Of a stretch of 41,071 bases of DNA, positions 1 to 41,071 are shown one piece after another. The position numbers and the translations under genes were made by a program. Below the pieces are notes generated by a model that ran no database searches, had not been told where the DNA came from, and was given only the letters and a program-made list of their open reading frames with translations. This stretch comes from Deltaproteobacteria bacterium (GTDB lineage: Bacteria; Desulfobacterota; GWC2-55-46), in the NCBI GenBank assembly GCA_016182655.1, contig JACPGB010000041.1, forward strand, positions 1 through 41,071, in the 5' to 3' direction. Position 1 is the stretch's first letter, and every line of letters begins with the position of its first letter.

Positions 1-746
1 GGCGTTATGAACATGGGGATGAGCTCTGCGCCGGTCTTCTCCGAAAGGAGCGCGGGGCCCAAGGGGAACTCGACGGCCTGTCCGCAGAGCCTGAACCGGG
101 AAAACCTCCCGACCTTCCTCTCGGTCCCTGACCCGTCGCCGGTTATCATGATGACGCCGTTCCCGGCGAGCCACTTGAACGCGCCCCTTAAGAACCCGTC
201 GGCCATTATGACTTCGGCAGGCATCATCGCTTCGTACTTGAGACGAAGCCTGAAGGCGACGTTCCTGCCTATCCAGCTAAGACCTTCGTCAGACGGCAAG
301 CCTATCTGCTTCATCCCGTAGCCGAGCCGGGCAAGCGAGACAAGCGGCAGGTGGACCGGCCCGAAGTGGCCGTGGACGAGTATCGCGCCCCTGCCTTTCT
401 TGAGAGCGTCCTTAAGGTTCTCAATCCCCTCGATCCTTACGAGTCTCTCTATTTCTTTTTTTCCGAACTTCGGGAAGATGAAGATGAGGAGCCTGTCGAT
501 ATAGTGGTTCCTGAAATACTCTTTTACCGCGGCCTCCGCCTTGTCATCCGTGATCGACGGATCGACGCGCTTGAGATTTTCATTCAGGAGCGCCTTCTTG
601 CCTTTTGAGAATGCGTAGTGCAGGTCGCCCATCGTCCTCAAGGTCTTGACGCCTGTTGCCACCGGCACCGCCTCGACTAACCACCGGAGCGGGTACCAGA
701 CCATGAGCCTGAGGATGTCCCTTAAAGGGCTCTCTTTGACTACCAT
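1..746 (-). CDS. LpxL/HtrB-family acyltransferase, partial (3' end beyond window)
   Basis: Reading leftward from an ATG at 746, 248 codons are open and run off the left edge. The protein resembles the lysophospholipid/lipid A acyltransferase family (LpxL/HtrB), which moves acyl chains onto lipid A-like acceptors at the inner membrane. It has a hydrophobic, basic N-terminus (residues 10-30), the block GAILVHGHFGPVH near residues 120-132, and a later ITGDG stretch typical of the family. The usual HX4D/E catalytic dyad appears as H127 followed by H132, so the expected acid is missing. It starts 7 nt after the radical SAM gene at 754 and is the last visible gene of the envelope operon. It is a paralogue of the genes at 12023 and 12962. 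The Shine-Dalgarno site is weak, so the start is less sure than the family. Confidence 0.8.
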   Translation of the reverse strand, partial: MVVKESPLRDILRLMVWYPLRWLVEAVPVATGVKTLRTMGDLHYAFSKGKKALLNENLKRVDPSITDDKAEAAVKEYFRNHYIDRLLIFIFPKFGKKEIERLVRIEGIENLKDALKKGRGAILVHGHFGPVHLPLVSLARLGYGMKQIGLPSDEGLSWIGRNVAFRLRLKYEAMMPAEVIMADGFLRGAFKWLAGNGVIMITGDGSGTERKVGRFSRFRLCGQAVEFPLGPALLSEKTGAELIPMFIT

Positions 747-753
747 CGGTAAG

Positions 754-2028
754 CTATTTGCCCTTGAGTTTGAGCGCGAAGTTGAAGGCGTCCTCTATAT
801 ACTTCGTCCCGGGGTTGGTGTAGTACTTGGGGTGAAGGAGGTTGTCGTCCTTTGTCACGAAACCGTCCTTGAGAGCTATCTCGAAGAGCTTCGTGTGGGG
901 CTCAACGCGCATGGAGTTGAACTCGAAGTGGACTCTCCTTCCCATCTTGAGGCGCGCCCTAAAGCAGAAGACGGCGAGAGAGACGAACGCGCCGAGCGTT
1001 TGCCCCGGAGGGTTCTTGAAGAAGTTGTAGGAGACCTCATAACCTTCCTTCGAGCTCAATACCTTGAATGCGCCGGTGATGTCCCTCTTGGTCAGGTTCT
1101 TCTGCAAGGCCTTCAATACAGCGTCTGAAAAACCGTCGGGCGAGAGGATCACCTTTTTGCACCCGGCCTTTACGGCGAGGTCGATGAATTCGGGCGTTAT
1201 CTCCCTTTCGCTGAACCACGCCGACCACTCGGCCTTGACCTTGCGGTCTATCATCTCCCGGCATATCGCCTCCGCGTGCTTTATGGGGATGTTGAAGACG
1301 GAATCGACGAAGGTGAACCTCTTCGCGCCGTGCCTGCTGACAAGGGCTTCGACTTCGTCGACTATCATCTTCGGATCGCGGAGCCTGTACTTGCTGCCGT
1401 TCAAAAAGCCGTAGATGCAGTAGATGCATTTGAGCGCGCACCCGCGCTTGGTCTCTATGCCTATGGCCTCCGGGACTTCCCTGTACTTCTCCATCGGAGT
1501 GAAGTCCCGCGCCGGGATCGAGACGGCGTTCAGGTCAACTTGCCCGCCGCCGCCGCTGAACGCGACCCTGCCGTTCTTCCTGTAGAATACGCCGTTCACC
1601 TTTTCGGGGGTGTCGAGGTTTTCGAGGAGCTTCGGGAATATGAACTCGCCTTCGAGGAAGACGCCGTAGTCGAGCCTCGGCTCGTCTGCCATTATCTCTT
1701 TTGCGTACATCGAGAAACCCGAGCCGCCGATGATGAGCTTCGCGTCGGTAAGGGGCTTTATGAGGTCGATCGTCTTCTTGAGGTACGCATAATAAAAGAC
1801 GACCTCCCTCTTGTTCGTGGAGTCTATGTTCCGAAGGGAGATGCCGACGGCCTCTGGCCTGAACGACTCGATCTCTTTTTTAAGGCCGTTGAATGGGTCG
1901 TCGGCAACATTCATGTCGAATGCGCGGACATCATGGCCCTTCAACTGGGCCTTGAGGCACGCAAGCCCCAAAGGATAGACCAAGGGCTCCTTGCCGCCGA
2001 GAAAGGATTGGATGAGAAGTACCCTCAT
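754..2028 (-). CDS. B12-binding-type radical SAM protein
   Basis: This 424-residue protein has an N-terminal Rossmann-like domain of the cobalamin-binding radical SAM type (about residues 1-150) and a radical SAM core with C197, C201 and C204 in the CX3CX2C cluster motif (KRGCALKCIYC). Such enzymes cleave S-adenosylmethionine and often methylate or rearrange unactivated carbons. It is a close paralogue of the protein encoded at 10680: the cluster cysteines fall at identical residue numbers, and both carry an SxRNID block near residue 65 and a LExPEKVxGxxYRKNG-type block near 140-155. Its start overlaps the end of the next radical SAM gene by 4 nt (ATGA), so the two are probably translationally coupled. 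The substrate cannot be read from sequence; an envelope lipid or sugar is inferred from context. Confidence 0.85.
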   Translation of the reverse strand: MRVLLIQSFLGGKEPLVYPLGLACLKAQLKGHDVRAFDMNVADDPFNGLKKEIESFRPEAVGISLRNIDSTNKREVVFYYAYLKKTIDLIKPLTDAKLIIGGSGFSMYAKEIMADEPRLDYGVFLEGEFIFPKLLENLDTPEKVNGVFYRKNGRVAFSGGGGQVDLNAVSIPARDFTPMEKYREVPEAIGIETKRGCALKCIYCIYGFLNGSKYRLRDPKMIVDEVEALVSRHGAKRFTFVDSVFNIPIKHAEAICREMIDRKVKAEWSAWFSEREITPEFIDLAVKAGCKKVILSPDGFSDAVLKALQKNLTKRDITGAFKVLSSKEGYEVSYNFFKNPPGQTLGAFVSLAVFCFRARLKMGRRVHFEFNSMRVEPHTKLFEIALKDGFVTKDDNLLHPKYYTNPGTKYIEDAFNFALKLKGK

Positions 2029-3524
2029 GCCGCCTTTCCGGTGAGCCTCTTTACGAACCGGCGCGTGGACTTCAACCCCGTATATATAACCTTGAATACG
2101 GGCCTGAACGGCTTGCTGTTCAGCACCTCCACCGTCGGGGAGCTTACGAGGAACTTCAACACCGGGCTCGGGAACCTGCCGCCCTGCGAGAGCGTGATGA
2201 GGAGGTTAAGGTAGCTCGGGTCCCTCATGAGGTAGCTCTTCTCGTATATCTCCTTCTTCTCGTCCCGTATCTTTCCGTCTGCCTTGGCCATCTCGTAGAG
2301 CTTGGTGCCGGGATATAAGACGAGCGAGAAGGGCTGGAGCGTAAAGGGCTTGGGTATATCGGCTATAAGTTTCAAGCTCTCTATCGTGTCTGCCTCTGTC
2401 TCGTACGGGACATCGAGTATGAAATCGTAGACCGGCGGGTACATCCTGTCCTTGTACTTATTTATAATGTTGAAGGCCTTCATGAGGCGCGCGTTGTCCA
2501 TCTGCTTCCTGTTGAAGAGCTCCTGGACGTGCGCGCTACCGCTCTCCACACCCATCTGGAGGAACATGAGGCCTGCGTCCACCAGGAGGTCGAGCTTCTC
2601 CTCCGATATCGTCATGGGAGAGGCGAGACAGGTAAACGGCAACCCCACCCTCTTCTTGTACTCGACGCAGAACTCCTCGATGCTCTTTTTGTTCCTGGCG
2701 AAGAAGGCGTCGTCGGAGATCCAGACGAACCCGGTGAAGGGCATGTTCTTTTTGACCCACTCGAGCTCGTCTATCACATGGGCCGTCGAGCGCCAGCGTA
2801 GATAATTATCGTTATTGTACATCGTCTTCACGGTGTCGTTGATGCAGTAGGTGCACTTGTGGGGGCAGCCCCTGCCGGTCATCGTCTGGTAGCCGATGAG
2901 CCTGAACTTGTGCATGCCGGGGCCGTTCTCCAGGAACTTCCTTACGAGTTCGAAGGAAAGCGGCCGGATACTACCCTCGAACAGCAAGTGCGACGTATTC
3001 GGGTCGTAGTCGGGGCGGGGGTAGGCGTCGAGGTTGTGCTGGAGGTTCCGGACCGGGTTCCTGATCGTCTTCCCGTTCTCCTTTACCCAGATGTTTTTTA
3101 CATTTGAATAAGGCTCGCCCTTTGCTATTTTTTGAGCGAGCTCGAGTAATGCGTCCTCGCCGTCCCCTACGCAGACCATGTCCGCGTGCTTCAAGGACTC
3201 CTCGGCCCTGATCGTCGGGTGTATGCCGCCCCAGATGACAGGGATTTCAAGCCTCGACTTTATCTTCTCCGTTATCTCAACCGCGCTCTCGTAGAAGTTC
3301 GTCATGAGCGTTATGCCGACGAGGTCGGTGTCCTTGAGGAGCGGTATGAGCTCATCGAGGACCTTGTCGTCGTATCTCTTGACGCCCTCCACGAGGTTCT
3401 CGCCGCACGGGTCAGGGAGGAATATCAACTGCGTCGAAATACCGTGCTCCTTGAGATACGCGGACATGGTGCGTATCCCGAAGGCGGTGATGTCGGGGTA
3501 TGGGGATATAAGAGTTATCTTCAT
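2025..3524 (-). CDS. B12-binding-type radical SAM protein
   Basis: This 499-residue protein has an N-terminal cobalamin-binding-like domain (residues 1-135, with WGGIHPT near 98-104, as in BchE-type proteins) followed by a radical SAM core with C220, C224 and C227 (GRGCPHKCTYC). It belongs to the same broad family as the proteins at 754 and 10680 but is only distantly related to them. It has a longer C-terminal part rich in basic residues (TRRFVKRL near the end). It lies about 100 nt downstream of the methyltransferase gene and is coupled to the 754 gene by a 4-nt overlap. The specific reaction is unknown; modification of a lipid or polymer precursor made by this operon is an inference. Confidence 0.85.
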   Translation of the reverse strand: MKITLISPYPDITAFGIRTMSAYLKEHGISTQLIFLPDPCGENLVEGVKRYDDKVLDELIPLLKDTDLVGITLMTNFYESAVEITEKIKSRLEIPVIWGGIHPTIRAEESLKHADMVCVGDGEDALLELAQKIAKGEPYSNVKNIWVKENGKTIRNPVRNLQHNLDAYPRPDYDPNTSHLLFEGSIRPLSFELVRKFLENGPGMHKFRLIGYQTMTGRGCPHKCTYCINDTVKTMYNNDNYLRWRSTAHVIDELEWVKKNMPFTGFVWISDDAFFARNKKSIEEFCVEYKKRVGLPFTCLASPMTISEEKLDLLVDAGLMFLQMGVESGSAHVQELFNRKQMDNARLMKAFNIINKYKDRMYPPVYDFILDVPYETEADTIESLKLIADIPKPFTLQPFSLVLYPGTKLYEMAKADGKIRDEKKEIYEKSYLMRDPSYLNLLITLSQGGRFPSPVLKFLVSSPTVEVLNSKPFRPVFKVIYTGLKSTRRFVKRLTGKAA

Positions 3525-3624
3525 AAAGGCAAATTCCCTTTGATATGGCTTTAAAAGCGCCTGACAGTTTTCACGATGAAGCGGCGGCTTTATCCGGTTC
3601 CCGGGCCCGGGTCACTTTATTTTA

Positions 3625-4371
3625 TCAACTTTTGACGTAGTGGACAACCACATGCATCTTCATGCAGCGCAAGGGTGAGATGTCCGTCACCCTCTCGTAG
3701 ACCTCCGAGACCTTGAAGAGGAGCTTGCTGAACATGAAAAAAGGCGCGCCCGTGTACGCGGCGTACTTTTTTTCAAACCCGATGGACGAGAGCATCTTGT
3801 GGATGGAGCCGAGCGCGTTGAACTTGTAGTAGGTCGGAAAGGTGTCCTCCTCTATGTACGAAGGGAAGATCCTGTCCTTCAAGTCGTCGCGGAGCTTCAT
3901 GGGGAGTATGGCGCTGAGTAACATCATCGGGTGATAGAGGCTGTTCGTGGCGACGATCAGGTGTCCGCCCTTCTTTAAGACCCTGTGGAACTCCTTCATG
4001 ACCTCGTTCGGGTCCTTTATGTGCTCTATCATCCACTGCGAGACGACGACGTCGAATGAGTCGTCGGCGAACGGGAGCTTGTGCGCGTCACCTACGGCGA
4101 ATACGTTGAACGCGTTGTTCTCATGTATCGCGTCGAGGGAGATGTCCATGCCGACCTGTCTCGCGACCTTTTTCTTGAACCCGGCCATGAGCGACTTTTT
4201 GCCGCACCCGGCGTCCAGGAGCACCGTCTTTTTGCTTATCGCCGAGGTGACAAGGTCGTTGTATATCTCAAGCGTAGTCCTTGCCTTGTGGAAGTAACTG
4301 CCCTTTGGGAACTTCGGCAGGTCCATGCCCTCGACCTTGCCTGCTACAGCCCCCTTTACCGCCTTTCCCAT
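3625..4371 (-). CDS. class I SAM-dependent methyltransferase
   Basis: A 248-residue Methyltransf_11-type enzyme. The SAM-binding motif LLDAGCG is at residues 51-57, motif II around GMDIS (74-78), GDAHKLPF (94-101) gives motif III, and SFDVVVSQWMIEHI (105-118) is the characteristic fold segment after it. The reading frame overlaps the end of the deacetylase-like gene by 16 nt and has a GAGG Shine-Dalgarno just before its ATG, so it is likely coupled to that gene. The acceptor is not predictable; methylation of a quinone-like, lipid or sugar intermediate are all possible. Its place among polysaccharide and acyltransferase genes favours a surface-polymer precursor. Confidence 0.85.
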   Translation of the reverse strand: MGKAVKGAVAGKVEGMDLPKFPKGSYFHKARTTLEIYNDLVTSAISKKTVLLDAGCGKKSLMAGFKKKVARQVGMDISLDAIHENNAFNVFAVGDAHKLPFADDSFDVVVSQWMIEHIKDPNEVMKEFHRVLKKGGHLIVATNSLYHPMMLLSAILPMKLRDDLKDRIFPSYIEEDTFPTYYKFNALGSIHKMLSSIGFEKKYAAYTGAPFFMFSKLLFKVSEVYERVTDISPLRCMKMHVVVHYVKS

Positions 4372-6275
4372 GCCTCAAACTCCTTGTATATTTCCTTTGC
4401 CGTAGACCACCTGACCCTGGCGCCGTATCCGTCGACCACGGAGAGAAAGTTGTCCAGCCCCCTTATCGCATCTTCGTCTACAGGGTTACTCGGGCTGAAC
4501 CGGGTTCTACCCTGGTACTCGACCTCGTGCGTTACGAAGCCCCATGAAGCAGGCTTCCCGTCCTCCGCGTCCTTTACAGCGGCGTCGAGATACGGCCTTA
4601 ACCTCTCGAAGTCTCCTGTGCCGATGGTCGTGGACGAGTACCAGAGGTTCGGCGGCACATGGTCGAGATAGAGGAGCTGACCGGCCGCCCTGTGCTCGGC
4701 GAACCTGCCGCCTTCGTAGTCGGGCCGCCACGGGTGGATGAGCGCGCCCTTGTCCCTGTATCTCCTGTTGCCTCCGAGCCCCCAGTCGTCTCTCCCGCGC
4801 ATCCCCTCTATGGGCGCGGGGTCGAGCGGCGAGTTGTTGCCTGTTATGACCCTGTAGCCGGTACGGGCCGCGTTCGAGAATGCGTCCCTAAGAGGTGTTG
4901 TGAGCCTCTTTGTCCCGGAAATGGATACGACCTCGGAGACGCCGGCCCTCAAAATGGAATCCCGAGTCTTCCGCCACTGGTCGAACATGTCGGTGTGGAC
5001 ATGCGAGCCGACCTCGTGGCCCCTTCTTTCAAGGTCAGTAAGTATGTTGTCCCGCCCCTGGTACTTGAGGGCGGAGTCCGCGAACCCCTGGAGCGGATGA
5101 AAGACGCCGCGCGCCCCGTGTGATTCAAGGGTCGCGGCTATCCTCTCTACCGCCTTTACCGTCCCCTCGAAGTCCTCCCTCGTGCCAATCTTGAACTCCG
5201 GGTCGGTCTGTCCGTTCGAGTGTATGTGCACTACATAGAAGACCTTGAGCGCCTTTGAGTCCGCGGAAGCCCCGTGGTTTGCGCCCTCTCCCATGCCGCT
5301 TTCAAGGTACTCGTATGCCTTCGTTAAATCTTTTCTCGTCGTATAATTCAGCGCGCCATCCGAGACGAGCCTGTCGATGCGCGATAGAAACTCGTCAAAT
5401 TTTCTGAGGCGTTCTTCGTTTATCCTCCCTACCCTGTTGACTGCTGTAGAGCCCGAAGGGTTAAGGAAGTAATAATCGTGTATCGCAACGGGGAAGTAGT
5501 TTATTGGCCCGCGCCTCGGACGCCTCAAAAAAAAGTTGAGCTTGGAGAGCGCGTCGTCAAACCCGCCGTCGTCCTCCTTGAAGAGATACCCCGAGCCGTC
5601 GTAGTGGCCGACGGCGAGTATGCCCTTCGGGTCTTCCCTGATAACGTCGCCCCTGCAAGAGAGCGGGTCGGCGACGGCCCACGAGTCTCTGGCGACCCTT
5701 ACGGGTACGCTCGATTTTACGCACCACCTGAAGGAGCTCGTTATGCCGCTCCCGTACATGTCAACGGTCATTTGCTCAAGGGCCTCAATTCTATCGTACC
5801 TGTTGAAGGCCCTCTTTTCGGCGTCGAAAAACGGCTCGGAATTAAAGCTCGTCGTGAACGAGACGACCTCCTTGGCCCCGGCCTTTTTTATGTCCCTTAT
5901 GGTCGAGCCTACGGTAATCTCAGGCGGCCCCCACGCGTGATAGTGCGCGCCTATCTCGTGGCCGCGCGCTTCGAGCTCCTCTATCGCGTTAGTCCCGCCG
6001 CCGAACCTTTCAATGGAGCGCGGATATATGTCGAGGAACATGAACGAGCCCCGCGCCTTGTGCCTCTCAAGGATGGAGGCGAGGCGCGTTAACAGCTCGG
6101 TTTCTATCGCATACTCCTCGGCATTCTTTACTATCGCCTCGGTGTGGAACTCGATATAGAAAAATACCGGTTCCTGTACTGCGGCCCTCAAGCAACTTAC
6201 CGGGCCGAGCGAGAGCATGAAAAATGCGAGCGCGGCAAGACATATGGTCCTTAAAAATCTCATGGCTTCATCCAA
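4356..6275 (-). CDS. secreted double-domain polysaccharide deacetylase-like protein
   Basis: A 639-residue protein with an N-terminal signal sequence (hydrophobic about 9-25, after MRFLRT; a second possible start is the Met at residue 5). It carries two similar halves, about 36-320 and 344-639. Each begins with a strand rich in His/Glu (FFYIEFHTE; VFYVVHIHS) and has a RGHEhGxHxH motif (H106/H111/H113 and H420/H425/H427), as in NodB-like (CE4) deacetylases that use an HxxxH metal site. The classical TFDDG Asp motif is not visible, so it may be a divergent hydrolase rather than a true deacetylase. It sits between an alpha/beta hydrolase and a methyltransferase. Periplasmic trimming or deacetylation of the exported glycan is inferred. 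Confidence 0.7.
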   Translation of the reverse strand: MDEAMRFLRTICLAALAFFMLSLGPVSCLRAAVQEPVFFYIEFHTEAIVKNAEEYAIETELLTRLASILERHKARGSFMFLDIYPRSIERFGGGTNAIEELEARGHEIGAHYHAWGPPEITVGSTIRDIKKAGAKEVVSFTTSFNSEPFFDAEKRAFNRYDRIEALEQMTVDMYGSGITSSFRWCVKSSVPVRVARDSWAVADPLSCRGDVIREDPKGILAVGHYDGSGYLFKEDDGGFDDALSKLNFFLRRPRRGPINYFPVAIHDYYFLNPSGSTAVNRVGRINEERLRKFDEFLSRIDRLVSDGALNYTTRKDLTKAYEYLESGMGEGANHGASADSKALKVFYVVHIHSNGQTDPEFKIGTREDFEGTVKAVERIAATLESHGARGVFHPLQGFADSALKYQGRDNILTDLERRGHEVGSHVHTDMFDQWRKTRDSILRAGVSEVVSISGTKRLTTPLRDAFSNAARTGYRVITGNNSPLDPAPIEGMRGRDDWGLGGNRRYRDKGALIHPWRPDYEGGRFAEHRAAGQLLYLDHVPPNLWYSSTTIGTGDFERLRPYLDAAVKDAEDGKPASWGFVTHEVEYQGRTRFSPSNPVDEDAIRGLDNFLSVVDGYGARVRWSTAKEIYKEFEAWERR

Positions 6276-6284
6276 AAATTAAGG

Positions 6285-6307
6285 CCGCTCTAAAAATTAG
6301 CAATTTT
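6285..6307. repeat. small AT-rich hairpin, CTAAAAATT arms
   Basis: In the short gap between the hydrolase and the deacetylase-like gene, the arms CTAAAAATT and AATTTTTAG form a 9-bp stem around a 3-nt loop (about 6290-6310). The same CTAAAAATT arm bounds the large palindrome at 25114-25242, hinting at a dispersed element. There is no GC-rich stem, so a conventional terminator is unlikely. Confidence 0.45.
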
Positions 6308-6312
6308 TAGCT

Positions 6313-7629
6313 TTAAGAAGCCGCCATCTCCCGGATATACTTCAAGAGCTCATCCGGCATTACCATCCCCTTGCCCGGGAGCCACCTCGGAGGGCTCGCA
6401 TTCGAATAGGACCTGTTCGGCTCGTTTTCGGAACCGTTTACCCTCGTCCAAACGGCCTGCCCCGTGCCGCCGAACGAAGCGTTAGTCGCGGCGTTCACAA
6501 GGTCTATGGCGTGGTCGTTCGCGCTCTGCGTGTGGTCCCTTTCGTTCTGGAGCCTGAGATACTTTATCTTGAGGGACCGTATCCACCTTACAGGCTCCCT
6601 CTCGCTCCACCACTTCGCGTCGGCAGTCGTGTGGTTGTTGAAGAGCGGCAACACGAATGATGTGTTGTTGAGAGTTATGTAGAACCTGTCGGCCGGGCCC
6701 TCGACATCGATGAGATACTTTACAGGCGTCTTGTGCCTTGAGAGCGCGCCCGCGCCGAGCGCTATGCCGTAGGAGCGCGTCACAACCCCGACATTGTTCT
6801 TATCGACCATTTCGAGAGAGGCGACATGGTTGATGAAAGCCGCGAACCCGTCCTGCTGGATAAACCCGTTCCAGTCCTCGCTCCCCTTGGACTTGCCCCT
6901 GCCGTCCGGGTCGATGATGCCTACGACGAAGCCGCCCTGCGCGATTATCTGGGCTTCTTTTTCATTCACAGGGCTCGAGCCGTAACCGAGCGCGCCGGGC
7001 ATGAATATGACGGCCGGGAGCCTGCCGGACCTCTCGGCCGGGTAATATACCTTTGTCCAGAGCTCGGCCTTGCTCGTCGGGTTTACTATTATCGACTCGA
7101 TGTTTGAGAGCGCCTTGCCGTTCGTCATGGCGTCCTGCCTGGGCGGGAGTCCCTGTTGAGGAGGCGGCATCTGCGGCGGCGCGCCGTTCGGCGGCATTTG
7201 TCTGTTAGGCATAGGCGAGGCCTGCGCCGAGACCGTCGGGTCTATCTTCTTCAAGTCCGCGAGCAGCCTGTCCATCGCCTCATACGCCGCGGCCGGGTCC
7301 CGCCCGGCATCGTTCTTAAGCTTCATTATCGTCCCGGGAGGGGCTATTCTCATCACATCGTCCATCTTGCCCGATGCGGCAATGGAGCGTACCCACATCA
7401 TCGCGAACGACGCCCTCTTCTCGAAGTTCGCGGCGTCCGTCCTCTCCTCAATCCCTTTTTTCACCGTTTCCATATCCTGGGGGCTAAGCATCGCGCCGCC
7501 AGGTCCATTCGGGCCGCCAGGGCCTCCGGGCCCTCCCTGTCCCCCCGACCCAAACGGGGGCTGGGACGACGCCTCGCGCATGATGAATATTAATGCCACG
7601 ACACCGATGATAAGCAGTATCTTCTTCAT
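6313..7629 (-). CDS. secreted alpha/beta hydrolase with Gly/Pro-rich linkers
   Basis: A 438-residue protein. A signal peptide (residues 1-22) is followed by a Gly-Pro-rich low-complexity stretch (25-46), a helical region (50-135), a second Pro/Gln/Met-rich linker (138-165), and an alpha/beta hydrolase domain from about 175 to the end. The nucleophile elbow is TRSYG with S286, and the segment AVIFMPGALGYG (206-217) provides the oxyanion-side loop, resembling dienelactone hydrolase-type enzymes. A His near the C-terminal third would complete the triad but I cannot assign it. The start codon overlaps the stop of the ligase gene by 4 nt. The role is probably ester cleavage in the periplasm; the substrate is unknown. 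Confidence 0.7.
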   Translation of the reverse strand: MKKILLIIGVVALIFIMREASSQPPFGSGGQGGPGGPGGPNGPGGAMLSPQDMETVKKGIEERTDAANFEKRASFAMMWVRSIAASGKMDDVMRIAPPGTIMKLKNDAGRDPAAAYEAMDRLLADLKKIDPTVSAQASPMPNRQMPPNGAPPQMPPPQQGLPPRQDAMTNGKALSNIESIIVNPTSKAELWTKVYYPAERSGRLPAVIFMPGALGYGSSPVNEKEAQIIAQGGFVVGIIDPDGRGKSKGSEDWNGFIQQDGFAAFINHVASLEMVDKNNVGVVTRSYGIALGAGALSRHKTPVKYLIDVEGPADRFYITLNNTSFVLPLFNNHTTADAKWWSEREPVRWIRSLKIKYLRLQNERDHTQSANDHAIDLVNAATNASFGGTGQAVWTRVNGSENEPNRSYSNASPPRWLPGKGMVMPDELLKYIREMAAS

Positions 7630-9110
7630 TCCGCCTCCACCACGCCACGCCTTCCGTCGGTTGCGACGAGCCTGCCCTCGTCAAGCATCCTGGCCCCGAG
7701 CCGGGCGATGGCGAGCGAGAGCCCGGCCATGAGCCAGGGTATCCTCACAATGTAGCCGAAGTCCACTATCGAATGTATGAAGTATATCTGCACGGCCCCG
7801 GTAAAGGCGAGGGCCGTGGTGAAATAGATGTTGTCGCCCCAGATCTTCTTAAGGAACGAGTACATCGCGGTAATGTAGGCGAGCATGAGCCACAGGGCGA
7901 AGAGGAAACCTATGAACCCGAGGTCGGCCATGAGCGAAAAATAAGATGACTGCGCGTAGCCCCAGATGTAATCCCCTATGCCGCCGACACCCGAGCCGAG
8001 CCCGTATGACGGTATTATCTGGTTGAAGTCCCCGGCCCACCACTTAAGGCGAAGGGCGAACGACATCGAGCCCCTCGTCTCGACCGGGGACTCGCCGAAC
8101 CGGCCGAGGCCTCCGCCAAGGTCGATGAACGACATGATGGCGAGCATGGATATGAAGGCTATGAAGAGTACGGCAAACGACCTTATCTGCTTGCCCCTGA
8201 ACCTCGGGTGTATGAGGATGTAGCAGATGGTCGTCACCATGAACGAGCCTATGCCGCCCTTCGATAGAGTGTGGACGTCCTCGTAGAATATGAAGAGGAC
8301 CGGGAGAGCGACGAGTAGTTTCGCCTTCCAGCCCTTCACCGTGAGCAATAAGGCTATTCCCACCATTAGCGCGGTGTTCAGCATGTACGCGGTCCTGTTC
8401 GGGTCCGCGATCCCGGCTACCCTTTGCTTTATGTTCTCAAGGACTATAACGTGGAAGAAGACCACGGTCTTCTCCAGAAAGAACTTCTTGATGTAGAGGT
8501 CTATCTCCGTGAACTCGACGTAGAGCGTAACTAGCGCGAAGCACGCCGCGAGGAAGCCCATGACGAGCCACATAAAAAGGACTGGCCTTATGAGACGCCC
8601 GTTCTTAAGGAGTATCTGAGGGAGGTAGAATATGGAGACGCACGAATAGAGCTGGATGAGGATGAACGTCCCGCCCTTCCAGTCGTGCGCCCAGAGGAGC
8701 GTAACCGTCGCGTAGAAGAGGAGGAAGATGGACGGGAGGTCAGTGCCGCTCCTCCGTATCGGCTCGACTTTTTTTAGCGCCCTGCCTATGAATACGCCGA
8801 TCAGCGCAATCGCCACGAAAAAATCTATTATTAGGAAGTTGTGCTTGTCATAGACGTACTCGACACCCGGGTGCCTGCCGACGCCGACCATGACGTTCAT
8901 GAGGGGAGCGGTAAAAACCACGAGGAGGAGGCCGGTCTCGGGTTTTTCGACGAGGAAGAATATGAGGAACGCTATCCCGAGCAGGACGAAGGGCGCGTAT
9001 ATAGGCATTAAAAGGATGGCAAGGCCAAGGAGCGCCGCGGCGCCGATGAAGACCGCGAGCAGGCCCCGGCTGTTCGAATAGTTGAATGTCAGTCCGGACT
9101 CTCTCATCAC
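7626..9110 (-). CDS. O-antigen ligase/polymerase-like membrane protein
   Basis: A 494-residue polytopic membrane protein with about ten to twelve hydrophobic segments and a larger periplasmic loop around residues 330-375 containing ETRGSMSFALRLKWW, as in the Wzy_C family (O-antigen ligase WaaL or polymerase Wzy). These proteins transfer or polymerise undecaprenyl-linked glycans on the periplasmic side. It overlaps both neighbours by 4 nt (ATGA at each end), embedding it firmly in the operon. With Wzx, Wzz and Wza in the same operon, Wzy-type polymerase activity is as likely as ligase activity. Sequence alone does not separate the two. Confidence 0.8.
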   Translation of the reverse strand: MMRESGLTFNYSNSRGLLAVFIGAAALLGLAILLMPIYAPFVLLGIAFLIFFLVEKPETGLLLVVFTAPLMNVMVGVGRHPGVEYVYDKHNFLIIDFFVAIALIGVFIGRALKKVEPIRRSGTDLPSIFLLFYATVTLLWAHDWKGGTFILIQLYSCVSIFYLPQILLKNGRLIRPVLFMWLVMGFLAACFALVTLYVEFTEIDLYIKKFFLEKTVVFFHVIVLENIKQRVAGIADPNRTAYMLNTALMVGIALLLTVKGWKAKLLVALPVLFIFYEDVHTLSKGGIGSFMVTTICYILIHPRFRGKQIRSFAVLFIAFISMLAIMSFIDLGGGLGRFGESPVETRGSMSFALRLKWWAGDFNQIIPSYGLGSGVGGIGDYIWGYAQSSYFSLMADLGFIGFLFALWLMLAYITAMYSFLKKIWGDNIYFTTALAFTGAVQIYFIHSIVDFGYIVRIPWLMAGLSLAIARLGARMLDEGRLVATDGRRGVVEAE

Positions 9111-10693
9111 TCAAGGTAGCCGAGGCTTTTAAGGCGCTCGGCGACGAGTTTGGCGTCCTCTTCGGAGGTCTGCCCTCCGGAAGAGTCCTGCCTCGATTCG
9201 GTGTCGGCGTAGGCGAGGCGTTTCAACGACTCGTCGCTAAGGCACTCTTTTAACACCCTGCCGTCGAGTTTTTTCGGGACCTCGATGCCGAGGAGGTGGT
9301 AGACCGTCGGAGCGACGTCGATAATGTGAGCTTCTTTGGACGAGGACTTTTTCACCGATGGCCCGGACATCACAAGAACGCCGTCTTCCTCGTGAGTGCC
9401 GGACCAGTTATTTACGTTCCACTTCCTTAGCCTCTGTATGAACTTGCCCGTCGGCGCGCCCTCTTTAAGGAGGCCGAACCCCCTGGCCCATTTTATAAAG
9501 ACGTCGGGCGCGGCAGGGTTATTCGGGTATAGATCCCTCCCCTTGAAGACCGCCTCGATCGGTTTGTGCCCCTCGGGCGTCCGCATGTTCAAGAGCTCGC
9601 GCGCGACCTCGTCGACAAGGGTATCGTATTCTTTTCCTGCATTCACTATGCCCTGGGGCTCTCTCCCCTTGAGGTTCACATATACGGCGTCCGATACGCC
9701 GAGGAAGTATACGCGCGTCTTCGACCAGTCGACGCCTACGAGCGTCAGGGGCGGCGGCAGTTCCCTTATGACGCCGAGCTTGGATAAGATCACCCTCGCA
9801 AAAGTCCCGACGCCGCCGGTCTTCTTCCTCTTCTCCTCGTCGATTATGAGGTAGCCCTTCTCGGTAAGCCATTTGTTAAGCGAGACAAGCTCACTCAATG
9901 GCCCGAAGCCGTGGTCCGAGAGTATTACTATCTCCACGCCGTCGCCGGCGGCCTTAACGAGCTCGCCGACGGAATCGTCTATTTTCCTGAATACCGTGTC
10001 TATCGCGCCTTCGTTGGGGTTCCCCTTTTTGAACCCGGGGTGGGTCTCGTCCCTGTCCTTCCAGAAGAAGTGCTGGACGGTATCGGAGGCCGTGTATACT
10101 ACGGTAAAGAGGTCCCAGTCGAGTTTCTGCATGGCGAACAGGGCGACGTCCGTCCACCTTGAGACGGACGAGACGAGGTCCTCGACGGATACCCTCCTGT
10201 GCTTGAACATCGGCGGCACGAGGCAGTCCTTGCCGAATTTATCCGAGAGCTCCTTGAAAAACCCCGGAGGCGATACCACGCGCTCGTCGTGAAAAGGCGT
10301 GGGCTCGCCTGAGATCATGAAACCGTTGACCTCGTCCGGCGGGAATGTCGCCGGGACGTTCAGCACAACGGCCTTTTTCCCGAGTTCGCTTGCGACCTTC
10401 CAGACGGGCTTCACGAGCCGCCTCGACGAGACGGCGGGCGTGAGGTCATAAGTACCCTCGGCGCGCACCAGAAAATCGAATATCCCGTGGTTGCCGGGGT
10501 CGACGCCGGTCGAAAACGATGTCCACGACACAGGGCTCAATACCGGCATGGTCGCCTTTAGAGTGCCGTGCGCTCCGCTATCCATGAGGCGCGCGATATT
10601 CGGGAGCGCGCCTTTCCTGACGAGCGGCCCCACAATGTCGAAGGTCGCCCCGTCTATGCCTATTATGAGGACTTTCTTTTTATCCATGCGCAT
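9107..10693 (-). CDS. alkaline phosphatase superfamily phosphodiesterase-like protein
   Basis: A 528-residue protein of the type I phosphodiesterase/nucleotide pyrophosphatase branch of the alkaline phosphatase superfamily. The metal-site aspartate is D14 (IIGIDGATFD), the catalytic threonine is T58 in SPVSWTSFSTG, and the later ASDTVQHFFW, LSDHGFG and SGTHEEDG motifs supply the remaining metal ligands. There is no signal peptide or membrane segment, so a cytoplasmic location is suggested. The start overlaps the end of the radical SAM gene by 14 nt; an alternative Met two codons later is possible. A role in cleaving or transferring a phosphodiester in a lipid or glycan precursor is inferred from the neighbours. 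Confidence 0.8.
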   Translation of the reverse strand: MRMDKKKVLIIGIDGATFDIVGPLVRKGALPNIARLMDSGAHGTLKATMPVLSPVSWTSFSTGVDPGNHGIFDFLVRAEGTYDLTPAVSSRRLVKPVWKVASELGKKAVVLNVPATFPPDEVNGFMISGEPTPFHDERVVSPPGFFKELSDKFGKDCLVPPMFKHRRVSVEDLVSSVSRWTDVALFAMQKLDWDLFTVVYTASDTVQHFFWKDRDETHPGFKKGNPNEGAIDTVFRKIDDSVGELVKAAGDGVEIVILSDHGFGPLSELVSLNKWLTEKGYLIIDEEKRKKTGGVGTFARVILSKLGVIRELPPPLTLVGVDWSKTRVYFLGVSDAVYVNLKGREPQGIVNAGKEYDTLVDEVARELLNMRTPEGHKPIEAVFKGRDLYPNNPAAPDVFIKWARGFGLLKEGAPTGKFIQRLRKWNVNNWSGTHEEDGVLVMSGPSVKKSSSKEAHIIDVAPTVYHLLGIEVPKKLDGRVLKECLSDESLKRLAYADTESRQDSSGGQTSEEDAKLVAERLKSLGYLE

Positions 10694-12017
10694 GCCTGAA
10701 TTTATTTATGAGGCTCATCGAAGAGTTCATGGCGACGAGCAGTACCTTGACTACCCTGCTCAGGAACTTGAGCGGCGGGTGGACATAGAAGAGGTCGGCC
10801 TCTTTCACATCCCCTTCGGGCAGGAGGTCCGCGTCCTTCTTTATTACGCCCTTCGATACCGCGTAGTTGTAGACCCCTGTCTCGGGCTCTATCCTTATCC
10901 AGTTGAGCCCGATGCCGCCCTTGCGTTTGAGGCGCAACACTATGTTGCCCTTTACGAAAAAGACGACCATCTTGAATAACCCGGCGACGGTCTCCTCCGG
11001 CGCTCCGACGAAGAAGCAGAAGCCGGTCTTGATGCCGTCGACCTCCTTGGCGAGGTTGTAGACCTTTACGACGTCCGCTTCCGTGAAGTTCTTGCCGAGC
11101 ACCTTGAGCGCGCCGCTTGAAAGGGCGTCGGTCGAGTACGCGATGTAGACGCACCCGGCGTCCCTTGCGAGCTCGAGGAATTCCTTTGTTATGAGCTTCG
11201 GCTCGGCCCAGGCGAACCACTCGACCTTGAGTTTCCTTCTAAGTATCTCCCGGCATATGGCTTCCGCGTGGCTCAGGGGGATGGTAAAGAGCGCGTCGGA
11301 GAACATGAAGTGGGTGATGCCGAGCCTTACAAGGTCTTCTATCTCGTCGACTACGTTCTCCGGCGTGCGGAGCCTTAGCTTGCTTCCATTCAGGTACGGG
11401 TACGTACAATAGTTGCACCTGTAGGCGCACCCCCTCTTCGTCTGTATGCCTACGCCGCCCTTGCCGCTGTACTTCTTGAGATCAACGAGGTCCTTCCTCG
11501 CGAACGGCAGTCTTTCAAAGTCCGGGAGAGATCTTACCCCCGTGAACATCACCTTGCCGTTCTTCCGGTAATATATGCCCTTGACCTTCTCGGGTGTTTC
11601 GAGGTTCAGGAGGAGCTCCGGGACCGCCTCCTCCCCCTCAAGGTAGACCCCGTAGTCGATATCCGAGACCCTCTCCATAATGATCTTTGCGAATATGGAA
11701 AAACCCGCGCCCCCGGCCATGACGCGCGCCTTCGGCGCGGCCTCTTTGATTATGGCGAGTGTCGGGCGGAGCGTATTGAAGTAGTAGAAGAAGTCCACTC
11801 CCTGCTGGTTGTCTATGTTCCTTATGGATATGCCGACGACGTCCGGCCTGAACTCGGCGAGCTTCTTTTTAAGCCCGCCGTACGGGTCATTCGAGATGTT
11901 CGGGTCGTAGACCGCGACCTCATGGTCCTTGAGCATCGTGGCGACCATGAGTATCCCGAGCGGCATGACGGAAGGCTCTTTCCTTCCGAGATATGATTGT
12001 ATGAAAAGTATCTTCAA
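10680..12017 (-). CDS. B12-binding-type radical SAM protein, paralogue of the gene at 754
   Basis: A 445-residue protein with the same layout as the 754 protein: a cobalamin-binding-like N-terminal domain (1-150), then a radical SAM core with C197, C201 and C204 (KRGCAYRCNYC). The start appears to be TTG (MKILFIQSY), preceded by AAGGTAA a few bases upstream. The gene follows the acyltransferase at 12023 by 5 nt. The two paralogues probably act on related substrates or on successive positions of one substrate. The C-terminal tail (430-445) is unrelated between them. Confidence 0.85.
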   Translation of the reverse strand: MKILFIQSYLGRKEPSVMPLGILMVATMLKDHEVAVYDPNISNDPYGGLKKKLAEFRPDVVGISIRNIDNQQGVDFFYYFNTLRPTLAIIKEAAPKARVMAGGAGFSIFAKIIMERVSDIDYGVYLEGEEAVPELLLNLETPEKVKGIYYRKNGKVMFTGVRSLPDFERLPFARKDLVDLKKYSGKGGVGIQTKRGCAYRCNYCTYPYLNGSKLRLRTPENVVDEIEDLVRLGITHFMFSDALFTIPLSHAEAICREILRRKLKVEWFAWAEPKLITKEFLELARDAGCVYIAYSTDALSSGALKVLGKNFTEADVVKVYNLAKEVDGIKTGFCFFVGAPEETVAGLFKMVVFFVKGNIVLRLKRKGGIGLNWIRIEPETGVYNYAVSKGVIKKDADLLPEGDVKEADLFYVHPPLKFLSRVVKVLLVAMNSSMSLINKFRHAHG

Positions 12018-12022
12018 GAGAG

Positions 12023-12955
12023 TTACCTTACGAAGTAGTCGTCCGCGTACCAGAATACCCGGAGGTACTGGGCCGGGTATTTCTTCACATATCGGTCGAG
12101 CAGCGAGATGAACTTCTGTGTGTTGACTTTCGCGTCCCTCTCGGCGTCGCCTGTAGCGTCCATCGTCATCGGCTCTTCGGCGACGAGCAGGTGCGTATGG
12201 TCTTCCTTCCTCACGATAAAGACCGGGACGACCTCCGCCCCGGTCTTCATCGCGACCCTTATCGCGCCCTCGGAGTACCTGGCCTTTTTGCCCATGAAGT
12301 CGAGCGTCATGGACATCTCGCCCTCTCTCCCGTCGACGGCCCAGAGGAGGAACTCGTTTTTCTTTAGAGCCTCCAGCGCCTTCCTCGGCCCCTTGTCCGT
12401 ATAGATGAAGTTCACCGGGAGCTTTTCCCTGTACCCTATGCGCATCCTGAAGGCGTACCTTCTCGCGAAGTTGGGGAACTTGAAGAGGAGCCCCGGCCTC
12501 TCCTCCGGAGGGTGGCGGCTTGCCATCTGGCTGACTTTAAGCCCCAGGTGCCCTATCGCGGGCATGAGGAACTCTTCGTTCCCGAAGTGCGCGTGGAAGA
12601 GCATCACGCCCTTCCCCTTCCTTAACGCCCTCTCGATATGATCGAGCCCTCTGTACTCTACCAGCGTGCGGATATTGCCTGCGTTCAGCGACGGGTACAT
12701 GAATATCTCCGTCGAATTGAAGGCGTATATCCTGAACGCCTCTTTTTCTATCTCCGGAGAGGCCTTGCCGAAGAGAAACCTGAACCCGTCGTCGAGGACC
12801 TTTCTCTTGCCGCTCGCCGCGTGGTACATGATAGACCCGGCGAGCCCGGCGAGCCAATAGCTCAAGCTCCGCGGCGCCGCCTGTACAAAGAGCCTCAAGC
12901 CCACCCAGTAGAGGAGCCTTGCGAGCTCCTGCGCATAGACCCGTAATAGTCCCAT
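12023..12955 (-). CDS. LpxL/HtrB-family acyltransferase
   Basis: A 310-residue protein of the lysophospholipid acyltransferase (LpxL/HtrB) family. It has an N-terminal hydrophobic segment (about 15-45) and the catalytic HX4E motif intact as H123 and E128 in HAHFGNEE. A downstream VDGREGE stretch and a late ARYSEGAIRVA-like segment match the family fold. It lies 6 nt after a paralogue (12962) and 5 nt before a radical SAM gene. It should acylate a lipid or lipid-linked acceptor at the cytoplasmic face of the inner membrane. Of the three family members in this operon, this is the only one with a complete canonical motif. Confidence 0.85.
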   Translation of the reverse strand: MGLLRVYAQELARLLYWVGLRLFVQAAPRSLSYWLAGLAGSIMYHAASGKRKVLDDGFRFLFGKASPEIEKEAFRIYAFNSTEIFMYPSLNAGNIRTLVEYRGLDHIERALRKGKGVMLFHAHFGNEEFLMPAIGHLGLKVSQMASRHPPEERPGLLFKFPNFARRYAFRMRIGYREKLPVNFIYTDKGPRKALEALKKNEFLLWAVDGREGEMSMTLDFMGKKARYSEGAIRVAMKTGAEVVPVFIVRKEDHTHLLVAEEPMTMDATGDAERDAKVNTQKFISLLDRYVKKYPAQYLRVFWYADDYFVR

Positions 12956-12961
12956 CCCGGG

Positions 12962-13885
12962 TCAGTTGAGCTTGCCGAACGGAGGCTGTCCGTACCCCAG
13001 GAGCCTCGCGTAGTGGCAAGGGTATCTTCTCATATAGTCCTCGAGGAGGGCGGCAAACGCCTTGACCCCGTCCTCGACGGTCTTTATATTAGAGAGCGGC
13101 GGCTCTATTACAAGCCTGTGCCTGCCGTTCTTTTTTCTCACCATGAAGACCGGGACTATCGGGGAGCCCGCCATTAGCGCGATCCGGACCGGCCCGGTCA
13201 TGAACTCCGCGTCGATATTGAAGAACCGGACCTCGGTCATGTTCTGCCCCATGCCGTCCATGGAGATGGCGAGTATTTCGTTCTTATCAAGCACCTTCAG
13301 CGCTCCCCTCATCTGGTTATTCAGAAAGATGAAGTTCGCCGGCAGGTATTTTTCGCACTCGCCCTTGAGCCTGAACCAGCTCATCATGAGCCCGTCTGAT
13401 TTCCTGTTCAGGACCTTCTCAATGTTGGCTACGGCGTCCTCGCTTGCGAGCCCGACCTGGTTTATCCTGTACCCCCTGTGGCCGAGGCCGGGCATGAGCA
13501 TGTGTTCGTTCCCGAAATGGGCGTGGAGGAGCACGACGCCCTTTTTGAGTTTGAGCGCGTCGTCGAGGTATTCGAGCCCCTCGGCTTCGACGAACCTCCC
13601 GATGTTACTGCTCCCGAGCCTCTTGTACAGGAAGACCTCGAACTCGCTCATGATGTAGTTTACGAACGAGCGCCTTACCACTTCTTTCGCGTCCACGCGT
13701 CCGCTCCCCATGAGCTTTTCGAGGTTCCTCTCTATGATCTCCCCCCGGGCCTTCGCCACAGTACAGTATAACATACCGCCAATCCTGCCCATAACATAAA
13801 TCACGGAAGCCGGCAGGAGCGGCACGACGGCCCTGAACGGGCCCAGGAGAAACCATTTTATTACGCCTCTTATCAAGGCCTTCAC
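12962..13885 (-). CDS. LpxL/HtrB-family acyltransferase, motif variant
   Basis: I place the start at the GTG at 13885 because GGGGGAGA lies 6 nt upstream and it leaves an 11-nt gap after the flippase. An upstream ATG at 14035 would overlap the flippase by about 140 nt and add an unconvincing Arg-rich stretch. The 307-residue protein has an N-terminal membrane segment (10-40) and the family block HAHFGNEH at 121-128. The acid expected five residues after H123 is H128; a Glu lies one position earlier. It is a paralogue of the 12023 protein, with a GLGHRGYRINQVG segment after the motif. It could acylate a different acceptor or act non-canonically. Confidence 0.82.
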   Translation of the reverse strand: MKALIRGVIKWFLLGPFRAVVPLLPASVIYVMGRIGGMLYCTVAKARGEIIERNLEKLMGSGRVDAKEVVRRSFVNYIMSEFEVFLYKRLGSSNIGRFVEAEGLEYLDDALKLKKGVVLLHAHFGNEHMLMPGLGHRGYRINQVGLASEDAVANIEKVLNRKSDGLMMSWFRLKGECEKYLPANFIFLNNQMRGALKVLDKNEILAISMDGMGQNMTEVRFFNIDAEFMTGPVRIALMAGSPIVPVFMVRKKNGRHRLVIEPPLSNIKTVEDGVKAFAALLEDYMRRYPCHYARLLGYGQPPFGKLN

Positions 13886-13896
13886 GGCTTCTCCCC

Positions 13897-15174
13897 CTAC
13901 CCGGCGGCCCCGAGGCTCGGTCTCTTTGCGGCATACGGGAAGAGCCCGGCGCGGAGCGCGAGATAATGGTAGAGTATTACGGACAAGAGCGCAAAGGACG
14001 CGAGCATCGCGGAGGCCGCTCCGAGCGCCCCCCACTTCGGCACGAGCGCTACGGTCATCCCCGCGTTAAGGGCAAATGCCGCGGCCCACGCCTTTACCAC
14101 ATCGGCCTGCCTGTCTATCGAGATGAGCGCGAACTCCATGAGCGTGCTCAAAAAGAGCGGGACCTGCGTCCAGGCAAGAAGGCTCAACACTTTCGAGGCC
14201 CCTTCGAACCCGGCCCCGAATATCAACCAGATTATCCAGCCCGAGAGGAAAAATGTCGCGACCGCTATGACGAGCCCGGCTACGAACAGGTACTTCATCG
14301 CCTTTGCGCAGAGCTCGCCGACCCTTCCCGCGCCTCCCGCGCCCATTTTCGAGAGGGCCGGGAAAAAGGCGATGGAGATGGATACCGGCAGAATCTGCAT
14401 CTGCATGACTATGGCCTGCGGCGCCTGGTAGAGGGCGACGTCCGCCGCGTCCCTGAAGTACTTTATAGCCATGTGCCCGGCCTTCAACGACCCGACCGCG
14501 AATATCACGACGAGGCCGAGAGTATAGGCCTCCTTGATGTAGAATTTGCACTTCTCGTAATCGAACCTCATGACGGGACGGACAAACTTCGTGTTCGATA
14601 TGTACATGACGGCGACGGTCCTCACGATGTTCGACGCGGCTATTGCCGCGAAGAGCGCGAGGAAGCCGAGGTCGAGGAAAACGACTACGGCGATGAAGGC
14701 GAGGTTTGCAATTCTAAAGAGGAACGTCGTAAGCGTTTCGAACTCCATCCTCTCAAAGGCCCTGAACGTCCCCATGAAGACAGACCCGGAGGCCCAGACG
14801 AGCTCCGAGACCGACGCTATGATCGTAGCGTAGACTATGTGGGGGGTGCCGAAGGAAAACGCGATAAAGACGCCTATGGCGGCGATCGACAGAATGGAGA
14901 GGACCCAGCGGACGATGAGTATGGAGCCGAGGGACTCCCCCGCCTCGTCCCTGTTCCTCGCAAGCTCCCTTATGGCTATACGCTCGAGCCCGAAGTATGT
15001 CGCCGAGACGAGGAAGCCGACGAGGGCGGTCACGAACGCGAACTCGCCGAAGAGGCTCACGCCGAGATACCGGGCCGTGAGTATGGTGGAGGCGAGCCCG
15101 GCGAGGACGTCGACTATCCTCGAAAGGAAGATCGCCGCGCTGTTTGCCCTTACCTTCCTGTCAAAAGGCCGCAA
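13897..15174 (-). CDS. polysaccharide flippase (Wzx/MOP family)
   Basis: A 425-residue protein with about twelve hydrophobic segments, belonging to the MOP-superfamily polysaccharide transporters that flip undecaprenyl-linked oligosaccharides from cytoplasm to periplasm. The N-terminal pattern (NSAAIFLSRIVDVLAGL... followed by ARYLGVSLFGEF) is typical for Wzx. The start is a TTG with GGGGT five nt upstream; no better in-frame start is apparent. It follows the chain-length gene and precedes the acyltransferases. With Wza, Wzz and an O-antigen ligase-like protein it makes up a Wzy-dependent export set. Confidence 0.85.
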   Translation of the reverse strand: MRPFDRKVRANSAAIFLSRIVDVLAGLASTILTARYLGVSLFGEFAFVTALVGFLVSATYFGLERIAIRELARNRDEAGESLGSILIVRWVLSILSIAAIGVFIAFSFGTPHIVYATIIASVSELVWASGSVFMGTFRAFERMEFETLTTFLFRIANLAFIAVVVFLDLGFLALFAAIAASNIVRTVAVMYISNTKFVRPVMRFDYEKCKFYIKEAYTLGLVVIFAVGSLKAGHMAIKYFRDAADVALYQAPQAIVMQMQILPVSISIAFFPALSKMGAGGAGRVGELCAKAMKYLFVAGLVIAVATFFLSGWIIWLIFGAGFEGASKVLSLLAWTQVPLFLSTLMEFALISIDRQADVVKAWAAAFALNAGMTVALVPKWGALGAASAMLASFALLSVILYHYLALRAGLFPYAAKRPSLGAAG

Positions 15175-15233
15175 GGCTTACCCCGGCCTTGTTGGATGGC
15201 GCGCCCAGGACCGCTTTCAGCGCGGCCATTGCC

Positions 15234-16679
15234 TTACCTGACATTTTCTGTCTCGCGGACGGAGCGGAGCGACTCTCTCGACCTCGCGTCCCCGGGCGGC
15301 ACGTCGATGTATTCGAGGAAGAGTATGACTGAGAGCCCGAGCATGGTGCCGAGGAAGAGGGCTACTATCGCGAGGAGCTTCTTGTTGGGGAAGTATATGT
15401 AGCTCTTGCTGTTCGCCTCGGTCGGGACCTTCGCCTCCTCGATTATGGTGGAGTTGGAGATGGATAACCCCTCGGCGAGCCGCGCGGCCTCGAGCTGGGT
15501 ATTAAGGTTGTTGACGGTGGTCTTGAGCGTGTCCGCCGCGACGCTTATCTTCGAATAGTCGAACTCGTTCTGGACGACGGTTCTCATCTCCCTGTCGAGC
15601 CGCGCTATCTGCTGTCTCGTCACTTTGTCCTGCGCCTTCAGACTTATGAGGACTATGTCGGTGTCCCCGAGCTTCTGAATGAGGTTGTCGTAGTAGGTGT
15701 TCCTCGCGCTCGACTCGTTCGAGAAGGTCTTTTCGACCTCCTTTTCCATCGCCGCCTTCGTCTGCTCTATCTTCTTGTATACGGCCTTCACGTCCGGGTG
15801 CTCGGGGGTAAGGTCGAGGAGTTTCTCGGCGAGGGTGATGTCGAGGTCGTAGAGCTTGGATTTGTAGCTCTTTATGAACGGGTTTGCCTCGTAGCTCTTG
15901 GACGAGAGCTTGAACTAGGGCTGTTCCTTGATGGCGACCTCGGCGGCCTTCCTTATGGCCTGGTTCTCCGTCACCTGCTGTTCTATATCGTCAAGTTTCG
16001 ACCTCATTTGCGAAAGCTCGGAGAGGAGGTTGTTCTTCTGGGTCTCGAGGTTTACGATGAGCTTCTCGCTCTTGAAGTCCACCCTCCTCTTTTCGGCCGC
16101 CTCCCAGTCCGCCCTCGACTTTTCGGCCTTCTCCTCTATATACTTGCGGGACTTGACGACGGTATCCCTGTTCAGCTCCCCGAAAAAGTTCGAGAACTCG
16201 CCGGCAAATGTATTGGCTATGTCGACGGCTGTCTTTTCGTCCCTCGCGTAAGCCCTTATCTCAAAGAGCTCGGCGTCGTCTATCTGCTCTACTTCCACAC
16301 CGGTGCCCTGCGTCAGGACCTTCTTTACATAGCCGGGCTCGACGAAGAAGTTGAAGTCGTACGGGTTGCCCTTCTTGTCCTTCAAACCGAGCTTGTCGAT
16401 GACCTTCTCGGCTACCTTCCTGCTCTCTATGAGATTCACGAAGGTGTCGGGGAGGTTGTCGGAGTCCGAGTAGCTCAACTTTCCGAAGCTCGACGGCAGG
16501 TCGCGGCTGACGAACGAGGGCTGGAGGTTCTGGAGGTTCAGCCATATCTTCGCCCTTACCTTGTATACCGGTTTGATCATGAAGGAGCCCACGACCGTGA
16601 CCCCTACAACGGTGGCGAGTATGGCGAAAAAGACCAACTTCCTCCGAAGGAATATCTGCCATAACTTTATGAATTCCAT
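15234..16679 (-). pseudogene. Wzz/GumC-type chain-length determinant interrupted by an in-frame TAG
   Basis: Two open stretches in the same frame, 16679-15918 and 15914-15234, together encode a 481-residue Wzz-family protein. The first has an N-terminal membrane helix (residues 15-35) after LRRKLV and a coiled-coil periplasmic region; the second continues the coiled coil and ends with the C-terminal membrane helix (LLAIVALFLGTMLGLSVILF) followed by a short cytoplasmic tail. They are separated only by a TAG at 15915-15917, codon 255, with no frameshift. A CAG (Gln) to TAG change would explain it. The second part could be re-initiated at a GTG at 15791. This may be a true nonsense mutation, a sequencing error or readthrough; TAG ends several other genes here, so general recoding is unlikely. 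Confidence 0.8.
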
Positions 16680-16798
16680 TTAAGAACGCTTCCTCCCTGT
16701 TTATTGCCCCGTCTGCGGCAAAACCGATGCACGGCGCCCTTGCGCCTTAACCGCTTTTTTTGCTGAACCCGTCCCAGCCCTTCCGCGGCCCCGGAGCG

Positions 16799-17560
16799 TC
16801 AGTTCGTCGGAATCGAGAAGTTAATCGCGCCCTCGCCGCCCTGGAGGACGTCCTTGACCTGGGGCCAGAGGACTATGCCCGTCTCGAGGTTGACGATGGG
16901 CGAGAGTATCTGCCCCATATGGGCCATGAACCAGCTCACGTTGGCTATCGCCACCGCCGGGACATATACTATGTCGCCGTTCTGGAGTATCTTGTCGTCC
17001 GCGAGGTTCCCGTCCTTAAAGGCCTGCTTGAGGTTGACGGAGTACACATGCGGCTTGCCATTGCCCCTTCTTATGAGCATGATGTTCTTGAGCTTGGCGT
17101 CCTCGGTATTTCCTCCCGCGTTCGATATCGCCTCGGTGACCGATGTCTCGTACTCGAGCGGGAATACGCCCGGAGACTTTACCTCGCCGAGGACGAGTAT
17201 CTTCTGGCTCTGGACCGAGGTGATAGTTATGGTCACCTGCGGCTCGACGATATACTTTGCGAGCTTCGTGCGGAGCTCGTCGCTGAGCGCAAAGACGCCC
17301 TTGCCCACGACCTTCACGTCCCCTATGAGCGGGTACATGAACATCCCGCTCGAATCTATCTTTATCGTCTTTTTAAGGTCGTCGTGCCTGTAGACCGTGA
17401 CCTCGATGGTATCGCCAATGCCCAAGACGAACTCGTCTATGGTCACCTTTTCGAAGACGGGTTCGGCGGGTGCGATCTCTTTTTTTCCATCGGTCGAGGC
17501 GCAACCCGCGAAGAGGAAAACGGCAAGCGCGAGGCTTAACGCCGCAATGAGTCGTTTCAT
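16799..17560 (-). CDS. polysaccharide export lipoprotein (Wza/Poly_export family)
   Basis: A 253-residue protein starting at the ATG for MKRLIAAL, with GAGGT nine nt upstream; a start two codons earlier would have only 3 nt of spacing. The N-terminus is a lipoprotein signal ending in LFAGC, so it should be lipidated. A Poly_export domain follows (FVLGIGDTIEVTVYRHDDL, about residues 45-65) and then SLBB-type repeats (KILVLGEVKSPGVFPL). Wza-type proteins form the outer-membrane channel for capsular or exopolysaccharide. It is shorter than E. coli Wza (about 380) and lacks the longer C-terminal region. It is the first gene of the long envelope operon. Confidence 0.88.
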   Translation of the reverse strand: MKRLIAALSLALAVFLFAGCASTDGKKEIAPAEPVFEKVTIDEFVLGIGDTIEVTVYRHDDLKKTIKIDSSGMFMYPLIGDVKVVGKGVFALSDELRTKLAKYIVEPQVTITITSVQSQKILVLGEVKSPGVFPLEYETSVTEAISNAGGNTEDAKLKNIMLIRRGNGKPHVYSVNLKQAFKDGNLADDKILQNGDIVYVPAVAIANVSWFMAHMGQILSPIVNLETGIVLWPQVKDVLQGGEGAINFSIPTN

Positions 17561-17597
17561 GAGCATAGGACCTCTTTCAAAGTTTTTTGGGATATCC

Positions 17598-17633
17598 AAA
17601 GGCACCTGTCCGAACCGCCTGAGGCGTGCCTTT
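17598..17633 (-). other. hairpin in the leader of the envelope operon
   Basis: Perfect 8-bp arms AAAGGCAC and GTGCCTTT, separated by 20 nt, lie about 38-75 nt upstream of the wza start on the minus strand. There is no following T-run, so it is not an obvious terminator. With the long leader (about 250 nt from the predicted promoter) it could be a regulatory structure, but this is speculative. Confidence 0.35.
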
Positions 17634-17816
17634 CTCTACGGCTTGCGCCTCTGTTGTCCTGACATGGATTATTGCCGAAATCCAGGGCGGCTGGTGCGTG
17701 ATGCTTGAGGTCTAAGCGGGGAAGAGCGTTATGGTCTTTGCCTGTATGCGCTATCAACGTATCCCGGATCCCTCGTCTTGAAATAGCCGTCCGTCTTCCA
17801 GGGCGCGGCTTAAAGG

Positions 17817-17845
17817 ATATTATTATTAAAACTCTGGAAAGTCAA
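17817..17845 (-). promoter_or_regulatory. candidate sigma-70 promoter for the wza operon
   Basis: On the minus strand TTGACT (17840-17845) and TAATAT (17817-17822) are separated by 17 nt. The -35 matches consensus at 5 of 6 positions and the -10 at 4 of 6. Transcription would begin near 17810, leaving an untranslated leader of about 250 nt before wza. The region 17606-17883 shows no convincing gene. Confidence 0.5.
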
Positions 17846-17883
17846 TAAAAATGAGGCACTTACCAAACCAACGCCCAGCGTGC

Positions 17884-19044
17884 CTATAGCCCCACCATTA
17901 TCTTTCCGTTCTCCCTGTCAGCCGAGGCCGCAAGAGCCTCCTTGACGCTCTCGAACGGGAACCTTTGCGAGATCATGGGCGACAAGTCTATCCGCCTTTT
18001 GGCTATGAGCCTTATGATGTTCGGGAATATGCCGTAGCCCGCGTGCCCGCGCGCCCCGACGACGCTGTTCGCGCCGGTCACAAGGGCGTCGAGGTGCATG
18101 GGAGTGGATGTCGCGGCCCTGCCGAGGTAGACTATCCTGCCCTGGCTCGCAAGCGACCGTTCCATCTCCGGGACCGTCTTTGGCGCCGCGCCAGCGGCCT
18201 CTACCTGCACCTCCGCACCCGCGCCTTTTGTAAGCTCAAGGACTATGTCAGACGGCCTTCTCTCCCCTATCTCCCTTATATTGAAGGCGTGGTCCGCGCC
18301 CATCTCGCGCGCTATCCTTGTCCTTCCCCTGGTGACATCGAACGCTATCACCATGTCCGCGCCCGCGGCCCTGGCAAGCGAGACCGCCCCGAGCCCTATG
18401 GGCCCGGCCCCGTAGACGACGACCGTCGAGCCGGGCTTGAAGCCGCCAGCCACGACGAACATGCCGTTATACGCGCACCCGACAGGCTCGATAAGCGCGC
18501 CTATGTCGAAGAGCTCCCCGCCCTCGTAGACTTCCGATAAAGGATCTATCTTCCAGCAGTACCTTTCGTTCACGGCGACGAGCTCGGCCAATGCGCCGTC
18601 CCGGCTCAAGCCCAGCAACTCTACATTCCTGCACTGGTTGGGGTGCCCGCTCCTGCACGGGGTGCATATGCCGCACCACATGACGGACTCGACCGCAACG
18701 ATATCGCCTTTCTTCAAACCCTTTACGAGCCTGCCGGTCTCCTCGACAACGCCGGAGAACTCGTGGCCGATGACGCACGGGAGTTTCGTCAATCCCGAGA
18801 ATATGATATAGCCGTCCTTGTCGGTCTCGTAGACATGGGTATCCGAGCCGCAGACGCCGCAAGACTTTACCCGGATCAAAACCTCGTCTTCGAGCGGGCG
18901 CGGGGCGGGTATTTCCTTTATGTCGAACGAGGTATTACGCCAGACCTGGCTCCCGACGAGGGCGCGATGTCTTTCCTCCTCCTCGCGTCCCGGCGCGTAG
19001 CCCGGGCGGGGGGCCCAAACGCCGTCGGCTACAAGCGCCTTCAC
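17884..19044 (-). CDS. zinc-dependent MDR alcohol/polyol dehydrogenase (scyllo-inosose 3-dehydrogenase-like)
   Basis: A 386-residue medium-chain dehydrogenase. Catalytic zinc ligands are C62 and H94-E95 (CGVCGSDTH; IGHEFSGVV); the structural zinc site has C124, C127, C130 and C138; the NAD-binding glycine motif YGAGPIGLG is near 210-219. Several blocks recall the Thermotoga-type scyllo-inosose dehydrogenase as I remember it (TDKDGYIIFSGLT; VYEGGELFDIGALIEP; GHAGYGIFPNIIRLIA), including an N-terminal extension before WRN. It is coupled by a 4-nt overlap to an acyl-CoA ligase. That pairing does not fit inositol breakdown, so the actual substrate may be a different polyol or hydroxyacyl compound. 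Confidence 0.8.
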   Translation of the reverse strand: MKALVADGVWAPRPGYAPGREEEERHRALVGSQVWRNTSFDIKEIPAPRPLEDEVLIRVKSCGVCGSDTHVYETDKDGYIIFSGLTKLPCVIGHEFSGVVEETGRLVKGLKKGDIVAVESVMWCGICTPCRSGHPNQCRNVELLGLSRDGALAELVAVNERYCWKIDPLSEVYEGGELFDIGALIEPVGCAYNGMFVVAGGFKPGSTVVVYGAGPIGLGAVSLARAAGADMVIAFDVTRGRTRIAREMGADHAFNIREIGERRPSDIVLELTKGAGAEVQVEAAGAAPKTVPEMERSLASQGRIVYLGRAATSTPMHLDALVTGANSVVGARGHAGYGIFPNIIRLIAKRRIDLSPMISQRFPFESVKEALAASADRENGKIMVGL

Positions 19045-20540
19045 AGCCCCTCCGTCTGCAAGGCCTTCTTGTTTATCTTGCCGCTCGTGGTCTTCGGGAG
19101 CTCGTCGAGGAACTCGACGTGTCTCGGCACCTTGTAGTGCGCGAGCCTTTCCCTGCAGAACTTCAACGCCTCTTTCGCGGTCAATGCCGCGCCTTTTTTC
19201 AATGTGATATAGGCCTTCGGCACCTCTCCCCGGAGGTCGTCCTTGACCGAGACGACGGAGGCCTCCCTTATCAAAGGGTGCTCGAGGAGGGCCTTTTCTA
19301 TCTCTGCCGGATAGACCTTTAGCCCCGCGACCTTCATCATCCCGGACTTCCTCTCGACGAAGTAGAAGTAGCCGTCGGTGTCCTTTGTGGCCAGGTCCCC
19401 GCTATGATACCAGCCGCCCTTGAAGGATGACGAGCCGTTCGAGGCGTTCGCTCCCTCGAAATAACCGCTTACGACAGCCGGGCCCCTGAATACGAGCTCG
19501 CCGACCTCTCCGGGGCCGCACTCGTTGCCTGCATCGTCCATTATCCTCACCTCGTAATGCGGGCACGGTCCTCCGACCGATCCCGGCGGGATGACCGTCC
19601 CCGGGCGGTTGGCTATGGCTATGCCGGTAGTCTCGGTCGAGCCCCAGACCGGAATGATCGAGACCCCGAGGCGGGATGAGAACCTCGCCATGAGTTCCCC
19701 CCTCGTGTACATGCCGCCGCTTTCAGGCAGGCGCAAGGAGCTTAGGTCGTACGCCTTGTGCTCGGTAAGCTCGAGGAGGTTATCGTACATGGGGGCTAGC
19801 CCCATCATGCAGGTCACTTTGTGTCTGGAGATCGCCTCTGCTATCGCCTTCGGATAGATGGTATCGACGAGGACCGTCGTGCCGCCTAAAAAAAGCGGGC
19901 GGGCGAGGAGCTCGTGCGGGTGCGCGAACGGGGCGAACATGCAGAGGTGGATGTCGTCTTCCCTGAGCCCCAGGGCTTCGACCGACGCGAGCGTGTTCCA
20001 GTAGACGTTGGCGTGGGTCGTTATCGCGCCCTTGGAATCCCCGGTCGAGCCGGAGGTGTAGTTGAGATAGACGGTGTCTTCGGGGCGGATGTCGATGGAA
20101 GGCCTTGCGGACGGGAATTTAAGGAACTCTTCCCATGCTGTAGTCCGGGGGTCCTCGGGGCCTATCGAGACGACTCTCGCGTCCGTGCCTTCCACGGAAG
20201 CCGCCGCGTTTTCCACGTGCGCTCCGTAAGCGACGAGGAACCTGGGATCAAGCGTCTTTACCAGGGCCTTTATCCTTGGAAGCGGGAGCTCGAAGTTGAT
20301 AGGCGCGGCGACCGCACCGGCCTTGGCGGCGCCTAAAAAAGATATGATGAGCTCGGGGACCCTCGGGAGCATCATGCCGACGCGGTCGCCCTTCCTTACG
20401 CCTTTTGCTATGAGGGCGTTCGCGAACCTGTTTACGGTCGCGTCGAGCTCGGCGTAGGTCAGGACCGTATCGTTGAATATCACGGCGGGCCTCGACGGAT
20501 GGGCGGCCGCGTTTTTTTCAAGCATTTCTACAAGCGTCAT
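19041..20540 (-). CDS. AMP-forming acyl-CoA synthetase/ligase
   Basis: A 499-residue class I adenylate-forming enzyme. The ATP-binding P-loop YTSGSTGDSKG is at 161-171, the GSTETTG motif and YHSGDLATKD follow, and the C-terminal catalytic lysine is K488 in TSGKINKK. It would activate a carboxylic acid to an acyl-AMP and then an acyl-CoA. The acyl chain cannot be told. It is translated together with the dehydrogenase (ATGA overlap), so an aldehyde/alcohol-to-acid pathway or acyl supply for the acyltransferases are both possible. Upstream lies a palindromic repeat rather than a recognisable promoter. Confidence 0.88.
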   Translation of the reverse strand: MTLVEMLEKNAAAHPSRPAVIFNDTVLTYAELDATVNRFANALIAKGVRKGDRVGMMLPRVPELIISFLGAAKAGAVAAPINFELPLPRIKALVKTLDPRFLVAYGAHVENAAASVEGTDARVVSIGPEDPRTTAWEEFLKFPSARPSIDIRPEDTVYLNYTSGSTGDSKGAITTHANVYWNTLASVEALGLREDDIHLCMFAPFAHPHELLARPLFLGGTTVLVDTIYPKAIAEAISRHKVTCMMGLAPMYDNLLELTEHKAYDLSSLRLPESGGMYTRGELMARFSSRLGVSIIPVWGSTETTGIAIANRPGTVIPPGSVGGPCPHYEVRIMDDAGNECGPGEVGELVFRGPAVVSGYFEGANASNGSSSFKGGWYHSGDLATKDTDGYFYFVERKSGMMKVAGLKVYPAEIEKALLEHPLIREASVVSVKDDLRGEVPKAYITLKKGAALTAKEALKFCRERLAHYKVPRHVEFLDELPKTTSGKINKKALQTEGL

Positions 20541-20569
20541 AAAACTCCCTATTTAACAAACGGCCTGTT

Positions 20570-20692
20570 CAGGCTGCTTTAAAAAGCCCCAGATGCGAGG
20601 CGTCGAGGCATCGAGGAGAGAGGCGTACTCTTTTGTACGCCGCAGTGACGAGTGCCGAAGACAACAAAGCAGATGGACTTATTTAAAGCCTG
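20570..20692. repeat. imperfect palindromic intergenic repeat
   Basis: The 123-nt element begins CAGGCTGCTTTAAA and ends TTTAAAGCCTG, so its ends are inverted. Its centre holds GGCGTAC (20622-20628) and GTACGCC (20635-20641). The form resembles dispersed intergenic palindromes that I recall from deltaproteobacterial genomes. It fills the gap between the acyl-CoA ligase and the sugar transferase and could act as a transcriptional boundary. Confidence 0.6.
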
Positions 20693-20696
20693 ATAG

Positions 20697-22460
20697 CTAA
20701 TACGCACCGACTTTCCTAAACACCACCCCTACTGTCTTGAAAAGTATCTTGATATCGAGCCAGAGCGACTGGTTCTGCACGTAGTAGACGTCGTGCCTTA
20801 TCCAGTCGTGGAAAGAGGCCTCGCTTCTCCCCTGTACCTGCCAGAGCCCTGTGATGCCGGGCTTCACCTTAAGTCGTATCGACCTCCAGGATGGGCTGAA
20901 CTTCATCTCGTCCATGACGAGCGGGCGCGGGCCGACGAGGCTCATCTCTCCCTTCAGCACATTCAGCAACTGCGGCAGTTCATCAAGGCTGGTCTTCCGG
21001 AGGAACTGCCCGATGCGGGTTATCCTCGGGTCGTTAAGGAGCTTGAACATCGGGCCGTCGACGTTCTTCTGGTCAACGAGCTTCTTCTGCTGGGCATGGG
21101 CGTCTTTCACCATGGTCCTGAATTTGAGCATCTCGAAGTCCACCCCGTCCTTGCCGCACCTCCTCTGCCTGAAGACCGCCGGGCCGTCGGAATCGAGCTT
21201 TACGGCCAGCGCCAGCGCGAGCATGACCGGAGAGAACACTGCGAGAAAGAAGAGAGAGGCAATGATGTCGAGGAGCCTTTTGAGGCCGAGGAAGGCCGCG
21301 TACTTGTATCCGCCCATCTTGAGCCCCACGGACTCTATGACCCCGTTGAACTCGTACCTCGACGGTATGAGGTTCACGTCCGCGACCTTCAAGTTGTCGA
21401 CGAGTATCTTATTCGAGAACGCGTCGCCCTGGAATATCTTCACCCCGCGCCCGACGACGCAGTACTTGACGGAAGCGTTCTCGTCCATGTCGAAGTCGTT
21501 AAGGGTGATGGATTCGCGTATCCTGGCTCTCTTCCCGATGGTGCAGTTGTCGCCTATGACAGCCGGGCCGATTATCTGCACGTCGTCGGAGATGGTGCAG
21601 TTCCTGCCTATCAGGATCGGGCCCGCCATGTAGGCCTTAGGCGAGATGGAGATGTTCTCCCCGGCCCAGACGCCGTCGGATATCTCGGTCAGCCCGGTCT
21701 TTGCGAAGTTCCCGTTCAGGAGCGCCTCCCTGTGGAGGCCGAAGTAGTCCTCTATGGTCTCTATCGGACTGCAGTACCCGTCTATTTCGTGGGACTGGAC
21801 CGCGAGCGACGCCTTCTTTAAAGCCGGAATGAGCTGTTCCCTTATGTCGAAGTAGCCTTTCGCGTTTATAAAGTCGAAAACGGAGGGGTCGGCGATATAG
21901 AGCCCGAGCGGCGTATACGGCGACCTCCTGTCGCGGGAGGGGTGTATGACGGAGAACCCCTCGACCGAGCCGTTCTTGTCGACGAATATGTCCTCGGTCG
22001 GGTATTTGCGGTTCTTCAAAACCCCTATCGTCAGGGCGGCCTTGCTCTCGGCGTGCTCGGCCATGAACCTGTCGATGTCGAAATTGCCCATGTAGATATT
22101 GCTCGATATGACGAGGAAGCTCTCGTGCCCCACATGGTCCCGCATGGCCCGGAGGGACCCGGCGGTCCCCATGTGCTTGTCCTCCCCGAAGTGGCTTATC
22201 TCCACCCTGCCCCTGAAGGAGTGCCGCAGATTTTCCATATACTCGGCGGTATCGAAGCCGTCGTCATTGGGGATGGAGACGAGGATATTCCGTATGCCCT
22301 TGTTCTTGAGGAAGTCGACGGTGTACTCGATGAGATGGCGGTTCAAGACCGGGAGGGTGCAGACCGGGTTATCGCGGAGCAACGGGTTCAAGTCCTCGTG
22401 GTGCCCCCCGCAGAGGAGCACCGCCGTGGTGACAGCGCCTTTTGTGAACAGAAGACCCAT
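20697..22460 (-). CDS. fusion: degenerate nucleotidyltransferase + hexapeptide + phosphoglycosyl transferase
   Basis: A 587-residue three-part protein. Residues 10-245 resemble a sugar-nucleotide nucleotidyltransferase, residues about 260-345 form a left-handed beta-helix with hexapeptide repeats (GPILIG, GPAVIG), and 393-587 is a polyisoprenyl-phosphate hexose-1-phosphate transferase (KFRTM; DELPQLLNVLKGEMSLVGPRPL; KPGITGLWQVQGRS) with one N-terminal membrane segment (398-420). The catalytic C-terminal part should start glycan assembly on undecaprenyl phosphate. The nucleotidyltransferase part has lost its signature: GGHHEDLNPL replaces GGxGTRLxPL, PVC replaces PKP, and SNIY replaces NGD. 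It probably binds rather than makes a nucleotide sugar. It likely initiates the polymer exported by the operon downstream. Confidence 0.85.
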   Translation of the reverse strand: MGLLFTKGAVTTAVLLCGGHHEDLNPLLRDNPVCTLPVLNRHLIEYTVDFLKNKGIRNILVSIPNDDGFDTAEYMENLRHSFRGRVEISHFGEDKHMGTAGSLRAMRDHVGHESFLVISSNIYMGNFDIDRFMAEHAESKAALTIGVLKNRKYPTEDIFVDKNGSVEGFSVIHPSRDRRSPYTPLGLYIADPSVFDFINAKGYFDIREQLIPALKKASLAVQSHEIDGYCSPIETIEDYFGLHREALLNGNFAKTGLTEISDGVWAGENISISPKAYMAGPILIGRNCTISDDVQIIGPAVIGDNCTIGKRARIRESITLNDFDMDENASVKYCVVGRGVKIFQGDAFSNKILVDNLKVADVNLIPSRYEFNGVIESVGLKMGGYKYAAFLGLKRLLDIIASLFFLAVFSPVMLALALAVKLDSDGPAVFRQRRCGKDGVDFEMLKFRTMVKDAHAQQKKLVDQKNVDGPMFKLLNDPRITRIGQFLRKTSLDELPQLLNVLKGEMSLVGPRPLVMDEMKFSPSWRSIRLKVKPGITGLWQVQGRSEASFHDWIRHDVYYVQNQSLWLDIKILFKTVGVVFRKVGAY

Positions 22461-22870
22461 TCTCTGCCTCTTTATTTGCGTCCGGACCTATCCGGCCCTT
22501 CCTATTCTATCGGATGTCGCGTGGAAAAACTTTTGCGGCCGCGAACAACCCCCGCGAGCCGCTTTCGCCCCTTTAAAAGGACGCGCCCGCGGGATCGGTC
22601 CCGGTCTTCACAACGAGTTCAAAAAATGGGGGTCGAGCCTGATCAGTGTCGAAGGACCGGGAAATGGAAATCGGGCGGCGTTTCTCTATGAGCTTCACTC
22701 TATTCCCCTCGCCTCCGTCGTCGCCGACTACGGCCCGGGGTCCCCCCATGAAAGAAAAAACTCTTTAAAGTTAAGGAAGTAAGTACGGTTTCTAATATAA
22801 GGCAGGCAAGTACCTTTTGTAAAGGGAATTCTGGGAGGAGGCGTCCGCTCTTATGCTGAAAAAAGCGTCT
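22461..22870 (-). other. gene-free leader region upstream of the sugar transferase
   Basis: No convincing gene lies here on either strand. On minus a weak 58-codon frame (22749-22573) is open but has no recognisable protein features, so I leave it uncalled. The stretch most likely holds a long 5' leader for the sugar transferase, with a promoter at 22794-22823. Confidence 0.4.
22794..22823 (-). promoter_or_regulatory. candidate sigma-70 promoter for the sugar transferase gene
   Basis: On the minus strand TTTACA (22818-22823) and TATATT (22794-22799) are separated by 18 nt; the -10 matches 5 of 6. The predicted transcript has a leader of about 325 nt. Spacing and matches are good but not decisive. 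Confidence 0.45.
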
Positions 22871-22878
22871 TTGTCAAG

Positions 22879-22911
22879 AAAAAAGGCCCGCCTGTCGGCG
22901 GGCCTTTTTTT
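22879..22911 (-). terminator. intrinsic terminator of deaD
   Basis: GGCCCGCC and GGCGGGCC arms (with flanking A/T pairs) close around a 4-nt loop and are followed on minus by a run of T. It lies 26 nt after the deaD stop. The flanking A and T runs would allow it to work on both strands. Confidence 0.85.
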
Positions 22912-22936
22912 AATGGAAGGTTAAATCGCGGTGCTT

Positions 22937-24532
22937 CTATTTTCCCCTCGGCCTTGCCGGGGCGACAGCTATCTTTCTGCCGGAGAGGATCGACTGGTGC
23001 ATGAACTCTATTACCTTCTCGGCCGAATCCCTCGGGACCTCGACGAACGTGAAGGTCTCGAATATGGATACGCCCTTTATCTCATCCCTCGATATGCCGG
23101 CCTTCTTGGTGATGGCGTTCACGATGTCCCCTGCCCTAACCCCCTGCTCCTTGCCTATGGTCATGAAGAGGCGGGCCATTCCGGAAGGCGCGCCGGTGTC
23201 GTCGAGGGAGACCTCGGGCCTCTCGGTCGGCGGCGCCTCGAAGCCCTGCAACTGGAACTTGAGAAGCGCGGCGAGCGCCTCGATGGGGTTCATATCGACG
23301 GTCAAGTCCTCTGCCAGCTTCACGAATTTATCGAAGGACTTGTCGTCTATGAATTCCTGGATGCGCTCCTTGAGGGATGAGACGCGCGCGCCCATGACCT
23401 CTTCCTTGGTCGGGAGCTTACCCCTCTTTATGTTAGCCTTGGAGACCGACTTTATAAGACGGAGCTGTCTGTCCTCCCTCGGGGTGACGAAGGTGATGGC
23501 TATGCCTTCCTTCCCCGCCCTGCCGGTCCTGCCTATCCTGTGGACGTAGGACTCCGGGTCCTGGGGGATGGAGTAATTGACGACGTGCGAGATGTCGCTT
23601 ATGTCGAGACCGCGGGCCGCGACGTCGGTGGCCACAAGGATGTCGATGCGCCCTTCCCTGAACTTTTTCAGGACCATCTCCCTCTGGGACTGCGTAAAGT
23701 CGCCGTGCATGGCGTCGGCGTCGTATCCGCGCAGTTTAAGCTGCGACGCCGCGTCGTCGGCCTCCCTCTTGGTGTGGCAGAACACGAGGAACCGCCCGGC
23801 GTCGTCGGAGTCGATAAGGCGCGAGAGCGCATCCATCTTCTGGTCGTTCCTCACCTCGTAGAATATCTGGTTTATCTTGGGGGCGGTGAGGGTATCCGAG
23901 GCTATCCTGATCTTCTCGGGGTTTTTCATGTAGCGCTTAGAGATCTTCAATATCTCGTCGGCCATGGTGGCCGAGAAGAGGAGGGTCTGCCTCTCTTCCG
24001 GGGTCTCCTTGAGTATCCTGTTTATGTCGTCCAGAAACCCCATGTCGAGCATCTCGTCGGCTTCATCCAGCACGACTACCTTTACGCCCTTTAACGAGAG
24101 GGTCCTCCTCTCTATGTGGTCGAGGACCCTGCCGGGCGTCCCGACGACTATATTGACGCCTTTCGCGAGCGCCTTTATCTGCCTCTCGATGGAGGTGCCG
24201 CCGTAGACCGGGAGCGCGTGGAGCCTCTTGAACTTGCCGAGCTTGTTCATCTCCTCCGCGGCCTGTATGGCGAGTTCCCTCGTCGGCGCGAGTATGAGCG
24301 CCTGTACGCCGTGGCCCGCGCGGTCGACGCGCTCGATTATAGGTATGCCGAAGGCGGCGGTCTTTCCTGTCCCTGTCTGTGCCTGCCCTATGACGTCCCT
24401 GCCCGTCAATAACGCCGGGATGGTCTTTTCCTGAATCGGGGTCGGCACCTCGAACCCCATCGATAGAACGGCCTTGAGCACGTCTCCCGAGAGGTTGAAA
24501 TCATTAAAAGTCTTTCCCTTCGCGATTTCCAA
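22937..24532 (-). CDS. deaD: DEAD-box ATP-dependent RNA helicase (DeaD/CsdA type)
   Basis: A 531-residue helicase with a Q-motif region (PTPIQ, 30-34), Walker A AQTGTGKT (51-58), PTRELA (83-88), DEAD box at 156-159, SAT near 190, and HRIGRTGR in the second RecA domain. After about residue 455 a DbpA/CsdA-type RNA-binding domain follows (MARLFMTIGKEQGVRAGDIVNAI), ending in a basic tail (PARPRGK). It unwinds RNA duplexes in ribosome assembly and cold adaptation. The start is TTG, with GGAG 11 nt upstream; no ATG is available nearby. A perfect -10 (TATAAT) lies at 24569-24574 but no clear -35. A strong terminator follows the gene. Confidence 0.92.
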   Translation of the reverse strand: MEIAKGKTFNDFNLSGDVLKAVLSMGFEVPTPIQEKTIPALLTGRDVIGQAQTGTGKTAAFGIPIIERVDRAGHGVQALILAPTRELAIQAAEEMNKLGKFKRLHALPVYGGTSIERQIKALAKGVNIVVGTPGRVLDHIERRTLSLKGVKVVVLDEADEMLDMGFLDDINRILKETPEERQTLLFSATMADEILKISKRYMKNPEKIRIASDTLTAPKINQIFYEVRNDQKMDALSRLIDSDDAGRFLVFCHTKREADDAASQLKLRGYDADAMHGDFTQSQREMVLKKFREGRIDILVATDVAARGLDISDISHVVNYSIPQDPESYVHRIGRTGRAGKEGIAITFVTPREDRQLRLIKSVSKANIKRGKLPTKEEVMGARVSSLKERIQEFIDDKSFDKFVKLAEDLTVDMNPIEALAALLKFQLQGFEAPPTERPEVSLDDTGAPSGMARLFMTIGKEQGVRAGDIVNAITKKAGISRDEIKGVSIFETFTFVEVPRDSAEKVIEFMHQSILSGRKIAVAPARPRGK

Positions 24533-24650
24533 TGTCCAGCTTTCTCCTTTGTCTGATGTGTTTAGCTGATTATATTAACACAAAAAACCGATATGTGAAG
24601 GAAAAAGGTTTCAGGTAACATGTGGGGGGGGCGGGAAGGCCGCCTTTAAA

Positions 24651-24688
24651 ACAAAAAAAGCCGGGCCGGAAGATATCCGGCCCGGCTT
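24651..24688 (-). terminator. intrinsic terminator after the microprotein triplet
   Basis: A perfect 13-bp stem (24658-24670 with 24676-24688) around a 5-nt loop is followed on the minus strand by a long T-run interrupted once. It ends the transcript that carries the three microprotein frames at 24710-25027 and separates it from deaD. Confidence 0.9.
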
Positions 24689-24709
24689 CATAAATGCCGC
24701 CGTGTTTCG

Positions 24710-24802
24710 CTAAACGAATGTGATCTTCAAGATAATGGCGATCGCCTGGCTCAGGCTTGCCTGGGCGACGAAAAGCTGTCCCATGAAGATCATCCTGTCC
24801 AT
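24710..24802 (-). CDS. 30-residue hydrophobic microprotein (A)
   Basis: The frame opens with ATG at 24802 and closes with TAG. The peptide begins MDRMIFMGQLF and ends IILKITFV, with one weakly hydrophobic segment containing two Gln-Ala steps (VAQASLSQAIAI). It starts 8 nt after the neighbouring microprotein stop and lies directly before a strong terminator, so it is probably the last cistron of a three-gene transcript. It lacks the Glu signature seen in the six other microproteins, and its upstream GGGGG is a weaker Shine-Dalgarno. It is the least certain member. Function is unknown. Confidence 0.5.
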   Translation of the reverse strand: MDRMIFMGQLFVAQASLSQAIAIILKITFV

Positions 24803-24810
24803 CACACCCC

Positions 24811-24909
24811 CTAAAAGACTATGAAGTAGAGAAGGATGCCCGCGGTGAAGTTGCCGACGACGGTCAGAAGCTCGAAGATGTATCCTTTATTAACCGTGTT
24901 TTTGTTCAT
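24811..24909 (-). CDS. 32-residue single-pass membrane microprotein (B)
   Basis: ATG at 24909 has AAGGAGAAGG just upstream. The peptide has a short basic N-terminus (MNKNTVNKGY), then IFELLTVVGN and a hydrophobic C-terminal half (TAGILLYFIVF). The Glu at residue 13 and Asn at residue 20 are spaced exactly as in microproteins C and D. One membrane-spanning helix is predicted, N-terminus inside by the positive-inside rule. It lies 19 nt after microprotein C and 8 nt before A, so all three are likely co-transcribed. I do not recognise a family; a small membrane regulator or toxin-like peptide is only a guess. Confidence 0.65.
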   Translation of the reverse strand: MNKNTVNKGYIFELLTVVGNFTAGILLYFIVF

Positions 24910-24928
24910 TTTCCTTCTCCTTTTCGCC

Positions 24929-25027
24929 TTAGATGACAACCCTCGATATGAGGAGAACCGCAACGAGGTTAGCGGCAGTCGCCATTATCTCGAATAGTCC
25001 GTTGGTCTTTTTCATCGTCCTTGTCAT
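24929..25027 (-). CDS. 32-residue single-pass membrane microprotein (C)
   Basis: ATG at 25027 follows AAAGGAGG by 6 nt, a very strong ribosome site. The peptide begins MTRTMKKTNG (basic), then LFEIMATAAN and a hydrophobic tail (LVAVLLISRVVI). Glu13 and Asn20 match the spacing in B and D. It is the first cistron of a three-frame transcript; TATAAT at 25072-25077 may be its -10. The predicted topology is a single helix with the basic end in the cytoplasm. No known family is recognised. Confidence 0.7.
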   Translation of the reverse strand: MTRTMKKTNGLFEIMATAANLVAVLLISRVVI

Positions 25028-25071
25028 TGAAGCCTCCTTTTTTTACGCTGGTTTCCGTTCTTTACGCCTCC

Positions 25072-25077
25072 ATTATA
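25072..25077 (-). promoter_or_regulatory. candidate -10 element for the microprotein triplet
   Basis: A perfect TATAAT on the minus strand lies 45 nt upstream of microprotein C. No good -35 hexamer is found at the usual distance, so another sigma factor or an activator may be needed. The gap between this site and the 25114 palindrome is short. Confidence 0.4.
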
Positions 25078-25113
25078 GTAAGGCCTGAATTAAAGGATTA
25101 TTAAAAAGTCGTC

Positions 25114-25242
25114 CCTAAAAATTGCTATTTTCTCTGATCTCTGCGTCAGGGCGGGAATAAAAATGCTCACATATATTCCCATATATGCTACGCTTTTTAT
25201 TCCCACCCTTCCTTGACCTCAGAAAAAATATCTAATTTTTAG
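25114..25242. repeat. 129-nt imperfect palindrome inside the microprotein array
   Basis: The ends CCTAAAAATT and AATTTTTAGG are perfect inverted copies. Further in, an 11-bp pair (25153-25163 with 25194-25204, GGGAATAAAAA type) and an inner 7-bp pair (CATATAT at 25170-25176 with ATATATG at 25181-25187) are all arranged about one centre. As RNA it would fold into one long hairpin. It might be a miniature mobile element or a structured RNA; no coding frame or terminal duplication was recognised. Confidence 0.7.
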
Positions 25243-25275
25243 GCGGCAAAAGAAAGCGCCTGACCTCCCGAATAA

Positions 25276-25305
25276 AAAAAGCGGGGGGGCGGCCCCCCGC
25301 TTTTT
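25276..25305 (-). terminator. intrinsic terminator after microprotein D
   Basis: A 13-bp stem (AAAAAGCGGGGGG with its complement) around a 4-nt loop lies 16 nt after the stop codon of microprotein D. Flanking A and T runs on either side make it symmetrical, so it could stop transcription from both directions. Confidence 0.85.
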
Positions 25306-25320
25306 CAGCCCGTTACACAT

Positions 25321-25434
25321 CTACTTCAGTACGATCACCGCAATGGCTATTACAGCTATTGCGGCCACGACGAGTATGTTTACAAACGAGCCGATCGCCT
25401 CGACGGAGTCGAGATTGAACCTTGAGAGACTCAT
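25321..25434 (-). CDS. 37-residue single-pass membrane microprotein (D)
   Basis: ATG at 25434 has AAGGAGG 6 nt upstream. The peptide starts MSLSRFNLDSVEAIGSFVN and continues as an almost pure Ala/Val/Ile helix, ending in VLK. Glu12 and Asn19 have the same spacing as the Glu/Asn pair in B and C. It has its own terminator, so it is probably a single-gene transcript. One transmembrane helix is predicted. The longer frame overlapping it (25313-25507) is in another register and looks spurious. Function unknown. Confidence 0.7.
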   Translation of the reverse strand: MSLSRFNLDSVEAIGSFVNILVVAAIAVIAIAVIVLK

Positions 25435-25590
25435 TTCCACCTCCTTGAAATAACCGGACATGGAGAAGACTCCCCAAGCCCTGGCTTTTCAGTTTGGATT
25501 TCGGCATCTTACAAGGAAAACGCGAGAGCGGATGTGCGCGAGGTCACGCTGGGGCAAGGCACGCCGGGGCCGGGATAGACGGGTGAAATA

Positions 25591-25627
25591 AAAAAGAAAG
25601 GAGGCCTGAAAGGCCTCCTTTCTTTTT
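25591..25627 (-). terminator. intrinsic terminator after microprotein E
   Basis: A perfect 17-bp stem (AAAAAGAAAGGAGGCCT with its complement) around a GAA loop, 9 nt after the stop of microprotein E. The stem ends in T-runs, so it is an unusually strong terminator for such a small gene. Confidence 0.88.
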
Positions 25628-25635
25628 CGACGGTT

Positions 25636-25743
25636 CTACGAGATCAGGGTCGCGAGCGCTACGGCTATTACGGCCAAAACAGCCGCGACATTCAGTGCCG
25701 TCGCTATCTCGCTCCTTACCGATCGGTTCAGTGTGGTGGGCAT
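25636..25743 (-). CDS. 35-residue single-pass membrane microprotein (E)
   Basis: ATG at 25743 has AAGGAGG 6 nt upstream. The peptide begins MPTTLNRSVRSEIATALN with two Arg before the membrane segment, followed by a hydrophobic Ala/Val-rich helix ending ATLIS. Glu12 sits at the membrane edge, with Asn18 one position closer than in B, C and D. It stands alone between its own terminator and the hairpin after microprotein F. The charge pattern places the N-terminus in the cytoplasm. No known family is recognised. Confidence 0.7.
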   Translation of the reverse strand: MPTTLNRSVRSEIATALNVAAVLAVIAVALATLIS

Positions 25744-25889
25744 GATTCCCTCCTTTTTACGGGCCCCGGCCGATTACGGCCTGTGCCGTCTCCAAATAAA
25801 GCATAAAGGTAATGTAGGGTTTTATTCTAATATCGTACCTCTTATTTAAAGAAAATACCATGACGGAAATCACATTTGGAAATAGGAGG

Positions 25890-25909
25890 GGGAGGCCTTT
25901 CGGCCTCCC
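25890..25909 (-). terminator. hairpin after microprotein F
   Basis: An 8-bp stem GGGAGGCC/GGCCTCCC with a TTTC (GAAA on minus) loop lies about 37 nt after the stop of microprotein F. The following T-run on minus is weak, so termination would be partial at best. Confidence 0.5.
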
Positions 25910-25945
25910 GGTAGGGGTGAAGATCGGAGCCTGCCAAGAGCGGTC

Positions 25946-26068
25946 TTAATAACCTGCGAGAAGCGTCATAAGGACCGACGTCAATACCATGGTCATTACG
26001 GTAAAGCCCGCGAGCACCTCGAATATCCCGTCAAGAGCTACTGCCTTCGCCTCGGTTCTTGTCTTCAT
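25946..26068 (-). CDS. 40-residue single-pass membrane microprotein (F)
   Basis: ATG at 26068 is preceded by AAGGAGGCCTGA. The peptide has a basic N-terminus (MKTRTEAKAVALDG), then IFEVLAGFTVM and a hydrophobic helix ending LLAGY. The core IFEVLAGFTVM is nearly the same as LFEIIAGFTVM in microprotein G, and both end in GY, so the two genes are duplicates. The Glu at residue 17 is shared with the other family members; the Asn is replaced by Val. A TATAAT lies at 26107-26112 upstream. The longest of the seven. Confidence 0.75.
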   Translation of the reverse strand: MKTRTEAKAVALDGIFEVLAGFTVMTMVLTSVLMTLLAGY

Positions 26069-26106
26069 TCAGGCCTCCTTCGGCTTTCGCCTCGTTCTAT
26101 GGCCTT

Positions 26107-26112
26107 ATTATA
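26107..26112 (-). promoter_or_regulatory. candidate -10 element for microprotein F
   Basis: A perfect TATAAT on minus lies 39 nt before the ATG of microprotein F, a plausible distance. As for the triplet promoter, no clear -35 is seen, hinting that both share an activated or alternative promoter type. Confidence 0.4.
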
Positions 26113-26175
26113 AGATAGAGAAGATTAAGAAGGGATTAGAGGGGGTGTAGAACAGGTCATGCCGGTGTTTAAAGC

Positions 26176-26203
26176 GCCGGGGCCTTTCGGCCCCGGCCTT
26201 TTT
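26176..26203. terminator. GC-rich hairpin after microprotein G
   Basis: A perfect 9-bp stem GCCGGGGCC/GGCCCCGGC with a TTTC loop lies just after the stop of microprotein G. The T-run is on the plus-strand side (CTTTTT), with only a short T tract on minus, so its direction is uncertain. Confidence 0.55.
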
Positions 26204-26206
26204 AGG

Positions 26207-26314
26207 CTAATAACCTTTGGTAAAGGTGGTAAAGACCGAAAAAGCCAATACGGCCATTACCGTAAAACCGGCGATGATCTCAAAGAGATCCGATATGGTG
26301 CGCTTTTTTTCCAT
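26207..26314 (-). CDS. 35-residue single-pass membrane microprotein (G)
   Basis: I place the start at the ATG at 26314 because AAAAGGAGGG lies 5 nt upstream. A longer frame up to 26464 would add 50 residues of unlike composition and cross the dyad at 26413-26448. The 35-residue peptide has a basic start (MEKKRTISD), then LFEIIAGFTVMAVLAFSVF and a C-terminal TKGY. It is a clear duplicate of microprotein F. It is divergently placed from the CZB gene. Predicted single helix, basic end inside. Function unknown. Confidence 0.75.
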   Translation of the reverse strand: MEKKRTISDLFEIIAGFTVMAVLAFSVFTTFTKGY

Positions 26315-26412
26315 TTTTTCCCTCCTTTTGTCGAACTTACCGGTGCATGGTACACCCGCAGGGATCTTCGCGCGGTGAGTTTGGTTACCCCAATGGGATT
26401 TTACGATAAACA

Positions 26413-26448
26413 CTTGCGCATTAGCGTATTTATACGGTTTTGCGCAAG
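26413..26448. promoter_or_regulatory. 36-bp concentric dyad, candidate operator
   Basis: Outer arms CTTGCGCA (26413-26420) and TGCGCAAG (26441-26448) and inner arms CGTA (26425-26428) and TACG (26433-26436) share the same centre. This lies between the divergent microprotein G and CZB genes, about 100 nt upstream of each start. It may be a binding site for a dimeric or tetrameric regulator. It could instead fold as a hairpin in RNA. Confidence 0.5.
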
Positions 26449-26481
26449 CACAAAAAAGACCCATCCAGGGGCAAATTGCCC

Positions 26482-26509
26482 TAAAGAATTTTACATACCC
26501 TTACGATAA
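26482..26509 (+). promoter_or_regulatory. FliA-like promoter upstream of the CZB gene
   Basis: TAAAGAAT (26482-26489) and TACGATAA (26502-26509) are separated by 12 nt. The sigma-28 consensus is TAAAGTTT, 11 nt, GCCGATAA; each box matches 6 of 8 and the spacing is one nt too long. Weaker than the hemerythrin promoter but in the same style. Confidence 0.4.
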
Positions 26510-26557
26510 TAAGGACATCTAGACAAACTTGTTTATTACAATTGAAAGGAGATTCAG

Positions 26558-26917
26558 ATGGCAAAGTCTGACGAGATACAGAAGGCTATAGCGGCACACG
26601 GGATGTGGAAGGTAAGGCTCAGGAGCGCCATTGACACCGGAAAGAGCGAATGGACGACCGGGCAGGTAAAGGTCGATAATCTATGCGAATTCGGCAAATG
26701 GCTGCACAGCCTGCCCGATTACGAAAAAAAGTCCGAGAACTGGGGCAAGATCCGCGAAATGCACGCCAAATTCCATGACGAGGCGGCCAAGATACTGGAC
26801 TCAGCCCTTACGGGCAAGAAAGAGACCGCCGCGCGCGGGCTTGAGATAGGAAGCGATTTCACCAAGCTCTCATCGAGCCTTACGGTAGCGATGATGAACT
26901 GGCTAAGGGCCGCGTAA
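26558..26917 (+). CDS. stand-alone CZB-domain zinc-binding protein
   Basis: A 119-residue protein made of one chemoreceptor zinc-binding (CZB) domain. Its four zinc ligands are visible: H14, C43 (in CEFGKWL), H69 and H73 (HAKFH). CZB domains usually sit at the end of chemoreceptors or diguanylate cyclases and sense zinc or hypochlorite-type oxidants; here the domain is alone and cytoplasmic. AAAGGAG lies 7 nt before the ATG. It is one of only two plus-strand genes. A FliA-like promoter upstream suggests a link to motility, and a strong terminator follows it. It may act as a soluble partner of a receptor encoded elsewhere. Confidence 0.85.
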   Translation: MAKSDEIQKAIAAHGMWKVRLRSAIDTGKSEWTTGQVKVDNLCEFGKWLHSLPDYEKKSENWGKIREMHAKFHDEAAKILDSALTGKKETAARGLEIGSDFTKLSSSLTVAMMNWLRAA

Positions 26918-26941
26918 ATTTAAAAAACGAGGGCTGATTTT

Positions 26942-26982
26942 GACGCCCGTCCGTGTTTTCACACGGACGGGCGTCTTTTTTT
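26942..26982 (+). terminator. intrinsic terminator of the CZB gene
   Basis: A perfect 15-bp stem (GACGCCCGTCCGTGT with its complement) with a TTTC loop and a run of seven T after it on plus. It lies 24 nt after the CZB stop and just before the end of the converging ThiC-like gene. Confidence 0.95.
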
Positions 26983-26993
26983 CGGGCAACCTG

Positions 26994-28301
26994 CTAATCT
27001 TTCCCGCCTGTCTTAAGGCTCTCCCTGAAGTGGACATTCACATTGTCGAGCGCGCAAAAGCTCCCGCACATCGTGCAGGTGTCCGAGTCTTCCGGGGCCC
27101 TCGTGGCCCTTATCTCGGATGCCCTCTCGCCGAAGAGCCCGAGCCTGTACTGCTCGTCCCACTTGAGGTCCCTCCGGGCCTTTGCCATTGACATGTCGCG
27201 GCCGTTCCTCCCGAGCTTCACCATGTCGCCGACATGGGCGGCGACTCGCGCGGCCCGAACACCCTCGACCACATCCTCCTTATTGGGCAGGGCCAGGTGC
27301 TCTGCCGGCGTCACGTAACAGATGAGGTCCGCGCCGTAACGGGCCGCCTCTGCCGCGCCTATGGCCGCCGAGATATGGTCGTAGCCGGCCGCGATGTCTG
27401 TCGTAAGGGGGCCGAGCACGTAGAACGGCGCGTCAGCGCTCATCCGCTTCTGGAGCTTCACGTTCGCCTCTATGTCGTCGAGCGGCAGGTGCCCCGGCCC
27501 TTCGCACATCATCTGGCAACCCATCTCCTGCCCGACATTGGCGAGCTCGCAGTTTATAAGCAACTCCTGTACCTGGGCGCGGTCGAGGGAGTCGTGGATT
27601 GCGCCTGCGCGGAGGCCATTGCCCAGGCTCAACACGCAGTCGTACTTCTTCAATATCTCCACCACCCTGTCGAATTTCTCATAGAGCGGGTTTTCCCTGT
27701 TGTTTTTGATCATCCAGCCGACCATGTAAGAGCCGCCGCGCGACACCAGCCCGCCGTAGCGGTAGCCCTGCTTATTCAACCTCTCTATCGTGAGCCTGTT
27801 TATCCCGCAGTGCACGGCCATGAACGATATGCCGTCGGCGCACTGTCTCTCCAGGACATCGAAGAGGAGCTCTTCTGTCAGTTTGTTCGGGTCGTGGTAT
27901 TTTTCTATCGCCTCCTTGAAGGCCTGATAGAGCGGGACGCTCCCGACGGATAAAGAGGTCGATGACAAGACCTCCTTTCTTATGGAATCGAGGTCTCCGC
28001 CGACCGAGAGTTCCATAAGGGTATCCGCCCCGGCCGCCTCTGCGGCTTGGGCCTTTGCCACCTCGGCGGAAACATCTATTATGTCCGAGGATGTCCCTAT
28101 GGACGCATTGACCTTGGTGCGGAGCCCTTTTCCAATGGATACGAGCCGCGCCTTCCGGTTCTTGTTATTCGGTATGACGGCCTTGCCCTCGGCGATCATC
28201 TGACGGATGTATTCCGGCGATGCCTCTTCGCCTTTCGCGGCCTCCTCCATCTCCGTTGTAATGATGCCTTTTCGTGCGGCTTCTATCTGGGTCATTGTCA
28301 T
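26994..28301 (-). CDS. bzaF: ThiC-family radical SAM enzyme, likely 5-hydroxybenzimidazole synthase BzaF
   Basis: A 435-residue ThiC-superfamily protein with C409, C412 and C416 at the C-terminus for the [4Fe-4S] cluster and the family block CEGPGH (266-271). It carries changes from ordinary ThiC: MELSVGG instead of MDLSTGG near 96-102, and GNGLRAG (227-233) instead of GDGLRPG. It lies directly behind a cobalamin riboswitch and terminator. BzaF turns aminoimidazole ribotide into 5-hydroxybenzimidazole, the precursor of the B12 lower ligand, and is known to be under B12 control in deltaproteobacteria. Plain ThiC would normally be under a TPP riboswitch. The start may instead be the Met two codons later, at 28295, which has better Shine-Dalgarno spacing. 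ThiC remains the alternative. Confidence 0.75.
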   Translation of the reverse strand: MTMTQIEAARKGIITTEMEEAAKGEEASPEYIRQMIAEGKAVIPNNKNRKARLVSIGKGLRTKVNASIGTSSDIIDVSAEVAKAQAAEAAGADTLMELSVGGDLDSIRKEVLSSTSLSVGSVPLYQAFKEAIEKYHDPNKLTEELLFDVLERQCADGISFMAVHCGINRLTIERLNKQGYRYGGLVSRGGSYMVGWMIKNNRENPLYEKFDRVVEILKKYDCVLSLGNGLRAGAIHDSLDRAQVQELLINCELANVGQEMGCQMMCEGPGHLPLDDIEANVKLQKRMSADAPFYVLGPLTTDIAAGYDHISAAIGAAEAARYGADLICYVTPAEHLALPNKEDVVEGVRAARVAAHVGDMVKLGRNGRDMSMAKARRDLKWDEQYRLGLFGERASEIRATRAPEDSDTCTMCGSFCALDNVNVHFRESLKTGGKD

Positions 28302-28323
28302 GTCTCCTTTTCCTTTCCTGAAA

Positions 28324-28363
28324 TAAAAAAATCCCCGAGGCCCTTGAATCAGCCCCGAGGATT
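28324..28363 (-). terminator. riboswitch-controlled terminator before bzaF
   Basis: A 12-bp stem (28352-28363 with 28330-28341, two G-U pairs) closes around a 10-nt loop and is followed by a T-rich run. It ends 22 nt before the bzaF start, right behind the riboswitch, as expected for transcriptional control by cobalamin. Confidence 0.8.
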
Positions 28364-28384
28364 GCACCCTGTTTCTTCACCCTC

Positions 28385-28410
28385 GCCCTCGCCGGGCAGG
28401 CAAATCCGTA
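28385..28410. repeat. 26-nt dispersed repeat copy 1
   Basis: This 26-nt stretch, with core CTCGCCGGGCAGGCAAAT, is repeated exactly at 34301-34326, and the 18-nt core again at 34391-34408. All copies are in the same orientation and intergenic. Confidence 0.7.
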
Positions 28411-28522
28411 ACGAACGGAGCTGGACCATGTATCTTCATCTGCTCCGTAGGACTTGTCTGCGGTCCGGCGTTAATGTCCGAAGTTCTCGGACGACCTCCC
28501 TGTCCGCGAGAAGGTCTTTCAT

Positions 28523-28697
28523 GACGCAAGGCAGGTCTTCTGGCTTCCGGATCCGCCTACTCGCCAACCTTCCCGGAGTTACCTCCAGTGGTATCGTTGG
28601 TTTTCGTCCCCGGTTACAGCGGCGGGACCGCTCCCGATTCCCTGCTTGAGCAGGCCACGGGATTCCCTATTATCTCCCGAAGGAGATACCTGGCGTC
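28523..28697 (-). ncRNA. cobalamin riboswitch
   Basis: On the minus strand the 175-nt segment has the hallmark B12-riboswitch parts. The closing helix pairs GACGC near 28697 with GCGTC at 28523-28527. The B12-box region reads GCGGTCCCGCCGCTGTAACC, CCACTGG follows, and the 3' GCCAGAAGACCTGCC (28530-28544) is nearly invariant in this class. It is followed by a terminator and bzaF, so cobalamin should repress the downstream gene. Confidence 0.92.
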
Positions 28698-28770
28698 TAT
28701 CGGAGTAACTTTATAGGTTCGGGAGGGGCAAGTCAAGGGATAATAAATTTGTTGGACTGAGTTTTGGTAG

Positions 28771-28859
28771 GTTGGGTTAGCGAAGCGTAACCCAACACAG
28801 TCTTGCGGGATTTGCTTTTTATCCCGACAAGGTGTTGGGCTTCGCTGGCTCAGCCCAAC
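28771..28859. repeat. pair of related intergenic hairpins
   Basis: GTTGGGTTA/TAACCCAAC arms at 28771-28796 and GTTGGGC/GCCCAAC arms at 28834-28859 flank a small hairpin at 28806-28826 (CGGGAT/ATCCCG). The gap 28700-29140 shows no gene. The GGGTTAGCGAAGCGTAACCC pattern is of a kind seen dispersed in many bacterial genomes. Confidence 0.6.
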
Positions 28860-29095
28860 GACTAAAAGCCTTTTGCGCCCTGCCGGGCTTTTTTTCGGCA
28901 TGGGGCTTCGCTCCCTCCGCCCTCCCCCTCCCCGCTCGGCGCGGGGGAGGAAGAAAGCGCTCGGAGCCATCGCCAAGAGCGCGCAAAAGGCTTCGGGCAG
29001 AAGGGTCGAATAAGCCAATCGAGTGCATATCGAATCACGAATTAATGGGTTCGGTTGCAAACCTGAACTCGCAAAAGAAATACGACCCCACCCAA

Positions 29096-29116
29096 CCTCC
29101 CCTTGTTAAGGGGAGG
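29096..29116. repeat. C/T-rich hairpin after dinB
   Basis: CCTCCCCTT and AAGGGGAGG arms form a 9-bp stem around GTT. Similar C/T-rich hairpins are at 34264-34286, 34487-34513 and 38424-38444, suggesting a dispersed family. Confidence 0.55.
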
Positions 29117-29142
29117 AGGTTTTAAAAGCCCGCAAACCCCTT

Positions 29143-30372
29143 CTACCTCACCTCCACCCTCTTTACCCCCTCCGGCCTCCAGGCCGGGGAGATGACGCCG
29201 GAGCCTTCGACCTCCGGGCCTTCGTCGAATATCGATGCCCAGCTTATAGTAAACTCGCCTATGTCCTTGTTTATCTCGTCTATCGCTTTAAGTAGCTTCT
29301 CGCGCTTGATGCCGTCCTCGAAGAGGTCGAGCTGGCCGGTCCCCTTAGAGATGTCTGAAATGGAGACGCCGACGAGCCTCACCGCGGATTTTAGTCGGAG
29401 CGAATCGAGGATGGATACGGCCGTCGAATAGATGGCGCGGGTGTCGTTCGTGGGGACCTCCAGGGTCTTTTGCCTGCCGAAGGTAAAGAAGTCGTGGTAG
29501 CGGAGCGTGAGCGTCACCTTCCTGCCCTTGAGGCCGTACCTTCGCGCCCTTGCCCCGACCATCTCGGAGAGCTTAAGTATGTAGCGCCTCAATACCCCTC
29601 GCTCGCTTATGTCGCGCGGGAGCGTCGTCGAGTGGCCGACACTCTTGGCCTCCTCTTCCTCTCCCATGGGGATGACCGGGGACGGGTCTATGCCCTGCCC
29701 CATTAATTTAAGCCGCTCGCCGATTATCCCGAACCTCTCCCTTAGGATACTCACCGGGAACCGGGCAAGCTCTCCGCAGGTCGCGACCCCCAAGGATGCG
29801 AGGTGGATGGTGAGCTTCGGCCCTATGCCGAAGAGCTCGCCTACCGGCAGGGGTTCGAGCACGGTGGCGATATCCTCCTCCCTTATCTCAACGAGCCCGT
29901 CGGGCTTTTGCATGTCGGATGCGAGCTTGGCGAGGAGCTTGTTCGGGGCGACCCCGATCGAGCAGGTAAGCCCGAGCTCGCCCCTTATCCTCTCCTTTAC
30001 CTTCATCGCTAGCGCGGAGGGCTCTCCGAAAATGGCGGCCATGCCTGTTATGTCACAGAACGCCTCGTCGATAGAATAGGCCTCAACTTTCGGCGAGAAG
30101 TCCTTGAGAATATTAAGTATTCTAACCGATGTATCGATGTACTTGCGGTTGTCCCCGATGACGAAAATGAGGCCGGGGCAGGCCCTTTTGGCCTCGTACT
30201 TGTTCATCCCGGTCTTGACGCCGAACTTGCGGGCTTCATAAGAGGCCGTCGTTACGACCGTCCGGTGGGCAGAGCCGATGACGGCTATGGGCTTGCCCCT
30301 CAAAGCGGGATTGCATCTCTGCTCGACCGAGGCGAAAAAGGCGTTCATGTCCATATGCATGACAGTCCTCAC
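29143..30372 (-). CDS. dinB: DNA polymerase IV (Y-family)
   Basis: A 409-residue translesion polymerase. Catalytic carboxylates are D8 (HMDMNAFFASVEQ) and D102-E103 (AYSIDEA); the thumb helix-hairpin-helix with GIGPKL and the C-terminal little-finger domain follow. I choose the GTG at 30372 because it aligns with the usual family start (RTVMHMDMNAFF) and overlaps the stop of the preceding small gene as GTGA. ATG at 30360 is the alternative. It extends primers across damaged DNA. Its place behind lexA and a small gene makes an SOS cassette under LexA control. Confidence 0.92.
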   Translation of the reverse strand: MRTVMHMDMNAFFASVEQRCNPALRGKPIAVIGSAHRTVVTTASYEARKFGVKTGMNKYEAKRACPGLIFVIGDNRKYIDTSVRILNILKDFSPKVEAYSIDEAFCDITGMAAIFGEPSALAMKVKERIRGELGLTCSIGVAPNKLLAKLASDMQKPDGLVEIREEDIATVLEPLPVGELFGIGPKLTIHLASLGVATCGELARFPVSILRERFGIIGERLKLMGQGIDPSPVIPMGEEEEAKSVGHSTTLPRDISERGVLRRYILKLSEMVGARARRYGLKGRKVTLTLRYHDFFTFGRQKTLEVPTNDTRAIYSTAVSILDSLRLKSAVRLVGVSISDISKGTGQLDLFEDGIKREKLLKAIDEINKDIGEFTISWASIFDEGPEVEGSGVISPAWRPEGVKRVEVR

Positions 30373-30608
30373 GCATCCACCCCGTTCAAGGTCCACTCCA
30401 ACTCCTTCTGGTTATAGGCGAGCTCGAAAAGCGTCGCCCCGTCCGTGACCGAGAAGTGTAATATCGGCGCCTCCCCTTCTTTCGAGGCCCAGGTATAGGT
30501 TATCTCCCTTACGGGATAGACCTTTCCCCTCCACTTGAATTTGACGGGCCTGACCCCTTTTTCAAAGACGGCCATGACCTTTATCTTTTCCCCTATCACC
30601 GTAGCCAT
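30369..30608 (-). CDS. 79-residue conserved small protein of the lexA-dinB cassette
   Basis: The frame starts directly after the lexA stop (TAAATGG) and overlaps dinB by 4 nt (GTGA), so it lies between two SOS genes. The peptide has a KGVRPVKFKWRGKVYPVREITYTW segment-type pattern (residues about 17-40), a beta-rich central part and LHFSVTDGATLFELAY near 50-65, suggesting a compact soluble domain. I recall similar small proteins beside dinB in other bacteria, but I do not know a proven function. Coupling implies a role with LexA or Pol IV. Confidence 0.8.
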   Translation of the reverse strand: MATVIGEKIKVMAVFEKGVRPVKFKWRGKVYPVREITYTWASKEGEAPILHFSVTDGATLFELAYNQKELEWTLNGVDA

Positions 30609-31220
30609 TTACCCGACCTTCTTGATGACCGATATGACCTTGCCTATTATGGAAAACTCCCGGTCTTTGTTGACGACGATGGGTTTCATATCCGGGTTCT
30701 CGGGCTTGAGCACAACCCTATCTCCATCTTTCAGGAACCTCTTTACCGTCGCCTCCCCATCGAGCATGGCGACGACGATGTCGTTGGGGTCCGCATGATT
30801 TTGGGGCTTTATGATGACGAGGTCGCCTTCGTCGATGCCCGCGTCCCTCATGGACTCGCCATCTATCTTTAAAAGAAACCCCTCCGGGCAGTTGAAGAAG
30901 CGTGCATCGAGCGCCACATGGCCGAGGATGTCCTCTATGGCGAGATTGGGCGCACCGGCCCGGACAGACCCGGCTATGGGCATGGATACGAGCCTTTTGG
31001 CTGGCCCACCGAGCATCTCTATCGCCCTTGAGATGTTGGCCGACCTCTTTATGAAACCCTTTTTCTCAAGGGCCTCCAAATGTTTTCTGGCGTTCTTGGG
31101 GCCGTTTATGCCGAGACGCGCGCAGATCTCCCGTAACGATGGCGGAAACCCCCTCGCCTCGATGAAGCTCCCGAGAAATGAGAGCACCTCTTTTTGTCTT
31201 GATGTGAGCGTCCTGTCCAT
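30609..31220 (-). CDS. lexA: LexA repressor, SOS response
   Basis: A 203-residue repressor with an N-terminal winged helix (1-65), the self-cleavage site A88-G89 (SVRAGAPN), and the catalytic S123 (GESMRDAGI) and K160 (ATVKRF) dyad. RecA filament stimulates autocleavage, freeing target genes such as the downstream small gene and dinB. The promoter at 31243-31272 and a dyad at 31224-31241 lie immediately upstream, so autorepression is likely. No clear Shine-Dalgarno precedes the ATG and the predicted transcript start is only about 16 nt away, so translation may be near-leaderless. Confidence 0.95.
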   Translation of the reverse strand: MDRTLTSRQKEVLSFLGSFIEARGFPPSLREICARLGINGPKNARKHLEALEKKGFIKRSANISRAIEMLGGPAKRLVSMPIAGSVRAGAPNLAIEDILGHVALDARFFNCPEGFLLKIDGESMRDAGIDEGDLVIIKPQNHADPNDIVVAMLDGEATVKRFLKDGDRVVLKPENPDMKPIVVNKDREFSIIGKVISVIKKVG

Positions 31221-31223
31221 GAT

Positions 31224-31241
31224 GGGCTACAAATGTTACCC
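31224..31241. promoter_or_regulatory. candidate LexA operator
   Basis: The 18-bp dyad GGG..ACA..TGT..CCC has 12 of 18 symmetric positions and lies just downstream of the lexA -10, overlapping the expected start site. The half-site differs from the E. coli CTGT box, as is usual in deltaproteobacteria. Confidence 0.5.
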
Positions 31242-31242
31242 T

Positions 31243-31272
31243 ATCATAATGCCGTTACAGGGACATTGTCAA
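31243..31272 (-). promoter_or_regulatory. sigma-70 promoter of lexA
   Basis: On minus, perfect TTGACA (31267-31272) and TATGAT (31243-31248) are separated by 18 nt. It points into lexA. The proposed operator follows it directly. Confidence 0.75.
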
Positions 31273-31291
31273 AAGAAATCCTGTCCTGCCG

Positions 31292-31318
31292 TAAAGTTGT
31301 TCAATCCCCGTCCGATAA
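31292..31318 (+). promoter_or_regulatory. sigma-28 (FliA) promoter of the bacteriohemerythrin gene
   Basis: TAAAGTTG (31292-31299) and TCCGATAA (31311-31318) are separated by 11 nt. The consensus is TAAAGTTT, 11 nt, GCCGATAA, so each box matches 7 of 8 with exact spacing. The predicted start is near 31325, 33 nt before the ATG, which has AGGAGG 5 nt upstream. Confidence 0.7.
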
Positions 31319-31357
31319 GATGGAAAAGGGGTTTTAAACCCAAATCAGGAGGACGGC

Positions 31358-31780
31358 ATGGCGCTCTTATGGAGAAAGACACTGGAGACAGGCGTTGACT
31401 GGCAGGACACACAGCACAAGGAGCTATTCGAGAGAATTAACAGGCTCATGGACGCGATGCTTGCGAGAAAGGGCAAGGAGGAGATAGTAAACCTCATCAA
31501 ATTCCTCGATAGCTATGTGGTGACCCACTTCGGGGCAGAGGACCAGGCGATGGCGAAACTCCAGTTCCCGGGGAGGAACGCGCATATCGCGGAGCACAAG
31601 AGCTTCAAGGAACAGGTCGCGGGGCTTAAAAAAGAGGTCGAGGCGGGGGCGAATCTCGCAATCGTTATCCAGACCCAGCAGAGCGCGGTCGACTGGCTCA
31701 CGAACCACATAGGCGTCGTTGACAAGGAGCTCGGCAACTTCATCCTGCAGAAGACCGACCCGGCCAAGAAGTCGGCCTGA
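31358..31780 (+). CDS. bacteriohemerythrin
   Basis: A 140-residue single-domain hemerythrin. All seven di-iron ligands are visible: H20, H57, E61, H76, H80, H117 and D122. It binds oxygen reversibly and can supply or scavenge it in microaerobic cells; some members are fused to chemoreceptors. There is no signal peptide. It has a strong AGGAGG site and a FliA-type promoter, so it is likely expressed with flagellar and chemotaxis genes. It diverges from lexA and ends at a terminator that overlaps the 3' end of mtgA. Confidence 0.93.
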   Translation: MALLWRKTLETGVDWQDTQHKELFERINRLMDAMLARKGKEEIVNLIKFLDSYVVTHFGAEDQAMAKLQFPGRNAHIAEHKSFKEQVAGLKKEVEAGANLAIVIQTQQSAVDWLTNHIGVVDKELGNFILQKTDPAKKSA

Positions 31781-31832
31781 AAAACCCTTACAAACAAACG
31801 CCTTACAAGGTATATTTTATATTAATTATCGG

Positions 31833-31865
31833 GAGGCCGGGGTCAACCCCCGGCCTCGTTTTTTT
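31833..31865 (+). terminator. intrinsic terminator of the bacteriohemerythrin gene
   Basis: A perfect 10-bp stem GAGGCCGGGG/CCCCGGCCTC with a TCAAC loop and seven T after it. The loop holds the stop codon of the converging mtgA gene, so the two 3' ends overlap. Confidence 0.9.
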
Positions 31866-32664
31866 GTACCGGGACCGGCTCCGCGCCCGGATCGGACTGG
31901 GCCGGCGGCTGGACTTCGGCGGATGTGGAGACGGGGCCTGCGGAGTCCGTTCCCCCTGCCACTACCTCCTCGAACTCCGGCACGACTATCCCCCTTCTTA
32001 CCATTATGCTGTAGATGATCTCGGCGCGTTTGGCGACATACTTCTGCTCGCCCGAGGCATCGAGCCTCCTGGGGTTAGGGAGGACCGTAGCGAGCCTCGC
32101 CGCCTCCATCGGGGTAAGCTCTATCGCCGACTTCCCGAAGTGGTGGCGGGCGGCGGCCTCGACCCCGAAGACGCCCTCCCCCCACTCGACGACATTCAGA
32201 TAGAGCTCGAGTATCCTCCGCTTGGATAAAGTCCGCTCAATCTTCCAGGTGATTATCGCCTCTCTTATCTTCCTCAAGGGGCTTTTTTTCGGGGTGAGGT
32301 AGAGGTTCTTGGCCAACTGCTGGCTGATGGTCGACCCTCCGGCCTTGAGCTTTCCGGCCTTCAGGTCCTTCTCTATGGCCTTCTGCATCGCCTCGAAGTC
32401 GAACCCCTCGTGGGACCAGAACTTGTCGTCCTCGGCGACGATGACGGCCTTGGCCATGTAGGGAGAGACCCTCGAGAAAGGCACCCAGACCTGGTATATC
32501 TGGCGCTTCCTGCCCTTGGCCTTCCACTCGGCCTCCCGGTACTCCATCATAGCGGTCTTTTTGGGGTTCTCTTTCTTGAGCTTCGAGACATCCGGGATAA
32601 AGGCGAAGTAAAGTACGGCGAGGAGGACGACGAAGATGGATACGGCGTATAGGGATCTTTTCAT
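31843..32664 (-). CDS. mtgA: monofunctional peptidoglycan transglycosylase
   Basis: A 273-residue GT51 glycosyltransferase. One N-terminal membrane anchor (5-24) precedes the catalytic domain, with E78 in VAEDDKFWSHEGFD, the GGSTISQQLAKNL motif (109-121) and the second-glutamate region near LYLNVVEWGEG. It polymerises lipid II into glycan strands at the outer face of the inner membrane. The last 40 residues are a Pro/Glu/Ser-rich tail not needed for the fold. There is no transpeptidase domain. It stands alone between the converging hemerythrin gene and the repeat-filled gap upstream. Confidence 0.93.
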   Translation of the reverse strand: MKRSLYAVSIFVVLLAVLYFAFIPDVSKLKKENPKKTAMMEYREAEWKAKGRKRQIYQVWVPFSRVSPYMAKAVIVAEDDKFWSHEGFDFEAMQKAIEKDLKAGKLKAGGSTISQQLAKNLYLTPKKSPLRKIREAIITWKIERTLSKRRILELYLNVVEWGEGVFGVEAAARHHFGKSAIELTPMEAARLATVLPNPRRLDASGEQKYVAKRAEIIYSIMVRRGIVVPEFEEVVAGGTDSAGPVSTSAEVQPPAQSDPGAEPVPVQKNEAGG

Positions 32665-32804
32665 TTACGGCTTATCCTGCTTAGAAAACCTTTCACTCAG
32701 ACTGGGCTCAGATTTTAGGCCCGGTCTTCAATAAAGCAAATAAACCCTTGGAAAACTCTTAAAAATATTCTCTCAAACTCCTTCAACAACACTTAATGTT
32801 TTCA

Positions 32805-32847
32805 CGCCAGATGCTCCCCCATTCATTTTGAGGGGGAGCATCTGGCG
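32805..32847. repeat. perfect 16-bp hairpin
   Basis: Arms at 32805-32820 and 32832-32847 (CGCCAGATGCTCCCCC and its complement) surround an 11-nt loop. It lies between apgM and mtgA, in a gap with no gene, and may be a dispersed element or a transcript-end structure. Confidence 0.7.
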
Positions 32848-32873
32848 GAATTAAAAGTTTTTGAAGGGGGTTT

Positions 32874-32903
32874 GGGGGAAACTTTTTATAAAAAGTTTCC
32901 CCC
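32874..32903. repeat. perfect 30-nt palindrome after apgM
   Basis: GGGGGAAACTTTTTA and its exact inverse make a 30-nt palindrome with no loop, 5 nt after the apgM stop. Similar sequences are dispersed in other deltaproteobacterial genomes as I recall. It can fold as a terminator-like hairpin on either strand. Confidence 0.65.
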
Positions 32904-32908
32904 AAGGT

Positions 32909-34135
32909 TTAATGGCTTATATCGCAGACCTGCTCCGGCCTGCCGAAGAACTCCTGTATCATGGTCTCGCAGTCTTCGACGAGCCAGCCGGTCTCTCCTG
33001 CCTCCCGCTCGCAGAACTTTGCGCTCCCGCGCTCCGACTGTTTGACGCCCTCGGTGCAGAGCGCGAACGGGACCGGGTCAGATGTATGGGTCTTTATGGA
33101 GATCGGGGTCGGGTGGTCAGGCAATACCAATACCCTGTACTCGCCGAACTTCTCTATGCCCTTGAGAATCGGCCCGACTATCTGCTTGTCGAAGTCCTCT
33201 ATGGCGCGGAGCTTGTCCTTGAGACTCCCGTTGTGCCCTGCCTCGTCCGGCGCCTCTACATGGACGCAGACGAAGTCTTTGCGTTCAAGCGCGGCAAGGG
33301 CCGCCTCTGCCTTGCCCTTGTAGTTGGTGTCTATGTAGCCGGTCGCGCCCGGGACCTTTATGACCTCGAGCCCGGCGTATATGCCTATGCCCTTCATAAG
33401 GTCGACGGCCGAGATTATCGCGCCCTCGACACCGAACCTCTCCTTAAGCGTCGGCATGCGCGGCGCCGCGCCCTGCCCCCAGAGCCAGATGGAGGTGGCG
33501 GGCTTTTTGCCGCTCCCCACCCTTTTTTTGTTCACCGGGTGGTCTTTGAGCACGCCCTTTGACAGCTCCATGAGCTCTACGAGCTTCTCGGCGCCCGCGC
33601 CTTTCGGAAGGTACTCGTCTATCTTCTTGTCCGATATATCGTGCGGCGGGGTCGTCTTGAACTTGCCCTGGATCGCCGAGACCATGAGGTGCCTGTAGGA
33701 GGTGCCGGTATAGAAGCGCACGCCCGAGCTTGAGAGCGCCTTGTCGAGCGATTTTATGATGCCGTCCGCGTCTTCTGTCGTGATGTGCCCGGCGCTGTAG
33801 TCGTCCATGACGAGCGAGCCGTTCTGTTGGGCAAGTGTCACCAGGTTGCACCTGAAGGCGATCTCGGCGGGGGACAACTTTACGCCGATGGAGGCCGCCT
33901 CAAGCGGGGCCCTGCCGGTATAGTATTTCTTCGGGTCATAGCCGAGGACGCTTAAGTTAGCGACGTCACTTCCCGGAGAGAACCCGGGAGGCACAGTCCT
34001 GAAAAGACCGAACTTGCCGGTCCCGGCAAGTGAGTCCATATTGGGAGTGTCGACGGCCTCTAACGGGGTCTTGCCGTCGAGCTCGTCCATTGCATTGTCG
34101 GCCATGCCGTCGCCGATGAGTATTATGTATTTCAT
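32909..34135 (-). CDS. apgM: archaeal-type cofactor-independent phosphoglycerate mutase (ApgM); possible homoserine kinase
   Basis: A 408-residue alkaline-phosphatase-superfamily protein of the ApgM branch. D9 (LIGDGMAD) and S56 (GSDVANLS) are the metal and nucleophile residues, and the later HVEAPDEAGHNG and VLPDHPTP segments supply further metal ligands. It may convert 3- to 2-phosphoglycerate. In bacteria, ApgM-like genes placed with hom and thrC have been proposed as a replacement homoserine kinase. Here the gene follows alaC, hom and thrC in the same direction and no thrB is present. The 460-nt gap to thrC is filled with repeats, so co-transcription is uncertain. Confidence 0.88.
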   Translation of the reverse strand: MKYIILIGDGMADNAMDELDGKTPLEAVDTPNMDSLAGTGKFGLFRTVPPGFSPGSDVANLSVLGYDPKKYYTGRAPLEAASIGVKLSPAEIAFRCNLVTLAQQNGSLVMDDYSAGHITTEDADGIIKSLDKALSSSGVRFYTGTSYRHLMVSAIQGKFKTTPPHDISDKKIDEYLPKGAGAEKLVELMELSKGVLKDHPVNKKRVGSGKKPATSIWLWGQGAAPRMPTLKERFGVEGAIISAVDLMKGIGIYAGLEVIKVPGATGYIDTNYKGKAEAALAALERKDFVCVHVEAPDEAGHNGSLKDKLRAIEDFDKQIVGPILKGIEKFGEYRVLVLPDHPTPISIKTHTSDPVPFALCTEGVKQSERGSAKFCEREAGETGWLVEDCETMIQEFFGRPEQVCDISH

Positions 34136-34263
34136 AAAAGTATCCGCTCCCGAAGTGGTCTTTTAATTATCCTATGGCGGATGGGGCTTGTCAAATCGCC
34201 GGTCCGTAATCCCAGTAGGATTGAGCGCGCGGGAATGACGAACAGAACACATCTCATAAAACC

Positions 34264-34286
34264 CCCTCTCCCCTTGTGGGAGAGGG
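34264..34286. repeat. C/T-rich hairpin between thrC and apgM
   Basis: CCCTCTCCC and GGGAGAGGG arms form a 9-bp stem around a 5-nt loop. It precedes the second copy of the 26-nt repeat by 14 nt. The gap 34136-34595 has no gene. Confidence 0.6.
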
Positions 34287-34300
34287 TTGGGGTGAGGGGG

Positions 34301-34408
34301 GCCCTCGCCGGGCAGGCAAATCCGTATCGGGCGGCTTTACCCAGGACAACCTTAAACAGCCAGATTTAAAATTGGCCGTACGCCGAGTACCTCGCCGGGC
34401 AGGCAAAT
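34301..34408. repeat. 26-nt dispersed repeat copies 2 and 3
   Basis: Copy 2 (34301-34326) equals copy 1 at 28385-28410 over all 26 nt; copy 3 (34391-34408) shares the 18-nt core CTCGCCGGGCAGGCAAAT. A diverged version appears near 38321. Following bases (ACGGACGG, ATCGGGCGG) are also alike. Confidence 0.7.
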
Positions 34409-34486
34409 TTATAACGGACGGCAGGTGAATCGATTACCCCGGAGGCTCCGTACCGACTTTGGCGTGCCGAAGCTCACCCTCCCCTT

Positions 34487-34513
34487 TTTCCCCTCCCATC
34501 AAGGGAGGGGAAA
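34487..34513. repeat. C/T-rich hairpin after thrC
   Basis: An 11-bp stem (TTTCCCCTCCC with its complement) around ATCAA, about 80 nt beyond the thrC stop. Member of the same hairpin family as 29096 and 38424. Confidence 0.6.
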
Positions 34514-34595
34514 TCAAAATGATAGGCGGGACTTTACAGTCCCGCCACAAACTCTCTCCTCAACGCTTCCGCTTCAAAACCTTCGTGGCCGATAG

Positions 34596-35666
34596 CTAAA
34601 ACCCCATTATCTTCAAGATCTTCTTCACATCCGCCGCAACCTTCACGGGCTTGGGTGAGGCGTTCATGGCGTTGTCCGGGTCTTTCAAACCGTGGCCGGT
34701 GAGCGTGCATACGACGGTGTCCCCGTCTATGAGCACGCCGTCCTTTTTTAACTTTATCGCCCCGGCAAGTGAGGCCGCAGAGGCAGGCTCGCAGAAGACG
34801 CCCTCGCGCGCGGCCAAGAGCCTGTAGGCCTCGATTATCTCATCATCCGTTACCATGCCGATCGTCCCGCCGCTCTCTTCCTTTGCCTTCAAAGCCCCTT
34901 CCCACGATGCCGGGTTGCCTATCTTTATGGCGGTAGCCAGAGTGTGCGGGTCTTCCACAGGGTGGCCCAATACGATAGGGGCCGCGCCCTCGGCCTGGAA
35001 GCCCATCATCTTCGGCAGGTTCGAGATTATCCCTTCCTTGTAGTATTCCTTGTAGCCCTTCCAGTAGGCGGTGATGTTGCCCGCGTTCCCGACCGGGAGG
35101 AAGTGGTATGTGGGGGCGTACCCCAGATGCTCCGAGACCTCGAAGGCCCCGGTCTTCTGCCCTTCTATCCTGTAAGGGTTTATGGAGTTGACCATCTTTA
35201 CCGGGTAGTCCTTGGTTATGGCCTTTACGATATTCAAGGCGTCGTCGAAGTTGCCCTTGATCTGCAAGACCATCGCTCCGTGCATCATCGCCTGAGAGAG
35301 CTTGCCCAAGGCGATGCCGCCGTCAGGCACAAGCACATATGCCTTCATGCCGGCGCGCGCGGCGTATGCCGCGGCGGAGGCGGAGGTGTTGCCGGTAGAG
35401 GCGCAGATGACGGCCTTTGCGCCTTCTTCCCGCGCCTTCGATACCGCCATTGTCATGCCCCTGTCCTTGAAAGAGCCGGTGGGGTTCAGCCCCTCGTATT
35501 TAAGGAGGAGCCTTATGTCCCCGAATATGTCTTTAAGGTTCACGGACTCTATGAGCGGGGTGTTTCCCTCAAGGAGCGTCGTTATCGCCTCATCCTTTAT
35601 TTCAGGCAGGAAGTCCCTGAACTCCCTTATGAGGCCCGCCCAAAGCCCTTTCCTAGTTAGCTGCAC
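34596..35666 (-). CDS. thrC: threonine synthase
   Basis: A 356-residue PLP enzyme of the threonine synthase family. The PLP lysine is K67 in NPTGSFKDRGM, and the phosphate-binding loop VGNAGNITAYW lies near 195. It converts O-phosphohomoserine to threonine. The start is GTG with GAGGAG 7 nt upstream and it overlaps hom by 14 nt. It is the short form with little N-terminal extension. It would use the phosphohomoserine made by a homoserine kinase, for which ApgM is the candidate here. Confidence 0.93.
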   Translation of the reverse strand: MQLTRKGLWAGLIREFRDFLPEIKDEAITTLLEGNTPLIESVNLKDIFGDIRLLLKYEGLNPTGSFKDRGMTMAVSKAREEGAKAVICASTGNTSASAAAYAARAGMKAYVLVPDGGIALGKLSQAMMHGAMVLQIKGNFDDALNIVKAITKDYPVKMVNSINPYRIEGQKTGAFEVSEHLGYAPTYHFLPVGNAGNITAYWKGYKEYYKEGIISNLPKMMGFQAEGAAPIVLGHPVEDPHTLATAIKIGNPASWEGALKAKEESGGTIGMVTDDEIIEAYRLLAAREGVFCEPASAASLAGAIKLKKDGVLIDGDTVVCTLTGHGLKDPDNAMNASPKPVKVAADVKKILKIMGF

Positions 35667-37017
35667 CGAGGTTCTCCTCTATCCGTATGTAGACAATTTT
35701 ATCGTGTATTATGTCCATCTGCTGTATCTCTTCTATGGCGGATCTCAATTCCCGTTCAAGCGCGTTGTGCGTGAGAATGACGAGGGGAACCGCCCCGCCT
35801 ATCTTCCTGTCTTTTTGAATGACCGACGATATGCTTATGTTGTGAGCCCCTAACACGCCGGAGATCTTTGAGAGCGCGCCGGGCTTGTCTACTGCGAGGA
35901 ACCTGATGTAGTACGGTATCTCGAGCGAGTCTATCGGCTTTAAGGCAACGGCCTTTACGGCCTCGGCCGTATAGGCAAGAGGGGTTATCCTTTCGGTGAT
36001 GCCTTTTCTCATGTTACGCGCTATGTCCATGAGGTCGGCGACGACCGCGCTTGCAGTCGGCATCATGCCCGCGCCGAGCCCGTAGAGCATGACCGAGCCG
36101 ACGGCGTTGCCCTTCAAATGTATGGCGTTGTAGACGCCGTCGACGGTCGAGAGCGGGTGCTGCGCCGGGACCATCGTCGGGTGTACGCGGGCCTCGATCT
36201 TGCCGTCGTCGGACTTGGCAATGGCCAGGAGCTTTATCCTGTAGCCGAACTCCTTGGCGAACTTTATGTCGTGCTGGCTGATACTGCTTATGCCCGAGGT
36301 GTAGATGTCCTTTATGTCGATGTAGGTCCCGTACGCGAGGTTTATGAGTATCGCGAGCTTGTGCGCGGTATCAATGCCGTCTACATCGTAAGACGGGTCT
36401 GCCTCGGCGTAGCCCTTTTCCTGCGCCCGCCTTAAGACATCCTCGAACTTGCCGCCCTCGTTCGTCATCTTTGAGAGTATGTAATTTGCCGTCCCGTTTA
36501 TGATGCCGTAGATCGACTCGATCTTGTTCGCGGCAAGCCCTTCTCTAAGCGCCTTTATTACAGGGATGCCCCCGCCGACCGAGGCCTCGAAGCCCATGTC
36601 GAGCTTTTTCTCAGCCGCCTTTTTGAATATCTCTTTTCCGTGGGTGGAGAGCAACGCCTTGTTGGCCGTGACTACATGCTTGCCTTTTTCCAACGCCTCC
36701 ATGATGAAGGTCTTGGCTATCCCGGTGCCTCCGACGAGCTCGATGACGATCGATATTTCGGGGTCGTTTATTATGTCCATCGCGTCAGTTGTCAATACGC
36801 CGTCGTCGAGTCTTACGCCCCTGTCGCGTACTGTGTCCTTGTCAGCGACCCTCTTAAGGACAAGCTCGCACCCGAGCCTGTCCTTTATGAGCGAGGCGTT
36901 CTCCTTCAAGACCTTTACGACACCGGTGCCCACGGTGCCGAAGCCTATGAGTCCCGCGCAAATTCTCTCTGTCTTCTTGAGCGTCACGGAAGTCGTATTT
37001 CTCTCCATGGTCTGCAT
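35653..37017 (-). CDS. hom: homoserine dehydrogenase with ACT domain
   Basis: A 454-residue NAD(P)-dependent enzyme. The nucleotide-binding motif is IGFGTVGTG (24-32), the conserved VTANKALLS block follows near 113-121, and the catalytic region lies in the centre. The last 80 residues form an ACT domain (YYIRFLAVDKPGALSKISGVL), the usual site of threonine feedback control. It makes homoserine from aspartate semialdehyde. Its ATG directly touches the alaC stop codon (TAGATG), so alaC, hom and thrC form one operon. Confidence 0.95.
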   Translation of the reverse strand: MQTMERNTTSVTLKKTERICAGLIGFGTVGTGVVKVLKENASLIKDRLGCELVLKRVADKDTVRDRGVRLDDGVLTTDAMDIINDPEISIVIELVGGTGIAKTFIMEALEKGKHVVTANKALLSTHGKEIFKKAAEKKLDMGFEASVGGGIPVIKALREGLAANKIESIYGIINGTANYILSKMTNEGGKFEDVLRRAQEKGYAEADPSYDVDGIDTAHKLAILINLAYGTYIDIKDIYTSGISSISQHDIKFAKEFGYRIKLLAIAKSDDGKIEARVHPTMVPAQHPLSTVDGVYNAIHLKGNAVGSVMLYGLGAGMMPTASAVVADLMDIARNMRKGITERITPLAYTAEAVKAVALKPIDSLEIPYYIRFLAVDKPGALSKISGVLGAHNISISSVIQKDRKIGGAVPLVILTHNALERELRSAIEEIQQMDIIHDKIVYIRIEENLGAAN

Positions 37018-38208
37018 CTACGAGACCTTCTTAACGGGCATCTCGAGCGCCTTCTTTATGCACTTGGCCGCCTGCCTTATCCTGTGCTCGTTCTCGACGA
37101 GCGCGAGCCTTACGAACTCGTCCCCGTACTCTCCGAACCCGATACCGGGGGATACCGAGACCTTTGCCTTATCGAGCAGGAACTTCGAGAACTCGAGGGA
37201 CTTTAAATGCCTCAAGTGTTCGGGTATCTTTGCCCATACGAACATCGTCGCCTTCGGCTTCGTTATCTCCCAGCCCGCCTTGCCGAAGCTCTCTACGAGG
37301 GCGTTCCTCCTCACCTCATAGGTCTTGCATATCTCGCTTACGCAGTCCTGCGGGCCGTTAAGCGCTATGACGCTCGCTATCTGTATCGGCTGGAACATCC
37401 CGTAGTCGAGGTAGCTCTTCATGCGCGTCAGAGCCGCTATGAGCTTCCTGTTCCCGACGGCGAAGCCTACCCTCCAGCCGGGCATGTTGTAGCTCTTGGA
37501 TAACGTAAAGAACTCTACACCCACGTCCTTGGCCCCAGGTATCTCAAGGAAGCTCGGGGCCTTGTAGCCGTCGAAGACAATGTCGGCGTAGGCGAGGTCG
37601 TGGACGACCATCATCTTGTGCTCTTTCGCAAAGTCGACGATTTTTGCGAAGAAAGCCTTGTCGACCACCTCGGTCGTCGGGTTATGCGGGAAGTTTATGA
37701 CGAGGAGCTTAGGCTTCGGCCAGGTCTGCTTGGTCGCCTTTAATAGCTCGTCAAAGAAGTCCACGCCCGGAAGGAGCGGTATCGAGCGCACATCTCCCCC
37801 GGCTATTATTACCGAATAGGTGTGGATGGAGTAGGTCGGGTTCGGGACGAATACGACGTCACCCGGCTCAATCACCGCAAGCGCAAGGTGCGCGAGACCT
37901 TCCTTGGAGCCGATGGTCGCAACGGCCTCGCCCTCGGGGTCGATATCGACATTGTACCTTCTTTTGTACCAGTCCGAGATAGCGAGCCTTAGCTTGTATA
38001 TGCCCTTGGAGGCCGAGTACCTGTGGTTCCTCGGGTTCTGGGCGGCCTCGATGAGCTTATCCACAATGTGCTTCGGGGTCGGCTGGTCGGGGTTGCCCAT
38101 GCCGAAGTCTATGATATCCTCGCCGCGCTTCCTCGCCGCGACCTTGAGATCGGTCACTATGTTGAATACATACGGCGGGAGCCTCTTGATCCTGTAGAAT
38201 TCGTCCAT
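37018..38208 (-). CDS. alaC: AlaC-type class I aminotransferase
   Basis: A 396-residue PLP aminotransferase. The PLP lysine is K238 (LSKSYNM), with NPHNPT-type substrate-binding residues (NFPHNPT, 172-178). It is strongly alike E. coli AlaC over its length ([37 protein letters not shown]). AlaC makes alanine from pyruvate and glutamate. I choose the ATG at 38208 (MDEFYR) with GCAGGA upstream; the longer frame to 38364 crosses repeat DNA. It starts the alaC-hom-thrC operon. A role in methionine or threonine metabolism is also possible because this family is broad. Confidence 0.9.
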
Positions 38209-38470
38209 TTTGTTCCTGCCTCTTTGTTTAAATATAATCGGTAAAACGGCGTCTAAACTGTAATAGACAACCCCATACCTCCCATCCCTCGACGGGAGGG
38301 GATAGAGGGGAGGGTGACTGCTCGGCGCAGGGCCAATTTCAAATCGGGCGGCTCGGGGGCTCATTGACGCAATGCCTTCCGTTGTGATTTTGCCCGCCCG
38401 GCCAGGGCTTCACCCCCACCCCGCCTCCCCCGTCAAGGGGGAGGAGATTTAAAGTCGCACGGAGAATAAC
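38209..38470. repeat. repeat-filled gap between lipA and alaC
   Basis: A CCCTC/GAGGG hairpin (about 38286-38300) and a perfect CCTCCCCC/GGGGGAGG hairpin (38424-38444, loop GTCAA) lie here, with a diverged 26-nt-repeat copy near 38321. No gene is seen. A possible -10 (TATATT) for alaC lies near 38230 but without a clear -35. Confidence 0.5.
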
Positions 38471-39316
38471 CTATCCGGTTATGAGTTTCTCAGCATTGTA
38501 TGAACTTCTAACGAACGGCCCGGAATAGACATATTTAAGGCCTATCGACTTCCCGTACTCCTCGTATTCCTTGAATACCTCGGGGTCTACATACTCCCTT
38601 ACTTCAAGGTTCTGCCGGGTGGGGCGCAGGTACTGTCCTATGGTGACAGCAATGCAACCGGCCTCAAGCAAATCTCTAAGTACCTCTTTTACCTCTTCTT
38701 TTGTCTCCCCGAGCCCGACCATGATGCCGGATTTAGTCATTACGCCGCAGGCTTTGGCGCGCCGGAGGACATCGAGCGACCTCCGGTAGTCTGCCTGGGG
38801 CCTTACCTGTGGGTAGAGTGAAGGGACTGTCTCAAGGTTGTGGTTGAAGATGTCGGGCCGGGCCTCGAGGACCACCCTTAACGCCTCCTCGTCGCCCTCG
38901 AAATCAGGGGTAAGCACCTCTACCAAAATGCCGGAAATGTTATCCTTTATCGCCTTGATTGTCAAGGCAAATTGGCCCGCCCCGCCTCTCGGAAGGTCGT
39001 CCCGGGTGACCGATGTTATGACGACATGCTTAAGCCCGAGCTCCTTTGCCGTAAGGGCGATGTTAGCGGGCTCATGGGGGTCTACCCGCAAGGGGGCCTT
39101 GCCCTTATCTATGGAGCAAAAACCGCAGGTCCGCGTGCAGACGTCCCCGAGTATCATAAAAGTGGCGGTCGGCTTCGTAAAGCACTCGCCGATATTCGGG
39201 CACCTTGCCGACTCGCAGACGGTATGGAGGTTCCTCTTCCTCAAGATCGACTTCATCTCGTGGAGGGAGCTTCTTTGCCCGAGCGGCTTTTTCGCCCACG
39301 GCGGGAGTCTGTTCAT
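38471..39316 (-). CDS. lipA: lipoyl synthase
   Basis: A 281-residue radical SAM enzyme with both iron-sulfur sites: the auxiliary cluster cysteines C34, C39 and C45 (CESARCPNIGEC) and the radical SAM cluster C60, C64 and C67 (CTRTCGFC). The C-terminal RSSYNAEK supplies the auxiliary-cluster serine. It inserts two sulfurs into octanoyl-carrier protein or enzyme to form lipoate. It stands alone between the alaC repeat gap and the next gene, and no lipB is seen next to it. Confidence 0.95.
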   Translation of the reverse strand: MNRLPPWAKKPLGQRSSLHEMKSILRKRNLHTVCESARCPNIGECFTKPTATFMILGDVCTRTCGFCSIDKGKAPLRVDPHEPANIALTAKELGLKHVVITSVTRDDLPRGGAGQFALTIKAIKDNISGILVEVLTPDFEGDEEALRVVLEARPDIFNHNLETVPSLYPQVRPQADYRRSLDVLRRAKACGVMTKSGIMVGLGETKEEVKEVLRDLLEAGCIAVTIGQYLRPTRQNLEVREYVDPEVFKEYEEYGKSIGLKYVYSGPFVRSSYNAEKLITG

Positions 39317-39415
39317 TTTCTCTTAACCTTGCGTAAAATATCGGGTTTCAATCCCTTGTTCAAGGTATAAAGATAACATCACGGGCTTAAAAATACAATA
39401 TCGTATTATACAGCC

Positions 39416-41071
39416 TTAAGGGGCGGTAGGAAGGCCGGTTATCGACCTTATCTTCACGGCGGCTGATTCCTTGTAGGAACGGTATTGGTCAGGGGCCTTT
39501 GTGATGAAGAACGAGTAGCTCTCAACGGCCTCAGGGGTCCTCCCCAGGGCCAGGTAGGCGTCGCCAAGCGCGTAATATACCTCTGAATACGCCGGGTCTG
39601 CCTTAAGCGCGGCGAGGTAGGAGATGACGGCGTCTTCATTAAGACCTTTTGCCTTGAATGTGAGGCCGAGGTTATAGAGCGCCTTCGAATTTGCCGGGTC
39701 TATAGTTATGGCCTCTCTGAACCATTCGATCGCGTCGTCGAACCGGCCGGTCTCCTGATAGAGTGTGGCGAGGTTCATGCGGGCGATGTTAAAAGACGGG
39801 TCGAGCCGGATAGACTCCATAAACTGGATTTCGGCCTCCCTAATGAGCCCCTTTTTGTAATATACCGCCCCGAGGTTGAGGCGTCCTAATGGGCTCTCCG
39901 GGCTCTTCTCGACCACATCCGACCAGAGCGATAATCCGTCCTTCCAGACCTCGTTCCTCTTGTGCGCGGCTATGCCGAGCGGTAGCGCTATTAGAAAAGC
40001 GAGTATTACCGGGGCCGCCCTTCCCTCGCCGCGTTTCCCGAGGATGTAAAAGACCATTGAGAAAAACGCGAGAAAGGCTCCGAATGACGGCAGATAGAGC
40101 CTGTGCTCGAAGATGACATCCCGTATCGGTATGAGAGACGATTCGACCGAGAGAGTGAGAAAAAACCAGAGGACGCCGATGGAAAATAGGACCCCGTACG
40201 CGCTTTTATTTTTATGGGACCTTACAAGGACGTAAACCGCAAAGACGAAGAGCGCAAGGAGGAATATGAATGAGGCAACGACCTCGGGTGTAAAAAACGA
40301 TTTGTACGTCTTCATCTCGTAGAGGAGGTTCAGGCCATACGGAAGCGCAAGGAGCCTCAGGTATATGACTATGACCCTGAACTGGGTTATCAGGTACTCG
40401 TATCTCGAGAGCTCGCTCAATTCCTTATTCTGAAGGGCGGTTATGGAGTCCGATATACCCATGCCGGGCGCGGCCTCGTGGGTAAGGAATGTCAAGGGGA
40501 TGATGAGGAGCGTGAGCGCGAACGGAACGAGCGCCTTTATCCTCGTCCTCGCCTCCCCTTTCCCGAAAAGCGTAGCTTCAAACAAGATGATTGCGAGCGG
40601 GAGCGTAAAGCTTATCTCCTTTGTCCTCATCGCGAATACGGCAAGTATTATCGAAAAGAGATAGGGGAGTTTCCTGACTCCTGCGCTCGCGCCGAGCCTG
40701 GCCTTCAGGTAAAGGACGACGGACGCAAGGTAAAAGAGCGCGGCGAGCGCGGCGTATCTCTGCGTGATGTAGGTGACCGACTCCGTCTGGACCGGGTGCA
40801 CGGCAAAGACGAGCGTGGAAAGGAACGCGATTGATCCGGCCGACACGCGCGGGAGGGCGTTCAGCGCCGGGGTCTTCGTCATGAGCCTTGCAAGAGAGTA
40901 GACGAGAAAGGCGTTTATCATGTGGATGATTATATTGACGAGATGGTAGCCGCTCGGGTCGAGGCTTCCGAAATAATAGTTGAGCGCAAAGGAGAGGTTG
41001 CCGAGATACCTTGATCCCGTCGGCGGCCAGAGGTTTGAGAGCGTCTTTATCGCGTCGTTATTGACGATGTA
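39416..41071 (-). CDS. multi-membrane TPR protein (TMTC/PMT-like glycosyltransferase), 5' partial
   Basis: The frame is open to the right edge of the window, with at least 551 residues and no start inside (the ATG at 40921 is internal). The N-terminal part is membrane-embedded with about nine to ten segments and has the RYLGNLSFALNYYFG and GYHLVNIIIHMINA blocks, typical of TMTC/PMT-like GT-C glycosyltransferases. The C-terminal 200 residues contain four to five TPR units (GRLNLGAVYYKKGLI; ARMNLATLYQETGRF; ALYNLGLTFKAKGLN; VYYALGDAYLALGRT). The TPRs probably face the periplasm and bind a protein partner. Donor and acceptor are unknown. Confidence 0.8.
   Translation of the reverse strand, partial: YIVNNDAIKTLSNLWPPTGSRYLGNLSFALNYYFGSLDPSGYHLVNIIIHMINAFLVYSLARLMTKTPALNALPRVSAGSIAFLSTLVFAVHPVQTESVTYITQRYAALAALFYLASVVLYLKARLGASAGVRKLPYLFSIILAVFAMRTKEISFTLPLAIILFEATLFGKGEARTRIKALVPFALTLLIIPLTFLTHEAAPGMGISDSITALQNKELSELSRYEYLITQFRVIVIYLRLLALPYGLNLLYEMKTYKSFFTPEVVASFIFLLALFVFAVYVLVRSHKNKSAYGVLFSIGVLWFFLTLSVESSLIPIRDVIFEHRLYLPSFGAFLAFFSMVFYILGKRGEGRAAPVILAFLIALPLGIAAHKRNEVWKDGLSLWSDVVEKSPESPLGRLNLGAVYYKKGLIREAEIQFMESIRLDPSFNIARMNLATLYQETGRFDDAIEWFREAITIDPANSKALYNLGLTFKAKGLNEDAVISYLAALKADPAYSEVYYALGDAYLALGRTPEAVESYSFFITKAPDQYRSYKESAAVKIRSITGLPTAP

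Follow-up and report, generated by a model that had tools for sequence, protein, structure and literature searches.

A probable split surface-glycan system with B12-radical SAM and LpxL-like genes in a deltaproteobacterial genus

The gene run and its ends

The window, which is the whole stretch of DNA analysed here, is 41,071 nucleotides long and consists of one whole contig (G000:C50). On its minus strand, a run of genes extends from gene A (3-746) to gene R (20697-22460), with intergenic spacing of -16 to +278 bases. All of the gene classes named in the initial annotation were found by Pfam on this strand between 3 and 17605.

Three of the genes belong to the LpxL-type acyltransferase family (PF03279, cut-off 22.3 bits). 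These are A, the last gene of the operon, which has the motif HX4H and is truncated by the contig end (59.4 bits), J (12023-12955; HX4E; 87.1 bits), and K (12962-13885; HX4H; 84.5 bits). Gene A is complete in the sister locus L048, where its product has 307 residues. The start of K is probably the GTG at 13885, which fits the sister gene, rather than that of the longest open reading frame, which reaches 14035.

Three other proteins combine a B12-binding domain with a radical SAM domain, namely B (754-2028), C (2025-3524) (both PF02310 and PF04055), and I (10680-12017), a paralogue of B with 42% identity. D (3625-4371) is a SAM-dependent methyltransferase (PF08241, 82.7 bits). The protein previously assigned to the phosphodiesterase superfamily is H (9107-10693), an alkaline-phosphatase-superfamily (AP) protein with 129.7 bits to PF01663 and no PHROGs match. 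E (4356-6275) consists of two deacetylase-like halves (PF01522, 28.1 bits, cut-off 23.1), and F (6313-7629) is an S15/CocE-type hydrolase (PF02129, 28.4 bits, cut-off 23). The halves of E and the export signals of both proteins were judged by eye.

The export set consists of a Wzx-type flippase, L (13897-15174; PF01943, 72.9 bits), a Wzz-type chain-length protein, M+N (15234-16679; PF02706, 34.7 bits), and a Wza-type export protein with SLBB, O (16799-17605; PF02563, 67.2 bits), all above cut-off. The Wzz-type protein also matches PF13807 (20.4 bits). An in-frame stop near 15913 breaks its gene in two, so that length control may be lost; in the sister locus L263 the gene is uninterrupted. The gene described earlier as a ligase is present as G (7626-9110), a membrane protein, but its match to PF04932 reaches 22.0 bits against a cut-off of 31.7. 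G is therefore left as either a Wzy-like polymerase or a ligase.

The 4-nucleotide overlaps noted before occur three times between 3 and 17605 (B/C, F/G, and G/H), and once more at P/Q. The right limit set at 17560 did not hold. The run continues to 22460 through three more genes, which include a sugar-phosphate transferase domain (PF02397). P (17884-19044) is predicted to be a scyllo-inosose 3-dehydrogenase (IolM)-like enzyme, with 524.5 bits to NF041097 against a cut-off of 450; three homologues of P score 514-549. Q (19041-20540) is an AMP-binding enzyme of the acyl-CoA ligase type (PF00501, 290.9 bits), for which the closest NCBIfam models are acyl-CoA ligases, all under cut-off. R (20697-22460) is a fusion of a nucleotidyltransferase (PF00483, 56.7 bits), a hexapeptide region, and a sugar-1-phosphate transferase (PF02397, 234.8 bits), and scores 295.7 bits against TIGR03025, whose cut-off is 295.55. 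With this combination of domains, R is likely to be the initiating enzyme of a glycan.

The downstream end of the operon can be followed beyond the window. Its left end shares an overlap of 426 bases, at 94%, with contig C56, and contig G004:C6 of a sister species spans the same junction. On both, the operon ends at the LpxL gene A and is followed by two convergent genes, encoding a TraF_2-type protein and a lipoprotein, and then by flagellar genes. Beyond these, on C56 only, are ManC, Wzm, and Wzt. The names of the flagellar genes, Wzt, and several neighbouring genes were read from translations. The initial annotation had suggested looking to the left for glycosyltransferases. None was recognised on C56 or the sister contig before ManC/Wzm/Wzt, an O-antigen region of the ABC-transporter type. 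Ordinary glycosyltransferases on that side, which the initial annotation had named as evidence against its proposal, are thus only partly borne out.

Comparison with genomes G003 and G001 shows that different parts of the run are conserved to very different degrees. R, Q, P, and A have 83-94% identity, C has 71%, B 62%, and Wza 58-59%, while Wzz, Wzy, the AP protein, and the remaining LpxL-like proteins have just 25-38%. The core of the locus also differs in content. In G003 and G001 a GT9 gene adjoins A (identified by Pfam in G003, and in G001 by a hidden Markov model built here), and the core of G002 contains three GT2 genes and two SPASM proteins. Fixed ends with a core exchanged between species are what O-antigen and capsule loci typically show.

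LpxL-like and B12-radical SAM proteins

The LpxL-like proteins gave the most unexpected result of the analysis. All of those longer than 240 residues from related loci were aligned with the three from the window (47 in total), together with 30 controls, the best-scoring PF03279 matches from relatives. The locus proteins share with LpxL, LpxM, and PatA the fold and an invariant histidine and aspartate (each 47/47). Arginine is kept in 40/47, and arginine or lysine in 46/47. They differ at the glutamate of the HX4E motif, which is present in 30/30 controls and absent in 46/47 locus proteins. Here the residue is glutamine in 24, histidine in 15, leucine in 6, and lysine in 1. J is the only one with glutamate.

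According to PMC6286764, histidine pairs with aspartate and glutamate with arginine in LpxM, and a mutant of the glutamate in E. coli LpxL is approximately 3000-fold less active. Acyl transfer by A and K is therefore doubtful. Such a large loss of activity also raises the possibility that the locus proteins are hydrolases, lipid-binding partners, or dead copies instead of acyltransferases. We regard this as rather unlikely, because the histidine and aspartate are invariant and the arginine largely kept, because the predicted structure of K has the PatA/LpxM fold (pLDDT 92), and because LpxL-like proteins have been conserved long-term across phyla.

In a tree, the locus proteins lie on one side of a branch with 100/100 support; the branches of J and K are long and their placement is unsure. 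K, the only one of the window's three that was scored, has 67.8 bits against the NCBIfam LpxL model (TIGR02207, cut-off 297.8). From alignment, tree, and model, the LpxL-like proteins of these loci form a separate branch of PF03279, in which the fold, the histidine, and the aspartate were retained and the glutamate was lost.

The families nearest to the radical SAM proteins are BzaD (TIGR04385), a lipid biosynthesis family with the name "ladder" (TIGR04072), and HpnJ (TIGR03471), but all scores are far below the curated cut-offs. B scores 296 (cut-off 450) against TIGR04385 and 254 (cut-off 360) against TIGR04072. For I, the corresponding scores are 277/450 and 231/360, and HpnJ is the best NCBIfam match of C, under cut-off.

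B12-radical SAM enzymes also catalyze chemistry other than C-methylation. The structural model of C matches OxsB, MgmA, AprD4, and CysS about equally (Z 27-29), which fails to mark it as specifically a methylase or a dehydratase. Solved tetraether-synthase structures are absent among the structure matches listed. Because the enzymes matched carry out differing reactions, C-methylation of the product is possible as one option among several.

The glycosyltransferase block and the spread of related loci

The initial annotation had proposed a surface product from an operon with no visible glycosyltransferase. Between 3 and 17605 this observation stands, since none of the proteins matches a glycosyltransferase family in Pfam. 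A search for a hidden glycosyltransferase in the rest of the run gave the same result for all genes from A to Q, and the sole exception is the PF02397 domain of R. The genome as a whole has 32 matches to GT2, 10 to GT9, and 25 to GT4, with zero on the contig of the window.

Such genes were located with the DUF362 and GT9 proteins of related loci as queries. Both were found in 5/5 genomes of the genus. In the genome of the window they lie on contig C17, in the order GT9, DUF362, B12-radical SAM, GT2, molybdopterin oxidoreductase, AP-superfamily protein, CysD, and CysN (the last named from its translation). In G003, operon and DUF362 share a contig, with approximately 33 kb between DUF362 and A. 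The GT9 gene that adjoins A in the cores of G003 and G001 is a close homologue.

An uninterrupted version of the arrangement can be found in G006, from the same family. There, a single run starts with Wzx, the radical SAM gene B, an uncharacterised gene, Wzy, a further radical SAM gene, AP, and the LpxL gene A. It continues directly with GT9, DUF362, radical SAM, GT2, molybdopterin oxidoreductase, AP, CysD, and CysN. Every gene of this latter part has its counterpart on C17, in identical order and with 63-84% identity. The GT9/GT2 block is thus contiguous with operon genes in G006, which argues for a split glycan system instead of chemistry free of glycosyltransferases. The two blocks lie apart in the genus of the window, so it is by inference that they would function together there.

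Glycosyltransferase-free chemistry was dropped as the leading reading once the C17 block turned up. In that reading R would add a single sugar, the LpxL-like and radical SAM proteins would modify it, G would polymerise it, and C17 would be unrelated; we now consider this very improbable, for although the window's contig lacks GT2, GT9, and GT4 and contigs C37 and C6 of the sister species G004, which carry parts of the operon, lack glycosyltransferases, the block is contiguous with operon genes in G006, 23 of 28 related loci have a glycosyltransferase (in one only PMT), and the five that do not include the sister locus L098 and L104, L124, and L172, on contigs of 4.5-8.4 kb.

Neighbourhood comparison, as the initial annotation had advised, showed that related loci recur across several phyla. 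The profile of the C-type radical SAM protein found 80 named loci in Desulfovibrionales, Nitrospirota, Nitrospinota, Kiritimatiellota, and Marichromatium, among others, as well as in other deltaproteobacterial and Planctomycetota-labelled bins. An LpxL-like gene is in view in 28/80, and none is seen in the other 52. Because of these 52, the C family extends beyond the module and does not define it alone. The 28 are the loci that carry both LpxL and radical SAM labels, using hidden Markov models built here (with two seeds for GT4 and one each for PGT and Wzz). A glycosyltransferase occurs in 23 of them (22 without PMT) and a Wz gene in 13, in loci limited to 10 kb or by contig ends; those with no glycosyltransferase are mostly short. 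The genes were called by a purpose-built caller, whose classifier had a training accuracy of 84% and which may miss or misplace genes. GT9 is directly followed by DUF362 in 9/28, compared with 0/52 of the loci without LpxL.

The association was also seen at the level of genomes. Among 395 genomes of the phylum, DUF362 (E<=1e-60) occurs in 10 and a strong C-type match in 9, at a threshold of E<=1e-130 chosen after the search results were known. Both occur in seven (G000, G003, G071, G307, G346, G415, and G437). The hypergeometric probability of this overlap is 1.5e-11, assuming that both searches drew identical genomes, and shared ancestry inflates the figure. G006 and G312 have DUF362 without a C-type listing, the C-type match of G177 is weak, and G245 and G263 have a strong C-type match and no DUF362.

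What survives of the earlier proposal is an envelope-glycan system of unusual make-up, with many radical SAM and acyltransferase-like genes, found in several phyla; the product made without glycosyltransferases is not supported. When only one contig is viewed, an operon can seem free of such genes although they have simply relocated.

Proposed pathway and relation to known systems

Within the genus, a surface-glycan system has probably been split in two, with its larger half in the window. The gene content, the split, the conservation, and the altered LpxL motif were observed; the reactions and the product in the following scheme are inferred. R would load a sugar-1-phosphate onto a lipid carrier, and the next sugars would be added by GT9 and GT2 of the C17 block. 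P may supply a polyol- or cyclitol-type building block, and Q an activated acyl building block, with the LpxL-like proteins acylating the unit. The B12-radical SAM enzymes (three in the window and one on C17) would introduce C-methylation or another radical change, using electrons from DUF362 or the molybdopterin enzyme. L would flip the unit, G would polymerise or ligate it, N/M would set chain length, and O would export the chain, which E and F could trim outside the cell. The product would probably be a surface polymer or glycolipid that carries acyl groups and has been modified by radical chemistry.

Alternately, the core product may be a small glycolipid, for which Wzx, Wzy, and Wza were recruited in some lineages only. 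In the Solidesulfovibrio/Desulfovibrio loci L129, L130, and L132, a run of ligase, DUF362, two radical SAM genes, and LpxL is followed by GT2 with no internal Wz gene, and just 13 of the 28 loci have Wz genes. The latter is weak evidence because the loci were truncated at 10 kb or by the end of the contig, and the window carries a full export set. We find this alternative possible, though the odds are against it.

It is less likely still that the operon borrows glycosyltransferases from a neighbouring ManC/Wzm/Wzt O-antigen region, to which the C17 block would belong. Those genes do lie on C56, to the left of the flagellar genes, and the corresponding region of G003 is rich in glycosyltransferases and on the same contig. 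Against this, GT9-DUF362 accompanies LpxL and radical SAM genes in G006, L117, L120, L121, and other loci, and ABC-type loci need neither Wzx nor Wzy.

Like Wzx/Wzy-dependent O-antigen and exopolysaccharide loci, this system has an initiating sugar-phosphate transferase, Wzx, Wzz, Wza, and a candidate Wzy-like protein, and it has conserved ends with a core swapped between species. Unlike them, it keeps its glycosyltransferase genes in a separate block, and it includes several B12-radical SAM and LpxL-like genes, DUF362, and a molybdopterin enzyme.

Loci for XrtA-associated exopolysaccharides bring together an acyl-CoA ligase, a deacetylase, a hydrolase, Wzz, and PGT. The same combination is present in the window's operon, but its proteins fall short of the families of those loci (177.6 against a cut-off of 393 for TIGR03013, 261.5/592 for TIGR03098, and 33.4/279 for TIGR03007).

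Searches of an open-access paper library, which brought up ladderane papers such as PMC2649909 and PMC13142503, found no description of the gene set. Its enzymes form an unusual and, in that library, apparently undescribed combination, attached to an otherwise familiar assembly system.

A more far-reaching and tentative idea, which we would not yet favour, is that the loci encode an anaerobic pathway shared across phyla for a glycan or glycolipid of new chemistry. Glutamate-less proteins of the LpxL fold and paired B12-radical SAM enzymes would act on intermediates in which a sugar or cyclitol is linked to lipid, and acyl chains on the sugar might, for instance, be joined, branched, or rearranged.

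The module recurs in anaerobes, including cultured Solidesulfovibrio, and links the assembly of surface glycans with B12-radical SAM enzymes. A new class of surface lipid or glycan in bacteria could be reached from either this module or the subfamily of PF03279 with the altered active site.

Contig ends and cassette versions

The left end of the window (1-426) overlaps another contig end (locus L053, 11337-11762) with 94% identity. It looks as if the assembly was broken at strain variants.

Two versions of the cassette are found within G001, a species of the same genus whose genome has a listed contamination of 5% (loci L264, on contig C122, 3.3 kb, and L054/L055). One version is 96-99.7% identical to I (B12-binding radical SAM), J and K (LpxL-like) and L (Wzx-type flippase) of the window, while the other resembles that of a second congener, G003.

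An in-frame stop breaks the Wzz gene of the window (15234-16679). In the sister species G004 (locus L263) the gene is intact, without the stop. The stop may represent a mutation, an assembly error, or a population variant.

Related loci

In relatives, the place of the deacetylase-like E is taken by large proteins of other kinds, such as a 614 aa protein (L100/L101) and one with a weak match to glycosyl hydrolase 39 (L099, 2813-4735).

An abridged module occurs in Solidesulfovibrio/Desulfovibrio (L129, L130, and L132), consisting of acyl-CoA ligase, DUF362, radical SAM C, radical SAM B, and an LpxL-like gene, followed by GT2.

Four loci (L139, L149, L155, and L161) lie in bins titled Bifidobacterium breve and Klebsiella pneumoniae. 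Their flanking genes are like those of deltaproteobacterial bins, and the titles are probably wrong.

Genes following GT2

In the C17 block, located on another contig of the window's genome, and in G006, from the same family, GT2 is followed by a molybdopterin oxidoreductase, an alkaline-phosphatase superfamily protein, and CysD/CysN (L219, 7078-12737). These genes could possibly provide a sulfation or redox step in glycan assembly.
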